Position numbers and translations under genes: made by a program
The notes under the pieces: model-generated
Told to the model about the DNA's origin: nothing
Database searches by the model: none
What the model saw: only the letters and a program-made list of their open reading frames with translations
In this document: positions 1-64,000 of the stretch, piece after piece
Numbering within the stretch: the first letter of the stretch is position 1
How the letters are laid out: the number at the start of each line of letters is the position of its first letter
NCBI RefSeq assembly: GCF_003634315.1
Contig: NZ_RBXL01000001.1
Span: 2,770,501-2,834,500, forward strand
Length of the DNA stretch: 64,000 nt
Origin: Thiocapsa rosea
GTDB taxonomy: Bacteria; Pseudomonadota; Gammaproteobacteria; Chromatiales; Chromatiaceae
Direction of reading: 5' to 3'

Positions 1-1
1 G

Positions 2-1168
2 TTCGCCGAGCGCTGTGATGCGGTCATGCCGCGGTGTCGTGATCAAGCGCCCGTCTGGCGCGACCTGGAGACCGGGCAGGGCGTGCGCTGTCACCTGTGG
101 GACGAGGACGACGGGCAGCCCGAGGGCTTGACGCACGGGATCCGGGATCCGGTTGTTGTTCCGCCATCGGTCCCGGAGGCCCCGACGGATCCCGGCGCAG
201 CCCTTTCCCCCATGCTGCAGGTCCGGGATCTCGAGGTCCACTTCCCGATCCACGACGGCGTCTTCCGGCGTGTCGTCGGGCAGGTGCGCGCCGTCGACGG
301 CCTGACCTTCGACCTGACCCCGGGCCGCACCTTGGCCTTGGTCGGGGAGTCCGGCTGCGGCAAGACGACCGCCGGCAAGGGCATCCTGCAGCTGACGACG
401 CCAACCGGCGGCTCGATCCGTTATCGGGGAGAGGAGCTGACGGGGCTAGGGCATCGCCGGATGCGTCCCTTCCGCAAGGATCTTCAGATCATCTTCCAGG
501 ACCCCTACGCGGCGATGAATCCGCGCATGTTGGTCGGCGATCTGATCGGCGAGGGCCTCCAGGCGCTCGGAATCGAGCGCAGTCGGGCGGGGCGGATGCG
601 GCGCGTGGTCGAGCTGCTCGATCTGGTCGGCATGGACGCCGATGCCGTCGAGCGCTACCCGCACGAGTTCTCCGGCGGGCAGCGTCAGCGCATCTGTATC
701 GCCCGCGCGCTCGCGGTCGAGCCCAAGCTCATCGTCTGCGACGAGCCGACCAGTGCGCTGGACGTCTCGGTCCAGGCTCAGATCCTCAACCTGCTGAAGG
801 ATCTTCAGGATCGTCTCGGGCTCGCCTATCTCTTCATCACCCACGACATCTCGGTGGTGGCCTATCTGGCGCATGAGGTGGCGGTCATGTATCTCGGGCG
901 TGTCGTCGAGCGGGGGCGGGTCGATGAGGTCCTCGATGACCCGCGCCATCCCTATACGCGCGCGCTGCTCTCGGCGGTGCCCGTCATCGATCCGGAGAAG
1001 CGGCGCACGGTGATTCGTCTTGAAGGCGACATGCCCTCGCCGAGCAACCCGCCTTCGGGCTGCTACTTTCACCCGCGCTGCCCGGAGGCGGTTGCGGCCT
1101 GTGCGCAGTCGTATCCGCAGGAGACGCGTCTGAGCGAGACCCGTCTTGTCCATTGTCTGCGGGTCTGA
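2..1168 (+). CDS. Fused tandem peptide-type ABC transporter ATPase, 5' end outside window
   Basis: ATP-binding subunit of a peptide/nickel-type ABC importer (Dpp/Opp family). The frame is open from the first bases of the window. The first residues (FAERCDAVMPRCRD, then a CHLW tail) look like the end of an oligo_HPY region, the C-terminus of a DppD-like ATPase. After a Pro-rich linker, a complete DppF-like domain starts near position 212 with MLQVRDLEVHF, Walker A GESGCGKTT, signature FSGGQRQR, Walker B LIVCDEPTSALD and its own Cys-containing HPY tail (CYFHPRCPEA). With no stop between the halves, this is inferred to be one polypeptide carrying two nucleotide-binding domains, as in YejF or GsiA. 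The ATG at 26 is an internal Met. Substrate is not deducible; the permease genes would lie upstream. Confidence 0.85.
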   Translation, partial: FAERCDAVMPRCRDQAPVWRDLETGQGVRCHLWDEDDGQPEGLTHGIRDPVVVPPSVPEAPTDPGAALSPMLQVRDLEVHFPIHDGVFRRVVGQVRAVDGLTFDLTPGRTLALVGESGCGKTTAGKGILQLTTPTGGSIRYRGEELTGLGHRRMRPFRKDLQIIFQDPYAAMNPRMLVGDLIGEGLQALGIERSRAGRMRRVVELLDLVGMDADAVERYPHEFSGGQRQRICIARALAVEPKLIVCDEPTSALDVSVQAQILNLLKDLQDRLGLAYLFITHDISVVAYLAHEVAVMYLGRVVERGRVDEVLDDPRHPYTRALLSAVPVIDPEKRRTVIRLEGDMPSPSNPPSGCYFHPRCPEAVAACAQSYPQETRLSETRLVHCLRV

Positions 1169-1186
1169 TGCGAACAGCGCCACCTC

Positions 1187-1215
1187 TTGTGTTGAAGGCC
1201 CGCGCGCCGTATGGT
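1187..1215 (+). promoter_or_regulatory. Candidate sigma70 promoter for the pseudo-EAL gene
   Basis: TTGTGT (1187-1192), a 17-nt spacer and TATGGT (1210-1215). The upstream ATG at 1211 lies inside the -10 element, so it would not be on the transcript; this favours the ATG at 1259 as the real start. Inferred from pattern only. Confidence 0.4.
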
Positions 1216-1258
1216 TTTGTTACTCCAGTTGGATCCGTGCGCGGCGAGTCCGTTCGCA

Positions 1259-2602
1259 ATGAGCAAAGCGAAGCAAATCCTCTGCATCGACCCCGAACCC
1301 TCGGATCTTCGCATCGCAGCACTCCTCAACCGTAAGGGCATCGCGGTCGATCTGACCGAGGTCTCCACGCGCGAAAGCCTGCGCAGCGCCCTGGAGCGGC
1401 CGAATTGGTGGGATCTGATCTTGTGCGACGGCGAGAGCGTCGAGGGTCTCGGTGTGGAGGCCGCTATCCTGCCTTTTCGGGACGAGCTGGATGCCTCTTT
1501 GGTCCTTGTGAAGGCGGTCGAAAGTCCGTTGAGTGTGCAACAGGGTCATCGTCTCGGCGCCGCAGACTTGGTCGTGCGCGACGAGATCGAGCACCTTCTG
1601 GTGGTGTGCGAGCGCGAGCTGCAGAGCTGCGCCCTTCGCAAGGAGTTACGTGCTCTACGCCGCACGGCGGGGCTCCTCGATCAGGCTGCCCCGCGGTCGG
1701 TCGTGCTGGCGACGATCCATGACTTGAGTCGCAGTGCGCGCCCGGACAAGGAGGGTGTGCAGCGCAACGGCGCGGCGCTCGGCGCAAGCCCGGCTGACGA
1801 TCAGACCCGTATCCGTGCGCTGATCGATGCAGGCGGGCTCACGCTCGAATTTCAACCGATCATCTCGCTGAGCACGCACGAAGAGCATCGAAGCATGTTC
1901 GAGACCTTGGTGCGTCTCAAGGACGACACCGGCAAACTGCTGATGCCCGCTGAATTTCTGCCCGTCCTGGCATCTGCCGGATGGATGACCAAGATCGACC
2001 TGTGGATCCTGCGCCGCGCCTTGGCGACGCTTCAGGAGATGCAGGAGGGCGGAGCGCAAGACGCGGTGCTGTTCATCAATGTCGCGACCGAGACCCTGAG
2101 CTCCGAGGAGACGGCGAAGGCGCTGGCAGCCTTTATCTCGGCCGCCCGCCTTGCGCGCGGCTCGATCGTCATCGAGGTGCGCAAGTCCGCCTTTACCGAT
2201 GCGCGATTGGCCTTGGAGCGTTTTGCCCGGTCGCTGCAAGCCAAGAATCATGGCCTGTTGATCGAGGATGCCGGAGTGGATGACTGCGCCTTTCTCGCGG
2301 AGCACCGCGACCTCATCACGCATGTCAAGCTCGAGCGTAGCCTCACACAGGGGCTGGTCGAGCGGCGTGTTCCGCAGGATGCGGTGAACGCGCTGGTGCA
2401 GTGCGCGAAGAAGGAGGGCATGCGGGTCATCGCGTTGGCGGTCGACAACGCCGAGCTTCTGCCGATGCTGGCTGCCGCGGGTGTGGATGCGATTCAGGGG
2501 CATTTCGTCAGCATGCCTTATCAGAATCTCATGTACCCCAGCATTCAGCGTGTCGAGTCCAGCTCCGGTCCGGCCTGGCAGGGTCCCGAGCGGGTCGGTT
2601 GA
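1259..2602 (+). CDS. REC-like / degenerate EAL domain protein, probable c-di-GMP effector
   Basis: The start at 1259 (MSKAKQILCID) is preferred over the in-frame ATG at 1211, which falls in a predicted -10 box. Residues about 4-125 look like a receiver-type alpha/beta fold beginning ILCIDPEP; residues about 185-425 form an EAL-type domain (LEFQPIISL, PAEFLPVLASAG, IQGHF). The EAL signature is ETL, the usual DDFG loop is replaced by EDAGVDD, and the metal-binding ExTE motif reads EVRK. Catalytic phosphodiesterase activity is therefore unlikely. Known pseudo-EAL proteins such as FimX bind c-di-GMP instead, and a receptor role is my inference. Single gene following the ABC transporter; partners unknown. 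Confidence 0.75.
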   Translation: MSKAKQILCIDPEPSDLRIAALLNRKGIAVDLTEVSTRESLRSALERPNWWDLILCDGESVEGLGVEAAILPFRDELDASLVLVKAVESPLSVQQGHRLGAADLVVRDEIEHLLVVCERELQSCALRKELRALRRTAGLLDQAAPRSVVLATIHDLSRSARPDKEGVQRNGAALGASPADDQTRIRALIDAGGLTLEFQPIISLSTHEEHRSMFETLVRLKDDTGKLLMPAEFLPVLASAGWMTKIDLWILRRALATLQEMQEGGAQDAVLFINVATETLSSEETAKALAAFISAARLARGSIVIEVRKSAFTDARLALERFARSLQAKNHGLLIEDAGVDDCAFLAEHRDLITHVKLERSLTQGLVERRVPQDAVNALVQCAKKEGMRVIALAVDNAELLPMLAAAGVDAIQGHFVSMPYQNLMYPSIQRVESSSGPAWQGPERVG

Positions 2603-3107
2603 GAGGTTCCGTGCGTGCGCAAATTTTTTTGCTCCGATGGCTGCAACGGGCGCGCATTTTCCGAATTTCGCGGTACACTAGGCGCAAGTGAAAGCCCCGC
2701 GCATGGAATTCGGGCCTGGTGCTTCGAATCGCTCGGCACCGTTTGAGGCCACCCCTGTGCGAGATCAAATCTCGAGATCAGACGATCGACCCCATTCCGA
2801 CATCTGCTTTTTATTCCTGCCTCCTCTCCAATTCCGTGCCGATGAGCATCCGCCTTCCAGTAGAGGTTGTCGCGTCCGGTTCAGCGCATCGGGCAAGGCG
2901 CGAGTCGTGGCTGCGCCTCGAGCGAAGGGCGATCGGAACAGGGATGCCGTTCGGTATGGTGCGTTGCGGGAGCTGCACGGTGATTCGGGGTACGGCACGA
3001 CAAGAAAAATCCGGTTAAGGCATGCTGCACGCGAACCATGGAACGCCCTTCGGTGACCGGGATCCGACGCATGATAAAGACTGAGTCAGATGGTCTTGAT
3101 TCAGATT
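2603..3107. other. Intergenic region without a recognisable gene
   Basis: About 500 bases between the pseudo-EAL gene and the cold-shock leader. Short open frames exist on both strands but none gives a recognisable protein, and several overlap each other. I see no repeat or RNA gene here. Confidence 0.5.
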
Positions 3108-3180
3108 CCACTCAAGATCGAGTGGAGGACACACTAGCCTTATTGCAAGGCTGGGTTTAAGTAAAGCCAACTCAGGTTGG
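3108..3180 (+). promoter_or_regulatory. Three tandem hairpins in the cold-shock gene leader
   Basis: Three perfect stem-loops follow each other just before the csp start codon: CCACTC/GAGTGG with a 6-nt loop (3108-3125), AGCCTT/AAGGCT with a 5-nt loop (3136-3152), and CCAAC/GTTGG with a 4-nt loop (3167-3180). Leaders of cspA-type mRNAs are known to be structured and temperature-responsive; such a role here is inferred. Confidence 0.45.
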
Positions 3181-3202
3181 TCCGTTAAGTGATGAGGTTG
3201 AT

Positions 3203-3415
3203 ATGCCAGGTGAATTGGTTTCCGGGACGGTCAAGTGGTTCAATGACGAGAAGGGATATGGCTTCATTGAGCGCGAGGGCGGCAAAGACGTCTTTGTCCA
3301 TCATAGTGCCATCAATGGATCGGGTCGTAAGACGTTGCTCGAGGGTCAACGCGTGACCATGGAAGTCACGCAAGGCCCCAAGGGGCCGCAGGCGGAGAAC
3401 GTGACCCCCGACTGA
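3203..3415 (+). CDS. Cold-shock domain protein (CspA family)
   Basis: A 70-residue single-domain nucleic-acid-binding protein of normal CspA length. It has the CSD opening [15 protein letters not shown] containing RNP1 (KGYGFI) and the RNP2-like VFVHHSAI. Family members bind single-stranded RNA or DNA and act as RNA chaperones during cold or growth transitions. A GAGG Shine-Dalgarno at 3194-3197 lies 5 nt before the ATG. The gene stands alone, with a hairpin-rich leader and a strong stem-loop downstream, so it is probably monocistronic. The family is clear; which Csp paralogue it is cannot be said. Confidence 0.95.
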
Positions 3416-3512
3416 GGTTGCGACACCACCCGGAGCTGAGCTGATAGGCACGATCCAACGCAGGCAAAGGTCTTCGTTGGATGCAGTCTGAGGCACCCGG
3501 CCCCCGTCGCAC

Positions 3513-3543
3513 TGCTCTCAATGGGCTACGGCCCTTGAGAGCA
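3513..3543 (+). terminator. Stem-loop terminator after the cold-shock gene
   Basis: TGCTCTCAA-T-GGGC pairs with GCCCTTGAGAGCA across a TACG loop: a 13-bp stem with one bulged T, followed by TTATGTTT. The T tract is interrupted, so termination is likely but not certain. A second inverted repeat, CCAACG...CGTTGG, lies at 3455-3480. Confidence 0.6.
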
Positions 3544-3610
3544 TTATGTTTCGTTGTGCTCTGTCCCGCTCGGCCCTATCCGGGGCACCGACTCTGCTGT
3601 CCCCGCCCTG

Positions 3611-4225
3611 TCACGTCGATGTCTTCAGCTGTGCTTCGAGTCGCGCGACGTCCTCCGCTGAATTGATGTTTGAAAACGCTTGTGGCCGATCGCTGAAGTC
3701 GGCTAGCGCAGGGCGATGTCGAACGATCCAATCCGCAACCTTTCGAGTGCCCGCCGCGAGATCGGCCGAGAGTTCCGGTTCGAGCGAGACCGGCATCAGG
3801 GCATAGACCGGGTGAATGCGGACCCCTTCGGTGACTGTTGCCAGAGAGGCATCGTCCGATGCCAACGCGGCGATGAGTCCGCGCGCGAGATCGGGCGGCA
3901 ACAAAGGCCCGTCGCACGGAACGGTCAAGATCCAATCGGTTCGAGCGGCGCGCATGGCGCACAGCATCCCGGCTAAAGGTCCGTTGAATCCGGGTTCGGA
4001 GTCGGCGATCACGGGCACGCCGTATCCTGCATAGATCTCGCGATGACGGTTTGCGTTGATGAGCAGCGTGCCGACCTGTGGTGCGAGTGCATCAAGGATC
4101 CATTCGATCAGCGGGCGACCGGCGAACTCCACCAGCCCTTTGTCGACGCACCCCATGCGACGTCCGCGGCCACCGGCCAGGATGACCCCGGTGATCTCGC
4201 GTGGTGTCGGCGCAGTGCGCTTCAT
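3611..4225 (-). CDS. mobA: Molybdenum cofactor guanylyltransferase MobA
   Basis: Transfers GMP from GTP to molybdenum cofactor, giving the bis-MGD used by DMSO-reductase-family enzymes (cytosolic). The 204-residue protein shows the nucleotidyltransferase opening GVILAGGRGRRMG near residue 13, KGL and the metal-binding DGPLLPPDL loop, matching MobA in length. I place the start at 4225 (MKRTAPTPREIT). The frame stays open upstream to 4801, but that stretch is the antisense of the psiE-like gene and would give a spurious extension. It lies 53 nt downstream of psiE on the same strand, the last gene of a minus-strand run. Confidence 0.9.
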   Translation of the reverse strand: MKRTAPTPREITGVILAGGRGRRMGCVDKGLVEFAGRPLIEWILDALAPQVGTLLINANRHREIYAGYGVPVIADSEPGFNGPLAGMLCAMRAARTDWILTVPCDGPLLPPDLARGLIAALASDDASLATVTEGVRIHPVYALMPVSLEPELSADLAAGTRKVADWIVRHRPALADFSDRPQAFSNINSAEDVARLEAQLKTST

Positions 4226-4278
4226 TCCGAGTCCGAATGCGGGTTCGCCTGAACGTTTCGCCCCGACTTGCGTCCCGA

Positions 4279-4707
4279 TCAACCCGCATCCTCGTCCCGG
4301 CTCGAGGCGCTGTAGGGGAAGCGGACATGCCCGAAACGGATGAGGAGTACGGCGACGGCCAGAATCAGGATGGCGACCGAGGTGGCGATGATCGCGGTCT
4401 CGGTCATCTCCTTCATGTCGATGATCAGGTGGCGGGCGAGTGCAACCATTGCGATATAGAGCGGCATGCGGATCGGCAAGGCGCCGGATTGCAGGTAGAT
4501 GCCGACCATCGTCAGCACCTCGAGATAGATGAAGAGCAGGAGAAGATCGCCGAGGCTGACCGCGCGGCGGCCGACCATCTCCGTGATCTCCTGGATACCG
4601 GCGATGAGCGTCGCGACGGCGATCACCACGAGACCGACCATCTCGACCCAGGAGAGGAGCCGCCCGCCGACCGACACGATGCGCGATTTCGATGGCTCTG
4701 GGTTCAT
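4279..4707 (-). CDS. psiE: PsiE family (phosphate-starvation-inducible) membrane protein
   Basis: A 142-residue inner-membrane protein with about four hydrophobic helices (VGLVVIAVATLIAGI, LGDLLLLFIYLEVLTMVGIY, MPLYIAMVALARHLII, IIATSVAILILAVAVLLIRFG), typical of the PsiE family. E. coli psiE belongs to the Pho regulon, but its biochemical role is unknown. Its start codon overlaps the stop of the L,D-transpeptidase gene as ATGA, so the two are translationally coupled. I saw no Pho box; phosphate control here is not shown by the sequence. Confidence 0.85.
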   Translation of the reverse strand: MNPEPSKSRIVSVGGRLLSWVEMVGLVVIAVATLIAGIQEITEMVGRRAVSLGDLLLLFIYLEVLTMVGIYLQSGALPIRMPLYIAMVALARHLIIDMKEMTETAIIATSVAILILAVAVLLIRFGHVRFPYSASSRDEDAG

Positions 4708-5297
4708 GGCAAGATCTCGATCGACGTCCCGTCGACGGTGAGTGACCAGATCTCGTCGATCTCACGGTTGGAGACGGCGATGCAGCCAAGCGTCCAATCA
4801 TCCTCGATCCGCGTCGAGCGGTTTTTTCCGTTCGGTTGGCCGTGGATCAAGATCATCCCTCCGGGCGGTTCTCCGCGACGCTCGGCTCGCCATCGGTCGC
4901 CGGGGCTTGGATAGGAGATGTGCAGCGCCTTATAAAACCGGCTGCGGTCGTTCCGCCGGTCGAGCAGGTAGCGTCCTTCGGGGGTGCGGCCGTCGCCCTC
5001 GCGTGTCTTGTGCCCGATCGGCTGAAACCCGAGCGCGATCTCATAGCTCCGCAAGGTTCGGTCGCCCTGCATCAGGTAGAGGCGACGCTCGGCCTTCTTG
5101 ACGACCAACCGGTCTGCCTTGCCCGGGGGGGCACGATGGGACGGTGCGTGGGTTGGGGGCGCGCTCGGATCCGCGATCGGGAGGTACGACATCGCCGGTG
5201 CGGGCGCCGAACCCATCGACAGCACTGCGGCGATGATCAAGGCATGGCCTGGTGCGCGACCAGATCTCGCCCTTGCCTCACGACAGGTCGAAGGCAT
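4704..5297 (-). CDS. Exported L,D-transpeptidase family (YkuD domain) protein
   Basis: Probable periplasmic peptidoglycan-modifying enzyme. After a basic N-terminus there is a hydrophobic signal segment (ALIIAAVLSMGSAPAPA), a Pro-rich stretch, then a YkuD domain with VVKKAERRLYLM, IHGQPN and the catalytic-Cys motif DWTLGCIAVSN. YkuD enzymes use this Cys for L,D-transpeptidation or cleavage of mDAP crosslinks. The protein is about 197 residues from the ATG at 5297; a TTG at 5330 would lengthen it and increase overlap with the upstream DUF2237 gene. Its stop overlaps the psiE start. Which L,D-reaction it performs is unknown. Confidence 0.85.
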   Translation of the reverse strand: MPSTCREARARSGRAPGHALIIAAVLSMGSAPAPAMSYLPIADPSAPPTHAPSHRAPPGKADRLVVKKAERRLYLMQGDRTLRSYEIALGFQPIGHKTREGDGRTPEGRYLLDRRNDRSRFYKALHISYPSPGDRWRAERRGEPPGGMILIHGQPNGKNRSTRIEDDWTLGCIAVSNREIDEIWSLTVDGTSIEILP

Positions 5298-5649
5298 GCG
5301 ATTTGAGGTCGGCGAGACTGACGACCTCAAGTGCGCGCTCGTGGGTCGCCCTCAGGACGACGCGCGGGGCTGCGCCGGCTTCGAGGGCCTCTTGCCACCG
5401 CGCGGCACAGAGGCACCAGCGATCACCCGGTTTGAGGCCGGGGAAGCCGTATTCGGGTTGAGGGGTCACGAGGTCGTTGCCGCGGGCGAGGCTCAGGGCG
5501 AGGAATTCGCGGGTCATGCGCGCGCAGACCGTATGGGATCCCAGGTCCTGCGGGCCGGTCTCGCAGTCGCCGCTGCGCGTGAAGCCGGTCAAGGGATCGG
5601 TCGAGCAGGGCTCGAGGGGCTCACCCAAGACATTCTTGTGATTCGACAT
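5278..5649 (-). CDS. DUF2237 family protein
   Basis: A 123-residue soluble protein matching the small, widespread DUF2237 family. Family-like features are NVLGEPLEPCS near the N-terminus, a central CARMTREFL, the LALSLARGNDLVTPQPEYGFPGL segment and GDRWCLCAARW with paired cysteines. Function is unknown. No signal peptide or membrane segment is seen. It overlaps the start of the L,D-transpeptidase gene on the same strand and begins 78 nt downstream of mltD, so co-transcription with the envelope genes is likely. Confidence 0.85.
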   Translation of the reverse strand: MSNHKNVLGEPLEPCSTDPLTGFTRSGDCETGPQDLGSHTVCARMTREFLALSLARGNDLVTPQPEYGFPGLKPGDRWCLCAARWQEALEAGAAPRVVLRATHERALEVVSLADLKSHAFDLS

Positions 5650-5727
5650 CGAAACTGCCCCCTTCGGAAGTGCCTTTAAAAGCGCTGACGCGCTTCGCCG
5701 AAGTGTACCAGCCGAATGAGTCAGCTG

Positions 5728-7149
5728 TCAGGAGGTCGGAGCCCGCCCCGGCGGATAGATGAGGATCAGGTCGCCCGGATTCAGCCGCGTCTCGGCGAGC
5801 CGATTCCAACGCTGGAGATCCTTGACGCTGACCCCGTAGCGCTTGGCCAGTGTCTTGATCGAATCGCCTTTGGTGACCAAGTGCGTGATCAAGGCGGAGT
5901 CATCGGTCGCCTGGACCTTGAGTGTTTGACCCGAGAGCAGCGGCTCGCGAACGGAGATGCCGTTCAGCTCCGCGAGTGCGCGCGGCTCGATACCGTTCGC
6001 GCGCGCGATCGAGGCGATGGTCTCGCCACCCTTCACCACATGGATCTTATGGCGCTCGGCACGCGCGAGCGTCGAGCGGGTTGCGGCACTGGATCGGGAC
6101 TGGGCCGCAGAGGCCCTGGCCGGCATGATCTGGACCTGGCCCATCTTCTTGCCGATCCGCTGCCCGGTCCCGGCCGGCACCAGAATATGGCCGGGGCCGT
6201 CGGGAGCCGTCCGTCCGAGCTTGAGTGCGGGGTTGAGACGCTGCAGCTCGTAGAGCTGCACGCCGGTCGCCGAGGCAACCCGGTTCAGATCGACCGGCTG
6301 CTGCGTGCGAACCACCTCGAGCTGGGGACGATCCGGCACCGGCGGAAGGTTGAGGCCGTAGCGGGTGGGTGCGGCGACCAGGCGCGCGGTGGCGAGGATC
6401 TGCGGCACATACTGTTTGGTTTCGTTCGGAAGGTTGTTGAGCGACCAGTAGTCGGTCGGCTTGCCGCTGCGGCGATTGGCGGCCTGTGCGGCGGCCACGC
6501 GACCCGGACCGCAGTTGTACGCAGCCATGGCGAGCGCCCAGTCGCCGTCGAAGCGTCGGTTGAGCTGCTCGAGATAGTCGAGTGCCGCGCCGGTGGAGGC
6601 CAGCGGGTCGCGTCGGCCGTCGTACCAGGCATCTTGTCTCAAGCCCATCTCGAGCCCGGTGTAAGGCATGAACTGCCAGATCCCGGCGGCCGCCTTCGGC
6701 GACGTGGCCACCGGATTGAAGCGACTTTCGACATGAGGCAGGAAGGCGAGCTCCATCGGCAGTCCGCGCCGCTCGATCTCGGTGACGATCATATGCAGAT
6801 AGGGCATCCCTTGCTGGGACATCCTGGAGAGATACTGGGGGTCTCGGCGGAAGCGCTCCACCGTGCTGTCGATGCGTGCGTCTGCGTGGAGATCCAGGCT
6901 CATCCCGGTACGGACACGGTTCCAAAGGTCACCGCGCGGATCCGCACGCCCGGCGGTGTATCTTTCCATGACCACGACATCCGTGGCCGGTCGGACGAAG
7001 CCGTATTCGCGAGCGGACACCATGCCTGAGTAGCCGGAGTCTCCGAAGTCGTTATCGACCATGCGGGTCTCCGTCGCGCATCCGTTCAAGAGCAGCGATA
7101 GAACGCCGAGCGCGCCGAGCGAGCGCGCAAAACGTGCGGCATCAGGCAT
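5728..7149 (-). CDS. mltD: Membrane-bound lytic murein transglycosylase D (MltD)
   Basis: Outer-membrane lipoprotein that cleaves peptidoglycan glycan strands with 1,6-anhydro product formation. The 473-residue protein has a lipobox ending LLNGC (Cys24) and a lytic transglycosylase domain at about residues 110-230, with catalytic Glu141 in PHVESRFNP, then GIWQFMP and AMAAYNCGPGRV. Two C-terminal LysM peptidoglycan-binding repeats follow (about 358-402 and 410-460: HVVKGGETIASIA, HLVTKGDSIKTLAKRYGVS). The gene is divergent from the methyltransferase-rnhA-dnaQ group. In E. coli mltD, gloB, yafS, rnhA and dnaQ are neighbours; here gloB has moved to 27 kb. Confidence 0.95.
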   Translation of the reverse strand: MPDAARFARSLGALGVLSLLLNGCATETRMVDNDFGDSGYSGMVSAREYGFVRPATDVVVMERYTAGRADPRGDLWNRVRTGMSLDLHADARIDSTVERFRRDPQYLSRMSQQGMPYLHMIVTEIERRGLPMELAFLPHVESRFNPVATSPKAAAGIWQFMPYTGLEMGLRQDAWYDGRRDPLASTGAALDYLEQLNRRFDGDWALAMAAYNCGPGRVAAAQAANRRSGKPTDYWSLNNLPNETKQYVPQILATARLVAAPTRYGLNLPPVPDRPQLEVVRTQQPVDLNRVASATGVQLYELQRLNPALKLGRTAPDGPGHILVPAGTGQRIGKKMGQVQIMPARASAAQSRSSAATRSTLARAERHKIHVVKGGETIASIARANGIEPRALAELNGISVREPLLSGQTLKVQATDDSALITHLVTKGDSIKTLAKRYGVSVKDLQRWNRLAETRLNPGDLILIYPPGRAPTS

Positions 7150-7328
7150 GTTTCCCCCCTAGGAATTCCCGGTAAGTGATTGTTTAATTGAGTTTTCCAG
7201 GAATTAGGAAAGCATCATACCCAAAGCCGGCCGTTAATTCCAGATCCGGTCGCAGGAAATTCCGCTCGACGTCCGCACGACAGTGCGCTCAATCACGGTT
7301 AACATGCGGCTCTTGAAGAGGCATCGGC

Positions 7329-8087
7329 ATGACTGTGCGCAAGGACCCGGGTTCACCCCTGGCAGAACTACAAGACTGGTACCGGTCGCCGCTCGGAGCC
7401 GAGGTGGCGGCGCTCGAGAGCGCGTGCGTTCAGCGGCTGCTGAGCGACACCTTTGGCTATTACCTGGTCCAGATCGGCGTGACCGAGAGCTTTCGAGACG
7501 CGATGGCCTCGAGCCGGATCCGCCATCGTATCCTGATGCCCTGCGAGCAGCCCTCCGGTCACGCTGGGCGCGAGATCGTCGGATTGCCGAGCCGCCTGCC
7601 GCTAGCGAGCGATTCGATCGACGCACTCCTGCTGCCGCATACCCTGGATTTCTCGCCCGATCCCCAAGCGGTGCTGCGCGAGGTCGAGCGCGTTCTGATC
7701 CCGGAGGGGCGGGTGATCGTGCTGGGCTTCAACGCACTCAGTGCCTGGGGCCTCTGGTCGCTGCTGCACGGCTCCGGTACGCAGGTCCCTTGGTGCGGGC
7801 GTTTCCGCACTGCTTATCAAATCGAGGATTGGTTGTCCGTGTTGGGTTTCGATATCGAGCTTCGCGAGCACATCATGTTTCGGCCGCCGTTCCGGCGCGC
7901 CTTGGGGCCGAGCTGTGCGGCATTCGACACCTTGGGTCGGCGCCTCTGGCCGATCCTGGGTGGTGTCTATTTGATCCGGGCCGTCAAACGCGTGGCGACC
8001 TTGACGCCGCTGCGCCCGGCTTGGGGGCGGTCGCTGTTGCGCGGCGGTGCTGCTGAGCCGACGACACGCAGGGCCGGTCATGCCTGA
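7329..8087 (+). CDS. Class I SAM-dependent methyltransferase (YafS-like)
   Basis: A 252-residue cytosolic protein resembling the YafS-type methyltransferases that neighbour rnhA in many gammaproteobacteria. The recognisable part is the methyltransferase_11-like region: [47 protein letters not shown]-type order, seen here as [33 protein letters not shown]. The glycine-rich SAM motif I is weak. The substrate is unknown. The last bases overlap the rnhA start by 8 nt, indicating an operon. Synteny supports the assignment more than motifs do. Confidence 0.75.
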
Positions 8088-8526
8088 TTGCGTGCGCGCC
8101 TATACCGACGGTGCCTGCAAGGGCAATCCGGGACCCGGGGGGTGGGGTGTCCTGCTGCGATGGGGGGAGGTCGAAAAGGAACTCTGCGGCGGCGAGCGCG
8201 CGACCACCAACAACCGCATGGAGCTGATGGCGGTCATCATGGCGCTGGAGGCCATGAAGCGTCCGACCTGTCTAGAGATCGTCACCGACTCTCAATACGT
8301 CAAGCGCGGTGTCGAGGAATGGATGCCGCGTTGGAAACGCAACGGCTGGCAGACGGCCGATCGTAAGCCGGTCAAGAATCGCGACCTCTGGGAACGTCTG
8401 GATTGCGCCATCGGCGCTCATCAGGTGCGTTGGAAGTGGGTCAAGGGCCACGCCGGTCATGCCGAGAACGAGCGTGCGGATAAGCTGGCGAATCGCGGGA
8501 TCGGGGCTGAATCGCGTCCGGCATGA
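8080..8526 (+). CDS. rnhA: Ribonuclease HI
   Basis: Cleaves the RNA strand of RNA-DNA hybrids. The 148-residue protein carries the full RNase H1 catalytic set: Asp in [11 protein letters not shown], Glu in NNRMEL, Asp in VTDSQYV and Asp in NERADKLAN. The start at 8080 ([11 protein letters not shown]) fits the family; the earlier in-frame ATG at 8047 lies deep in the methyltransferase gene. The final five codons and the TGA stop (8508-8526) lie inside a terminal-inverted-repeat element, so the C-terminal tail has been supplied by the repeat. Confidence 0.97.
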
Positions 8527-8592
8527 CATGCGCGGTTTTCGCGTCGACTCAGCGTCGCGTGATTCGGATTGCGTCGGCGCAGACGCGATTCA
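8508..8592. repeat. Terminal-inverted-repeat element R0, 85 bp
   Basis: Ends TGAATCGCGTC and GACGCGATTCA, a perfect 11-bp inverted repeat. It overlaps the last 19 bases of rnhA. It pairs with R1 across a 21-nt AT-rich linker (8593-8613). Confidence 0.8.
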
Positions 8593-8613
8593 GATGTTCA
8601 AATTTTCCTTTTT

Positions 8614-8698
8614 TAAACCGCGTCAGGTCCGAGGCATTTGGAGTCCGCGGGGACTCGCTTGCCTGCAACCCGGCGGGTTTCATTCTGGACGCGGTTTA
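8614..8698. repeat. Terminal-inverted-repeat element R1, 85 bp
   Basis: Ends TAAACCGCGTC and GACGCGGTTTA. Its right end stops 2 nt before the dnaQ ATG, leaving no room for a separate Shine-Dalgarno sequence. Confidence 0.9.
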
Positions 8699-8700
8699 TA

Positions 8701-9423
8701 ATGAGACAGATCGTGCTCGATACCGAGACCACGGGTCTCGATCCACAGGCTGGCCATCGCATCATCGAGATCGGCTGTGTCGAGCTGATCGACCGGCGCC
8801 TGACCGGAAACAACTTCCATCGCTATCTTCAGCCGGATCGGCAGATCGATGCGGGCGCTTCCGACGTGCACGGGATCACCAACGCCTTTCTCGCCGATAA
8901 GCCGCGCTTCGCCGAGATTGCCGAGGGCTTTCTGGACTACGTGGAAGGGGCCGAGCTGATCATCCACAACGCGGCCTTCGATCTCGGGTTTCTCGATCGC
9001 GAGATTGCCGGCTGGAACGCCGAAGCACCGCGGATCCCGGACCTGTGCGAGGTGACGGACACGCTGCTCATGGCTCGGCGCATCCATCCGGGGCAGCGCA
9101 ACAGCCTCGATGCCTTGTGCAAGCGCTACGGCGTGGATCATCGCCATCGCGACCTGCACGGCGCTCTGCTCGATGCCGAGATCCTGGCGGATGTCTATCT
9201 CGCCATGACCGGCGGGCAGGTGGCCTTGAGTCTCGGGGAGGAGGTCGCGACGCCGTCTCATGCAGGGCCGGACGCTCGGCAGCGCGGCCGACTGGATCCG
9301 AGTCGGCCCAGACTTCGCGTGATTCGAGCCGACCAAGCAGCGCTCGACGCACACGCCGAGCGCCTCATGGCCATCCAGGCCGCGAGTGCCGAGGGTTGTC
9401 TTTGGCTTCGCGTGGAAGGATGA
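8701..9423 (+). CDS. dnaQ: DNA polymerase III epsilon subunit (3'-5' proofreading exonuclease)
   Basis: Proofreading subunit of the replicative polymerase core. The 240-residue protein has the DEDDh exonuclease motifs: ExoI VLDTETTGLD, ExoII HNAAFDLGFLD and ExoIII HRDLHGALLDAEILADVY, followed by a variable tail with the polymerase-binding C-terminus. The start at 8701 (MRQIVLDTE) matches the family's N-terminus; an ATG at 8638 would read through repeat R1. The start codon abuts that repeat and no Shine-Dalgarno is visible, so translation may rely on leaderless or unstructured entry, or on the repeat hairpin. Confidence 0.96.
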   Translation: MRQIVLDTETTGLDPQAGHRIIEIGCVELIDRRLTGNNFHRYLQPDRQIDAGASDVHGITNAFLADKPRFAEIAEGFLDYVEGAELIIHNAAFDLGFLDREIAGWNAEAPRIPDLCEVTDTLLMARRIHPGQRNSLDALCKRYGVDHRHRDLHGALLDAEILADVYLAMTGGQVALSLGEEVATPSHAGPDARQRGRLDPSRPRLRVIRADQAALDAHAERLMAIQAASAEGCLWLRVEG

Positions 9424-9427
9424 CGCC

Positions 9428-9512
9428 TAAACTGCGCCGACTCCGGGGTGCTTGGTCGCTCCGGGGCCGATCCAATACGACCGATATCTCACATCTCACC
9501 GGGCGCAGTTTA
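9428..9512. repeat. Terminal-inverted-repeat element R2 (type A, reverse), 85 bp
   Basis: Ends TAAACTGCGCC and GGCGCAGTTTA; the same base change appears at both ends. It lies between convergent dnaQ and fnr. Its right-end TTA is the TAA stop codon of fnr. Read in reverse, the core matches R3 and R8 (ATCGGCCCCGG). Confidence 0.9.
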
Positions 9513-10268
9513 GCTCTGCTGCTGTTGGCGCCGATTCTGCCCGGCGCCGCCCACCAGCGACTCCAGCATGCCCACGTCGAGCAATTGGATGTGCTTGCGG
9601 TCGACATTCATCAGGCCGTCGTCTTGGAAGCGCGTGAAGAGTCGGCTGACGGTCTCGACGGCGAGCCCCAGATAATTGCCGATCTCATGCCGGGACATGC
9701 TCAGATAGAAGTCCGTCGCGGACAGCCCGCGTTTGTGCAGACGCTTCGACAAGCTGAGCAGGAAGGCGGCGAGCCGCTCTTCGGCATTCTTCTTGCCGAG
9801 CAGCAAGAGCATATCCGTGTCGTGTCCGATCTCTTTGCTGAGCAGTCGGAACATCTGATGCTGCAGGCTGGGGATGGTTGCGGTCAGCTCTTCGAGCCGC
9901 GTAAACGGGAGCTCGCAGATGGCGGATGTCTCAAGCACCTTTGCCGAGCAGGCGTGGATGTCCTTGTCGATGGCATCCAGTCCGATGACCTCGCCGGGGA
10001 GATGAAAGCCCAGCACCTGCTCGCCGCCCTCGGGGCTGGGTGCGAAGGTCTTCACCGAGCCGGTCTTCACGACGTAGAGCGAGCGAAATCGGTCTCCGTC
10101 GCGAAACAGGAAATCACCCCGGTGGAGCGGACGCGTGCGTTTGACGATCTCGTCGAGTCGCTCGACATCATCCGGTGCAAGGCCCATGGGCAAGCAAAGC
10201 GACGACAGGGAACAGTTCCTGCAGGCGATGCGAATAGTCTCCAGCGAGATGACTTTATGGTGGCTCAC
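9510..10268 (-). CDS. fnr: FNR/ANR-type oxygen-sensing transcriptional regulator
   Basis: CRP/FNR-family regulator of anaerobic gene expression, 252 residues. The N-terminal Cys16, Cys19 and Cys25 plus Cys107 (in DIHACSAK) fit the four ligands of an oxygen-labile [4Fe-4S] cluster. A cNMP-binding-like beta-roll follows, then a dimerisation helix and a C-terminal HTH with the FNR recognition signature ExxSR (VETVSRLF, about 204-211). Translation starts at a GTG at 10268 with GAGGGGC upstream. The TAA stop is provided by repeat R2. An FNR box overlaps its promoter, so autoregulation is likely. In a purple sulfur bacterium it probably controls anaerobic or phototrophic functions; that is inference. 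Confidence 0.93.
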   Translation of the reverse strand: MSHHKVISLETIRIACRNCSLSSLCLPMGLAPDDVERLDEIVKRTRPLHRGDFLFRDGDRFRSLYVVKTGSVKTFAPSPEGGEQVLGFHLPGEVIGLDAIDKDIHACSAKVLETSAICELPFTRLEELTATIPSLQHQMFRLLSKEIGHDTDMLLLLGKKNAEERLAAFLLSLSKRLHKRGLSATDFYLSMSRHEIGNYLGLAVETVSRLFTRFQDDGLMNVDRKHIQLLDVGMLESLVGGAGQNRRQQQQS

Positions 10269-10297
10269 GGCATCGCCCCTCGATCTTCGGTCGACAG

Positions 10298-10326
10298 ATT
10301 TTGAACCGTCGCTTGATCTGGATCAA
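10298..10326 (-). promoter_or_regulatory. Candidate fnr promoter with FNR box
   Basis: The palindrome TTGATCTGGATCAA (10313-10326) is a perfect FNR/ANR site (TTGAT-N4-ATCAA). On the minus strand, TTGATC inside it can serve as a -35, with CAAAAT (10298-10303) as -10 after 17 nt. The box then overlaps the -35 and spacer, a position typical of repression, suggesting negative autoregulation. The site is seen; the regulatory sign is inferred. Confidence 0.7.
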
Positions 10327-10367
10327 GCGAAGATTATCTTCTTGTCATCCGGTCGACCTCGACGCGT

Positions 10368-10399
10368 AAAAAAGGCCGCGCCCTCGCGGGCGCGGCCTT
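10368..10399 (-). terminator. Rho-independent terminator of the sulfur globule gene
   Basis: Perfect 12-bp stem AAGGCCGCGCCC/GGGCGCGGCCTT with a 4-nt loop; on the minus strand it is followed by a run of T. It separates sgp from fnr. Confidence 0.92.
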
Positions 10400-10428
10400 G
10401 ACGCGAGCCTACCGAATCTGCGTATGGC

Positions 10429-10830
10429 TTACTTCGCTTCGCCGGTCGCGGGGGCAGCGGGCGCGGCGTATGGAGCGGCATAAGGCACGCCGTAGAAGGG
10501 TGCGCCGTAACCGGGATAGCCATAACCGTACCCGGGGTAACCGTAGCCGTACCCCGGATAGCCGTAACCGCGTCCGTAACCGCTTCCGTAGCCACGACCG
10601 CGGCCGTAACCGCGGCCGCCGCCGCTCATGTTCATGTTGAAGTCACCCCATCCGTCGCCGAGCATATCGCCGAACATGTCGCCGAGGCCGGAGCCGTAGC
10701 CGGGTCCGTAACCACCGTAGCCAGGGCCACCCCAACCCGGTCCACCCCACCAGGCTTGCGCCGGGCTCACGGCGAAGGCGGCGGCCGCTGCGATGGCGGC
10801 TGCACTCATCAATTTTGCTGACTGACGCAT
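10429..10830 (-). CDS. Sulfur globule protein, SgpB/SgpC type
   Basis: Structural protein of the envelope around periplasmic sulfur globules, deposited when sulfide or thiosulfate is oxidised. The 133-residue precursor has a cleavable signal peptide ending SPAQA before WWGGPG. The mature part is built almost wholly from Gly, Tyr, Pro, Trp and Asn with [16 protein letters not shown]-like order, an Asn/Met segment (NMNMSGGG) and three YGYPGYG repeats encoded by three 21-nt units at 10505-10567. This matches the Allochromatium CV2/CV3 proteins in composition and size; I cannot choose between SgpB and SgpC. Start at 10830 has AGGAG 8 nt upstream; an ATG at 10857 lacks this. A strong terminator follows. 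Confidence 0.88.
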
Positions 10831-10961
10831 TGTTGACGCTCCTGTGTTTCTGCTCATCTTCTTAGGTCAAACATCGATCAAGGCCGCTGCGTCGGCGCCC
10901 GATCTTATCGAGCGCCTGCAAAGCCGAGAAGGTGTGTTTCGTCCTTTGCGAAACCAACCCG

Positions 10962-10991
10962 ACTATAAAACACCTCCTCGGGTTTTGTGAA
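10962..10991 (-). promoter_or_regulatory. Candidate promoter for the 10.4-kb sulfur globule gene
   Basis: On the minus strand TTCACA (10986-10991), 18 nt, TATAGT (10962-10967), giving a leader of roughly 125 nt before the start at 10830. Pattern match only. Confidence 0.35.
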
Positions 10992-11107
10992 GGTCGCGCG
11001 CGTACACGGAGTCGGCCTCCGCGGAACCGCCGGACCTGGTCGCGTCGAGCCCTTCCGAGTGGCCGATCGGCGGCATTCGCATTGAGCAGTTGCGGGGTTT
11101 TTGGTAG

Positions 11108-13632
<2,525 letters not shown>

Positions 13633-13723
13633 ATCGAACAACGCGATCGGACACGCGTCGGCGTCGGACCGATCGTCGCGAGACTCCCCGTTGAGGCCCT
13701 ATACACTCCTGCGATTCTTCTGA

Positions 13724-15043
<1,320 letters not shown>

Positions 15044-15104
15044 TGTTTGGCGGGCGGAGGTCGGGCGTCTCCGTCCGCTGCTTCCGACACTGAAGGCACC
15101 CGCG

Positions 15105-15413
15105 ATGCGCCTCTTGATCCTCGTGCTGATCCTCTTGCTCGCCGGCTTGCAATTTCGGCTGTGGGTCGGCGAGGGGAGCTTGGCCGAGGTCCACGGGCTC
15201 AAGAACGAGATCGCGGCCCAGGAGGAGGAGCTGGTCCGTCTACGCGCGCGCAATCAGGAGCTTCAGGCCGAGGTGATGGACCTGCGCGAAGGGGTCGAGG
15301 CACTGGAGGAGCGTGCGCGCCGCGATCTGGGGATGATCAAACCGGGGGAGATCTTCATTCAGGTGATCGAGCGCAAACGCCCGGAGAGCACACCGGCGGA
15401 GACCAAGCGATGA
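15105..15413 (+). CDS. ftsB: Cell division protein FtsB
   Basis: Small bitopic division protein that forms the FtsQLB complex and helps activate septal wall synthesis. The 102-residue product has one transmembrane helix at the N-terminus (MRLLILVLILLLAGLQF), then a coiled coil (LKNEIAAQEEELVRLRARN) and the FtsB-like ERARRDLGMIKPGEIFI end. The start at 15105 gives the standard topology; the ATG at 15012 lies within eno. The stop overlaps the ispD start (ATGA), the conserved ftsB-ispD pairing. Confidence 0.95.
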   Translation: MRLLILVLILLLAGLQFRLWVGEGSLAEVHGLKNEIAAQEEELVRLRARNQELQAEVMDLREGVEALEERARRDLGMIKPGEIFIQVIERKRPESTPAETKR

Positions 15414-16120
15414 GCCTCACCCCCGCCTTGTGGGCCGTGCTTCCGGCAGCCGGGGTCGGGCGCCGCATGGGCAGTGCAACGCCGAAGCAATATCTGGATC
15501 TCGCCGGTCGAGCGGTGATCGATCATGCGTTGGATCTCTTCGTGGCGGATGTCAGGATCGAAGGCGTTGTCGTGGCACTGGATCCGACCGACCGTTACTG
15601 GGAGGCGACCGTCTATGCCGGCCACCCGAAGGTGACCCGCGCCCACGGCGGGGCCGAGCGCTGTCATTCGGTCCTGAATGCGCTCGATGCACTCGATGCT
15701 CGGGCCCATGCCGAGGATTGGGTGTTGGTGCATGATGCCGCGCGTCCCTGTCTGCGCCCGGCCGATCTCGATCGACTGATCGAGGCCCTGATCGAGGACG
15801 AGGTCGGCGGCCTGCTCGGCATCCCGGTGCGCGACACCATGAAACGGGCCGAGACGGACGATCGCATCGGCGCCACGGTGGATCGCGCCTCGCTCTGGCA
15901 CGCCTTTACACCCCAGATGTTTCGTCTCGGCCGGTTGCGGGCCGCACTGACCGACGCGCTGGCCGCCAACGATCTGGTGACCGACGACGCCTCGGCCATG
16001 GAGCGTATCGGTCAAGCCCCGCGCCTGATCGAAGGACATGCCGACAACATCAAGATCACGCGCGCCGAGGATCTCCCGCTCGCCCGCTTCTACCTGCAAC
16101 AGCAGGGGCGGCTGGGCTAA
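15410..16120 (+). CDS. ispD: 2-C-methyl-D-erythritol 4-phosphate cytidylyltransferase
   Basis: Third step of the MEP isoprenoid pathway: CTP plus methylerythritol phosphate to CDP-ME. The 236-residue protein has the CTP-binding opening VLPAAGVGRRMGSATPKQYL, GGAERCHSVLNAL, VHDAARPCL and VRDTMKRA. In a photosynthetic bacterium the pathway supplies carotenoid, phytyl and quinone side chains. It is coupled to ftsB by a 4-nt overlap and is followed by ispF 101 nt later. Confidence 0.97.
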   Translation: MSLTPALWAVLPAAGVGRRMGSATPKQYLDLAGRAVIDHALDLFVADVRIEGVVVALDPTDRYWEATVYAGHPKVTRAHGGAERCHSVLNALDALDARAHAEDWVLVHDAARPCLRPADLDRLIEALIEDEVGGLLGIPVRDTMKRAETDDRIGATVDRASLWHAFTPQMFRLGRLRAALTDALAANDLVTDDASAMERIGQAPRLIEGHADNIKITRAEDLPLARFYLQQQGRLG

Positions 16121-16221
16121 CTCCAAACTCTTAGGAGCCTCCTGCCTCCTGCCTCCTTCCCCCTGTATGCTCGCGCGATGGTGGCTGGAGGCCGGGGGCT
16201 GAAGGCTGGAGGCTTTCCAAC
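16121..16221. repeat. Imperfect purine/pyrimidine inverted repeat between ispD and ispF
   Basis: A pyrimidine-rich stretch (CCTCCTGCCTCCTGCCTCC, from 16138) is partly complementary to the purine-rich GGCTGGAGGCCGGGGGCTG and AAGGCTGGAGGC stretch ending near 16215. It could fold as a long imperfect hairpin in the operon. The copy sits only between these two genes in the window. Confidence 0.4.
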
Positions 16222-16695
16222 ATGCTCATCGGTCAGGGCTTCGACGCCCATCGTTTCGGCCCCGGACGCCCGCTGGTGATCGGCGGTCTGGAGATCCCGC
16301 ACGATCAGGGCCTGCTCGCGCATTCCGACGGCGACGTGGCCATCCACGCACTCTGCGACGCCTTGCTCGGCGCGGCCGGACTCGGTGACATCGGCCGGCA
16401 CTTTCCCGACACGGACGCCGCCTTCGCCGGCATCGACAGCCGCATCCTGCTGCGGCGCGTGATCGAGAGCCTCGCCGAGCGCGGGCTGCGCGTGCACAAC
16501 GCCGATCTCACCATCATCGCCCAGCGCCCCAAGTTGGCGGCCCATATCCCGGAGATGTGCGCCCGTCTTGCCGCCGACATGGGCTGCGACCCCGCGCGCG
16601 TGAACGTGAAGGCGACCACGACCGAGCAGATGGGATTCACGGGCCGAGGCGAGGGCATCGCGGCGAGCGCCGTGGTGCTGTTGGCGGACGCCTAA
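16222..16695 (+). CDS. ispF: 2-C-methyl-D-erythritol 2,4-cyclodiphosphate synthase
   Basis: Fifth MEP-pathway step, cyclising CDP-ME 2-phosphate with release of CMP. The 157-residue protein has the zinc ligands in GFDAHRF and [30 protein letters not shown], and the C-terminal [16 protein letters not shown]. Length is standard for the homotrimeric enzyme. It precedes truD by one base. Confidence 0.97.
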
Positions 16696-16696
16696 G

Positions 16697-17746
16697 GTGT
16701 CGCTGCCGAGCTGGATCCCGGTTGACTCGCTACCCCGAGCGCACGGCGCTCCACTTGCCATCGGGCGGTTGCGTGCTCGACCCGAGGACTTCCGGGTCGA
16801 GGAACAGCTCGGGTTCGCCCCGGACGGCGAGGGCGACCATCTCCTGCTGCGGGTCCGCAAAACCGGCGCCAATACCGAGTGGGCGGCACGTCGTCTGGCG
16901 CGCATCGGCGGTGTGTCGGTCTCCACGGTGGGCTATGCCGGCCTGAAGGACCGGCACGCCGTAACGCTCCAGTGGTTCTCGATCCCGCGTCCGCGTGAGG
17001 GCATACCGGATTGGTCGGACCTCGCCGAGGAGGGCATCGAGGTCCTGGAAGCGCATCCGCATCGACGCAAGCTCAAGCGGGGCGCCCTGGCCGGAAACCG
17101 CTTTGAGATCCTGGTGCGCGAGCTCAACCGCGAGACCGTGCCCGGGCTCGACGAACGGCTTGCGACGATCCGCGCGCGCGGGATCCCGAACTACTTCGGC
17201 GAGCAGCGCTTCGGGCATGACCACTCCAATCTGGTGCGTGCCCATGCCCTCTTCGCCGGGACGGCCGGCCGAGTCCCGCGCCATCAGTCCGGCCTCTGGC
17301 TCTCCGCCGCACGCTCGCAGATCTTCAACGAGGTCTTGGCCGAACGGGTCGGGCGCGGCGACTGGGACAGTCCGCTCGACGGGGACTGTCTCCAGCTCGC
17401 CGGATCCCACTCCTATTTTCTCGCCGAGACGCTCGATGCCCAGACGCGTGCGCGCTGCGACGAGATGGACCTACACCCGACGGGTCCCCTGTGGGGCAAG
17501 GGCGAGCTGCCTTCGCGTGGATCGGTCCGACAGCTCGAAGATGCAACCGGCATGCGCTTCCCGACCTGGTGCGACGGGCTTGCCGCCTTCGGTCTGGCGC
17601 AGGAGCGCCGCTCTCTCCGTCTGCCGGTGGCCGATTTGAGCGCGCAACGGGTCGAGGACGGACTGCGGCTGGCCTTCTCCCTGCCTGCCGGCGCCTATGC
17701 GACGACGGTTCTGCGCGAGCTCGTCGAGATCGGAGGCTCGGTATGA
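16697..17746 (+). CDS. truD: tRNA pseudouridine(13) synthase TruD
   Basis: Isomerises U13 of tRNA-Glu to pseudouridine. The 349-residue protein has the TruD active-site segment GYAGLKDRHAVTLQW, with the catalytic Asp in KDR, plus the PNYFGEQRFG motif and the inserted TRUD domain. Translation begins with GTG at 16697, one base after the ispF stop. The ispF-truD pairing is common in gammaproteobacteria (often followed by surE, absent here). Confidence 0.96.
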   Translation: MSLPSWIPVDSLPRAHGAPLAIGRLRARPEDFRVEEQLGFAPDGEGDHLLLRVRKTGANTEWAARRLARIGGVSVSTVGYAGLKDRHAVTLQWFSIPRPREGIPDWSDLAEEGIEVLEAHPHRRKLKRGALAGNRFEILVRELNRETVPGLDERLATIRARGIPNYFGEQRFGHDHSNLVRAHALFAGTAGRVPRHQSGLWLSAARSQIFNEVLAERVGRGDWDSPLDGDCLQLAGSHSYFLAETLDAQTRARCDEMDLHPTGPLWGKGELPSRGSVRQLEDATGMRFPTWCDGLAAFGLAQERRSLRLPVADLSAQRVEDGLRLAFSLPAGAYATTVLRELVEIGGSV

Positions 17747-17870
17747 TCGTGATCCGGGCGTCCCGGCGCCGATGGGGGCGGGATTTCGGGTGCATCCGCG
17801 GGATCTCTTGCGGCTCGGGGCCGACAGCCGCCCTGAAGAGCAAACCGAGCCGCGCCGACGCGCTCGCGTG

Positions 17871-19133
17871 ATGCTCGAGGACACCGGAGTCTTCGTCGGG
17901 CTGGCTGTCGCTTTGGCCATCGGTCTGCTGATCGGTGTGGAGCGCGGTTGGAAGGAACGCAGCGCCGAGGAAGGGCGACGCGTCGCGGGTGTTCGCACCT
18001 ACACCTTGCTCGGGTTTCTCGGCGGGATTTCCGGCCTCGTGGCCGGACCCTCGGGCGGATTGACGCTGGGACTCATCTTCCTGGGGCTTGCCGGCACCCT
18101 GACGGTTGCGCACGTCCTGGACTACAGGCACGACGAGGATATCGGCATTACCAGCCTCGTCGCCGGCCTGATGACCTTCTTGCTCGGGGCGCTTGCGGTG
18201 CTCGGCGATCCGGCCGCCGCCGCAGCGGCGGCCGTGGTCACGGCCCTGCTGCTCGGGTCAAAGCCGCTGATCCATCGCTGGATCCACGCCATCGAGCAGA
18301 AGGATCTCAAGGCCGGTCTTACCCTGCTGCTCATCTCGGTGGTGGCGTTGCCGCTGTTGCCGGATCAGGGGTACGGCCCCTGGAATGCCGTCAACCCACG
18401 TGAAACCTGGTGGATGGTGGTGCTGATCGCAAGCATCTCCTTCGTCGGTTATTACGCGATGAAGCTGGTGGGGACTCGGCGCGGGATCCTGTTCACCGGG
18501 CTCTTCGGCGGGCTTGCGTCGTCGACCGCGCTGACTCTGCATTTCTCGCGCCTGGCGCGCGCCCGTGTGGAGATGGCCCCCGTTCTGGCCACCGCCATCC
18601 TGGTGGCCTGCGCGACCATGTTCCCCCGGATGCTTTTGGTGTCGACGCTGATTCATCCGCCATTGCTGCCGTTCTTGCTCTGGCCTGCCGCGACGATGGC
18701 CCTGATCGCCTACGGATTCGCGGCCTTCTACTGGATCACCCAGTCGCACGACGGCGGGGACGCGGACGCGCTTCTCGACAACCCGCTGGAGCTGAAATCC
18801 GCGGTCGGCTTCGGGCTTCTGCTGGCGTTGGTCATGGTGTCGGCGAAAGGGATCGAGAGCTGGGTCGGTGCGAGCGGCATCATGATGCTGGCCGCCGCCT
18901 CGGGTATCGCGGATGTGGATGCCATTACGCTCGCGATCGCGCGCATGAGCCGGGATGAACTCCCCACGGGCATTGCGGTCTCCAGCATCGTCATCGCTGC
19001 GGCGGTCAACAGCCTGGTCAAAGGTATCATCGCGGCTTCGGTCGGTGGCCGTGCGCTGGGTCTGCGCGTCACCCTACCCTTGGTCTCTGCGGGCCTGGCC
19101 GGCCTTGCCGTCGCCTGGTGGACGCTTTTTTGA
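17871..19133 (+). CDS. MgtC/SapB and DUF4010 domain membrane protein
   Basis: A 420-residue polytopic inner-membrane protein. The N-terminal part resembles MgtC/SapB (VGLAVALAIGLLIGVERGWKER, GVRTYTLLGFLGGISGL); the remainder is DUF4010-like with many hydrophobic helices (FVGYYAMKLVGTRRGILFTG, GGLASSTALTLHFSR, ITLAIARMS). About 12 helices are expected. Function is unknown; the MgtC half suggests a magnesium- or envelope-stress-related role only by family analogy. The start at 17871 (MLEDTGVF) avoids an arginine-rich, non-membrane extension from 17697 that overlaps truD. Confidence 0.85.
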   Translation: MLEDTGVFVGLAVALAIGLLIGVERGWKERSAEEGRRVAGVRTYTLLGFLGGISGLVAGPSGGLTLGLIFLGLAGTLTVAHVLDYRHDEDIGITSLVAGLMTFLLGALAVLGDPAAAAAAAVVTALLLGSKPLIHRWIHAIEQKDLKAGLTLLLISVVALPLLPDQGYGPWNAVNPRETWWMVVLIASISFVGYYAMKLVGTRRGILFTGLFGGLASSTALTLHFSRLARARVEMAPVLATAILVACATMFPRMLLVSTLIHPPLLPFLLWPAATMALIAYGFAAFYWITQSHDGGDADALLDNPLELKSAVGFGLLLALVMVSAKGIESWVGASGIMMLAAASGIADVDAITLAIARMSRDELPTGIAVSSIVIAAAVNSLVKGIIAASVGGRALGLRVTLPLVSAGLAGLAVAWWTLF

Positions 19134-19136
19134 ACC

Positions 19137-19221
19137 TAAACCGCGCCCGGCGGGGTATGCGATGTTCTTGGATGGGATCGGCCCCGGCAGGCTTGACGAG
19201 CGCTGGAGTTGGCGTGGTTTA
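19137..19221. repeat. Terminal-inverted-repeat element R3 (type A, forward), 85 bp
   Basis: Starts TAAACCGCGCC and ends GGCGTGGTTTA (one mismatch). Its core TTGGATGGGATCGGCCCCGG is shared with R8, R11 (reverse) and R17. A 25-nt AT-rich linker (19222-19246) joins it to R4. Confidence 0.92.
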
Positions 19222-19246
19222 AGTGATTGAAAAAAATTTTAAATTT

Positions 19247-19330
19247 TAAACCGCGTCTCACCGAGATCGAGGACATCTCCGAAGCCAAACGCAACAGGAA
19301 AATGACGCATGTTGCTCTAGACGCGGTTTA
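19247..19330. repeat. Terminal-inverted-repeat element R4 (type B, forward), 84 bp
   Basis: Ends TAAACCGCGTC/GACGCGGTTTA. Type B core GAGATCGAGGAC...CTCCGAAGCC is shared with R6 and, reversed, R9. Ends 16 nt before the next start codon. Confidence 0.92.
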
Positions 19331-19346
19331 AAGGAGGCGAGCGTAA

Positions 19347-21578
19347 ATGAGGATGAGTCAGTTCGGCTTCATGCGCGATCTCGTCGGGGTCGCGGCTTGG
19401 GCGCTGACCTCGATGTCGGCAGCCGCCGGGACGGTCACGGCTGAGTTCAGCGAGGAGGAGGCGACGAGCGCGGTTTCGGTGACCGATGCCGTCTACACCA
19501 CGGACGGCAGTGCGCATGAGTTCACGCTCGCGGCCTATCGCGCTTGGTCGGAGACCCGGTGGCGCGACTACGACCGAAGACAGGATATCTCCCCGCGACA
19601 GATGCTCGTTCTGCTTGAGGTCGCCGAGCGCACCGGGGCGAATCTCGGACAGGCGCTCGCCACCGGAGAGATGGAAAGCGCCTACACCTGGAACGACCAC
19701 GTGCGGCCCACCATCGCCGAGGGCCGGCTGGGCTCGGCGACCGGTGTGTGGCAGTTCCTGCCCGCAACCTTCCATGGCATCATCAAAAAGTACGGCGCCG
19801 AGCTGCTGAACGCGACCGAGGCCGCGGCGGATCGCGAGTCCATGGACCTGGGGGAAGGCCCGTTCTCCGACGCGCAGGTCCGTCGCCTGATCCGAGACAC
19901 TATCGAGGGAGAGCGCGATGCCAAGGACGAGGAGTTGCAGCTGCTGCGTCACAACTTCGCGGTGCTTGCCTTTGCCAAGCACTACCTGAGCCTCGACTCG
20001 GGGGCGACGACGCCTGTGGAGGATTATCTCTTTCACTTTCTCGGTGCCGGGGAGGGTCGACGGGTCCTCGCGCTGGCGCGTGGCGAGGCGCGCGATACAC
20101 TCTGCGTGAAGCCTGTCGAAGAGCCGACGGCGCCCCTGCAGGATTGGCCGGGCGGCGCGGCATCGGGTACCGACATCGCGAGCCTGCAGACGGATATCGG
20201 GCGTGATCCCGCGGCGTGGGCCGCCGCGGATCGGCGCCTCGGCTCGGTTCGTGATGGCTCCGAGCCGCTCGGTCTGCGCCGGCCGGATCGGTTGTCCGGG
20301 TCGCTGCAGCAGCGTGCGGATGTGATGATTCGCGCACGCCGACCCTCGGACGATGTCGTCGTGTCCAGGCCGGCGCTCATGGACGCGGCCTATGCGCCTG
20401 CGCTCGGCGTGCCTTCTGCCTTCGATGCCCCGCCCGCCGTGTCGTCGCAGTGGGGTCTGCCCGCCGACTCGCCGACGGTCACGGGCAACCTCGGGATGTT
20501 CTACCGCGACGGCCGAGGGCAGACGCAGCCCTACACCTGGGGCGAGTTCCTGGATCATCTGGCTCGGCGGGTGCGGGCCGAGAGCCAGCCGTCGATGGTG
20601 CGGGCCAAGTACGGTGTCGGCTTTGATTTGGCCGGCGGCGATATGCCGGAGCGGGCCTTCGACCCGGCGTCGCCGGTCGAGCCGGCGACCTTCATCCATG
20701 GCCCGGACCGACGCGTGACGGTGCCTGCGGCGCTGGTGACCGGGCCGCTCGATCGCGACGAAACCCGTCACTACAAGGCGCTCCTGGCTGAGCTGGTGGG
20801 CCGAGGCGAGGACATGCCGATGGAGACGCTGCCGCCGAGTGCGGCCGCGGCAATGCGTCACCTCGGATTCTTGCCCGCGACGGCGTCGGGAACAGAAACG
20901 CGCGATCCCGCGGTACAGAAGGCGTTGCGCGATTTCAGAGAAGCGGTCGGTAAGGCCGAGCCGGAAGATCCGGAGCATCGAGATCGCCTCATGCCGGCCG
21001 AGCGTGTCGCGCTCGCGATCTACGATCGCCGCATCGCGCGCTATGCCGCGCTGCAGGGCGGCCAGCAGGTGTCCTTGGTCGACGCGCCAGATTTAAGTCG
21101 AATCAAGACACTGCCGAGCGGATTGCAGCGATTGGCCGCGCCGCATCTGGTGCAGCTTCAAACGGCCCTGGCCGAGCGCGAGCTCCTGAAACAGCCGACC
21201 CAAAAGTCCGTTTGGCGCGACAAGAAAAAGAAGAAGCATGTGTCCTACAAGACCATCCCGTTCGCGGGCAAGGTCGACGCGGCAACAGTCGCCGCGCTCG
21301 ACGCCTTCCAGTGGCGCAGCGGTCTGCGCAAGACCGGCGGCGCTTTGGATGCCGCGACCCTGGGTCTGCTGGGATTGCCGCCGATGGGTGCCGAGATCTT
21401 CCGGCCCTTGTCCGGACCCATGTGCTCGGTTCAGATCTGGGCGGGCAGACCGCCGATCTGCGGGATTCGCCGAGAAACGCAGGGTCCGGCCGACCGCCTG
21501 CGTATCGCCGGGGTCGCGGACCTCGACTCGGAGTCTCGGTTCGAGGGCCTCTTCGAGGGTCTGCCGCATGTCCGGTGA
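19347..21578 (+). CDS. Large exported transglycosylase-like protein with peptidoglycan-binding region
   Basis: A 743-residue probable periplasmic cell-wall protein. A signal-like segment lies at about 10-28 (LVGVAAWALTSMSAAAG). Residues about 85-240 resemble a soluble lytic transglycosylase fold: LATGEMESAYTW with candidate catalytic Glu108 or Glu110, then GSATGVWQFLPATF (129-142), analogous to the ESxF and GIWQFMP motifs of MltD. The middle is low in recognisable domains. Residues about 641-676 (VDAATVAALDAFQWRSGL...LDAATLGLLG) resemble a peptidoglycan_binding_1 repeat, and a weaker one may lie near 500-540. AAGGAGG precedes the ATG. It overlaps the thioredoxin-like gene by 11 nt. Enzymatic activity is inferred. 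Confidence 0.65.
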   Translation: MRMSQFGFMRDLVGVAAWALTSMSAAAGTVTAEFSEEEATSAVSVTDAVYTTDGSAHEFTLAAYRAWSETRWRDYDRRQDISPRQMLVLLEVAERTGANLGQALATGEMESAYTWNDHVRPTIAEGRLGSATGVWQFLPATFHGIIKKYGAELLNATEAAADRESMDLGEGPFSDAQVRRLIRDTIEGERDAKDEELQLLRHNFAVLAFAKHYLSLDSGATTPVEDYLFHFLGAGEGRRVLALARGEARDTLCVKPVEEPTAPLQDWPGGAASGTDIASLQTDIGRDPAAWAAADRRLGSVRDGSEPLGLRRPDRLSGSLQQRADVMIRARRPSDDVVVSRPALMDAAYAPALGVPSAFDAPPAVSSQWGLPADSPTVTGNLGMFYRDGRGQTQPYTWGEFLDHLARRVRAESQPSMVRAKYGVGFDLAGGDMPERAFDPASPVEPATFIHGPDRRVTVPAALVTGPLDRDETRHYKALLAELVGRGEDMPMETLPPSAAAAMRHLGFLPATASGTETRDPAVQKALRDFREAVGKAEPEDPEHRDRLMPAERVALAIYDRRIARYAALQGGQQVSLVDAPDLSRIKTLPSGLQRLAAPHLVQLQTALAERELLKQPTQKSVWRDKKKKKHVSYKTIPFAGKVDAATVAALDAFQWRSGLRKTGGALDAATLGLLGLPPMGAEIFRPLSGPMCSVQIWAGRPPICGIRRETQGPADRLRIAGVADLDSESRFEGLFEGLPHVR

Positions 21579-22134
21579 TCAGACCCCGAGCGTCTCCGCT
21601 CGGCGAGCGAAACACGTGCGCGATTGGATCATCAACATCGTGCTGATCCTGGTGATCTTCGGCGCAGTCCAATGGTGGAAGGCGCGACCCTTGGCCTCGG
21701 GCGCTGCGCCGCCGCTCGTAGGCGTCACCCTGGATGGACAGGTGTTCGACCTCGCAGCCCTTACCGGACGGCCGGTGCTGGTGCACTTCTGGGCCAGCTG
21801 GTGCCCTGTCTGCGGTCTGATGGATGGTGCCGTCGCCGCGATCGCCGAGGACCACGCCGTGGTAACCGTCGCGATGCAATCGGGCGGTCCGCACGAGCTG
21901 CGCCGCTACATGGCGGAGACGGGGCACGCCTTCCCGGTCATCGCCGACTCGACCGGGCAGATTGCGCATCGGTGGGGTGTGGTCGGTGTGCCGGCCACCT
22001 TCGTGGTCGATTCCTACGGCCGGATCAGCGATGCCGTCGTCGGGATCGCCACCCAGCCCGGCCTGCGTTGGCGTTTATGGCGCGCCGGTTCGGCATTGCC
22101 CGACATGACACGGGAGCCTGCCGCATCCGGTTAG
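21568..22134 (+). CDS. Membrane-anchored thioredoxin-like disulfide oxidoreductase (TlpA-like)
   Basis: A 188-residue protein with one N-terminal membrane helix (IINIVLILVIFGAVQWW) and a periplasmic thioredoxin fold. The active site is WASWCPVCG, and the cis-Pro loop is GVPATFVVD. This matches protein disulfide oxidoreductases of the TlpA/ResA/ScsD type. Start at 21568 overlaps the end of the transglycosylase-like gene by 11 nt, so the two are probably one operon. A link to folding of that exported partner or to periplasmic sulfur chemistry is speculative. Confidence 0.87.
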   Translation: MSGDQTPSVSARRAKHVRDWIINIVLILVIFGAVQWWKARPLASGAAPPLVGVTLDGQVFDLAALTGRPVLVHFWASWCPVCGLMDGAVAAIAEDHAVVTVAMQSGGPHELRRYMAETGHAFPVIADSTGQIAHRWGVVGVPATFVVDSYGRISDAVVGIATQPGLRWRLWRAGSALPDMTREPAASG

Positions 22135-22178
22135 CCGTGTGATCAACAGCAAACCGCAATCCAATCGTAAATTAGCGC

Positions 22179-22206
22179 TTGCTAAATTAGTTTATTCTAA
22201 TATACT
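22179..22206 (+). promoter_or_regulatory. Strong AT-rich promoter of the second sulfur globule gene
   Basis: TTGCTA (22179-22184), 16 nt, TATACT (22201-22206) in an AT-rich island that contrasts with the high-GC surroundings. Expected leader about 62 nt. Confidence 0.6.
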
Positions 22207-22275
22207 GCTCGCCAGTGGAGGCCGATACGGACTTCACGCTTGCTGCCAACAACATAAATCGATTCGGAGAATAGA

Positions 22276-22635
22276 ATGAACAAGCTTGCTACTGCTGCTG
22301 CCATCGCCGCCCTCCTCGGTGCCTCCGCTTCCGCGTCCGCTTGGTGGGGTCCGGGTGCCGGCGGGTACGGCCCGGGCTACGGCTCCGGCCTCGGCGATAC
22401 CTTCGGCGACATGTTCGGCGACGGCTACGGCAACTTCAATTTCGGCATGAGCGGCGGCGGAAGTGGTCGTGGATATGGCCGCGGTCAGGGCCGCGGCTAT
22501 GGCTACGGCTACAACAACCCCTACTACGGCTATGGCGCCCCTTACTACGGTGGCGGCTACCCGTATGCCTACCCCTACGCAGCGCCGGTAGCCCCGATGG
22601 CGCCCGTTGCTCCGGCTCAGCCCCAAGTCAAGTAA
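22276..22635 (+). CDS. Sulfur globule protein, SgpB/SgpC type
   Basis: The second sulfur globule envelope protein, 119-residue precursor. Signal peptide ([20 protein letters not shown]) ends before WWGPG. The mature chain repeats the order of the 10.4-kb protein: [48 protein letters not shown], then a Tyr/Pro/Ala-rich end. The pair clearly derives from one ancestor, with the triple YGYPGYG block missing here. A GGAG site precedes the ATG, with a dedicated promoter and terminator. SgpB versus SgpC cannot be decided. Confidence 0.88.
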
Positions 22636-22676
22636 GACCCGCTTGAATCGCCGGCGCGCCTCGGGTGCGCCGGAAC

Positions 22677-22708
22677 GAAAAAGGCCAGGCGTCAGCCTGG
22701 CCTTTTTT
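22677..22708 (+). terminator. Rho-independent terminator of the second sulfur globule gene
   Basis: Perfect 10-bp stem AAGGCCAGGC/GCCTGGCCTT with GTCA loop, followed by T6-GTTTT. Confidence 0.93.
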
Positions 22709-22798
22709 GTTTTGCGGGTGCGATATGCACGGCGCAAACCCCGATTCGGCAAGGTGTCAGAAATAAGCCGAGCCTCGAATCCTCGCGCTCGATGCGGC

Positions 22799-24157
22799 TC
22801 AGCTCAAGAGCAGCTTGCGGCCGAATGGTTGATCCGGCGTTGCGTAGGATTCGGGTACGGCCCAGATCACCGGCCAGCTCGGGCGAAATCTCGCGGGACC
22901 ATCCAGGTCGGTCAGGACCACGCCGATATCCGGTCCGTGCTTGTCGGCCTCTTCGAGCAGTGGCGTGAAATCGGTCCCGCCGCCGCCGTTGAATTCGATG
23001 TCTCGCAGATCCGATCGTCCGGGCTTGAAATGCGCGACCCGCTGCACCCGGCAGTCTCCGATCACCAGCACCAGTGCGGCCTCCAAGCGTCGTGTGATCG
23101 CCTCGATCTCGCCGGCGAAGCGCTCCATCAGGTTCTCCTCGATCGAGCCCGACACGTCGACGATGACCACCAGTCGCGGCACTGACTTCGCCGAGCTGAT
23201 GCCGGGCTCCCAGGGCAGGCGTCGCCCCGGGCCAATCCGGCCCTGATTCGCGATGTAGGATCGAGCCGGTCTGGACCAGGAGAGATTGGGCTGAATCGAG
23301 AGACCGCGTGCCAGCTGGGTGCGCAGGATGTGCTCCCATGGCGTCCGTATTTTGGGCAGATCCGCGATCAGGGCGCGGAGCATGGAATGCGCACCGTCTC
23401 CGGCATGCGCACGCAGGATGCGCTCGCTCCACTCGCGCGCCTGCTCGGCCTCCAGCTCGGGTTGCTTCTGCGCGTCGGGTTGCGGGAAGAGATCGGCGTG
23501 GGTCTCGGCACCGAGTGACCTGACCCGCGCGGACATCGGGCCGTCCTCGCGCGCCTCCGAGCGCGTCGAGTCCTCGACCGGGTTGCGCGATGCACGACCC
23601 TCCTCACCGGGTTGGCTGTCGCCGATGCCGCCGCGGCGACGACTGCGGGTCTTGCGGGCACGGCCCTTGTTTGATGCTCGGCGGTCGTCGATCGCGCGAT
23701 AGAGGCGCTCGACATCCCATTCGAGCAGGGCTTTGTCGACACCCACATCGATGCCGAGCGTCGCAAGCAGCAGCTTGTCGAGAAACACCGAGGAGACCGG
23801 CAGCTCGAGCCAGCTCAGGTGGCTCAAGGCGCTGTTGACGATGGCGTCCGCACAGATGTTGAAGAGTTCGAGATCCACATCGCCCAAGAGATGCTGCAGG
23901 TCGAGATAGCGTTGAGGATGTCGCAAGGCGATATGCAGCACCTCGTGCGCGACGAGCCCGACCTGGGCATGAAGCGACAGCCGCTCGAAGGAGGCGCCGT
24001 AAAAGACGGTATCCCCGTCGGTCGCGACCGGGCCGGGCTCGATCTCGGGTGGCAAGTCCCTATGCTTGACCCACAGCGCCAACCCGCCCGTGGACGGCGC
24101 GAACTCCACCATCTGCTGAATCGCCCGGGTCCCGCGGTGCCGATAAAGATCATTCAT
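22799..24157 (-). CDS. Putative metallopeptidase with von Willebrand A domain (DUF2201 type)
   Basis: A 452-residue cytosolic protein. The N-terminal DUF2201-like region has a zinc-protease signature HEVLHIALRH (residues 71-80). A long charged linker (about 165-240, RKTRSRRRGG, DGPMSARVR) follows. The C-terminal half carries a VWA domain with the metal-ion-dependent adhesion motif DVSGSIEE and GGGGTDFTPLLEEA. Proteins of this type pair with MoxR-like AAA ATPases, as here: the ATPase lies 53 nt upstream on the same strand. Such ATPase-VWA pairs usually act as chaperone-like complexes in metal insertion or remodelling; the target is unknown. The gap holds a five-copy 7-nt repeat. Confidence 0.87.
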   Translation of the reverse strand: MNDLYRHRGTRAIQQMVEFAPSTGGLALWVKHRDLPPEIEPGPVATDGDTVFYGASFERLSLHAQVGLVAHEVLHIALRHPQRYLDLQHLLGDVDLELFNICADAIVNSALSHLSWLELPVSSVFLDKLLLATLGIDVGVDKALLEWDVERLYRAIDDRRASNKGRARKTRSRRRGGIGDSQPGEEGRASRNPVEDSTRSEAREDGPMSARVRSLGAETHADLFPQPDAQKQPELEAEQAREWSERILRAHAGDGAHSMLRALIADLPKIRTPWEHILRTQLARGLSIQPNLSWSRPARSYIANQGRIGPGRRLPWEPGISSAKSVPRLVVIVDVSGSIEENLMERFAGEIEAITRRLEAALVLVIGDCRVQRVAHFKPGRSDLRDIEFNGGGGTDFTPLLEEADKHGPDIGVVLTDLDGPARFRPSWPVIWAVPESYATPDQPFGRKLLLS

Positions 24158-24166
24158 CAGGATTCA

Positions 24167-24204
24167 ACTCACCACTCACCACTCACCACTCACCACTCAC
24201 CACT
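24167..24204. repeat. Heptanucleotide tandem repeat (ACTCACC, 5+ copies)
   Basis: Five exact copies plus ACT, lying between the ATPase stop and the VWA-protein start, 10-47 nt upstream of the latter's start codon. Copy-number change would alter translational spacing but not the coding frame. Confidence 0.9.
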
Positions 24205-24210
24205 GATCCC

Positions 24211-25311
24211 TCATCCCTCGCTCCGCCGCTCCTCCAGGTAATGCCGGTAGCTCGCGCTGTCCAAAACCGTCGCCTCCAACCCGACCTCCAACGCCTTCTG
24301 CATGAGAAGCTCCATCGCGAGCGTTTGTGATTCGCGAATCGGCAGCGGGACTTCGCTTCGGATGTCCGGAAACTGCTCGACGATCTCGAGTGCTCGCGCC
24401 ATGGTGTCTGCGTCGGTACTGGCGGCGAGCAGACCGTAGATCATGCCGTAGAGTCCGTCGAGCGTGCGGGGCAGCAGGGCGGCGGTCTCCGGCCCCGGGC
24501 GGCTCGCCAGCAGGCGTACCACGTCGGTGCCGGCCTGGATCTCGCGCAGCACCCCGAAGAACTCCGCCGCGTTGGCGGCCCCGATGCGCCCCTGCACGAA
24601 GACCCGTTTGGCGTTCTCGGAGAGCTTGGATTTCAGGACGTTGGAGATGTCCTCCCAACCGCGCGGGCTGGCGCCGATCAGATGGTCGTTGGCCAGTTGC
24701 GACTGGGTGTCGTCGAGCTTGTCCGGGCGGACCTTCAGATAGGCCATCACCTCGGGTGCGAAGTCCATGGCCATCGCATGCGCCAGAAAGGAATCGATAA
24801 CCGTCTGTACGTTGAAATGGAACATGCGATCGGCCAAGGCCGTGCCCATGTCGTGACAGACCGCGCCGTGGAAGCTGGCGTTGCCCGCGGCGACCACCTG
24901 CCAACCGTCCGGCAACCGATAGTGACCGACCCGACGGTCGAGGATCAGCGAGTAGGCCGAGATCTGCAGGCGCTGATCCGCTGCCGTGAGTTCGTCGAGA
25001 AAGAGGATGCCGTTCGGTTGGTCTGGCGAGGGCAGGAACTCGGGCGGGAACCAGACCGTCTTGGCCAGGGTGTCGTCGGCATAGATGGCGCCGCGGATGT
25101 CGACCGGCTCGATCGTGGTCAGGCGCAGATCCACCAAGGGCACCCCGAAGTGATCGGCCACCTGGCGTACGATCGAGGACTTGCCCACGCCGCGCGTGCC
25201 CCACAGCATGGATGCACGTCGGCGCAAGGTCGGATCGGAATACTGCTCGACCAGCGCGGCCTTGGCCGCGGCGATCGAGACGGGGGGGATGTTCATCGGA
25301 TTGCCGAGCAT
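24211..25311 (-). CDS. MoxR-like AAA ATPase
   Basis: A 366-residue AAA+ ATPase partnering the downstream VWA/metallopeptidase protein. Walker A is GTRGVGKSS, Walker B GILFLDELTAAD, and a sensor-1-like GNAS follows in VVAAGNASFHG. MoxR-type ATPases remodel a client together with a VWA protein. I set the start at 25311 (MLGNPMNIPP), with GGAG about 14 nt upstream; 25296 is an alternative. The frame remains open to 25557 only because repeats R5 and R6 happen to lack stops in it, which would add some 82 junk residues. Confidence 0.87.
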   Translation of the reverse strand: MLGNPMNIPPVSIAAAKAALVEQYSDPTLRRRASMLWGTRGVGKSSIVRQVADHFGVPLVDLRLTTIEPVDIRGAIYADDTLAKTVWFPPEFLPSPDQPNGILFLDELTAADQRLQISAYSLILDRRVGHYRLPDGWQVVAAGNASFHGAVCHDMGTALADRMFHFNVQTVIDSFLAHAMAMDFAPEVMAYLKVRPDKLDDTQSQLANDHLIGASPRGWEDISNVLKSKLSENAKRVFVQGRIGAANAAEFFGVLREIQAGTDVVRLLASRPGPETAALLPRTLDGLYGMIYGLLAASTDADTMARALEIVEQFPDIRSEVPLPIRESQTLAMELLMQKALEVGLEATVLDSASYRHYLEERRSEG

Positions 25312-25331
25312 CTTGACTGCTGATCTCCGGT

Positions 25332-25417
25332 TAAACCGCGCCCGGTAGGATATGCGTAGTTTGTTGGATTGGCTCGACCGCGCCGGCGCCGATAACTGTC
25401 GGGGCCGGCGCGGTTTA
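25332..25417. repeat. Terminal-inverted-repeat element R5 (type A-like, forward), 86 bp
   Basis: Ends TAAACCGCGCC/GGCGCGGTTTA, perfect. The core resembles R10 reversed (TATGCGT..TTTG.TGGA.TGGCT). A 23-nt AT-rich linker leads to R6. Confidence 0.92.
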
Positions 25418-25440
25418 AAGTATGAAAAAATATTAAATTT

Positions 25441-25523
25441 TAATCCGCGTTTCGCGAGGTCGAGAACTTCTCCGAAGCCGGCCGCACGCTGAAATCGACG
25501 CATGTCGCTCTCAACGCAGATTA
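25441..25523. repeat. Terminal-inverted-repeat element R6 (type B, forward), 83 bp
   Basis: Ends TAATCCGCGTT/AACGCAGATTA: both outer and inner variant bases appear at both ends, with one mismatch. Core matches R4. Confidence 0.85.
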
Positions 25524-25607
25524 AACCGCGTCCCGGTACGACATGCACCCACACCATGTGGCTCGGCTTTTCGTGATCTCAAGACGCGTCAAAGCGGACG
25601 TCGTTTT
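25522..25607. repeat. Terminal-inverted-repeat element R7, degenerate
   Basis: Starts TAAACCGCGTC sharing two bases with the end of R6; the right end is decayed (GACGTCGTTTT, 8 of 11 matching the family end). Confidence 0.6.
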
Positions 25608-25678
25608 CGTGAATTCTACCTGTCCACGAAACCGGCGGTGTGTTGGGTACGCTGCGCTTTGAGCAACCTCATGTCCTT

Positions 25679-26695
25679 TCACGCCTCCTGCGTCGAGGTC
25701 GTCGGCATCTCGTCGGTCGGGTTCGTCGATGCTTCTCGCCAAGCGGATGCGGTCAAGGGTTTCGGGAAGGGCGGGATCTCGATGCGCGGCATCTCCTTCA
25801 TCGAGAAGAAGAGCACCATGAGCAGGGGAGGGGAGTGGAAGATCAGCATGCGGATCAGCGATTCATCCGAAAGCTCGAGGAACTGGATCGCGGGTGCGCC
25901 GAAGATCAGACCCAAACCGATCAGCAGCGGAAGCGCGCGCCGAAAGGCGACGTTCCAACGTGCCGCGACCAGTCGCTCATGATAGCGTGCCGGTGTTTCG
26001 CGGAGCGTCTCGGCCAGATGCTCGACGGTTCGGGTCAGCTTCACCTCGGCGTCGCGGCTGCGGTCGGGCTCCTTGCCGCGTAACCGCAGGGTACTTTTCC
26101 AACAGGCTTTCACGCGATTGAGACGACGCCAATCCCATCCGATCACCGCCAGCATGTCCTCGGGCAAGACGATGGTATCGCCGTCCTCGGGGTGCAGCTC
26201 CAGCTCGGCCGGCATGCCGCGCCCGGTTTGCGCCTTCATCATCAGGGTCAGACCCGCGACGTGGGCCACGCCGCGCGTCAAGAGCAGGCGCGTCGAAGAG
26301 GCGGCGTCGACGGCATCTCCCGCGGCGGATTCCAAACGGTAGCTTCGGGCGATTCTGTATCCGCTTTTCTCGCGAAAATGACGCCTTGGATCCATCGACT
26401 CGACGCGATCGAGAAGGTCGCCTGGATCCGGGCCTTCGACCACGAGATCCGCCTCCAAGCCGTCGGGATGGCGTAGGGTGCGTGTGAGCCGGAATCGGTC
26501 CGGTTTGGGGTTTTCGAGCAGCAGGATCTCGTGCACGCCGCTGAGTTCTGTCGTGTCCTCGCCGTGATCGAACGGCTTGAAGAGAAGGCGTCGCTCGAGA
26601 CGGTCGCTTGCGGCGAGGTCGACATGCCGACCGCGCCGCGTAAAGGGTTCGACCAGGGTGAAGATCTCGTGATGTGTCAAAGGATGCGTGCTCAT
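25679..26695 (-). CDS. Uncharacterised protein with two C-terminal membrane helices
   Basis: A 338-residue protein I do not recognise. The start at 26695 (MSTHPLTHHEIF) has GAGGA 8 nt upstream; the open frame continues to 27070 but is Arg-rich and unsupported. The first 260 residues are soluble and charged, with repeated Leu/Arg segments (LERRLLFKPFDHGEDTTEL, LRHPDGLEADLVVEGP, DLLDRVESMDPRRHF). Two hydrophobic helices lie near residues 265-285 (ALPLLIGLGLIFGAPAIQFL) and 293-313 (IRMLIFHSPPLLMVLFF), suggesting a membrane-anchored cytosolic domain. It is upstream of the ATPase-VWA pair on the same strand, with the R5-R7 repeats between. Confidence 0.7.
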   Translation of the reverse strand: MSTHPLTHHEIFTLVEPFTRRGRHVDLAASDRLERRLLFKPFDHGEDTTELSGVHEILLLENPKPDRFRLTRTLRHPDGLEADLVVEGPDPGDLLDRVESMDPRRHFREKSGYRIARSYRLESAAGDAVDAASSTRLLLTRGVAHVAGLTLMMKAQTGRGMPAELELHPEDGDTIVLPEDMLAVIGWDWRRLNRVKACWKSTLRLRGKEPDRSRDAEVKLTRTVEHLAETLRETPARYHERLVAARWNVAFRRALPLLIGLGLIFGAPAIQFLELSDESLIRMLIFHSPPLLMVLFFSMKEMPRIEIPPFPKPLTASAWREASTNPTDEMPTTSTQEA

Positions 26696-27032
26696 AACCA
26701 GTCCTCGCCGGAAACGGATTGGGGAGACCGGGACGTCGCCGCATCCGTATCGAGCCGCGCGTCCGAACCGCAACTGTAACGCCCGAACACCCGTGCACAA
26801 CATCAACAAATATCCGGTTATCGGTCCGGACACCTGTTCGGTGCTTGGCTGAGCCCGAAGGGGGCAACACGCCGCCCCGCCCCGGTTCGTGCGATCATAG
26901 CCGGGTTGCCGAGACCGCCGGGATCGTCGATTCGCGACCATCGCCGATCGCGCGTGTCTCGCGCCGCGATGTCCGACACACCGGAGGTCTTTCGGCTCAG
27001 CCCTTTCGACGATTGACGCCCCGGAGCCGCCC
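26696..27032. other. Divergent intergenic region before gloB
   Basis: 337 bases without a recognisable gene. It contains the candidate minus-strand promoter described separately. The long frames crossing it on the minus strand are unsupported N-terminal extensions of the downstream gene. Confidence 0.5.
26773..26800 (-). promoter_or_regulatory. Candidate promoter of the 25.7-kb membrane protein gene
   Basis: On the minus strand TTGTGC (26795-26800), 16 nt, TACAGT (26773-26778), about 70 nt before the start at 26695. Confidence 0.35.
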
Positions 27033-27809
27033 ATGCTCGAGATTCGTCCCATCCCTGCCTTCGAGGACAACTACATCTGGCTGCTGACCGAGGAGCCGGG
27101 AACGGCAGTGGTCGTGGACCCGGGGGATGCCGATCCGGTTCTGGATCGCCTCCATGCCGAGAATCGCATCCTCTCCGCCATCCTGGTCACTCACCACCAC
27201 GGTGATCACATCGGCGGATTGAGCGTGCTGCGCGCGGTCTTTCCCGATGCGCGCATCTATGGCCCTGTCGACCGGAGGATCCGCGATCTGACCGATCCGC
27301 TGGGCGAGGGGACGGTCGTGCGCCCGACGGGCCTGAGCGTTGATTTCCGTGTCATGGAGGTGCCGGGTCATACCTCGACGCACATCGCCTACCTGGGTGC
27401 CGGCTGCCTGTTCTGCGGCGATACGCTGTTTGCGGGGGGCTGCGGACGGGTCTTCGACGGCACCTTCGAGCAGCTCTCGGATTCCTTGGACCGAATCGCC
27501 GCGCTGCCACCCGAGACGCTGGTGCACTGCGCACACGAGTACACCCTCGCGAATCTCGGGTTTGCCGACTGGGTCGAGCCCGGCAGCCCGGCCCTGAGCG
27601 TGCGGATGGAATCCGACCGCAAACGACGGGCGACGGATCGGCCCACGGTCCCGTCGCGTCTGGAGCTGGAACTCGCGACCAACCCCTTCCTGCGCACCCG
27701 GGTGCCGGAGGTTGTCCAAGCCGCCGAGCGTGCCGCGGGGCGCCCGCTCGGCTCGGCCCGAGAGGTCTTCAGGGCGCTGCGCCAGTGGAAAGACGATGAC
27801 TACGACTAA
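27033..27809 (+). CDS. gloB: Hydroxyacylglutathione hydrolase (glyoxalase II)
   Basis: Hydrolyses S-D-lactoylglutathione in methylglyoxal detoxification. The 258-residue metallo-beta-lactamase-fold protein has the metal-binding THHHGDHIGG, VPGHTSTHIAY, FCGDTLFAGGCGR and HCAHEYT motifs and a GloB C-terminal helix (REVFRALRQWKDDD). Its TAA stop (27807-27809) is the first three bases of repeat R8. In E. coli gloB neighbours mltD and rnhA; here it is about 18 kb away from them. Confidence 0.96.
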   Translation: MLEIRPIPAFEDNYIWLLTEEPGTAVVVDPGDADPVLDRLHAENRILSAILVTHHHGDHIGGLSVLRAVFPDARIYGPVDRRIRDLTDPLGEGTVVRPTGLSVDFRVMEVPGHTSTHIAYLGAGCLFCGDTLFAGGCGRVFDGTFEQLSDSLDRIAALPPETLVHCAHEYTLANLGFADWVEPGSPALSVRMESDRKRRATDRPTVPSRLELELATNPFLRTRVPEVVQAAERAAGRPLGSAREVFRALRQWKDDDYD

Positions 27810-27891
27810 ACCGCGCCAAGTGCGGTACGAGATGCTTCTGGATGGGATCGGCCCCGGCAGACTCGACGACCGCTGGAGTCGGCCCGGTTTG
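27807..27891. repeat. Terminal-inverted-repeat element R8 (type A, forward), 85 bp
   Basis: Starts TAAACCGCGCC, whose TAA is the gloB stop. Right end partly decayed (GGCCCGGTTTG). Core matches R3, R11 and R17. Confidence 0.88.
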
Positions 27892-27942
27892 GCTCGGGCG
27901 TCGCTCGATCATCCGTCGGCCGTGACGCGTCGGCGATCGGTT

Positions 27943-28803
27943 GTGATTCGGTTCACGCTCGTCGTCGATGCAATTGTACGGCGCATTCGGGAGTCCGCTG
28001 CGGCCGCTGTGTTGTTGGCCGGAGTCACGGCGCTGTCCTGCGGCCCGGGCATGGCGCATGCCGAGGAGATCAAGATCGGCGGTACGGGGGGCGCGTTGGC
28101 AACAATGCGAATCCTGGGCGAGGCTTATTCAGCGGCGCATCCCGGCACCGAGATCACCGTGCTGCCGAGCCTGGGCAGCAGCGGCGGCATCAAGGCCATG
28201 CTGTCGGGCGTCATCCAGATTGCCGTCACAAGCCGGGCGCTGACCGACACTGAGATCAATGCGGGCGCGGTGCAAATTGCCTACGCTCGGACGCCGTTCG
28301 TCTTCGCCACCGCCTCTACGAACACGACGACGGGCCTGTCGTTGCAGGAGCTGGTCGAGATCTATGCCGGCAGGTCCGTCCATTGGCCCGACGGCACGCG
28401 CATTCGACTGGTGATGCGTCCGACCGGCGACTCCGACAGCGACATGATCAAAAGCATGTCGCCCGCCATGGACCTGGCGCTCTCGGGCGCGGAAACCCGT
28501 AAGGGGATGGCGTTCGCCGTCACCGACCAAGATGCCGCCGACAACCTCGAGAGGATCCCCGGTGCCCTTGGACCCTCCACGTTGGCTCAGATTCTCTCTG
28601 AAAAACGCGCGCTGAAGGCGCTGGAGCTGGACGATGTCGAGCCCAGCCCGACGACCATCGCCGACGGCAGCTATCCGTATTTCAAGACGCTGTTCATGGT
28701 GACCAGGTCCGACATCTCCCCCGCGCTGCGGCAGTTTATGGCGTTCGTGAGGTCCGCCGCCGGGGTCGAAATCTTGACGCGAACCGGGCACAGGGTGCAG
28801 TAG
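27943..28803 (+). CDS. PstS-like periplasmic substrate-binding protein
   Basis: A 286-residue exported protein of the PBP-like/PstS fold. A signal peptide (AAAAVLLAGVTALSCGPGMAHA) precedes EEIKIGGTGGALATMRILGEAY, the typical phosphate-binding opening, followed by LGSSGGIKAM and AVTSRALTD. No PstCAB genes adjoin; instead the stop is followed one base later by a membrane GGDEF-EAL gene, so it likely acts as a ligand sensor for it. Starts at GTG 27943 or GTG 27922 are both possible; an earlier ATG would read through repeat R8 and into gloB. Whether it binds phosphate or another anion is unknown. Confidence 0.8.
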   Translation: MIRFTLVVDAIVRRIRESAAAAVLLAGVTALSCGPGMAHAEEIKIGGTGGALATMRILGEAYSAAHPGTEITVLPSLGSSGGIKAMLSGVIQIAVTSRALTDTEINAGAVQIAYARTPFVFATASTNTTTGLSLQELVEIYAGRSVHWPDGTRIRLVMRPTGDSDSDMIKSMSPAMDLALSGAETRKGMAFAVTDQDAADNLERIPGALGPSTLAQILSEKRALKALELDDVEPSPTTIADGSYPYFKTLFMVTRSDISPALRQFMAFVRSAAGVEILTRTGHRVQ

Positions 28804-30678
28804 GTGGTCAGATTCGGGAATCCGAATGCACCGGTGGCGGCGGCACCTGTGGCGGCGGGTCAGGGTTTCCTGCGCCTGATCGACGTGCTCGGTCTGGTGC
28901 TGTCGGGGGCTATTGCGCTGCTTCTCCCCCTGGGCTACTTCACCGTCAGCTATACCGCGCTGGTCTCCACCCTGGAGGCCGAGACCATGATCAAGGCCGA
29001 GTTGATCGATCGTTTGATTAGTGTGGAGCCCTCGCTCTGGCAGTTCCAGGTTCATCGCCTGAATGAGATTATGGTCCGCTTTCCGACAACGCTCGAGACC
29101 GAGCGCGCCCTGATCCGCGACGTGACGGGTGTCGTCCTGGTCGATACGAAGGCGCCGCTTCCGGTGCCCGTGGTGCTGCGCGAGGCTCCGGTGTTCGACT
29201 CCGGGGTCCTTGCCGGTCGCATCGAGCTGCAGCGCTCGCTGCAGCCGGTGGCGATCAAGACCGCCTTGACCGGCCTTCTGGGGCTGCTGCTCGCCGGGTC
29301 GGTTTTCGGCATCATTCGAACGCTGCGCATTCGCGAGCACAGCATTATGGAAGCCCGTTACGAGGAGCAGGAGCGCGCGCATGTCACGCTGCAATCGATC
29401 GGCGATGCGGTCATCACGACCGACGGCAACGAGCGGATCGATTACCTCAACCCGGTGGCCGAATCGCTGGTGGGTTGGAGACTGGCGCAGGCGCGCGGAC
29501 AACGGTTGTCTCATGTGATGCCGTTGATCGACGAGCATACGCTGGAGCCTGCCCCCGACGCGTTGGGGCAGGCGTTGTGCGAAAACGACCGTTGGTCGCG
29601 TTCCAAGCCGGTCGCGCTCAGGCGACCCGATGGCTCGACGATCTCGATCGACGACAGCGCTGCACCCATTCGGGATCGGCGGGGCCAGGTGGTCGGGGGC
29701 GTGCTCGTGTTCCACGATGTGACGGTTGCGCGCAGCATTGCACAACGTATTCGCTGGGCAGCGACCCACGATGCGCTGACGGGGCTGGTGAATCGCCGAG
29801 AGTTTGAAAGCCGCGTGGAGGAGGCGCTCGCGACCGCCCGCAACTCCGACAAGCACCATACGCTCTGCTACCTTGACCTGGATCGCTTCAAGATCGTCAA
29901 CGACACGGCTGGGCACGCCGCCGGTGATGCCCTGCTGAAGGAGATCTCAGCGCTGTTGCAGGAGAAGCTGCGCGAGTCCGATACGCTGGCGCGGCTGGGG
30001 GGCGACGAGTTCGGTGTCCTGCTCGAGAGCTGCCCCCTCGATCGCGCCGAGTTGATCGCCGCCGACCTGCTGGCCGCCGTAAAGGGCTTTCGGCTGAACT
30101 GGGAAGGGCAGGTCTTTTCCGTCGGCATCAGCATCGGCTTGGTCGGCATCAGCGGGGGACAAGATACCCAGACGGAGGTGTTCAGCGCAGCCGACGCCGC
30201 CTGTTATGCCGCGAAGGAGCAGGGACGGAACCGAATCCATGTCTTTCGCCGGACCGACGCGGCGGTAGCCGAGCGCCGCCGGGAGATGGATTGGGCAGTC
30301 AAACTGTGTCGCGCGCTCGAAGAGGACCGTTTCGTGCTCTTCTATCAGTCCTACCGTGCATTGGCGACCGCAGATGCGCGCGCCGATGTCAAGCATATCG
30401 AGATCCTGTTGCGGTTGATCGACGAGGACGGCAGTCTGGTGCTGCCGGCAAATTTCTTGCCGACGGCAGAGCGCTACTCTTTGATTTCCGCGATCGACAA
30501 CTGGGTCATTGCGACGACGTGCTCGCGCTACGCCGACCTCGTCGCGCTCCTGGGCGCTCCTCTGACATGCGGCATCAACCTCTCCAGCACGTCGCTCAAT
30601 TCCGATGAGCTCCCCGGGTTTATCCGCGAGCAGGCGCGTCTCCATGGGCTCCCGCCGGGGCGCTCTGCTTCGAGATGA
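28804..30678 (+). CDS. Membrane PAS-GGDEF protein with truncated EAL domain (frameshifted)
   Basis: Putative diguanylate cyclase, 624 residues as read. It has two membrane helices (about 25-47 and 152-172) flanking a periplasmic segment that could contact the PstS-like protein, a PAS domain (about 190-310) and a GGDEF domain (about 320-485) with intact RLGGDEF (399-403) and an I-site RESD (390-393), so product-inhibited c-di-GMP synthesis is expected. An EAL domain begins near 495 with the signature reading EIL, but the frame ends early at SASR. The remaining EAL part is in another frame (30675-31139). Restoring one G in the GGGG run at about 30657-30660 would give PGALCFEMTETSVI. Starts with GTG directly after the upstream stop. 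Confidence 0.85.
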   Translation: MVRFGNPNAPVAAAPVAAGQGFLRLIDVLGLVLSGAIALLLPLGYFTVSYTALVSTLEAETMIKAELIDRLISVEPSLWQFQVHRLNEIMVRFPTTLETERALIRDVTGVVLVDTKAPLPVPVVLREAPVFDSGVLAGRIELQRSLQPVAIKTALTGLLGLLLAGSVFGIIRTLRIREHSIMEARYEEQERAHVTLQSIGDAVITTDGNERIDYLNPVAESLVGWRLAQARGQRLSHVMPLIDEHTLEPAPDALGQALCENDRWSRSKPVALRRPDGSTISIDDSAAPIRDRRGQVVGGVLVFHDVTVARSIAQRIRWAATHDALTGLVNRREFESRVEEALATARNSDKHHTLCYLDLDRFKIVNDTAGHAAGDALLKEISALLQEKLRESDTLARLGGDEFGVLLESCPLDRAELIAADLLAAVKGFRLNWEGQVFSVGISIGLVGISGGQDTQTEVFSAADAACYAAKEQGRNRIHVFRRTDAAVAERRREMDWAVKLCRALEEDRFVLFYQSYRALATADARADVKHIEILLRLIDEDGSLVLPANFLPTAERYSLISAIDNWVIATTCSRYADLVALLGAPLTCGINLSSTSLNSDELPGFIREQARLHGLPPGRSASR

Positions 30679-31139
30679 CCGAGACATCCGTCATCAACAA
30701 CCTTCGGCGTTCACGACAGTTCGTCGATCATCTAAAAGAGCTCGGGTTCTACTTCGCCCTCGATGATTTCGGCAGCGGCACGAGCGCGTTCGGATACCTG
30801 AAGAACCTGCCGGTGGACTACATCAAGATCGACGGCAGCTTCATGCAGGAGATCGAGAATGATTCGCTGAATCGCACCATGGTGGAGATGATCAACAGAG
30901 TCGGGCATCTCATGGGTGTGAAAACGGTTGGCGAGTCTGCCGAGACGGAACAGATCATCGCCGAACTCGAGTCGATCGGTGTCGACTTCGCGCAAGGTTA
31001 CGGGGCTGCGATGCCGCTGCCGCTTCCCGCGGCGGGTCAGCCGACGCCGAGGGGGACAACTCCCGCGGGACCTCACTCACGCGTGCAGGGTGTGCGGCCA
31101 GCGCCGCGGCCTGTTGACCCCGACAGCCGCGACTGTTAG
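30675..31139 (+). pseudogene. Frameshifted C-terminal part of the EAL domain
   Basis: Continuation of the GGDEF-EAL protein in the +2-shifted frame. It carries the phosphodiesterase segment MTETSVINN (ExTE region with the upstream Glu), LDDFGSGTSAFGYL, DYIKIDGSF and the AETEQ...FAQGYG end. With the upstream half this would make a full EAL domain; alone it lacks the N-terminal metal and substrate residues. It is either a mutation, a sequencing error in a homopolymer, or, less likely, a programmed frameshift. Confidence 0.8.
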
Positions 31140-31175
31140 AACCGCCGCGCGGTTCCCTCATCCACTGGTCCCTAG

Positions 31176-32699
31176 ATGGTCTTGCCCTCGCCACGTCTTG
31201 CCCCCCCTCTGCGGTCCTTGCTTGCTTGCGCAAGCGGCGCCCTCCTGGTGCTCGGATTTGCGCCCTTCGGTTGGTATCCGTTCGTCCTGATCGGACTCTT
31301 AGGGTTCTTGGTCGCCCTGAACGGCGCCTCGACTCGGCTCGGTTTTCTCGTGGGTTGGCTCTTCGGCGTCGGACTGATGGGCTTCGGGGTCTTCTGGATC
31401 CGGATCAGCTTGAACGAGTTCGGCAACATGGATGCCTGGGTCGCGCATCTGTTGACCGGGGTCTTCGTGGCGACGATCGCGCTCTTTTTCGGGCTCGTGG
31501 GTTGGCTGGTTCGGCGCCTGGATCGTGGACCGGCCTGGCGGGTTCCGCTCCTTCTGTTCCCGGGTCTTTATCTCTTGGTCGAGTGGCTGCGCGGCTGGTT
31601 GTTTACCGGTTTTCCCTGGCTGAGCTTGGGCTACACCCAGATCGACGGACCGCTCGGCGGTTTTGCCCCGATCCTCGGTGTGTACGGCGTCGGTCTGCTG
31701 ATTCTGCTGTCAGCCGGGTTGCTTTGGGGGCTCCTGCTCCGGTCCGGTCGGGGTCGCGTCGCGGCGGCTGCGGCGCTGGTCCTGATCTGGGGCGGGGGGC
31801 TGCTCCTGAAACAGGTCTCCTGGACCGCGCCGTCGGGGCCGGGCTTTCGCGCCGTGGTCGTGCAGGCGAGTATCCCGCAGGCGATGAAGTGGGATCCGGA
31901 TCTGCTCGTCTCGACCATGGAGATCTACTGGGAGCTGACCGAGCGAAATCTCGACGCCGAGTTGGTGGTCTGGCCCGAGACTGCCATCCCGGATTTTCTG
32001 CATCATGTGCGCGACGTCCTGATCGAGCCCATGGCCGCCCGCGCACGGGAGGAGGGGACCGAGATCGTGCTCGGCATCCCGGTCATGGAGTCGGACACCG
32101 GGCGCCACTTCAACGCCTTGCTGAGTCTCGGCAGCCGGGAGGACCTCTATGCCAAGCGGCATCTGGTGCCCTTCGGCGAGTTCATGCCGTTTAAGGCGTG
32201 GCTCGGGCCATTGGTGGATCTGTTCGAGGTCCCCATGTCCGACTTCAGTCGCGGCAGTGCCGAGCGTCCCTTGCTTGCGGTGGGCGATCGCCTGGCGGGT
32301 GTCTCTATCTGTTACGAAGACGCCTTCCCGGCGGAGGTCTCGCAGGCCCTGCCCGAGGCCGAGTTTCTGATCAACGTGAGCAACGATGCCTGGTTCGGCG
32401 ATTCGCTGGCGCCGCATCAGCATCTCGAAATGGCGCGGATGCGGGCGCTTGAGAACGGGCGCTACCTGTTGCGTGCCACGAACACCGGGATCTCGGCGAT
32501 CATCGACCAGCGCGGACGGGTGCTCGGAACGGTCCCCGCGTTCGTGCGCGGGGACTTTGCGACAGATGTTCGGCCCTATGCCGGCGCAACGCCCTATGTG
32601 CGGTTCGGCAATGGGCCGGCGATCGGGCTCGCAGCGGTCATGGTGCTGCTCGGTGCGGGCGTCGTACGCCGTGTGTCCTCGCGCTCGATCGGCAGGTGA
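31176..32699 (+). CDS. lnt: Apolipoprotein N-acyltransferase
   Basis: Adds the third acyl chain to bacterial lipoproteins in the inner membrane. The 507-residue protein has an N-terminal set of about six membrane helices (LLACASGALLVLGFAPFGWYPF and others), then a periplasmic nitrilase-type domain with Glu in VVWPETAIPDF, Lys in YAKRHLVPFGEFMPF and Cys in VSICYEDAFP, the catalytic triad, followed by NVSNDAWFG and a C-terminal helix. Length and order are canonical. ATG at 31176 follows a TAG. Usually it lies beside ybeX/corC; here it is alone. Confidence 0.96.
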   Translation: MVLPSPRLAPPLRSLLACASGALLVLGFAPFGWYPFVLIGLLGFLVALNGASTRLGFLVGWLFGVGLMGFGVFWIRISLNEFGNMDAWVAHLLTGVFVATIALFFGLVGWLVRRLDRGPAWRVPLLLFPGLYLLVEWLRGWLFTGFPWLSLGYTQIDGPLGGFAPILGVYGVGLLILLSAGLLWGLLLRSGRGRVAAAAALVLIWGGGLLLKQVSWTAPSGPGFRAVVVQASIPQAMKWDPDLLVSTMEIYWELTERNLDAELVVWPETAIPDFLHHVRDVLIEPMAARAREEGTEIVLGIPVMESDTGRHFNALLSLGSREDLYAKRHLVPFGEFMPFKAWLGPLVDLFEVPMSDFSRGSAERPLLAVGDRLAGVSICYEDAFPAEVSQALPEAEFLINVSNDAWFGDSLAPHQHLEMARMRALENGRYLLRATNTGISAIIDQRGRVLGTVPAFVRGDFATDVRPYAGATPYVRFGNGPAIGLAAVMVLLGAGVVRRVSSRSIGR

Positions 32700-32765
32700 T
32701 TGCGATGAAGGTTGCCGCAGCAGCGACATGGGCGGTTATGATTGAGTCAGGTATCGCCGAAGGAT

Positions 32766-33287
32766 ATGACCGTGCAGGCCTTGATCTTATTTTTCGTTGA
32801 GCTGTGTGCGTTGCGCAGAACCCCGCAGGATCTTCCGGCCTCGGAGGTCCTGCTCGCCGTCGTGGCGTTCGCGAGCCTCGTCGTCGGGGTGATGATCGGC
32901 CTCGTCGCCGATTTGTCTATCGGCGCGAGCGTCGCGCAGACCCTGTTCGAGCTTGCGGCGACGCTCGGAGCACTCTTTTTCGCCTTGCGCCTCATGCGTC
33001 TGGATGCGCGCTTCATCCAGTCCGCAACGGCGCTTCTGGGCAGCGGGGTGGTGATCGGCGTGATCGCGCTGATTCCGCTCAGCTTCAATCCGACCGGTTC
33101 GCAAGAGACCGATCTGGCCGCACTCGGCGCGCTCCTGCTTCTGGTGGTCTTTGTGTGGAGCGTGGTGGTGACCGGTCACATCCTGCGTCACACCTTTCAG
33201 ATTACGCTCGGTCAGGGTGCGGCGATTGCCGTGGCCTTCAAGGTCGGCGTCGTTCTATTGATGGGCATCGCCTTCGCGGGCACCTGA
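32766..33287 (+). CDS. Uncharacterised polytopic membrane protein
   Basis: A 173-residue protein with about five hydrophobic helices (EVLLAVVAFASLVVGVMIGLV, LFELAATLGALFFALRL, TALLGSGVVIGVIALIPL, LAALGALLLLVVFVWSVVVTGHI, AAIAVAFKVGVVLLMGIAF). Proteins of similar size and topology precede mpl in other gammaproteobacteria, but I cannot assign a function. ATG at 32766 with AAGGA upstream is preferred over a TTG at 32742. Confidence 0.7.
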   Translation: MTVQALILFFVELCALRRTPQDLPASEVLLAVVAFASLVVGVMIGLVADLSIGASVAQTLFELAATLGALFFALRLMRLDARFIQSATALLGSGVVIGVIALIPLSFNPTGSQETDLAALGALLLLVVFVWSVVVTGHILRHTFQITLGQGAAIAVAFKVGVVLLMGIAFAGT

Positions 33288-33325
33288 GGCGACCTGTCAG
33301 AAAGAAACTGAGCACCGGACCTGAT

Positions 33326-33381
<56 letters not shown>

Positions 33382-33447
33382 GCTCGAAGGGTATTCGCTT
33401 GAGTTGTGTTGATTGTTTTTGAACAGTTCCGAGGAGCCTGAACACCC

Positions 33448-34806
33448 ATGCATCTGCATATCCTGGGCATCTGCGGCACCTTCATGGGCGGCATTGCCCT
33501 TCTGGCGCGTGCGCTCGGTCACCGGGTCACGGGCTCGGATGCCAACGTCTATCCCCCGATGAGCACCCAGCTCGAGGCAGCGGGCATCGGGTTGATGGAG
33601 GGCTATGATCCGAGCCACCTCCAACCTGCGCCCGATGTGGTGGTGGTCGGCAACGCCATGAAACGGGGCATTCCGGCCGTCGAGGCGATGCTGGATCGCG
33701 GCCTGCGCTATTGCTCGGGTCCGGAATGGCTGCGCGAGAATCTGTTGGCCGATCGCTGGGTGCTGGCCGTTGCGGGCACGCACGGCAAAACGACGACCGC
33801 GAGCATGCTCGCCTGGGTCTTGGAGGACGCCGGTCTCGCGCCCGGCTTCCTGATCGGCGGCGTGCCGCTGGATTTCGGGCTGTCCGCGCGCCTGGGCTCC
33901 ACACCCTTTTTCGTGGTCGAGGCGGACGAGTACGACACCGCCTTCTTCGATAAGCGGTCCAAATTCGTCCACTATCGACCCATCACCCTGATTCTCAACA
34001 ATCTGGAGTTCGACCACGCCGATATCTTCGACGATCTCGGCCAGATCCAGCGCCAGTTCCATCATCTGGTACGTACCGTCCCGGGTCGCGGCCTGATCGT
34101 CCATCCGGGTGCCGAACCGGCGATCGATCAGGTGCTGGCGATGGGCTGTTGGACACCGCGCGAGTCCTTCGGCGAGGCGGGACAATGGACCGCGCGGCTG
34201 CTTTTGCCCGACGGCTCGCGCTTTGAAGTGCTGCTCGATGATCGCCCGCTGGGCGAGGTCGACTGGGGTCAGACGGGTCTGCACAACGTGCACAACGCGC
34301 TCGCTGTCTTGGCCGCGGCCAGACACGCGGGTGTCCCGGTCGGTGCCGGGATCGCCGCCCTGGGTCGGTTCAACGGGGTGAAGCGTCGCATGGAGCTGCG
34401 CGGCGAGGTCGCGGGTGTGTGCGTCTACGACGACTTCGCCCATCACCCGACGGCGATCCGGACCACTCTGGAAGGCTTGCGCCGTCGGGTCGGCGAGCAG
34501 CGCATCCTGGCCGTGCTCGAGCCGCGCTCCAACACCATGCGTCTGGGTGTCCACAATCGCGAGCTGGCCACCTCGCTCGATGCGGCCGATCGGGTATTTG
34601 TCTTCGCACCTGCTGATCTGGGTTGGGATGCCGCGGCCGTCTTCGCGGGGCTTGCGCAGCGTGCGGCGGTGCATGCCGATCTCGACGCTCTCGCCGCTGC
34701 GGTGGTTGCCGAGTGTCGTGCGGGCGATCAGGTGTTGGTCATGAGCAACGGCGGTTTCGGCGGAATCCACCAAAAGCTCCTGGACGGACTGGCGCGGGAG
34801 CGCTAA
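33448..34806 (+). CDS. mpl: UDP-N-acetylmuramate:L-alanyl-gamma-D-glutamyl-meso-diaminopimelate ligase
   Basis: Recycles murein tripeptide by joining it to UDP-MurNAc. The 452-residue Mur-ligase protein has the N-terminal Rossmann motif HILGICGTFMGG, ATP-binding GTHGKTTTASM, central metal/carbamate region with VVEADEYDTAFFDKRSKF and LNNLEFDHADIF, and C-terminal DDFAHHPTAI. These match Mpl more than MurC. The TAA stop (34804-34806) is the terminal TAA of repeat R9. Confidence 0.95.
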   Translation: MHLHILGICGTFMGGIALLARALGHRVTGSDANVYPPMSTQLEAAGIGLMEGYDPSHLQPAPDVVVVGNAMKRGIPAVEAMLDRGLRYCSGPEWLRENLLADRWVLAVAGTHGKTTTASMLAWVLEDAGLAPGFLIGGVPLDFGLSARLGSTPFFVVEADEYDTAFFDKRSKFVHYRPITLILNNLEFDHADIFDDLGQIQRQFHHLVRTVPGRGLIVHPGAEPAIDQVLAMGCWTPRESFGEAGQWTARLLLPDGSRFEVLLDDRPLGEVDWGQTGLHNVHNALAVLAAARHAGVPVGAGIAALGRFNGVKRRMELRGEVAGVCVYDDFAHHPTAIRTTLEGLRRRVGEQRILAVLEPRSNTMRLGVHNRELATSLDAADRVFVFAPADLGWDAAAVFAGLAQRAAVHADLDALAAAVVAECRAGDQVLVMSNGGFGGIHQKLLDGLARER

Positions 34807-34887
34807 ACCGCGTCCAGAGCGAAATGGGTGATTTTCACTTTGTGTTCGGCGTCGGAGGTTTCCTCGATCTCGGCGAGACGCGGTTTA
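34804..34887. repeat. Terminal-inverted-repeat element R9 (type B, reverse), 84 bp
   Basis: Ends TAAACCGCGTC/GACGCGGTTTA, perfect; its first TAA is the mpl stop. Core is type B reversed. A 10-nt AT-only linker joins R10. Confidence 0.93.
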
Positions 34888-34897
34888 AAATTTAATT

Positions 34898-34983
34898 TAA
34901 ACCGCGCCAGCTCCGACAGTCGTCGGAGCTGGCGCGGCCAAGCCATTCCAGCAAATGACGCATACCGCACCTGGCGCGGTTTA
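34898..34983. repeat. Terminal-inverted-repeat element R10 (type A-like, reverse), 86 bp
   Basis: Ends TAAACCGCGCC/GGCGCGGTTTA, perfect; includes an extra internal hairpin (AGCTCCGACAG/CGTCGGAGCT). Ends 18 nt before the ubiX start. Confidence 0.93.
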
Positions 34984-35001
34984 GGCACAGAGGGAACGCG
35001 C

Positions 35002-35625
35002 ATGTCCGAGCCGCTTCATGACTGGCCCAAGACCATCACGGTCGCCTTGACCGGGGCCTCCGGATCCCAGTACGGGCTGCGTCTGGTCGAGTGTCTGCTC
35101 GCCGCCGGGATGCGGGTCTATCTGTTGATCTCCCAAGCCGGCCAGGTCGTGCTCAAGATGGAGGCCGATCTGGAGGTGCCGGCCCGGCCCGCCGAGGCAG
35201 AGGCATTCTTCCTGGATTACTTCGATGCGCAACCGGGACAGTTGCGAGTCTTCGGTCGCCAGCAGTGGACCGCTCCGGTCGCGAGCGGCTCCAATCCACC
35301 CGACGCCATGGTCATCTGCCCCTGCACGACAGGCACGCTTGCGAGCATCGCTGCGGGTGTTTCGACCTCGCTCATCGATCGCGCAGCAGACGTCACCATG
35401 AAGGAGTCGCGCAAGCTGATCCTGGTGATCCGCGAGACACCCTTTACCGCCATCCATCTCGAAAACATGCTGCGTCTCGCGCGCGCCGGTGCGGTCATCA
35501 TGCCGGCCAATCCGGGGTTTTACTTCAAGCCTACGCGTGTCGAGCAGATCGTCGATTTCATGGTGGCCCGAATCCTGGACCATTTGGACGTGCCGCATCG
35601 GCTGATGGCGCGTTGGGGGGAGTAG
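35002..35625 (+). CDS. ubiX: Flavin prenyltransferase UbiX
   Basis: Makes prenylated FMN, the cofactor of the UbiD decarboxylase encoded at 58.2 kb, for ubiquinone synthesis. The 207-residue flavoprotein shows ALTGASGSQYGLRL near the N-terminus, MVICPCTTGTLASIAAG, DRAADVTMKE, LVIRETPF and IMPANPGFY, all UbiX/Pad1 signatures. The start at 35002 (MSEPLHDWP) lies after repeat R10; an ATG at 34828 would read through two repeats. Confidence 0.95.
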   Translation: MSEPLHDWPKTITVALTGASGSQYGLRLVECLLAAGMRVYLLISQAGQVVLKMEADLEVPARPAEAEAFFLDYFDAQPGQLRVFGRQQWTAPVASGSNPPDAMVICPCTTGTLASIAAGVSTSLIDRAADVTMKESRKLILVIRETPFTAIHLENMLRLARAGAVIMPANPGFYFKPTRVEQIVDFMVARILDHLDVPHRLMARWGE

Positions 35626-35679
35626 TGCCGGGTCGGCGGTATGAGCGTGCCGAGCATCGGGCCGGGTGTTATGGCTCGG

Positions 35680-36153
35680 TCAGCCGGTCGTTTCGGGATA
35701 GAAGTCGCGACTGAAGATCTGCCCACTTTGATAAGGACATTCGGCCGGAAAGGTCGTGGCCGGAAGTCCTGTCTCGTCGGCGGCGAGGTTGACTGCTTGG
35801 ACATAGGATTCCCCGATGGCATCCTCGAGCACGCGTTTCAGCCCCGGGTTTTTTTCCATCAGATATGACAGGGCAGCGCGTTGCTCGATGATGGTGTTGC
35901 GCCAGCTTCTGCCTTCGAAGTCCGCCCAGCGCTCGGACAGTCGGCTGTATTGGAATTGCCACTTGAGCAGATGCGCGAGCAGCACGCGCAGACGGTTGAC
36001 CAGCTCATGCCGCTGACTCCTGCCCATGTCGTCCAAGTCCTCGATCAAATGGTCAAGATCCAGCTCGGCGAATCGCCGCTGCCGCAGCAGAGCGGCCGTC
36101 TGGGCTGCCCAGGCTGGATAGTCCTGCTCGTACAGTCGGTCTAGGTCGGTCAT
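35680..36153 (-). CDS. DUF29 family protein
   Basis: A 157-residue soluble protein of the DUF29 family, common in cyanobacteria and purple sulfur bacteria. Family features are LYEQDYPAWAAQTAALL, FAELDLDHLIEDLDDMGRS, LVNRLRVLLAHLLKWQFQ and a downstream Arg-rich WRNTIIEQRAAL. Function is unknown. The start at 36153 (MTDLDRLYEQ) matches the usual N-terminus; 36201 is an alternative. It is convergent with ubiX. Confidence 0.85.
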   Translation of the reverse strand: MTDLDRLYEQDYPAWAAQTAALLRQRRFAELDLDHLIEDLDDMGRSQRHELVNRLRVLLAHLLKWQFQYSRLSERWADFEGRSWRNTIIEQRAALSYLMEKNPGLKRVLEDAIGESYVQAVNLAADETGLPATTFPAECPYQSGQIFSRDFYPETTG

Positions 36154-36260
36154 CGGAACACCGTCCTCTAATTGATCAATCGGCGGGCGTCGTTCAGACA
36201 CCCGCGCGCTTCTTCACTCTACTGATGGGCAGGTTATCTTTGAGCCGTTTCCAGGCTCCT

Positions 36261-36344
36261 TAAACCGCGCAGACTCCAACGGTTGTGAAGTCTGCCGGGG
36301 CCGATCCCATCCAAAACATCGCATATCGCGCTGGGCGCGGTTTA
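36261..36344. repeat. Terminal-inverted-repeat element R11 (type A, reverse), 84 bp
   Basis: Starts TAAACCGCGCA and ends GGCGCGGTTTA. Right-end TTA is the sucB stop codon. Core is type A reversed (CCGGGGCCGATCCCATCC). Confidence 0.92.
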
Positions 36345-37613
36345 GATCCTCAACAGCAACCGCGCCGGATCCTCCAACGTCTCCTTGATGCTGACCAGGA
36401 ACTGCACCGCCTCGCGTCCGTCGATGATCCGGTGGTCGTAGGTCAGGGCTAGATACATCATGGGTGCGATCTTGATCTCGCCCTTGTCTGCGATCGGGCG
36501 CTCCTGGATCTTGTGCATTCCCAGGATCGCGCTCTGCGGCGGGTTGAGGATGGGCGTGGAGAGCAGCGAGCCGAAGACCCCGCCGTTGGTGATCGAGAAG
36601 GTGCCGCCGGTGAGCTCTTCGTAGCTGAGGTTTCCGTTCTGCGCTTTTTCTCCGAAGGCGACGATGCCCTGCTCGACGTCGGCCATGCTGAGCTGGTCGC
36701 AGTTGCGCAGGATCGGCACGACCAGACCGCGCGGGGAGCTCACCGCGATGCCGATGTCGTAATAACCGTGATAGATGATGTCGTCCCCGTCGACCGAGGC
36801 GTTGATCACCGGGAAGCGTTGCAGGGCCTCCACGGCGGCCTTGACGAAGAAGGACATGAAGCCGAGCCGAACCCCGTGGGTCTTCTCGAACTGGTCTTTG
36901 TAGCGACTACGTAGTGCGAGAACGGCCTTGAGATCGACCTCGTTGAAGGTGGTCAACATGGCCGCGTTTTGCTGGGCCTGCACCAGGCGCTCGGCGACGC
37001 GTGCACGCAGGCGGGTCATGGCCACCCGCTGCTCGGGGCGGCCGGCCTCGCCGGTGAGGCTGGGGCTGGGCGCGGGCGCCGCGGGGGTCAGCTCCGGATC
37101 CTTTGCCGGAGCGGCCTGCTCGCGCTCGTCGAGATAGGCGATGACGTCGGCCTTGTGGATGCGCCCGTCGCGGCCCGTGCCCGGGATCGCGTGCGGGTCG
37201 AGATTCAGCTCCTTCACCAGGCGGCGTGCGGCGGGGGCGACCTGGGGCTCGGTGCCGGCCGGTGCGCTCTTCGCCGCAGGGCTCGGCGGCATGGGTTTGG
37301 CAGGCGTGGCGGTGGCAGGCGCGGCCTTGGCTGACGGCGGAGATGACTCGCGCGCCGACGGCGCTGCCCCGGCCTCGCTCGCCTCGATCAGTGCCAGCAC
37401 GGCATCGGACTGAACGACATCGCCCTCTTTGGCCATGATCTCGCCGAGGATACCGTCGATCGGCGAGGGGACCTCGAGCACGACCTTGTCGGTCTCCAGA
37501 TCGACCAGGTTCTCCTCGCGCTTGACCGAATCGCCCGGGCGTTTGTGCCAGGTCGCGACCGTGGCGTCGGCAACCGACTCGGGGAGGGCGGGGACACGGA
37601 CTTCACTGCTCAT
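36342..37613 (-). CDS. sucB: Dihydrolipoyllysine-residue succinyltransferase (2-oxoglutarate dehydrogenase E2)
   Basis: Core subunit of the 2-oxoglutarate dehydrogenase complex. The 423-residue protein has an N-terminal lipoyl domain with the lipoylated Lys in [11 protein letters not shown], an Ala/Pro-rich hinge, the E3-binding domain ([14 protein letters not shown]...[15 protein letters not shown]) and the acyltransferase domain ending with the catalytic [11 protein letters not shown]. Coupled to sucA by ATGA. Its TAA stop comes from repeat R11. The E3 gene and sucCD are not in the window. Confidence 0.97.
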
Positions 37614-40468
37614 TGTGGCGGGATCCTTTTATTCATGCTGGGGTTCAAGTGCCCGGTCAGGGCCTCGTCGATCAACCGATCCTGCTGCTCGACGTGCGCG
37701 GCGCGGTGGCCGACGGCCGGTGCGGCGGAGGATGGGCGGCCGACATAATAGGGCCGCTTCCCGTCCTGCATCAGGTTGTGGAAGCGGTGTTTGATCTGAT
37801 CCCAAGCGCCTTGGTTCTGCGGCTCCTCTTGGCACCAGATGATCTCTTCGGTGGTGGCGTAGGTCTCGAGCGCGCGGTCGAAATGCTCCTTGGGGAAGGG
37901 ATAAAGCTGCTCGATGCGGATGATGGCGACATTCGTCAGGCCGCGCGCACGCCGCGCTTCGAGCAAATCGAAATAGACTTTACCGCAGCAGAAGACCACG
38001 CGCTCGGTCTGCGCGGGGTCGATCGGGTCGATCTCCGGGATGACCGTCTGGAAATGACCGCTGGTCAGCTCGTCGAGCGCGGAGACCGCGAGACGATGGC
38101 GCAGCAGGCTCTTCGGGGTCATGACGATGAGCGGTTTGCGGTAGTCGCGGACGATCTGGCGGCGCAGCAGGTGATACATCTGAGCCGGCGTGGTCGGCAC
38201 GCAGACCTGGATGTTGTGCTCGGCGCAGAGCTGCAGGAAGCGCTCCAGACGGGCGGAGGAGTGCTCGGCGCCCTGGCCCTCGAGTCCGTGCGGGAGCAGC
38301 ATCACAAGTCCGCAGCACAGCCCCCACTTGGTTCCGGCGGAGGTGATGAACTGATCGATCACCACTTGGGCGCCGTTGGCGAAGTCCCCGAACTGGGCCT
38401 CCCAGAGTGTCAATGAACTCGGCTCCGCGGTCGCGAATCCGTACTCGTAGGCCAGCACCGCCTCTTCGGACAAGAGCGAATCGATCGCAATATAAGCGCC
38501 CTGATGTTCGCCGATGTGCTGCAGCGGGGTATAGGCGTTGCCGGTGACTTGATCGTGGATCTTGGCGTGACGATGGAAGAAGGTCCCGCGACCGGCATCC
38601 TGTCCGGACAGGCGCACCGGTGTGCCTGCGTCGAGGAGGGTGGCGTAGGCCAGATTCTCCGCGAAGCCCCAGTTGAGCAGCTGGTCGCCCTGCGCCATCT
38701 TGCGTCGCTCCTCCCACAGCTTCTCGACCCGGGGGTGGAGCTCGAAGCCATCGGGGACGCGCAGCATGGCCTCGCTGAGCTCGCGGAGCTTCTCAACCGG
38801 GACACCCGTGTCGACGTTCTGATCCCAGTCCGTGTTGCGGCAGAAGCCCCAATCGACGCGGTAGGCATGGTCGAGCCCGCACAGCACCGGGCGCGCGACC
38901 ACCACGCCCTGTTCGATGGAGTCGCGATAATCGGCGACCATGGCGTCGGTTTCGTCCTTGGAGAGGATGCCGTCGGCGACGAGGCGGTCGGCATAGACGG
39001 CGCGCGGGGTCGGATGCCGGCGAATCTTCTTGTACATCATCGGCTGGGTGACCGCGGGCTCGTCGGCCTCGTTGTGGCCGAGACGTCGGTAACAGACCAG
39101 GTCGATGATGACGTCCTTGTGGAACTGGTTGCGGAAGTCCAGCGCCATCCGGGTCACGAAGATGACCGACTCCGGATCGTCGCCGTTCACATGAAAGACC
39201 GGCGCCTGCACCATCTTGGCGACATCGGTGCAATAGAGAGTCGAGCGGGTGTCGAGCGGGTTGCTGGTCGTGAAGCCGATCTGGTTGTTGATGACGATAT
39301 GGACGGTGCCGCCGGTGGAATAGCTGCGCGTCTGGGAGAGCTGAAGCGTCTCCATGACCACGCCTTGGCCGGCGAAGGCTGCATCGCCGTGGATGAGCAC
39401 GGGCAGGACTTGATCGCCGCTGCGGTCGTGGCGCCGCCGCTGGCGTGCGCGCACCGAGCCCTCGATGACCGGGTTGATGATCTCGAGATGCGAGGGGTTG
39501 AAGCCCAGCACCAGATGCACGATCCCGCCGGGCGTATCGATGTCGGTTGCGAAGCCCATGTGATATTTCACGTCGCCGGCCATCTGACGCCAATCCATCT
39601 GGACCCGGCCCTCGAACTCGTCGAAGATGTCCTGCGGCGGCTTGCCGAAGATGTTGGTCAGCACGCTGAGCCGCCCGCGATGGGCCATGCCGATGACCAG
39701 CTCCTTCTGGCCCTTGCGTCCGGCGCGCTGGATCAACTCGTCCAGCAGAGGGATGAGGGCGTCGCTGCCTTCGAGCGAAAAGCGCTTTTGGCCGACATAG
39801 CGCTGGTGGAGATACTTCTCGAAGCCTTCGGCGGCGGTCAGCAGGGTCAAGAGCCAACGCCGATCGGCGGTGTCGAGTTCGGGTATTGCGCGATATCCCT
39901 CGAGCCGCTTTTGGATCCAGCGTTTCTCCTGGGTATCGGTAATGTGCATGTACTCCGAGCCGACCGTGCCGCAGTAGATCTGCTCGACCATTACGATAAT
40001 GTCGCGCAGCGGCATGCGGTCCGGGGCGTACAAGGAGCCCGTGTGGAACACCTGGTCCATGTCGTCCGGCTCCAGGTTGTGGAAGGCCGGATCCAAGTCC
40101 GCGATCTTGGGGATGTCGCGCAGCTTGATCGGGTCGAGGTTGGCGACCTGATGGCCGCGGTAGCGGTAGCCGTTGATCAGGGAGAGGACGGCGGCCTGTT
40201 TTTCCGCCGCGGCGGGCTCGAGCCGCTCGGTGGAGCGTGTGCGTGCGCGGGTACGGCTCTCTTGGGCGAGCCGCAGAAAGTTCTCGCGCACCGGTCCGTG
40301 TGCGACCTCGTTGGCCGCCTCCTGGTGCATGACATGGAAGCGCTCGCGCCAGGCTAAATCGACGCTCTCCGGATCCTTCAAATAACGTTCATAGAGATCT
40401 TCAATAAAGGCTGCATTGCCGCCGTAAAGGGCGCCGGAACTGCGAAACAGCTCGAGGATTGCGCTCAT
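37610..40468 (-). CDS. sucA: 2-oxoglutarate dehydrogenase E1 component
   Basis: Thiamine-diphosphate-dependent decarboxylase of the TCA cycle, 952 residues. Recognisable are the N-terminal E2-binding helix ([20 protein letters not shown]), [13 protein letters not shown], the ThDP-binding [12 protein letters not shown]...[25 protein letters not shown], and the C-terminal pyrimidine-binding domain ([29 protein letters not shown]). Length is normal. Its presence implies an oxidative TCA branch, notable for a phototroph but usual in metabolically versatile Chromatiaceae. Confidence 0.97.
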
Positions 40469-40628
40469 GCTCGGTGTTGTTTCTCTGAGTTGATTTTATA
40501 GATGGATTATCGATGTTTATAACACAAGTCCCGAAGCGCTTGGCAAACGTGTTCAGGCCAATCGGCGTCGCGCGGCAAGGACCGAGCGAACATCATCGCC
40601 GATCTTCGGGTCGGCCGTCTCCACCGCC

Positions 40629-40871
40629 GTGATCGACGGGGCCGACGGTCGCATGGAAACGCAATCCTTCGCGGCGGATCTGACCGAGCGCAAGCGTCGT
40701 CGCATCCGCTTGGCGCGGCTCGAGGCCGATATCGCCTACTTCCAGGCGCGCCTGGAGATGATCGGCGAGCCGACGAGTGCGAATCAACGGACCCAGCGCA
40801 AGGCGTTCGAGCTTTTGCTCAAGACGGTCTCGACCAAGGTCGCGAAGGTCCAGCGCGAGCGACCGGTTTGA
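40629..40871 (+). CDS. Small helical hypothetical protein
   Basis: An 80-residue frame from GTG 40629, or 72 residues from ATG 40653 (METQSFAADL). It is strongly charged and helical (LTERKRRRIRLARLEADIAYFQARLEMIG...LLLKTVSTKVAKVQRERPV), probably a short coiled coil. Third-codon GC is high, like neighbouring genes. No family recognised; real but uncharacterised is my judgement. Confidence 0.55.
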   Translation: MIDGADGRMETQSFAADLTERKRRRIRLARLEADIAYFQARLEMIGEPTSANQRTQRKAFELLLKTVSTKVAKVQRERPV

Positions 40872-41098
40872 TCGGCGCTCGGTGAACCTCGGTCTCGCGC
40901 GTCCACCCAGCCGGCGGGTTTTATTGAACAGGATCGACGATCGAGCCGACTCCGAATGACCGAATCCGAATGTAAGAATTTAATGATGTTTTATTCGATC
41001 CGAATCGCACGCCGCCTTGAGCCTTGTTCGATGCGATGCCGATCTCGCATCATGAATGCGCACGGGAAGGCACTCTCCTGCCCGAGGGGTTTCAATTC

Positions 41099-41866
41099 AT
41101 GTGTACCTTCGTCATTCTGAGGCGTCCGGGGCATCCCTGGCCGGTGTTGATCGCGGCCAATCGCGACGAGATGCGCACGCGGCCGAGTCGCCCGCCGGGC
41201 CGACATTGGTCGGACCGCTCGGAGGTGCGCGCGGGGCTCGACCTGGCGTCCGGCGGGAGCTGGCTCGGGGTGAACGACCATGGCCTCGTCGCCGCGGTCA
41301 TGAACCGTCGGGGGACGCTCGGATCCCTGCCCGGCAAACGCAGCCGCGGCGAGCTGGTCTTGGATGCGCTCGACCATGCCGAAGCCTCCGAGGCGGCCGG
41401 GGCACTGGCGGATCTGGATCCTGCTGCCTATCGGCCCTTCAATCTGGTGCTGGCCGATCCGCGCTCGGCCTACTGGCTGCGCCACGGAGGCGACGGCGAT
41501 ATCCGCGTCCACCCGATCTCCGCCGGTCTGCACATGTTGAGCGCGAGCGAGCTCGACGATCTCGATGAGCCGCGCATCGCCGAGCATCTGCCGCGGTTCG
41601 TCGCGGCCCAGATCCCGGATCCCGATGCCGACGAGTGGACGGCCTGGCGGAACCTACTTGCATCGAATCAGGGGCTGGCATCGAATCAGGGCCATCCGGA
41701 TGCGGGATCCGAGTGCGCCATGACGTTCGAGCGGCCCGACGGGTTCGGCACGCGATCCTCGGCGCTGATCGCCATCCCCCTGTATCCCGGTTACGGCAGC
41801 GGTCCGATCTGGCTGCATGCGGAGGGGAGGCCGGATGAAGCCCCATTCCTCCGAGTCCCCAGCTAA
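41099..41866 (+). CDS. NRDE (TANGO2-like) family protein
   Basis: A 255-residue cytosolic protein of the NRDE/TANGO2 family, N-terminal-nucleophile-like in fold. It starts MCTFVILRR with Cys2 and carries the eponymous AANRDEM, then ASGGSWLGVNDHGLVAAVMNRRG, RSRGELVLDAL and TRSSALI. The animal homologue has been linked to haem transport and lipid metabolism; the bacterial role is unknown. hemCD lie just downstream on the same strand beyond two repeats. A 16-nt direct duplication near 41660-41692 gives SNQGLASNQG. The TAA stop (41864-41866) is the left end of repeat R12. Confidence 0.88.
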   Translation: MCTFVILRRPGHPWPVLIAANRDEMRTRPSRPPGRHWSDRSEVRAGLDLASGGSWLGVNDHGLVAAVMNRRGTLGSLPGKRSRGELVLDALDHAEASEAAGALADLDPAAYRPFNLVLADPRSAYWLRHGGDGDIRVHPISAGLHMLSASELDDLDEPRIAEHLPRFVAAQIPDPDADEWTAWRNLLASNQGLASNQGHPDAGSECAMTFERPDGFGTRSSALIAIPLYPGYGSGPIWLHAEGRPDEAPFLRVPS

Positions 41867-41950
41867 ATTGCGTCCCCGAACGAGGCGGGATGCTTGCAGT
41901 TTGCGGCGGCCCGGGGTGGATACCTCGGGCTCCGCGCTGGACGCAATTTA
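41864..41950. repeat. Terminal-inverted-repeat element R12, 87 bp
   Basis: Ends TAAATTGCGTC/GACGCAATTTA: two positions differ from the family consensus at the left end and the complementary two at the right. Its first TAA is the NRDE gene stop. A 20-nt AT-rich linker joins R13. Confidence 0.92.
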
Positions 41951-41970
41951 GGATATTAAAAACAATTATT

Positions 41971-42055
41971 TAAACTGCGTCCGCTCCGTCGTTCGTCGGC
42001 GTCTGCAGCGTCGAGAAAGGGTTTGAGCAGCCATGTGGCTCCGAGACGCAGTTTA
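41971..42055. repeat. Terminal-inverted-repeat element R13, 85 bp
   Basis: Ends TAAACTGCGTC/GACGCAGTTTA, perfect, with the same symmetric variant seen in R2. Nothing recognisable between it and hemC (42056-42198). Confidence 0.92.
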
Positions 42056-42198
42056 GGCGGTTCGAATCCCTGCGTCGGCTGTGACACAATCGCATCCCTT
42101 CGCCGCCTTCGTGGTTCAGTGGTCTCGTCCGCGCGGGTGTGATCGTACGTCCCTGTTTCCGAATCAGTCTCCGATCGAGACCCCCTTTAGGATCCGCC

Positions 42199-43125
42199 AT
42201 GTCGAACATCATCCGTATCGCCACCCGTAAATCCCCCTTGGCCATGTGGCAGGCCGAGCACGTGTCCGCGCTGCTGACCGATCTCCACCCCGGACTCGAG
42301 ATCCAGATCGTCGGCATGACCACCAAGGGCGACAAGATCCTCGATGCGCCGCTGGCGAAGGTCGGCGGAAAGGGCCTCTTCGTGAAGGAACTCGAGCAGG
42401 GGATGTTGGAGGACGTGGCGGACATCGCCGTGCATTCGATGAAGGATGTGCCGGTGGACTTTCCCGAGGGTCTCCATCTGGCGGTGATCATGGATCGCGA
42501 GGACCCGCGCGATGCCTTCGTCTCGAACCGCTTTGATGATCTCGACAGTCTTCCCCGGGGCGCCTGTGTCGGCACCTCGAGCCTGCGCCGTCAGTGCCAG
42601 CTCGCCGACCGGCGTCCCGACCTGCGCATCGAGCCGTTGCGCGGCAACGTCAACACCCGTCTTGCGAAGCTCGATGCCGGGGAGTACGACGCGATTATCC
42701 TGGCTGCCGCCGGGCTGATGCGTCTGGGGTTCGAGTCGCGCATCCGCGGCCGGATCTCTCCCGAGGACAGCCTGCCGGCGATCGGCCAAGGCGCGATCGG
42801 CATCGAGTGCCGCAGAGCGGACCCGCGCACCAATGATCTGATCGCGCCCCTGCATCACCGCGACACCGCGGACCGGGTGCTCGCCGAGCGGGCCATGAAC
42901 GCGCGTTTGCACGGCGGCTGTCAGGTGCCGATCGCCGGACATGCCCTGATCGAGGGCGATCGGCTTGTGCTGAAGGGATTGGTCGGGACGCCGGACGGAT
43001 CCCGGATCCTGCGCGCCGAGTCCGATGGCCCGCGCGAGGATTGGGAGGCGATCGGGACGCGGGTCGCCGACGCTCTGCTCGCCCAAGGTGCCGGCGAGAT
43101 CCTGAGCGCACTGCAGGAGCCGTGA
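42199..43125 (+). CDS. hemC: Porphobilinogen deaminase (hydroxymethylbilane synthase)
   Basis: Polymerises four porphobilinogens to hydroxymethylbilane for haem and bacteriochlorophyll. The 308-residue protein has [53 protein letters not shown], and the dipyrromethane-binding Cys in HGGCQVPI. The start at 42199 ([11 protein letters not shown]) gives standard length. One-base overlap with hemD (TGATG). Confidence 0.97.
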
Positions 43126-43916
43126 TGCCTGCGCCCTGTGATCTCGGCGGGCGCGGCGTCTTGGTGACCCGGCCCGCGGCGCAAGCCGACGGGCTTTGCC
43201 GTTTGGTCGAGGCGGCCAATGGCCGCGCGATCCGCGTACCGAGCATCGAGATTGCGCCGGCCGCCGATTCGCGCGAGGCGGTCGCGTTGCTGTCGCAGTC
43301 CTGGGACATGCTCTATTTCGTCAGCCCCAATGCGGTCGAGCAGGCGCTTGCCTTGGTGCCGGACGGGTCCTGGTCGGGGGTCGAGAAGGTCGCGGCCGTC
43401 GGGCGGGCGACCGCTCAGGCGTTGACCGACGCCGGGCGTGCGCCGGATCTGGTCCCGGAGCAGCGCTTCGACAGCGAGACGCTGCTGGCGATGCCCGAGC
43501 TGGCCGACATGCGCGGCCGTCGCGTGCTGATCGTGCGCGGCGAAGGAGGGCGTGCACTGTTCGCCGATACGCTGCGTGACCGCGGGGCCGAGGTGCACTT
43601 TGCCGAGGTCTACCGTCGTCTGCGACCGGCGTTCGATCCAGCACCGCTGCTGTCGCGCTGGACCGGCACCGTGGCGATGGTCACCGCGACCAGCGACGAG
43701 ATCATGCTGAACCTGATGGAGATGCTCGGCCCCGAGGGCCGTGCTCCATTGCTTGCCACGCCCTTGGTGGTCGTGGCGGAACGAACGGCGGAGAAGGCTC
43801 GGGGGTTGGGGTTTGTCCGGGTCGAGGTGGCCGAGCGTGCCGAGGATGCGGCGATCGTGCGGACCCTATGCGCGCTGGTCACGTCGGGGACATCAGTTCA
43901 TTTCCGGGAATCGTGA
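43125..43916 (+). CDS. hemD: Uroporphyrinogen-III synthase
   Basis: Closes hydroxymethylbilane to uroporphyrinogen III. The 263-residue protein matches the poorly conserved HemD family: GRGVLVTRPAAQADGL, YFVSPNAVEQAL, AVGRATAQAL, and RRVLIVRGEGGRALFADTLRDRGAEVHFAEVYRR. Position right after hemC supports the call. The usual hemX/hemY continuation is missing; the next gene is convergent. Confidence 0.93.
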   Translation: MPAPCDLGGRGVLVTRPAAQADGLCRLVEAANGRAIRVPSIEIAPAADSREAVALLSQSWDMLYFVSPNAVEQALALVPDGSWSGVEKVAAVGRATAQALTDAGRAPDLVPEQRFDSETLLAMPELADMRGRRVLIVRGEGGRALFADTLRDRGAEVHFAEVYRRLRPAFDPAPLLSRWTGTVAMVTATSDEIMLNLMEMLGPEGRAPLLATPLVVVAERTAEKARGLGFVRVEVAERAEDAAIVRTLCALVTSGTSVHFRES

Positions 43917-43986
43917 TCCCGACAGCGAGTGTCTGGAAGGCATCGAATCCCTGATGCCGTCGGTCTTGAGCAAGCCCCTCGCAGAA

Positions 43987-44014
43987 TTCTCGTTGTCGTA
44001 ATCGTCATCGAGAA
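43987..44014. repeat. Diverged copy of the GTTGTC hairpin repeat
   Basis: TTCTCG...CGAGAA hairpin around the TCGTTGTCGTAATCG core also present at 33326, followed by AAGGTATTCGC as there. It lies between convergent hemD and the hybrid kinase gene. Confidence 0.6.
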
Positions 44015-44108
44015 CGATAACCGCAAAGGTATTCGCGACCTCTGCGTGTTTTCGTGTTGAACCCTTCCCCGGAACCGGCCCCCGCCGGCCGACAGCCCCC
44101 GCCTGCGG

Positions 44109-49270
<5,162 letters not shown>

Positions 49271-49274
<4 letters not shown>

Positions 49275-50827
49275 GAGGGTCTCGTTCCGATGCGGGTCAT
49301 GGACCGGTGCGGTGTCGCTACGTCGATCGCCGAGCGCCGAGCGCACGCGCGAGGATCCGGCGTGCACTCCAGTGTCCACTGCGTCATGCCTTGCCGGTCA
49401 GGATGCACCCACCACACGATCCCTACCCCCTCTTTGGCCCGATAAAGCCGTTGATCGGCAATCTCGACAAGGCTGTCGACATCCAGCCCTGCATATTCGC
49501 ATACGCCGCCGCTGACGGTGACCCGAAGTCCGGGATGGCTCCAGGTCAGTGTCTTCACGGCGATGCGAATGCGCTCGGCGATCTCCATCGCCGCGGCGGC
49601 GGACGTATGCGGCAGGATCACGAGGAACTCCTCACCTCCGTAACGGCCGCTCACGTCGACATCGCGCGTGCAGGCGCGCAAGGTCGCGGCGACCTTGACC
49701 AAGACCTCGTCGCCGGCCCGATGCCCGAAGGTGTCGTTGATCATCTTGAAGCTGTCCAGGTCGAGCAGGATGACCGAGAGATCATCGAGGTAACGTTTGG
49801 CGCGCTCGATCTCCTCCGCGAGCCTTTGCATAAGGTGGCGTCGGTTGTAGGCACCGGTCAGTCCATCCGTCAAGGATGCCTGACGCAGATTGTCCTGGGT
49901 CGCCTTGAGCTCCGAGATGTCGACCAAGGAGATGAGTCGGCTCGAAACACCCGAGAATCGAATCGGCATGGCCGAGACCACGGCCCAGCGTCGATTTCGG
50001 GCACGGGTCAAGATCTGGGTTTCGCGCTGCTCGCCGATCCCGGCGGGGAGCCCGTCGGCGGCCAGTGCCTCCCAGGCTGCGCTGTTCAACCGCCCGGTGG
50101 TGTCGGGCTCCAGCGCGAGATAGGTCTTGGCCGCCTGATTGGCTTGAACGACCCCCGCGAGACCACGCTCGGCCAAGATCATCGGGAAGGGCGCGGCCTC
50201 GAACAGGGTGCGCAGGTTGGATTCGCTCTCGCCGAGCCTGCGCAAGACCCGGCTGGCCCCGAACCAGGCAAGAGCGATGACGAGGAGCATGGCGCCGCCG
50301 ACCCACAGGAGCTTGCCGCGCACGCTGCGCACCAGATCGTTCAGGAACTGCGGACTGGAGTAGAAGGTGGCGATGCCGACCAGCAGGTGACCGTCCGGAT
50401 CGTAAAGCGGCACCTGTGTGACGAAGCAATCCGAACACTGCTCGACTCCCCGCGCCAGGTCGAGGCTCTCGGCTGCAAGCGCGAGCAGATCCTCGTCGAG
50501 GACCAGGGTGATCCGTCGGACAAAAGGCGTTTCGGTCGACTCGTCCTTGAGCAGCAGCACGGCGTCGAGCTCGGTGCGGATCTCGTTGGCGAGTTGGTCC
50601 GGCCGGTCGGTGTTGCGCAGCACCGACTCGATCCCGCTGCTCTGAGCCTGGGCGAACGCGCGCGAGCGACTCTCGGCGTCGGCGCGTAGGGTCGGCTCGA
50701 TGACGATGACCCAGTGCAGCGCGATCAGCGCCGTGAGCAGGATCCCGAGCAGCGCAAAGATCACGGCGAGGTTGCGCTCGAGCGTCAGGGAGAACCGACG
50801 ACTCATGGCCAAGGCCCTGTCGTTCAT
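49271..50827 (-). CDS. Membrane PAS-GGDEF diguanylate cyclase
   Basis: A 518-residue c-di-GMP synthase. Two membrane helices (about 20-43 and 172-190) bracket a periplasmic domain with a CSDC cysteine pair (131-134). A HAMP-less linker leads to a PAS-like domain (about 200-310) and a GGDEF domain (about 315-475) with active RYGGEEF (397-401) and the inhibitory I-site RDVD (388-391) exactly five residues before it. The last 40 residues form an unrelated tail that overlaps possible upstream starts of the kinase gene. The start is six bases after the stop of the small exported protein, so the two are tightly coupled. The paired cysteines suggest redox or disulfide control, an inference. Confidence 0.9.
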
Positions 50828-50833
50828 GCCGGT

Positions 50834-51409
50834 TCACTCATAGCGGCGTGCGACCTTGAGAAAAAACGGCTTGAATCGGACCTCGGCGCGCTGCGCCCGG
50901 GGCAGGTTGACGAAGGGCAGGATGCGGTCTGCGACATGGATTCCCGCCACGGCGCCGGCCTCCACGTCGCCCGCGAAGGGCGAGAAGACCAGGGCGCGAT
51001 GACGCTCCGACCAGAGGCTCAGCCGCTTGCCCCCGACGTTCACGCCGGCCACGAAGATTCCGGCGATCAGTGAATCCTCCGCGTCCAGCTCCTTTGCGCT
51101 CACGGTCTGCACATTCAAGGGGAGCTCGCGGATCCGGCCCATGCCGCTGAGCGCCGAAGCGGCCTCTCGGGCGGCGGCGTCGGACCCCTCGTAGACGACG
51201 CGGATCTCGAGCTTCCCGCTCGTCGCGCGTTTGTCCTCGAGGTCCTCGACGGCGCCGAGAACGGCGGGGAAGAGCTTGAGCCCGACGCGAAACCGCTGCT
51301 CCTCTTCCTGCCACAGCGATTGGGTCCATGCGCGTGTCGCCACGAGCCCGACACACAGCAGGAGCGCAACGACAAGACACCGGCGGCTGACTCCTGCACT
51401 TGGCTGCAT
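50834..51409 (-). CDS. Small exported protein, YfiR-like in context and layout
   Basis: A 191-residue protein with an N-terminal signal peptide (RCLVVALLLCVGLVATRAWTQS). The mature part is alpha/beta, with FRVGLKLFPAVLGAVEDL, LEIRVVYEGSDAAAREAA, SLIAGIFVAGVNVGGKRL and a basic AEVRFKPFFLKVARRYE end, reminiscent of the DUF4154/YfiR periplasmic regulators (variable nucleotide-like fold, Arg-rich region and C-terminal helix). I do not see the family clearly enough to be certain. YfiR restrains the membrane cyclase YfiN; an equivalent restraint on the next-door cyclase is a reasonable inference. Start at 51409 (MQPSAGVSRR); the frame continues upstream inside the receptor gene without support. Confidence 0.7.
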   Translation of the reverse strand: MQPSAGVSRRCLVVALLLCVGLVATRAWTQSLWQEEEQRFRVGLKLFPAVLGAVEDLEDKRATSGKLEIRVVYEGSDAAAREAASALSGMGRIRELPLNVQTVSAKELDAEDSLIAGIFVAGVNVGGKRLSLWSERHRALVFSPFAGDVEAGAVAGIHVADRILPFVNLPRAQRAEVRFKPFFLKVARRYE

Positions 51410-51423
51410 GGTGTCGGCCCCTG

Positions 51424-53469
51424 TCAAAAACGGTATCCGACGGACAACCACCAGCGTCGCCCCGGACGTGGATAGCCGTCTGGATAGGTCAGATCCACCC
51501 CGCCGAAGCCGGTCGGCAGGTCGGGATAACGTACATCTTCGTCGGTCAGATTCTTGACCCCGAGATAGGCGAAGACGCCCGGTCCGGTGCGCTGATAGCT
51601 CAAGGTCAGATCCGCCATGGCGTAGCCCGAGACCGAAGCGCGCGGATCGGATTCGGGTCGGCTTCGATCGCCGACGTAGCGCAGCTGCAATGCGGCGGTC
51701 CAGGGATCGAGCGGGCGCCAAAGGACGGCTAGATTGGCCAACGTATCGGTGCCGCCGGGCAGCGGCCGGTCGGTGTCGCGCGAGACCGTATCCACGTAGG
51801 AGAGATTTGCATCGATCTTCACGCGGGGTCCGAGGCGGACCTCGTATTCCAGCTCGACACCGCGCAGACGTGCATCGGCGTTGTTGATGAACCCGTCGTC
51901 GTCATCCCCGAAGACGATTGGATCGGCGAGGTCGGATTGAAACAGGATCAGGCGTCCTTCCCAGCGGGGTTGTTTGAGGATGTAGCCCAGCTCGTAGGTG
52001 GCGATCTCCCCTGCGCCGATGGATTCCCGGCCCGGATACTCTCGCTCGTAGAAGGTCGGCGGTCGAAACGCTTGGGCGTATTGGAGCTTGAGGATATTGG
52101 CCGCGTCGATGCGCCAGACCGCGGCCAGGCGCGGGGTCAGGAAGGCGCCGAGGTCGCTGTAGTCGTCCAGGCGCAGGGCGGCCGTGACCGTGACGCGCTC
52201 GCTCGCGCGGATCTCGTCTTGGGCGATCAGGCTGAGGATCCGTCGGTCGAGTCCTGTATCCAGCCAGCTCTCCGGGACCTCGAACGGCAGGTTCTTCCAG
52301 CTCCAGCTCGCGCGATCGACCTGCACCTGACTCGCCTCCAATCCCAGCAGGACGAGATGCCGATCCCAACCGCGCCAGTGCAGATCCGCGGCCCCGAGGT
52401 AGCGTGTCTCGCGGTAGTCCTGATCCAGGTAGACGGGTTGCGTGTCGAAGTAACTCGGCGGGAAGACATAGAGATGCTCGCGCTTGCGCTCGTATTGGAG
52501 CGACTCGAACCGAATGCGCGCATCCAACGCATCCGACAGCACCAGGTCTTGGCCGATTTGAGCCGAGACATAGCGCTGCTCGGAGACGAGCCGGTCGTCG
52601 GATGGCGGAAGGAAGTGATTGATCCCGAAATGATCGCCGTAGTCGTCGTCCAGGATCTTGATCGCGACGAAGGTGTTGCGCCAGCGCAGATCGGCGAAGG
52701 CCCCGAGATAGCGGCTCGCTTCGTTCGACGGGCCGGGAGCGTTGGAGATCTCGGCCCCGCCGATCGCGAAGAGCGCATCCTCTGAGACGGGTACGCCGCC
52801 GTTGCCCGCAAGTCCGGTCAGATTGATCGAGGCGGTCAGATCGCGCTGCGGGTCGCTCCAGTGCCAGATGCCGCCTCCGCCGGCAGCAGCGCGCTCGTCG
52901 GCCCTGGCGTAGAGGGTGCGGTCGCCTTGCCGGGTGATGACGTTCACCACGCCGGCGAAGGCATACTCTCCGTGCACCGAGGAGCCGGGTCCGCGGATGA
53001 CCTCGATGCGCTCGATCTGCTCGATGGGGATATTCAGGACCGGGTTTGCGGTGGCGAACAGTGTCGAGTTCATCGACACGCCGTCGAGCAGGAACTTGAT
53101 GTTCCCCGAGGCATAGCCGAAACCGACACCGCGGCTGAGGACCTGGCGCTCGCCCGTCATCTCGAGCCCTTGGCTGATGCCGGGGACCAGCGAGAGCGCC
53201 TCCCAGACCGTGCGCGCTCCGCGGGCGAGCATGTCGGTGCCGGACAGGATCGTGGCCATGCCGGGGACGAAGTCTGCGTTCATCCCGCTGCGGGTCGCCA
53301 GTTCGGTCTCTTGGTCGAGGAGACTCAGCAGGTCGCCGAGCGGCGCATCGTCGGAGTCCGACGAGGGCTGCGTGCCGACCGCTTCGCCCGCGGCCAGGAT
53401 CGAGATCAGCGTCCACACGGCGAGTCCGCGCAGCACGAGGGGGCTTTTCAGTGTACTTGACGGCAACAC
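51424..53469 (-). CDS. TonB-dependent outer-membrane receptor
   Basis: A 681-residue receptor. After a signal sequence (LRGLAVWTLISILAAGEAVG) lies a short N-terminal segment, a plug domain (about 65-180) with TVWEALSLVPGI, LSRGVGFGYASGNIKFLLDGV, IERIEVIRGPGSSVHGEYAFAGVVNVITR, then a 22-strand type barrel ending in the typical aromatic Phe (LSVGYRF). No siderophore or cobalamin signature is visible, so the ligand is unknown. The gene starts with GTG at 53469 and is first of the receptor-exported protein-cyclase-hybrid kinase operon (gaps 14 and 6 nt, then overlap), suggesting the receptor delivers or senses a ligand for the signalling proteins. Confidence 0.9.
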   Translation of the reverse strand: MLPSSTLKSPLVLRGLAVWTLISILAAGEAVGTQPSSDSDDAPLGDLLSLLDQETELATRSGMNADFVPGMATILSGTDMLARGARTVWEALSLVPGISQGLEMTGERQVLSRGVGFGYASGNIKFLLDGVSMNSTLFATANPVLNIPIEQIERIEVIRGPGSSVHGEYAFAGVVNVITRQGDRTLYARADERAAAGGGGIWHWSDPQRDLTASINLTGLAGNGGVPVSEDALFAIGGAEISNAPGPSNEASRYLGAFADLRWRNTFVAIKILDDDYGDHFGINHFLPPSDDRLVSEQRYVSAQIGQDLVLSDALDARIRFESLQYERKREHLYVFPPSYFDTQPVYLDQDYRETRYLGAADLHWRGWDRHLVLLGLEASQVQVDRASWSWKNLPFEVPESWLDTGLDRRILSLIAQDEIRASERVTVTAALRLDDYSDLGAFLTPRLAAVWRIDAANILKLQYAQAFRPPTFYEREYPGRESIGAGEIATYELGYILKQPRWEGRLILFQSDLADPIVFGDDDDGFINNADARLRGVELEYEVRLGPRVKIDANLSYVDTVSRDTDRPLPGGTDTLANLAVLWRPLDPWTAALQLRYVGDRSRPESDPRASVSGYAMADLTLSYQRTGPGVFAYLGVKNLTDEDVRYPDLPTGFGGVDLTYPDGYPRPGRRWWLSVGYRF

Positions 53470-53649
53470 AGCCAGGCCTCCGAGCCCCTGTTGCTAGCGG
53501 CATCCCGATGATGCAATCGCCCCGTTCGACATCGAGAGATGACTCAAGGTGCAGGCATCCCTGCTCCGGCTTCAGGTCTTGCGCGACCGTGGGAGAGCAG
53601 CTCGACCGGGGCGGTTTCAGAGACCCGGGATGTCCGCGAATAACCGTCC
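53470..53649 (-). promoter_or_regulatory. Leader of the TonB-receptor operon with several small stem-loops
   Basis: On the minus strand this 180-nt region contains GCAGG-GATG-CCTGC and GCATC-ATCGG-GATGC hairpins and other local pairings shortly before the start codon. I could not match it to a known riboswitch. It may be a structured leader or simply intergenic DNA. Confidence 0.25.
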
Positions 53650-54270
53650 CTAGGATGTCGGCAGAAAACCGTCCGCCTTGAGCTTACCGATCACGGCGGC
53701 GATGACCTCGCTGATCATGGTCTGCTCGGAGCTCGGATCCAGGGTGTCTGAGCGGCCCGACCAGACCAGCGTTGCGCGTCCGGCGTCGTAGAGATTGGTT
53801 TCGAGCCGAAGCGCGCGATAACCGGCGTAATATCCGGGTGCGGTGACCTCGCTCAGTATGTGACCATAATACGGGTAGAGTCGCCCGTAAAGGCTTGGAA
53901 CCACATGGGTGCGTCCACCGCTCGGGGGAGCATCCGGGTTCTCGCCCGCGAGGTAGGTGACGATGACCCCGTCGGCCCCGGAGCGTCCGACCGCCTCCTG
54001 CACCGCCCGAGCCCGGCCGACATCGCGGTCGGAGAGCAGGGTATGTGCGGCACGCGCTTGGACGCCGACGCCTTTCAACGCTTCGACGAAATTGTCCTCG
54101 TAGGCGCGGCGCACGATCGGGTTGGTGGAAACGCCGAAGACGATCAGGTCGCGATAGGGGGTCGGGGGTGCCCCGGGCGCGATCCAGGTCGTGCTCAAGG
54201 GACCCGGCGCACAGCCGAGCGTTGTCAGGACGGCAAGGCCGAACGCCACGGCAAGCCGAATTGGGCGCAT
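53650..54270 (-). CDS. Uncharacterised lipoprotein
   Basis: A 206-residue probable lipoprotein: signal sequence with lipobox LTTLGC followed by APGPLSTTWIAPGAPPTPY. The rest, with DLIVFGVSTNPIVRRAYEDNFVEALKGVGV, DGVIVTYLAG and a C-terminal EVIAAVIGKLKADGFLP, resembles DUF4136-like periplasmic lipoproteins (a fold that handles a two-state small domain); confidence in that family is low. It lies 74 nt downstream of the ferredoxin-type reductase and ends 180 nt before the receptor operon on the same strand. Confidence 0.75.
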   Translation of the reverse strand: MRPIRLAVAFGLAVLTTLGCAPGPLSTTWIAPGAPPTPYRDLIVFGVSTNPIVRRAYEDNFVEALKGVGVQARAAHTLLSDRDVGRARAVQEAVGRSGADGVIVTYLAGENPDAPPSGGRTHVVPSLYGRLYPYYGHILSEVTAPGYYAGYRALRLETNLYDAGRATLVWSGRSDTLDPSSEQTMISEVIAAVIGKLKADGFLPTS

Positions 54271-54344
54271 AAGCGGTCGCTCCGAGATCGCGAAAAAGTC
54301 CGTCGGGCGCGGGAGTGTGCCCCGCTTGGGGCGGCAGGACAAGC

Positions 54345-55382
54345 TCAGGTCGTTCCGCCGTTCTGCGCCTTGACCGACTTGGTGTCGGAGGCGTACTCGA
54401 AGGCGTCCGAAAACATGCGATCTCGGTCGAGCCCGGCGGCCTCGAAAGCGACACGCCCGGCCTCGACCATGACCGGCGGTCCGCTCATGTAGAGGTCGAA
54501 TCCGCTCGGGTCCGGGTGATCCTCGAGGACGGCCATGTGAACGAATCCGGTGCGTCCCTGCCAGTGCGGATCCGGCTCCGAGAGCACGGGGACGAAGCGG
54601 AAGGACGGCAGTTGTTGCGCCCAGGTTGCCGGCAGGTCGGTCAGGTAGAGGTCGCGCTGCGCACGCACGCCCCAGTAGAGCGCGATCGGGCGGTCGAGCC
54701 CGATATGGATCGCATGCTCGATCATCCCTTTCAGCGGCGCGAAACCGGTGCCTCCGCCCATCAAGATGATCGGGCGATCCGAGTCCTCGCGAAGCACGAA
54801 GGTCCCCATCGGTCCCTGGATGCGAAGGATGCTCTTCTCGGGCATGCGCTCGAACACGTAGGCGGTGAACTCGCCGCCCGGGACATGGCGGACATGCAGC
54901 TCGATCTCCGCGTCGTCGTGGGGCGCATTGGCGATCGAGAAGGCGCGCCGACGACCGTCGCGGAGGATGAAATCCAGATACTGGCCGGCGAGGAATTGCA
55001 GCCGTTGGTTCTCCGGCAGCCTCAGGAAGAGGCGCATGACGTCGTGATTGAGCCGCTCCTTGCGCGAGACCCGACAGGGCAGCGTGCGGACCTCGATGTG
55101 TGCGACCGACGGGACCTCGCGCACGCGCAACAGCAGGTCGGAAGCCGGCACGGCCTGACAGGCGAGGCAGGTGTCTTCGGGCTGGCCTTCGAGCGCTTCG
55201 GTCTGACCGCTCGGGTAGTCGACCCGGCCTTCGAGCAGATGGACCGCGCAGGATCCGCACTTGCCGTCGCGACACCCGTAAGGCAGGCCGACGCCTTGGC
55301 GCAGCGCGGCAGCGAGAATGGTTTCGCCCGACTCGACATCGAAGCGATGTTCCGCGGGGAGGGTTCGAATCTTGAAGCTCAT
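54345..55382 (-). CDS. 2Fe-2S ferredoxin:NAD(P)H reductase (CDP-6-deoxy-glucoseen reductase-like)
   Basis: A 345-residue soluble flavo-iron-sulfur reductase. The plant-type ferredoxin domain (about 1-95) has the cluster ligands in YGCRDGKCGSCA and a fourth Cys in TCLAC. An FAD domain follows with RRRAFSIANAP (RxYS-type motif), then an NAD domain with GGGTGFAPLKGMIEHA and the MSGPPVM loop. Homologues near ubiD in other gammaproteobacteria carry the glucoseen-reductase annotation without real evidence; it could be a general electron donor. Repeat R14 begins 8 nt upstream of the start codon. Confidence 0.9.
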   Translation of the reverse strand: MSFKIRTLPAEHRFDVESGETILAAALRQGVGLPYGCRDGKCGSCAVHLLEGRVDYPSGQTEALEGQPEDTCLACQAVPASDLLLRVREVPSVAHIEVRTLPCRVSRKERLNHDVMRLFLRLPENQRLQFLAGQYLDFILRDGRRRAFSIANAPHDDAEIELHVRHVPGGEFTAYVFERMPEKSILRIQGPMGTFVLREDSDRPIILMGGGTGFAPLKGMIEHAIHIGLDRPIALYWGVRAQRDLYLTDLPATWAQQLPSFRFVPVLSEPDPHWQGRTGFVHMAVLEDHPDPSGFDLYMSGPPVMVEAGRVAFEAAGLDRDRMFSDAFEYASDTKSVKAQNGGTT

Positions 55383-55390
55383 CTCATCAT

Positions 55391-55475
55391 TAAACCGCGT
55401 CCGGAGTGATTAGGCGATGGTTTTGGGTTCGTTGGGCCTTATCTGTATCCGCGACCGCAGTGGAGACGCGGTTTA
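55391..55475. repeat. Terminal-inverted-repeat element R14, 85 bp
   Basis: Starts TAAACCGCGTC and ends GACGCGGTTTA, perfect. A 20-nt AT-rich linker (55476-55495) leads to R15. Confidence 0.92.
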
Positions 55476-55495
55476 ATGATTATTTTTCAATGATT

Positions 55496-55580
55496 TGAAT
55501 CGCGTCTACGCCGGCGTTTCGGGTGTTCTCGATGTCGGCGGGCCCGGTGCAACGCGGGTTTGCACCGCGGACGCGATTCA
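55496..55580. repeat. Terminal-inverted-repeat element R15, 85 bp
   Basis: Ends TGAATCGCGTC/GACGCGATTCA, perfect, the same end variant as R0. Contains an inner hairpin (GGTGCAAC/GTTTGCACC). Confidence 0.92.
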
Positions 55581-55632
55581 ACAATCCTGAGGCATCTCAT
55601 GTCGCTTTCGCAAATCGGGGGCAGGTTGGTTA

Positions 55633-56496
55633 ATGAACGAGCAGATGATCGTTGGGTGCGGATATGTGGGCACGCGCCTTGCCTTTAAATATCGGGAGCA
55701 GGGCGAGGCCGTCACTGGCATCGTGCGATCCGAAGCCGGAATGGCTCGGCTGGAGCAGCTCGGCATCAAGGGCTTGCGCTGCGATCTTGCGGCCGAGGAT
55801 CTCGGTGATCTCGGATTTGCCGATGCGCGGGTCTTTCACTTCGCGCCGCCGCCGGGGAACGGGGTTCAAGATCCCCATACCCGACATCTCGTGGAGGGCT
55901 TCGAGCGCTATGGCCATCCGCGGCGCCTTGTTTATATCAGCACGACGGGCGTCTACGGCGATTGCGCGGGTGCCTGGATCGACGAGACACATCCGGTCGC
56001 CCCCGTCGCTGCGCGCTCGCAACGGCGCCTGGATGCCGAGGAGACGCTGCGCCGGTGGAGTTCGGCGAGCGGCCGTGATCTGGTGATCCTGCGCGTGGCA
56101 GGGATCTATGGTCCCGACCGATTGCCCTTGGAGCGCATTCGGGCGGGTACACCCATGGTCAGACCGCAGGATGCGCCCTACACCAACCGGATCCACGTCG
56201 ATGACCTGGTCACGGCCTGTATCGCGGCGATGGCGCGGGCGCCGTCGGGTGCGATCTACAACGCCTGCGACGGTCATCCGAGCACCATGACGGACTATTT
56301 TCTCGACGTGGCCGCCGCGGCCGGGTTGCCGAGCCCGCCCTTGATCAGCCTCGAAGAAGCCGCCGATCGCCTCTCCGAGGGTATGCTCTCCTACCTGAGC
56401 GAGTCGCGTCGTCTGCGCAACGATCGACTGCGTGAAGATCTGGGCGTCGTGTTCCGTTACCCGTCGCTGGCCGAGGGTCTGCGCGGGCTTTTCTAG
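55633..56496 (+). CDS. NAD-dependent epimerase/dehydratase family (YeeZ-like SDR)
   Basis: A 287-residue extended short-chain dehydrogenase. The nucleotide motif is slightly shortened, VGCGYVGTRLA (residues 7-17), similar to YeeZ-type proteins, with YISTTGVYGDCAG (a catalytic-region Tyr-Gly-Asp), LRVAGIYGP and NRIHVDDLVTACI. The typical YxxxK is not obvious. Substrate unknown; YeeZ itself has none assigned. The start at 55633 is unambiguous in this frame. It is separated from the reductase by repeats R14-R15. Confidence 0.85.
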   Translation: MNEQMIVGCGYVGTRLAFKYREQGEAVTGIVRSEAGMARLEQLGIKGLRCDLAAEDLGDLGFADARVFHFAPPPGNGVQDPHTRHLVEGFERYGHPRRLVYISTTGVYGDCAGAWIDETHPVAPVAARSQRRLDAEETLRRWSSASGRDLVILRVAGIYGPDRLPLERIRAGTPMVRPQDAPYTNRIHVDDLVTACIAAMARAPSGAIYNACDGHPSTMTDYFLDVAAAAGLPSPPLISLEEAADRLSEGMLSYLSESRRLRNDRLREDLGVVFRYPSLAEGLRGLF

Positions 56497-56692
56497 GCGA
56501 TCGGCGTGTGCGTATCCTCGAAGGCTGTTGGCGGATATGATTCGGCCGTGCAGCGCACGCCACGGCGGCGGTGCATTCCGGTCGCGCGGACGCTCGGACA
56601 TCTTCGTCCGTGTGGTCCGCTCGACTGCACGGTGCTCGGTTCGACCTCGAGCCCGGGCATGATCGGAACCGACAATCTATAAGGAGCCATCG

Positions 56693-57103
56693 ATGACGAG
56701 TTCTTACCGACAAGCGCCCGCAATGCTCGCGGCACTGCTTGCAACCGCGGTGATTGCATCCCCCGCCAGCGCGGCGCAGGACGCGGACTTCCACTACGAC
56801 TCGACCGAGAACCTGTATCGGATCTGCTCGCTTGCACCCGATGCGGACGGGCATCTGATCGCCTCTTTTGCCTGCCGTGCCTTTCTCGAGGCGACCGTGC
56901 AGTATCACGACGGTGTCACGGCACGCAACGGGTTGAAACGTCTCATCTGTTATCCCCAAGGCGCGACGATCGAGGATGCCCGCGATGCGTTCGTTGCTTG
57001 GGCGCAGGCGAATGCAGAGAACAAGGAGTTGATGGGCGAGCAACCCGTGAAGGGCGTGGTGCGTGCGCTTGCAGCCAAGTATCCTTGCAAAGGCAAGAAA
57101 TAG
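56693..57103 (+). CDS. Rap1a/Tai-like small exported protein
   Basis: A 136-residue protein with a signal peptide (AALLATAVIASPASA) and a short alpha-helical domain carrying four Cys (RICSLA, FACRAF, LICYPQGA, KYPCKGK), the latter half matching the Rap1a/Tai immunity-protein fold (GVTARNGLKRL, FVAWAQANAENKEL, VVRALAAKYPC). Family members neutralise secreted peptidoglycan amidase effectors, but many, as here, stand without an effector gene, so a cell-wall housekeeping role is equally possible. AAGGAG precedes the ATG. Confidence 0.8.
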   Translation: MTSSYRQAPAMLAALLATAVIASPASAAQDADFHYDSTENLYRICSLAPDADGHLIASFACRAFLEATVQYHDGVTARNGLKRLICYPQGATIEDARDAFVAWAQANAENKELMGEQPVKGVVRALAAKYPCKGKK

Positions 57104-57165
57104 ATTCTCAAACGACCGGGCGTCGGCCGTCGGCGCGACGCCATTGAAGTCCCGGAGATTCAACG

Positions 57166-57399
57166 ATGAAAGTCACCACAGTTACGGCTGCGTTCGCCTG
57201 CATCGTCCTGCTCGGCGGATGCGGGAGCACGACCACCTCCCGTGTCGCGACAGGCACCGGCATGGGCGCAGCCAGCGGCGCCGTCATAGGATCCTTCAGC
57301 GGCAATGCCGGTCGCGGCGCGCTCATCGGTGCCGGCGTGGGTGCCTTGGGCGGGGTGCTCGTTGACGAGCATCAGCGCGGCAGCTTCAGCAACAACTGA
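57166..57399 (+). CDS. Glycine-zipper lipoprotein
   Basis: A 77-residue lipoprotein: signal peptide with lipobox VLLGGC at Cys19, then a glycine-zipper segment (GTGMGAASGAVIGSFSGNAGRGALIGAGVGALGG) typical of small outer-membrane lipoproteins related to OsmB/YMGG. Such proteins respond to envelope or osmotic stress in E. coli; regulation here is not shown. It follows the Rap1a-like gene by 62 nt. Confidence 0.85.
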   Translation: MKVTTVTAAFACIVLLGGCGSTTTSRVATGTGMGAASGAVIGSFSGNAGRGALIGAGVGALGGVLVDEHQRGSFSNN

Positions 57400-57415
57400 T
57401 CCGGACGCTGGATCG

Positions 57416-57438
57416 ACCGAGCCGTTCATCGGCTCGGT
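57416..57438 (+). terminator. Stem-loop after the glycine-zipper gene
   Basis: Perfect 9-bp stem ACCGAGCCG/CGGCTCGGT with TTCAT loop, 17 nt after the stop; no T tract, so termination would be weak or Rho-assisted. Confidence 0.5.
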
Positions 57439-57814
57439 CGGCGTCCTCTCGATCTCCCCCTGCGCGTGCAGCGGGTGATGCCGACCGGATGCGTGCGGCC
57501 TCGAGCGGGCTCCCGAAGCCATCGAGGAGGCGGTGCCCGGGCGATGCGGGATTCTGCGGCGGGCTCGGCGCGTATCCGCAGCGATCGGAACGGCTGGCTT
57601 TCAGATTGCTCCTCCCCGGGAACCGGGTTTCCGCCCGATGAATCGTCACATTTTTTTCAATGAAATGGAGTTGACGCTTCGCATACGATCCACTAGCTTT
57701 TATCAGGAATCAGTTGCGGCGCTTCTCGGGGTCCCTTCCGCTGTCGAGTCGGCTTGTGTGTTGGCAGCTCGGCAGTCTTGGCTCGACCAACGCACACCAG
57801 CATGAGAGACAGCG
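57439..57814. other. Leader region of the RRM protein gene
   Basis: No gene recognised in this 376-base stretch. An AT-rich tract with CATTTTTTTCAATGAAATGG lies near 57650 and a candidate promoter at 57671-57699. Open frames crossing it have no recognisable product. Confidence 0.5.
57671..57699 (+). promoter_or_regulatory. Candidate promoter of the RRM protein gene
   Basis: TTGACG (57671-57676), 17 nt, TAGCTT (57694-57699). The -10 is weak. Leader about 110 nt. Confidence 0.35.
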
Positions 57815-58096
57815 ATGAGGATCTACGTAGGAAACCTGACCTATAGCGTGACCGACGACGACCTGCGGGAAGTCTTCGGGGCGTTCGGTGATCTTGCGGC
57901 GGCGGAGGTGATCAAGGATAAGTTTTCCGGTCAGTCCAAAGGCTTCGGGTTCGTCGATATGCCCAACAACTCGGAGGCGGATGCGGCCATCAAGGCGCTG
58001 AACGAAACCGACTTCAAGGGACGCAAACTCACCGTCAACGAGGCACGTCCGCGTGCCGAACGTCCACGCGGCGGTGGGGGTGGGGGGCGCTACTGA
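57815..58096 (+). CDS. RRM-type RNA-binding protein
   Basis: A 93-residue bacterial RNA-recognition-motif protein. RNP2 is IYVGNL at the N-terminus and RNP1 KGFGFVDM in the middle; a short Gly/Arg tail (RPRGGGGGGRY) follows, as in cyanobacterial and other cold-responsive Rbp proteins. It likely binds single-stranded RNA, possibly during cold stress; this is family knowledge rather than shown here. It is convergent with ubiD. Confidence 0.94.
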   Translation: MRIYVGNLTYSVTDDDLREVFGAFGDLAAAEVIKDKFSGQSKGFGFVDMPNNSEADAAIKALNETDFKGRKLTVNEARPRAERPRGGGGGGRY

Positions 58097-58165
58097 CCCC
58101 GTCGCTCGACCTTACGATCGACACAGGATCGTCGTCGGGGCGCGTTGCGCCGCCGGCGTCGAGTC

Positions 58166-59677
58166 CTACCGATGTCGTTTACCCGCCTCGCCCTCCGTCG
58201 TTCCGACCCGAGGGCCGATGCCGAGGCTGTCCCAGATCACGTCGACCCGTTCGCGTACCGCCTCGTCCATCCTGATCGGGCTTCCCCACTCGCGCGTCGT
58301 CTCCCCCGGCCACTTGTTCGTGGCATCGAAGCCGATCTTCGATCCCAGCCCCGAGACCGGAGAGGCAAAATCCAGATAGTCAATCGGCGTATTCTCGATC
58401 ATCACCGTGTCGCGCGCCGGATCCATGCGGGTCGTCATCGCCCAGATCACATCCTGCCAGTCGCGCGTACAGACGTCGTCGTCCACGATGATGACGAACT
58501 TGGTATACATGAACTGACGCAAGAACGACCAGACCCCCATCATCACCCGTTTGGCATGCCCCGGATATTGCTTCTTGATGCTGACGACCGCCAGGCGATA
58601 CGAACAACCCTCCGGCGGCAGATAGAAGTCCTGGATCTCGGGAAACTGTTTCTGGAGGATGGGCACGAAGACCTCGTTCAAGGCCACGCCCAGAATGGCC
58701 GGCTCGTCGGGGGGGCGTCCGGTGTAGGTGCTGTGATAGATGGGCTCGCGGCGTTGAGTGATGCGCTCGATGGTGAAGACCGGAAACTCGCCGACCTCGT
58801 TGTAGTACCCCGTGTGGTCGCCGAAAGGCCCTTCCGGTGCCCTGTCGTCCGGGTCGATATGGCCTTCGAGCACGATCTCGGCGCTGGCCGGGACCTGAAG
58901 ATCGGACTCCTTGCAGGCCGCCAACTCGGTGCGGCTGCCGCGCAGCAGGCCGGCGAAGGCGTATTCGGACAAGGTGTCCGGCACCGGTGTGACCGCGCCG
59001 AGAATCGTCGCAGGATCGGCCCCGAGTGCGACGGTCACCGGGAATGGCTTGCCGGGATGGGCGCGTTGCCAGTCGCGAAAGTCCAGTGCCCCGCCGCGGT
59101 GGGCGAGCCAGCGCATGATGACCCGGTTGCGCCCGAGCACCTGCATGCGATAGATGCCGAGGTTGTGGCGCGCCTTCTCCGGCCCCTTGGTGATGACTAG
59201 GCCCCAGGTGATCAGCCGCGCGGCGTCCCCCGGCCAGCAATGTTGAATGGGCAGGCGCCCCAGATCGACTTGATCCCCGCTGAATTCGACCTCCTGGCAG
59301 GGCGCGTTGCGCCGAACCTTCGGGGCCATGTCCAACACCTTCTTGAAGATCGGCAGCGACTGCCACGCCTCCTTCATCCCCTTCGGCGGATCCGGCTCTT
59401 TTAGAAAGGCCAGCAGCTTGCCGACCTCGCGCAACGCCTCGACCGATTCCTCCCCCATGCCGAGTGCCACGCGGCGCGTCGTCCCGAATAGGTTGCCCAG
59501 CAAGGGGATCTTCGACCCCTTCGGTCGCTCGAACAACAGTGCCGGCCCACCGGCCCGCAGCGTCCGGTCGCAGATTTCGGTCACCTCGAGATAGGGGTCG
59601 ACCTCGACCCGGATGCGTTTCAGCTCGCCGCGCTGCTCGAGCTGATCGATAAAATCACGCAGGTCGTGGTACTTCAT
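58166..59677 (-). CDS. ubiD: 4-hydroxy-3-polyprenylbenzoate decarboxylase
   Basis: Decarboxylates polyprenyl-hydroxybenzoate in ubiquinone synthesis using prenyl-FMN made by UbiX (35.0 kb). The 503-residue protein has [42 protein letters not shown], the conserved [11 protein letters not shown] with the catalytic Glu-Arg region, and [10 protein letters not shown] near the end. Normal length for UbiD. Convergent with the RRM gene. Confidence 0.97.
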
Positions 59678-59847
59678 TTTTTATCCCGTGCCGGGATAAA
59701 AAAACAGGTCTTCATAGGGTTAACCTCGTTCTGCGAATTTGGGCCGTTGTGCCCCGTGCCCCGGGGCTTCACGGACCCGGCCATATCGCTGATCGGATCC
59801 GGTGGACAACCACGGTAGGTGGTGACTGAATCGTTTCTTAAATCCCT

Positions 59848-59932
59848 TAAACCGCGTCGCGCCGATCGGCAATGGTGGCCTCGCCATCACCACAGGCCCC
59901 GACACCAGTGTTCGTACTCCGAACGCGGTTTA
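59848..59932. repeat. Terminal-inverted-repeat element R16, 85 bp
   Basis: Starts TAAACCGCGTC and ends GAACGCGGTTTA (one inner mismatch); right-end TTA is the prlC stop codon. Contains an inner hairpin AATGGTGGC/GCCATCACC. Confidence 0.9.
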
Positions 59933-61963
59933 AGCCGCGATGCCGGAATGGCGCAGCAAGGCATCCGTATTCGGCTCGCGCCCCCGAAACCGCACATAGA
60001 GCACCATGGCGTCTTCGGATCCGCCCTTCTCAAGGATATTTTCGCGGAAGGATCGGCCGGTATCTGCATCGAAAACACCGGTTTCCTCGAACAGCGAGAA
60101 GGCGTCCGCCGACAGGACCTCGGCCCATTTGTAGCTGTAATAGCCCGCCGCGTAGCCGCCCGCGAAGATGTGCGAGAAGGCGTGGGCGAAGCGGTTGAAG
60201 GCGGGCGGGCGGATGACGGCGACCCGGTCGCGGACCTCCTCGATGATCTCGTAGACACGCCCGCCCTTGGCCGGGTCGTATTCCAGATGCAGGCGGAAAT
60301 CAAACAGCGCGAATTCCAGTTGCCGCACCATCTGCATGGCCGACTGGAAGTTCTTCGCCGCGGTCATGCGCTCGTAGAGATCCTGCGGGATGGATGCGCC
60401 GGTCTCCCAATGGGCGGCGAAGAGGTCGAGCGATTCGCGCTCCCAGCACCAGTTCTCCATGAACTGACTGGGCAGCTCGACCGCGTCCCACGGTACCCCG
60501 TTGATCCCGGCGACACCGGGATAGTCGACCTTGGTCAGCATGTGGTGCAGGCCGTGGCCGAACTCGTGGAAGAGTGTCTCGACCTCGTTGTGGGTCAGCA
60601 GCGAGGGCTTGCCGCCGACCGGCGGGGTGAAGTTGCACACCAGGTAGGCGACCGGGAGCTGGTCGCAGCGACTGGTGTGCATCCGGTTGGTGCAGACGTC
60701 CATCCAGGCCCCGCCGCGCTTGTTCTGCCGTGCGAAGGGATCGAGATAGAATTGGCCGCGCAGCGCCCCGGATGCGCCGTCGCGGATCTCGAAGAAGCGC
60801 ACGTCCGGGTGGTAGGTGTCGAACGCCTCCGCCTCCTGGATCTTGACCCCGAACAGGCGCTCGACGACGCCGAAGAGACCAGACAGCACCCGCGAAATCG
60901 GGAAGTAGGGGCGCAGCTCTTCCTGGCTGATTTGATAGCGGTGCAGGCGCAGCTTCTCGGCGTAATAGCCGACGTCCCACGGCTCCAGCGTCTCGACGTT
61001 GTGCTGCTCGCGCGCGAACGCCGTAAGCTCCGCGAGCTCCTTGCGGGCCTGGTCGACCGAGCGGTCGGCCAGGTCGTTCAGGAAGGCGAGCACGTCGTCC
61101 GGCGAGCGGGCCATCTTGGTCGCGAGCGAACGCTCGGCATAGTTTGCAAATCCCAGCAGCCCGGCCAGCTCGTGACGCAGCGCCAGGATGCGCTCCATGA
61201 TCTCGCTGTTGTCCCACTGTCCGGCATGCGGCCCCTGTTCGGAGGCGCGTGTGCCGTAAGCCTGATACAGCTCGAAGCGCAGCTCGCGATTGTCCGCATA
61301 GGTCATGACCGGCATGTAGGAGGGCAGGTCGAGCGTGAAGAGCCAGCCGGTCTGGCCCCGTTGTTCGGCGTTCTGCCGGGCCAGCCCAAGCGCGGATTCG
61401 GGCAGGCCCGCGAGCTGTGCCTCGTCCTCGATCAGCTTGCTCCAGGCGTTGGTGGCGTCGAGCACGTTCTCGGAATACTTGGTCGTGAGCTGGGAGAGCT
61501 CCTGACTGATGGCTTTGTAGCGGGCCTTCTTCTCGGCGGGCAGGTCGACACCCGAGAGATGAAAGTCGCGCAGCGCGTTCTCCAACAGCTTGCGCTGTGC
61601 CGGGTTCAGATGCTCTTGCGCGGCGACCGCCTGGTAGCCGCGGAAGAGATCCTCGTTCTGCCCGACCTCGGTGCCGTAATCGCTGAGCTTCGGCAGGCAG
61701 GCGTTGTAGGCCGCGCGCAGCTCGTCGCTGTTGAGCACGCCGTTGAGGTGCCCGACCGGCGACCAGGCGCGACTCAGGCGGTCGTCGATCTCGTCCAGCG
61801 GCTCGACGAAGTTCTCCCAGGTCGGCACCGGGACCGCGTGGGTCAGACGCTCGATCTCGGCACGACAGTCGGCGAGACAGACGTCGATGGCGGGCTCGAC
61901 GTGTTCGGGACGGATCCGGGAAAAGGCCGGGAGGCCGGTGGTCTCGAGCAATGGGTTCGTCAT
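59930..61963 (-). CDS. prlC: Oligopeptidase A (M3 family metallopeptidase)
   Basis: Cytosolic zinc peptidase that degrades signal peptides and other oligopeptides. The 677-residue protein has the M3 zinc motif HEFGHGLHHML with a downstream Glu in the helix, and the C-terminal IFAGGYAAGYYSYKWAEVLSADAF typical of OpdA/PrlC. Start at 61963 (MTNPLLETTG) is chosen by homology; a frame open to 62047 adds an unsupported N-terminus. The TAA stop is the end of repeat R16. Confidence 0.96.
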   Translation of the reverse strand: MTNPLLETTGLPAFSRIRPEHVEPAIDVCLADCRAEIERLTHAVPVPTWENFVEPLDEIDDRLSRAWSPVGHLNGVLNSDELRAAYNACLPKLSDYGTEVGQNEDLFRGYQAVAAQEHLNPAQRKLLENALRDFHLSGVDLPAEKKARYKAISQELSQLTTKYSENVLDATNAWSKLIEDEAQLAGLPESALGLARQNAEQRGQTGWLFTLDLPSYMPVMTYADNRELRFELYQAYGTRASEQGPHAGQWDNSEIMERILALRHELAGLLGFANYAERSLATKMARSPDDVLAFLNDLADRSVDQARKELAELTAFAREQHNVETLEPWDVGYYAEKLRLHRYQISQEELRPYFPISRVLSGLFGVVERLFGVKIQEAEAFDTYHPDVRFFEIRDGASGALRGQFYLDPFARQNKRGGAWMDVCTNRMHTSRCDQLPVAYLVCNFTPPVGGKPSLLTHNEVETLFHEFGHGLHHMLTKVDYPGVAGINGVPWDAVELPSQFMENWCWERESLDLFAAHWETGASIPQDLYERMTAAKNFQSAMQMVRQLEFALFDFRLHLEYDPAKGGRVYEIIEEVRDRVAVIRPPAFNRFAHAFSHIFAGGYAAGYYSYKWAEVLSADAFSLFEETGVFDADTGRSFRENILEKGGSEDAMVLYVRFRGREPNTDALLRHSGIAA

Positions 61964-62168
61964 GGGTGTGGCCTGATCGGGTTCGCGGGTCAATGTGGTC
62001 AGTCGGGTGGCGCTCGGCAACCGCTCGCAGGGAGCCGCCGGGACCACCGGCGGTTCGCAGCAGGCGGAGCCTCGCCAAGCGCCGGATCATGCGGGCTGCA
62101 GGCCGGAGTTTCCAGTCGATGGCCCGGGTCGGGGCGGGCGCTCGGTGGTGTCGATGCACTCGGCGTCG

Positions 62169-62795
62169 TCAGTCCGGCAGAAAACCCATGTTCTGGCGCG
62201 GCGAGATGCGGCCCTTGAGCGAGCGGACCATGTCGATCTTCGGGCGCGGCGCGAAGGCCTGCGGGATGCAGAAGTGAAACCGCCACAGGTCGTGGCGCCA
62301 GCGCTCCCCGCCGTGGGCGGGGATCGGCAGCCATTCGTCCGAGGCAATCGGAACGAACCCGTTGCCGGCACCGTAGGCATAGATCTTGTAGGCGCCCCGC
62401 GGCGTGCAGCGGATGCCCTCCACCGAGAGGTTGCGGTTCCCGTTGCTGCCCTCCGCGACGAGCGTAAAGCGCACGACATCGTCGGAGCCGATCTGCAGGT
62501 TGCGGGTGTCGATGAAATACCGCAAGCCTGCATCGGGTCCATCCGGGACCAGCTCGACCAGATCCGCGTCCTGCGGCCAAGGCGGGAGCGCGGTGTTCGA
62601 TTCCTGCCAAGGTGTGCCCGGTCGAACGCTCGAAGGCACGGGCGGCTCGGCGTTGTTCACGAAGGCGTTCTCCGCGGCCGATACGGGCATTGCGAGCAGA
62701 AGAAGATGCAGCAAAAGAAGGGTGTCCCAGAAAAAACGATGCCGGGGCGGGAGGACCGATGGAAGCTGGCGGGGAGGTGTCATGATGTCGATCAC
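62169..62795 (-). CDS. CNP1-like family exported protein
   Basis: A 208-residue protein with a signal peptide (LLLLHLLLLAMPVSA) and a CNP1-like domain: LPPWPQDADLVELVPDG, RYFIDTRNLQIGSDDVVRFTLV, IRCTPRGAYKIYAYG. The family is named for a neisserial cryptic protein and has no assigned function. ATG at 62795 or 62783 (MTPPRQLPS) are both possible. Repeat R17 starts 7 nt upstream of the first. It lies 205 nt upstream of prlC on the same strand. Confidence 0.85.
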   Translation of the reverse strand: MIDIMTPPRQLPSVLPPRHRFFWDTLLLLHLLLLAMPVSAAENAFVNNAEPPVPSSVRPGTPWQESNTALPPWPQDADLVELVPDGPDAGLRYFIDTRNLQIGSDDVVRFTLVAEGSNGNRNLSVEGIRCTPRGAYKIYAYGAGNGFVPIASDEWLPIPAHGGERWRHDLWRFHFCIPQAFAPRPKIDMVRSLKGRISPRQNMGFLPD

Positions 62796-62802
62796 CGGGG
62801 AT

Positions 62803-62888
62803 TAAACCGCGCCCAGCGCGGTATGCGATGCTTTGGGATGGAATCGGCCCCGGCAGACGTGACGGCCGCTGGAGCCTGCGCGATTTGA
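62803..62888. repeat. Terminal-inverted-repeat element R17 (type A, forward), 86 bp
   Basis: Starts TAAACCGCGCC; right end decayed (CGCGATTTGA). Core matches R3, R8 and R11. Lies between the divergent CNP1-like and smc genes, where promoters are expected. Confidence 0.88.
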
Positions 62889-62987
62889 GAGATGGCGATC
62901 CTCAAGTCTACCAGCCCGCAAGGCATCTGCCATGCGACACGATCGGCCCGCTTGTGCCGCCGATTCTCCTTCCGGTATGGTTCTTGG

Positions 62988-64000
62988 ATGCGTCTTGAAA
63001 AGATCCGACTGGCCGGCTTCAAATCCTTCGTGGATCCCACGACGGTGCTCTTTCCCGGCAATCTGGTCGGTGTCGTCGGTCCCAATGGCTGCGGCAAATC
63101 CAACGTCATCGATGCGGTGCGTTGGGTCATGGGCGAGAGCTCCGCGAAGATGCTGCGCGGCGAGTCGATGGCCGACGTCATCTTCAACGGCAGCACCGGT
63201 CGCAAGCCGGTGGGGACGGCCAGCATCGAGCTGGTGTTCGACAATGCCGACGGCGGGGTGGGCGGCGCCTATGCCGCCTTCAATCAGATCTCGGTCAAGC
63301 GTCAGGTCTCGCGCGACGGTCAGTCGGCCTATTTCCTGAACGGGACGCGCTGCCGTCGGCGCGATATCCAAGACCTCTTTCTCGGCACGGGTCTCGGTCC
63401 GCGCTCCTACGCCATCATCGAGCAGGGCATGATCTCGCGCATCATCGAGGCGCGGCCCGAGGATCTGCGGATCTTTCTGGAGGAGGCCGCGGGGATCTCC
63501 AAGTACAAGGAGCGCCGCCGCGAGACCGAGAGCCGCATGCGCCAAACCCGCGAGAACCTGGATCGGCTCGACGATCTGCGCGACGAGGTCAACAAACAGA
63601 TCCAGCACCTGGAGCGCCAAGCCGCCTCCGCCGAGCGCTACACCCAGCTCAAGGCCGAGGAGCGGCGTCTGGACCTGGAGCTCAAGGCGTTGCGCTGGCA
63701 GGCACTCGACGAGGAGATCCGCGCCCGCGAGCAGCGCCTGGCCGAGACCGAGACCCGGACCGAGGCGGGGCTCGCGCAGCAGCGCCGGATCGAGGCCGAT
63801 ATCGAGGCGCGGCGTGCCGACTATCAGAGCGCCTCGGAGACCTTCAACGGGGTACAGGGCCGTTTTTACGCCGTGGGCTCGGAGATTGCGCGGGCCGAGC
63901 AGGCGATCCAGTTCGCCAACGAGGCGCGCGGGCGGCGCGAAGGCGAGCTGGTGCGGCTCGATCAGGAGATCGGCGAGGCCGAGGACCACTTGGAACGCGA
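62988..64000 (+). CDS. smc: Chromosome segregation ATPase SMC, 3' end outside window
   Basis: Start of the SMC condensin subunit, which compacts and segregates the chromosome. The 337 codons seen begin [14 protein letters not shown], the typical SMC start, then Walker [40 protein letters not shown] and [13 protein letters not shown], passing into the first coiled coil rich in Glu, Arg and Leu. No stop occurs before the window end. The start at 62988 follows repeat R17 by about 100 nt. A long antisense frame (62802-63989) is spurious. Confidence 0.96.

Follow-up and report, generated by a model that had tools for sequence, protein, structure and literature searches.

The window, a 64,000-nucleotide stretch of the Thiocapsa rosea genome, carries 18 modules, each 83-87 bp long and with ends that pair, lying as single copies, doublets and one triplet between called genes (Table 1). 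A relaxed scan of the window returned exactly these 18, the same copies as in the original prediction, and every end variant listed there was found again; a stricter scan retained 15 of them, and other loose settings added chance matches at 13724 and 8898. The modules at 25522 and 62803 are paired at 8/11 end positions only, and the former has a TA in common with its neighbour. The window gave no Rfam match above the gathering score, and a tRNA suspected by eye beside 42055 was not found on checking.

Table 1. Modules and module clusters in the window (positions counted from its first letter).
Feature	Position	Strand	Composition and gene context
Old doublet	8508..8698	.	8508-8592 (TGAATCGCGTC/GACGCGATTCA) + 21-bp spacer + 8614-8698 (TAAACCGCGTC/GACGCGGTTTA)
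Single, weakly A-like	9428..9512	-	Ends TAAACTGCGCC/GGCGCAGTTTA; TTA end = stop codon of - strand gene
Doublet	19137..19330	+	A (19137-19221) + 25-bp AT-rich spacer + reversed C (19247-19330)
Triplet	25332..25607	+	B (25332-25417), diverged 25441-25523 (TAATCCGCGTT/AACGCAGATTA), partial 25522-25607
Single A-type	27807..27891	+	First TAA = stop codon of upstream gene
Doublet	34804..34983	-	C (34804-34887) + 10-bp spacer + reversed B (34898-34983); TAA = upstream stop codon
Single A-type, reversed	36261..36344	-	TTA end = stop codon of - strand gene
Old doublet	41864..42055	.	41864-41950 (TAAATTGCG/CGCAATTTA) + 41971-42055 (TAAACTGCG/CGCAGTTTA); TAA = upstream stop codon
Old doublet	55391..55580	.	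55391-55475 + 55496-55580 (TGAATCGCG/CGCGATTCA)
Single diverged module	59848..59932	.	TTA end = stop codon of - strand gene
Single A-type	62803..62887	+	Right end decayed, 8/11 paired

The family is abundant throughout the genome. The pattern TAAACCGCGYC-N50-70-GRCGCGGTTTA has 509 exact matches in the 6.11-Mb genome and none in a reversed-pattern control, a large excess of the kind that the original prediction had called for, and a scan requiring at least 9/11 paired ends finds 132 copies in 800 kb of the genome and none in reversed sequence. Most counts given below come from a looser scan (at least 8/11 paired ends), which returned 213 modules in 1.194 Mb versus 4 in reversed sequence; all 4 pair at exactly 8/11, as do 15 of the 213 real modules. 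The proposed density of one module per 3.6 kb holds in the window, but the 1.194 Mb average about one per 5.6 kb, and by extrapolation the genome would hold roughly 1,000 modules. A survey of Chromatiaceae, also suggested at the outset, found the exact pattern in 28/210 genomes of these purple sulfur bacteria and in 0/21 genomes of other families. There were no matches in the viral contigs searched or in the plasmids searched with one doublet. Within the open-licence PMC literature, our search found no article that treats repeats of this kind for Thiocapsa or other Chromatiaceae; in the parts of a Chromatiaceae genome paper that use repeat vocabulary, it refers to CRISPR and assembly gaps (PMC6374484), and the MITEs of Thiomargarita, as described in the relevant section, are unrelated (PMC4853749).

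The 83-87 bp unit first proposed is a real module but only half of what moves. The whole is a doublet of ~193 bp including the flanking TA, with no gene inside, in which two hairpins, the first of type A or B and the second of type C or D, lie tail to tail on either side of a conserved AT-rich spacer. This (A|B)+ then (C|D)- arrangement occurs in 137 of the 141 doublets with both halves typed, 89 of those 137 having a spacer of 23 bp, and both the outer ends and the module ends are inverted. In 3.7 Mb we counted 468 clusters, comprising 192 doublets, 272 singles and 4 triplets. The composition of a site can differ between relatives. Where the window has the doublet 19137..19330, relatives inspected by eye have an A module with a reversed D (G004), a lone D-type module (G005) or, in one genome, a deletion derivative, and at another site a D-A' doublet in this genome corresponds to a single A' in G001. 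The old doublet at 8508..8698 has a counterpart at the corresponding position in 7 related genomes and is missing there in three congeners without any exact copies.

Comparison of filled and empty sites, a check proposed with the original prediction, shows that insertion takes place at Y-TA-R with duplication of the TA. Most comparable sites, 13 of 22 distinct empty ones, have a clean single TA (10 of the 13 are doublets); of the other nine, five show a different dinucleotide (CA or TG in most), three are rearranged and one is ambiguous, and excision at individual sites is possible. The doublet at 34804..34983, for instance, has an empty site with a single TA in two related genomes. This comparison dropped 12 module comparisons with interior identity <0.6, as well as comparisons whose lengths differed by >40 bases. 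The base before the TA is Y in 144/149 clusters and the base after it is R in 137/149, and with two relatives added the figures are 273/286 and 267/286, respectively. In 1.19 Mb, ~12% of intergenic YTAR sites are occupied (149 clusters versus 1,074 free sites).

Many copies lie exactly on stop codons. The element end serves as the stop codon of the neighbouring gene in 65 of 140 intergenic insertions, and the stop falls exactly within the element at 70 of 132 adjacent gene ends, because TAA and TAG supply much of the YTAR in this GC-rich genome and insertion restores the TAA. A separate preference for stop codons was considered and set aside, much of the pattern near gene ends being explained by the frequency of YTAR in stops: 119 YTAR sites lie at stops and 134 up to 60 bp downstream, the corresponding numbers of elements being 70 and 38. 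Gene orientation biases placement little (89 tandem, 31 convergent and 20 divergent clusters versus 477, 121 and 131 gaps). We also rejected a stop-codon-driven switch between TAAACC and TGAACC ends, as stops show no clear surplus of GC pairs at position 2 (13/70 stop-codon modules, 21/143 others; 4 of the 34 modules with GC have no more than 8/11 positions paired).

The two ends of a module do change together, as originally proposed. Judged by permutations and orthologue counts, double changes make up 0.469 of the end changes in 213 modules (300 permutations averaged 0.050 and never exceeded 0.113) and 0.500 in a stricter set of 194 modules (permuted mean 0.056, maximum 0.118). At position 2, where the double change appears in 33 separate interior clusters, the states are AT in 171 modules, GC in 34 and anything else in 8. 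Switches between AT and GC or between CC and TT occur at orthologous sites; orthologues of the left module at 41864-41950 carry CC/GG, CT/AG or TT/AA, with positions 5 and 6 paired in all. Across the orthologue comparison, 66 end pairs are altered on one side and 12 on both yet still paired, 5 of these 12 at position 10, where A/B differ from C/D modules. The covariation lies within each hairpin (99 same, 108 different) and is absent between the outer ends of the doublet (11 same, 124 different). The suggestion of end-homogenising mobility, as it was worded, predicts matching outer ends and is not supported; the mobility is real but of another kind, a two-hairpin unit inserting at TA.

Stems also change more slowly than what they enclose. 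At three old sites, compared in 7 species outside the detection set and with the reference copy omitted, stem divergence is 0.077 versus 0.221 for the interior, approximately a threefold difference; an earlier estimate (stem identity 0.92 versus 0.80) was discarded as biased, reference copies having been found by their ends. Among the changed end pairs of young A-D copies, which were detected solely by their interiors, 276 are mismatched or wobble and 19 are paired double changes; new copies are thus under no strict requirement to pair, which counts against selection on the RNA. Consensus folding of types A-D with RNAalifold gave little beyond the ends, except for an internal hairpin in B. Folding falls below that of shuffled controls in all four types (15 copies each), by a clear margin in B and a modest one in A, C and D, and it does so in 8 of the 18 window modules.

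What keeps the ends paired may be selection or replication template switching, and here the original suggestion of selection on pairing stands in part: within-hairpin covariation and slower stems agree with it, but they do not separate it from template switching between the arms of a quasi-palindrome, which copies one arm onto the other and leaves the ends matched without selection. We regard such switching as a tenable, though not the favoured, explanation. It is a process known for hairpins, at least in the cases set out in the source (PMC8794818); it predicts homogenisation confined to each hairpin, as observed, and fits double changes at position 2 with few mixed intermediates. One-sided GU and AC pairs are nearly balanced, as a DNA-level process predicts, and the excess of GU over AC in co-directional contexts (59 versus 37, p 0.03) is slight and was counted over orthologues that are not independent. 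However, positions 1, 3 and 9 show no double change among the 213 modules, and one would not expect homogenisation by itself to make the old stems so slow. Of the two, we lean towards weak selection, acting on the hairpin as transcribed at the 3' ends of genes.

Together, these features are those of a MITE: the element is short, has no transposase gene, has inverted ends and many copies, and duplicates its target site. Insertion at TA with TA duplication is also what marks MITEs derived from IS630/Tc1-mariner, and the IS630 family is described, in the passage concerned, as inserting at TA with its duplication (PMC2170065). We consider it probable (roughly 0.85) that the element is a gene-less MITE, a two-hairpin unit inserted at Y-TA-R and presumably spread in trans by an IS630/Tc1-mariner-like transposase. 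The mobile unit is ~189 bp (AACCGCG...CGCGGTT), made of two ~81-bp hairpin-forming modules of unlike type on either side of the spacer, with the transposase presumably acting on the outer ends. Most singles may be products of deletion between the repeated TAAACCGCG ends, and recombination may exchange halves among copies. Once inserted, each hairpin tends to keep its 11-bp stem paired while its loop drifts.

Of the 48 matches to PF13358 (IS630-type) in the genus, the 33 scanned (7 in this genome, 26 in others) have no module within ~1.5 kb, and no parental IS with matching ends was found among them; loose matches resembling a head (up to 4 substitutions in 17 positions) occur at 29 of the 33, and we take them for chance. 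In 3.7 Mb inspected by eye, no outer heads were seen around a transposase of their own, and none of the 24 pairs of convergent outer heads 300-4,000 bp apart resembles an autonomous element. The only transposase-like protein between such a pair, in G001, was rejected as a candidate, lying within a broken doublet spacer and having its own inverted repeats.

Other origins were weighed against the same data. An element of the REP/REPIN type, mobilised by a Y1 (RAYT) transposase, a lead followed from the original prediction, would account for the high copy number, extragenic position, hairpins and tail-to-tail pairs, and the genome has 9 Y1 (PF01797) loci, one with a single module 1.3 kb off on one side and two others with one 8-base end match each. 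None of the 9 is bracketed by these ends, insertion duplicates TA, and the units, 85 bp long, have 11-bp ends (TAAACCGCGYC) set far apart rather than being the 20-40 bp GTAG/CGTC-tagged palindromes characterised in the account of REPs (PMC3733652), so that we think this origin very improbable. A host-encoded structured RNA, such as a bidirectional terminator or a 3'-end stabiliser spread by recombination, agrees with the stops that fall in elements, the conserved stems at three old sites and the folding below shuffled controls. It has to contend with TA duplications seen in filled and empty sites at places unrelated to one another, with exact copy numbers that vary strongly, from 0 to 509, across 11 genomes of one genus and with a placement that gene orientation biases little. 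A host function after insertion is compatible with the MITE explanation; the TA duplications tell against it as an origin, and we rate it improbable.

Unlikely, too, is a scheme in which mobility needs two unlike, facing hairpins, an enzyme reads the folded single strands and inserts them at TA in a DDE-like manner, and a host protein or RNase keeps the old stems. The recognised stems would there consist of the core T.AA..GCG plus pairing, with one A/B and one C/D partner, and the host protein or RNase would recognise the same hairpin at gene 3' ends in old immobile copies. The imperfect inverted repeats and similar length recall integron attC sites, which stand in an array of cassettes with an integrase; the modules here occur singly, doubly or triply between called genes and duplicate TA on insertion, and we give that reading very little probability.

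Correia/NEMIS elements of Neisseria occur in hundreds of copies. ERIC, RUP and Correia were set against the Thiocapsa element by architecture only. According to the sections of the sources that treat them, Correia/NEMIS elements have TA termini, target-site duplication and inverted ends, but these are 24 bp long and host and architecture are other (PMC2229807). ERIC/IRU elements of enterobacteria likewise have terminal repeats, TA termini and target-site duplication in 127 bp and are co-transcribed with genes; they belong to another host, and heterotypic tail-to-tail modules and end covariation go unmentioned in the passage on them (PMC2229807). RUP elements of pneumococcus are short non-autonomous intergenic repeats with a TA-containing target and transcript ends predicted to pair, for which IS630-Spn1 was proposed as the mobiliser (PMC2229807, PMC3049150). 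In those descriptions RUP is a single unit of 107 bp with ends similar to a resident IS630. The Thiocapsa element, by contrast, is a heterodimer of two hairpins, and the loci scanned for it included no parental IS. BOX of pneumococcus is a modular repeat of unlike units with a folded RNA (PMC3049150), composed in that description of boxA, boxB and boxC modules rather than of two unlike hairpins tail to tail. REP/BIME/REPIN sequences have hairpin units in opposite orientation and mosaic doublets, but their palindromes, as far as described, are smaller, and the Thiocapsa element has TA duplication and no bracketed Y1 gene.

By extrapolation, the ~1,000 half-units would make up 1-2% of the genome, and many gene ends are re-labelled by them, the stop codon belonging to the element at nearly half of the intergenic insertions. 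Natural pairs of filled and empty sites, exchanged halves and old copies that covary all occur in a single genus. With them the family can be used to ask whether selection or template switching produces the compensatory changes of hairpins, and by what means a MITE retains a structure in which two modules are almost obligatory.

The 18 modules of the original prediction, intergenic repeats of 83-87 bp with paired 11-bp ends, are exactly those returned by a relaxed scan of the window, and the excess expected genome-wide is borne out: the exact-end pattern TAAACCGCGYC-N50-70-GRCGCGGTTTA occurs 509 times in this Thiocapsa rosea genome, compared with 0 for the backwards pattern. The pattern is found in 8 of 11 Thiocapsa genomes (this one included; a few weak, partial similarities remain in the three congeners lacking exact matches), in 28 of 210 genomes and 10 of 61 genera of the family Chromatiaceae, and in none of the 21 genomes of other families searched. 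Carriers named among the 80 stretches listed include at least Thiocapsa, Thiobaca, Lamprocystis, Thiocystis and Chromatiaceae MAGs. Most counts come from a scan for paired ends requiring at least 8 of 11 pairs, which yields 213 modules (15 with only 8 pairs) in 1.194 Mb of this genome (5,000 bases masked) and 4, all with 8 pairs, in the same sequence reversed; four 400-kb stretches of two relatives give 61, 44, 61 and 22 modules, and 3, 3, 4 and 3 when reversed, so a few of the counted modules are due to chance. Densities are taken from the window's own genome only, because the named loci of the 3.71-Mb set were fetched for containing the pattern.

Four interior types are abundant, A and B with GCC ends and C and D with GTC ends. 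Of the clusters formed by the 668 modules in 3.71 Mb, 272 are singles, 192 are doublets and 4 are triplets. Both modules could be typed in 141 doublets (neither in 45, one in 6), and in 137 of these an A or B module is followed, tail to tail, by a C or D module. The four exceptions are a C-D, a same-direction A-C, an A-A and an A-B doublet. Spacers measure 23 bp in 97 of the 192 doublets, with a consensus in the A/B to C/D orientation of about ARRTATTAAAAAATATAWAATTT (89 spacers).

When the flanks of copies were matched to relatives' genomes, an empty-like counterpart turned up for 22 distinct sites. In 13 cases (10 doublets and 3 singles) the filled site reads Y-TA-AACC...GGTT-TA-R where its empty counterpart has Y-TA-R or something close to it. 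A 14th has the TA within a flank that aligns poorly, five have another dinucleotide (mostly CA or TG) and three a rearranged junction. A pyrimidine (Y) precedes the left TA in 144 of 149 clusters (singles, doublets or triplets), and a purine (R) follows the right TA in 137. IS630/Tc1-mariner elements insert at TA and duplicate it (PMC2170065). IS630 itself reportedly prefers the TA in CTAG, according to the title of a 1991 paper in the reference list of PMC2170065.

The window doublet at 34804 was probably gained in this genome's lineage, judging from sequence comparison, since the related genomes G001 and G004 both lack it and G001 is the closer by sequence identity. At the site of 19137, compared by eye across eight genomes, A-C' in this genome (primes denote reversed modules) corresponds to A-D' in G004, a deletion derivative in G008 and a lone D' in G005; other sequence interrupts the place in G001 and G003, and no element was seen in G002 and G009. 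At a second site, a D-A' doublet in this genome corresponds to A' only in G001, which fits a deletion between repeated TAAACCGCG ends. We infer the mechanism of such half exchanges and losses at fixed sites.

Coordinates of features discussed (window positions unless a genome is named)
Position	Feature	Observation
19131	TGAACC before TAAACC	Resembles a leftover element end
19137	Site compared across eight genomes	
25441-25607	Module and partial module	The two overlap by one TA (25522-25523) and look as though one was inserted into the other's end
34804-34983	Doublet	Missing in both G001 and G004
34898-34983	B module	As in other B modules, a 16-bp internal hairpin uses one module end, an alternative to end pairing
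41864	Site compared across eight genomes	G001 orthologue: tandem CCCCAGCTAAACCGCATC-like copies before the module, an expanded left element end in the alignment
55496	Module, one of six at old sites	Decaying
G001:C1 ~2798583-2799971	B-C doublet	Spacer split by a transposase-bearing insert with its own inverted repeats; its protein looks, by eye, like an IS1595-type transposase

Judged from codon-based gene calls made in this analysis, 89 of the 149 clusters lie in tandem gaps, 31 in convergent and 20 in divergent ones; eight lie inside called genes and one is unclassed. The element's outer TAA or TGA is the adjacent gene's stop codon in 65 of 140 intergenic clusters, and the stop lies inside the element at 70 of 132 adjacent gene ends (57 TAA, 13 TGA), much of this because YTAR is frequent in stop codons. 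In the window, element ends supply the stop in 6 of 11 clusters. At 15 of the 132 gene ends, 19131 being an example, the stop begins five or six bases short of the element.

The left and right ends of a module change together, as originally proposed. At end positions 1-9 of the 213 modules there are 68 double and 77 one-sided changes, a double fraction of 0.469 versus 0.050 (sd 0.020) for shuffled pairs; when 9 or more pairs are required, 194 modules give 46 and 46 (0.500 versus 0.056), in permutations that leave relatedness among modules in. Position 2 is AT in 171 modules, GC in 34 and in other states in 8, and the 34 GC modules are spread over 33 interior clusters. Covariation is seen within modules (99 same, 108 different) and is absent between outer ends (11 and 124) and inner ends (13 and 131). 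Orthologues help with the relatedness: among eight genomes the site of 41864 has CC/GG, CT/AG or TT/AA, and the two positions are paired in every one; exchange between species could lower the number of separate events there.

Detection by the interior alone gave 416 A-D copies, in which 19 paired double changes stand against 276 mismatched or wobble pairs. At three old sites, six modules compared over seven species, leaving out the detection species, have diverged by 0.077 in stems and 0.221 in interiors. New copies thus carry ordinary mutations, and pairing is kept in old copies with still recognisable ends. This retention is partly ascertainment, which leaving out the detection species limits and does not abolish, because the three sites were picked for being intact in this genome. 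One-sided pairs in co-directional contexts are GU-type in 59 cases versus AC-type in 37 (p 0.03, orthologues counted more than once). The corresponding counts are 10 and 9 for divergent gaps, 13 and 11 for convergent ones, and 32 and 23 in this genome alone. The GU excess leans, weakly, towards selection at the RNA level. Paired change might also be explained at the DNA level by template switching, which is described as able to create and maintain hairpins (PMC8794818). Folded as single-stranded DNA, seven of eight window modules tested (of 18) form a closed stem, and the eighth, of B type, prefers an internal hairpin.

No mobiliser candidate emerged from 33 of the 48 matches in the genus to PF13358 (IS630-type transposase), from 24 convergent head pairs, or from nine loci of the Y1 (REP-associated) transposase, a lead originally suggested. 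Literature searches of open-licence PMC papers showed no publication on these repeats. The family is judged to be a bacterial TA-inserting MITE, a known kind of element, and to be new itself; its unusual traits are the nearly obligate heterotypic two-hairpin build, the heavy occupation of YTAR sites and the covarying ends.
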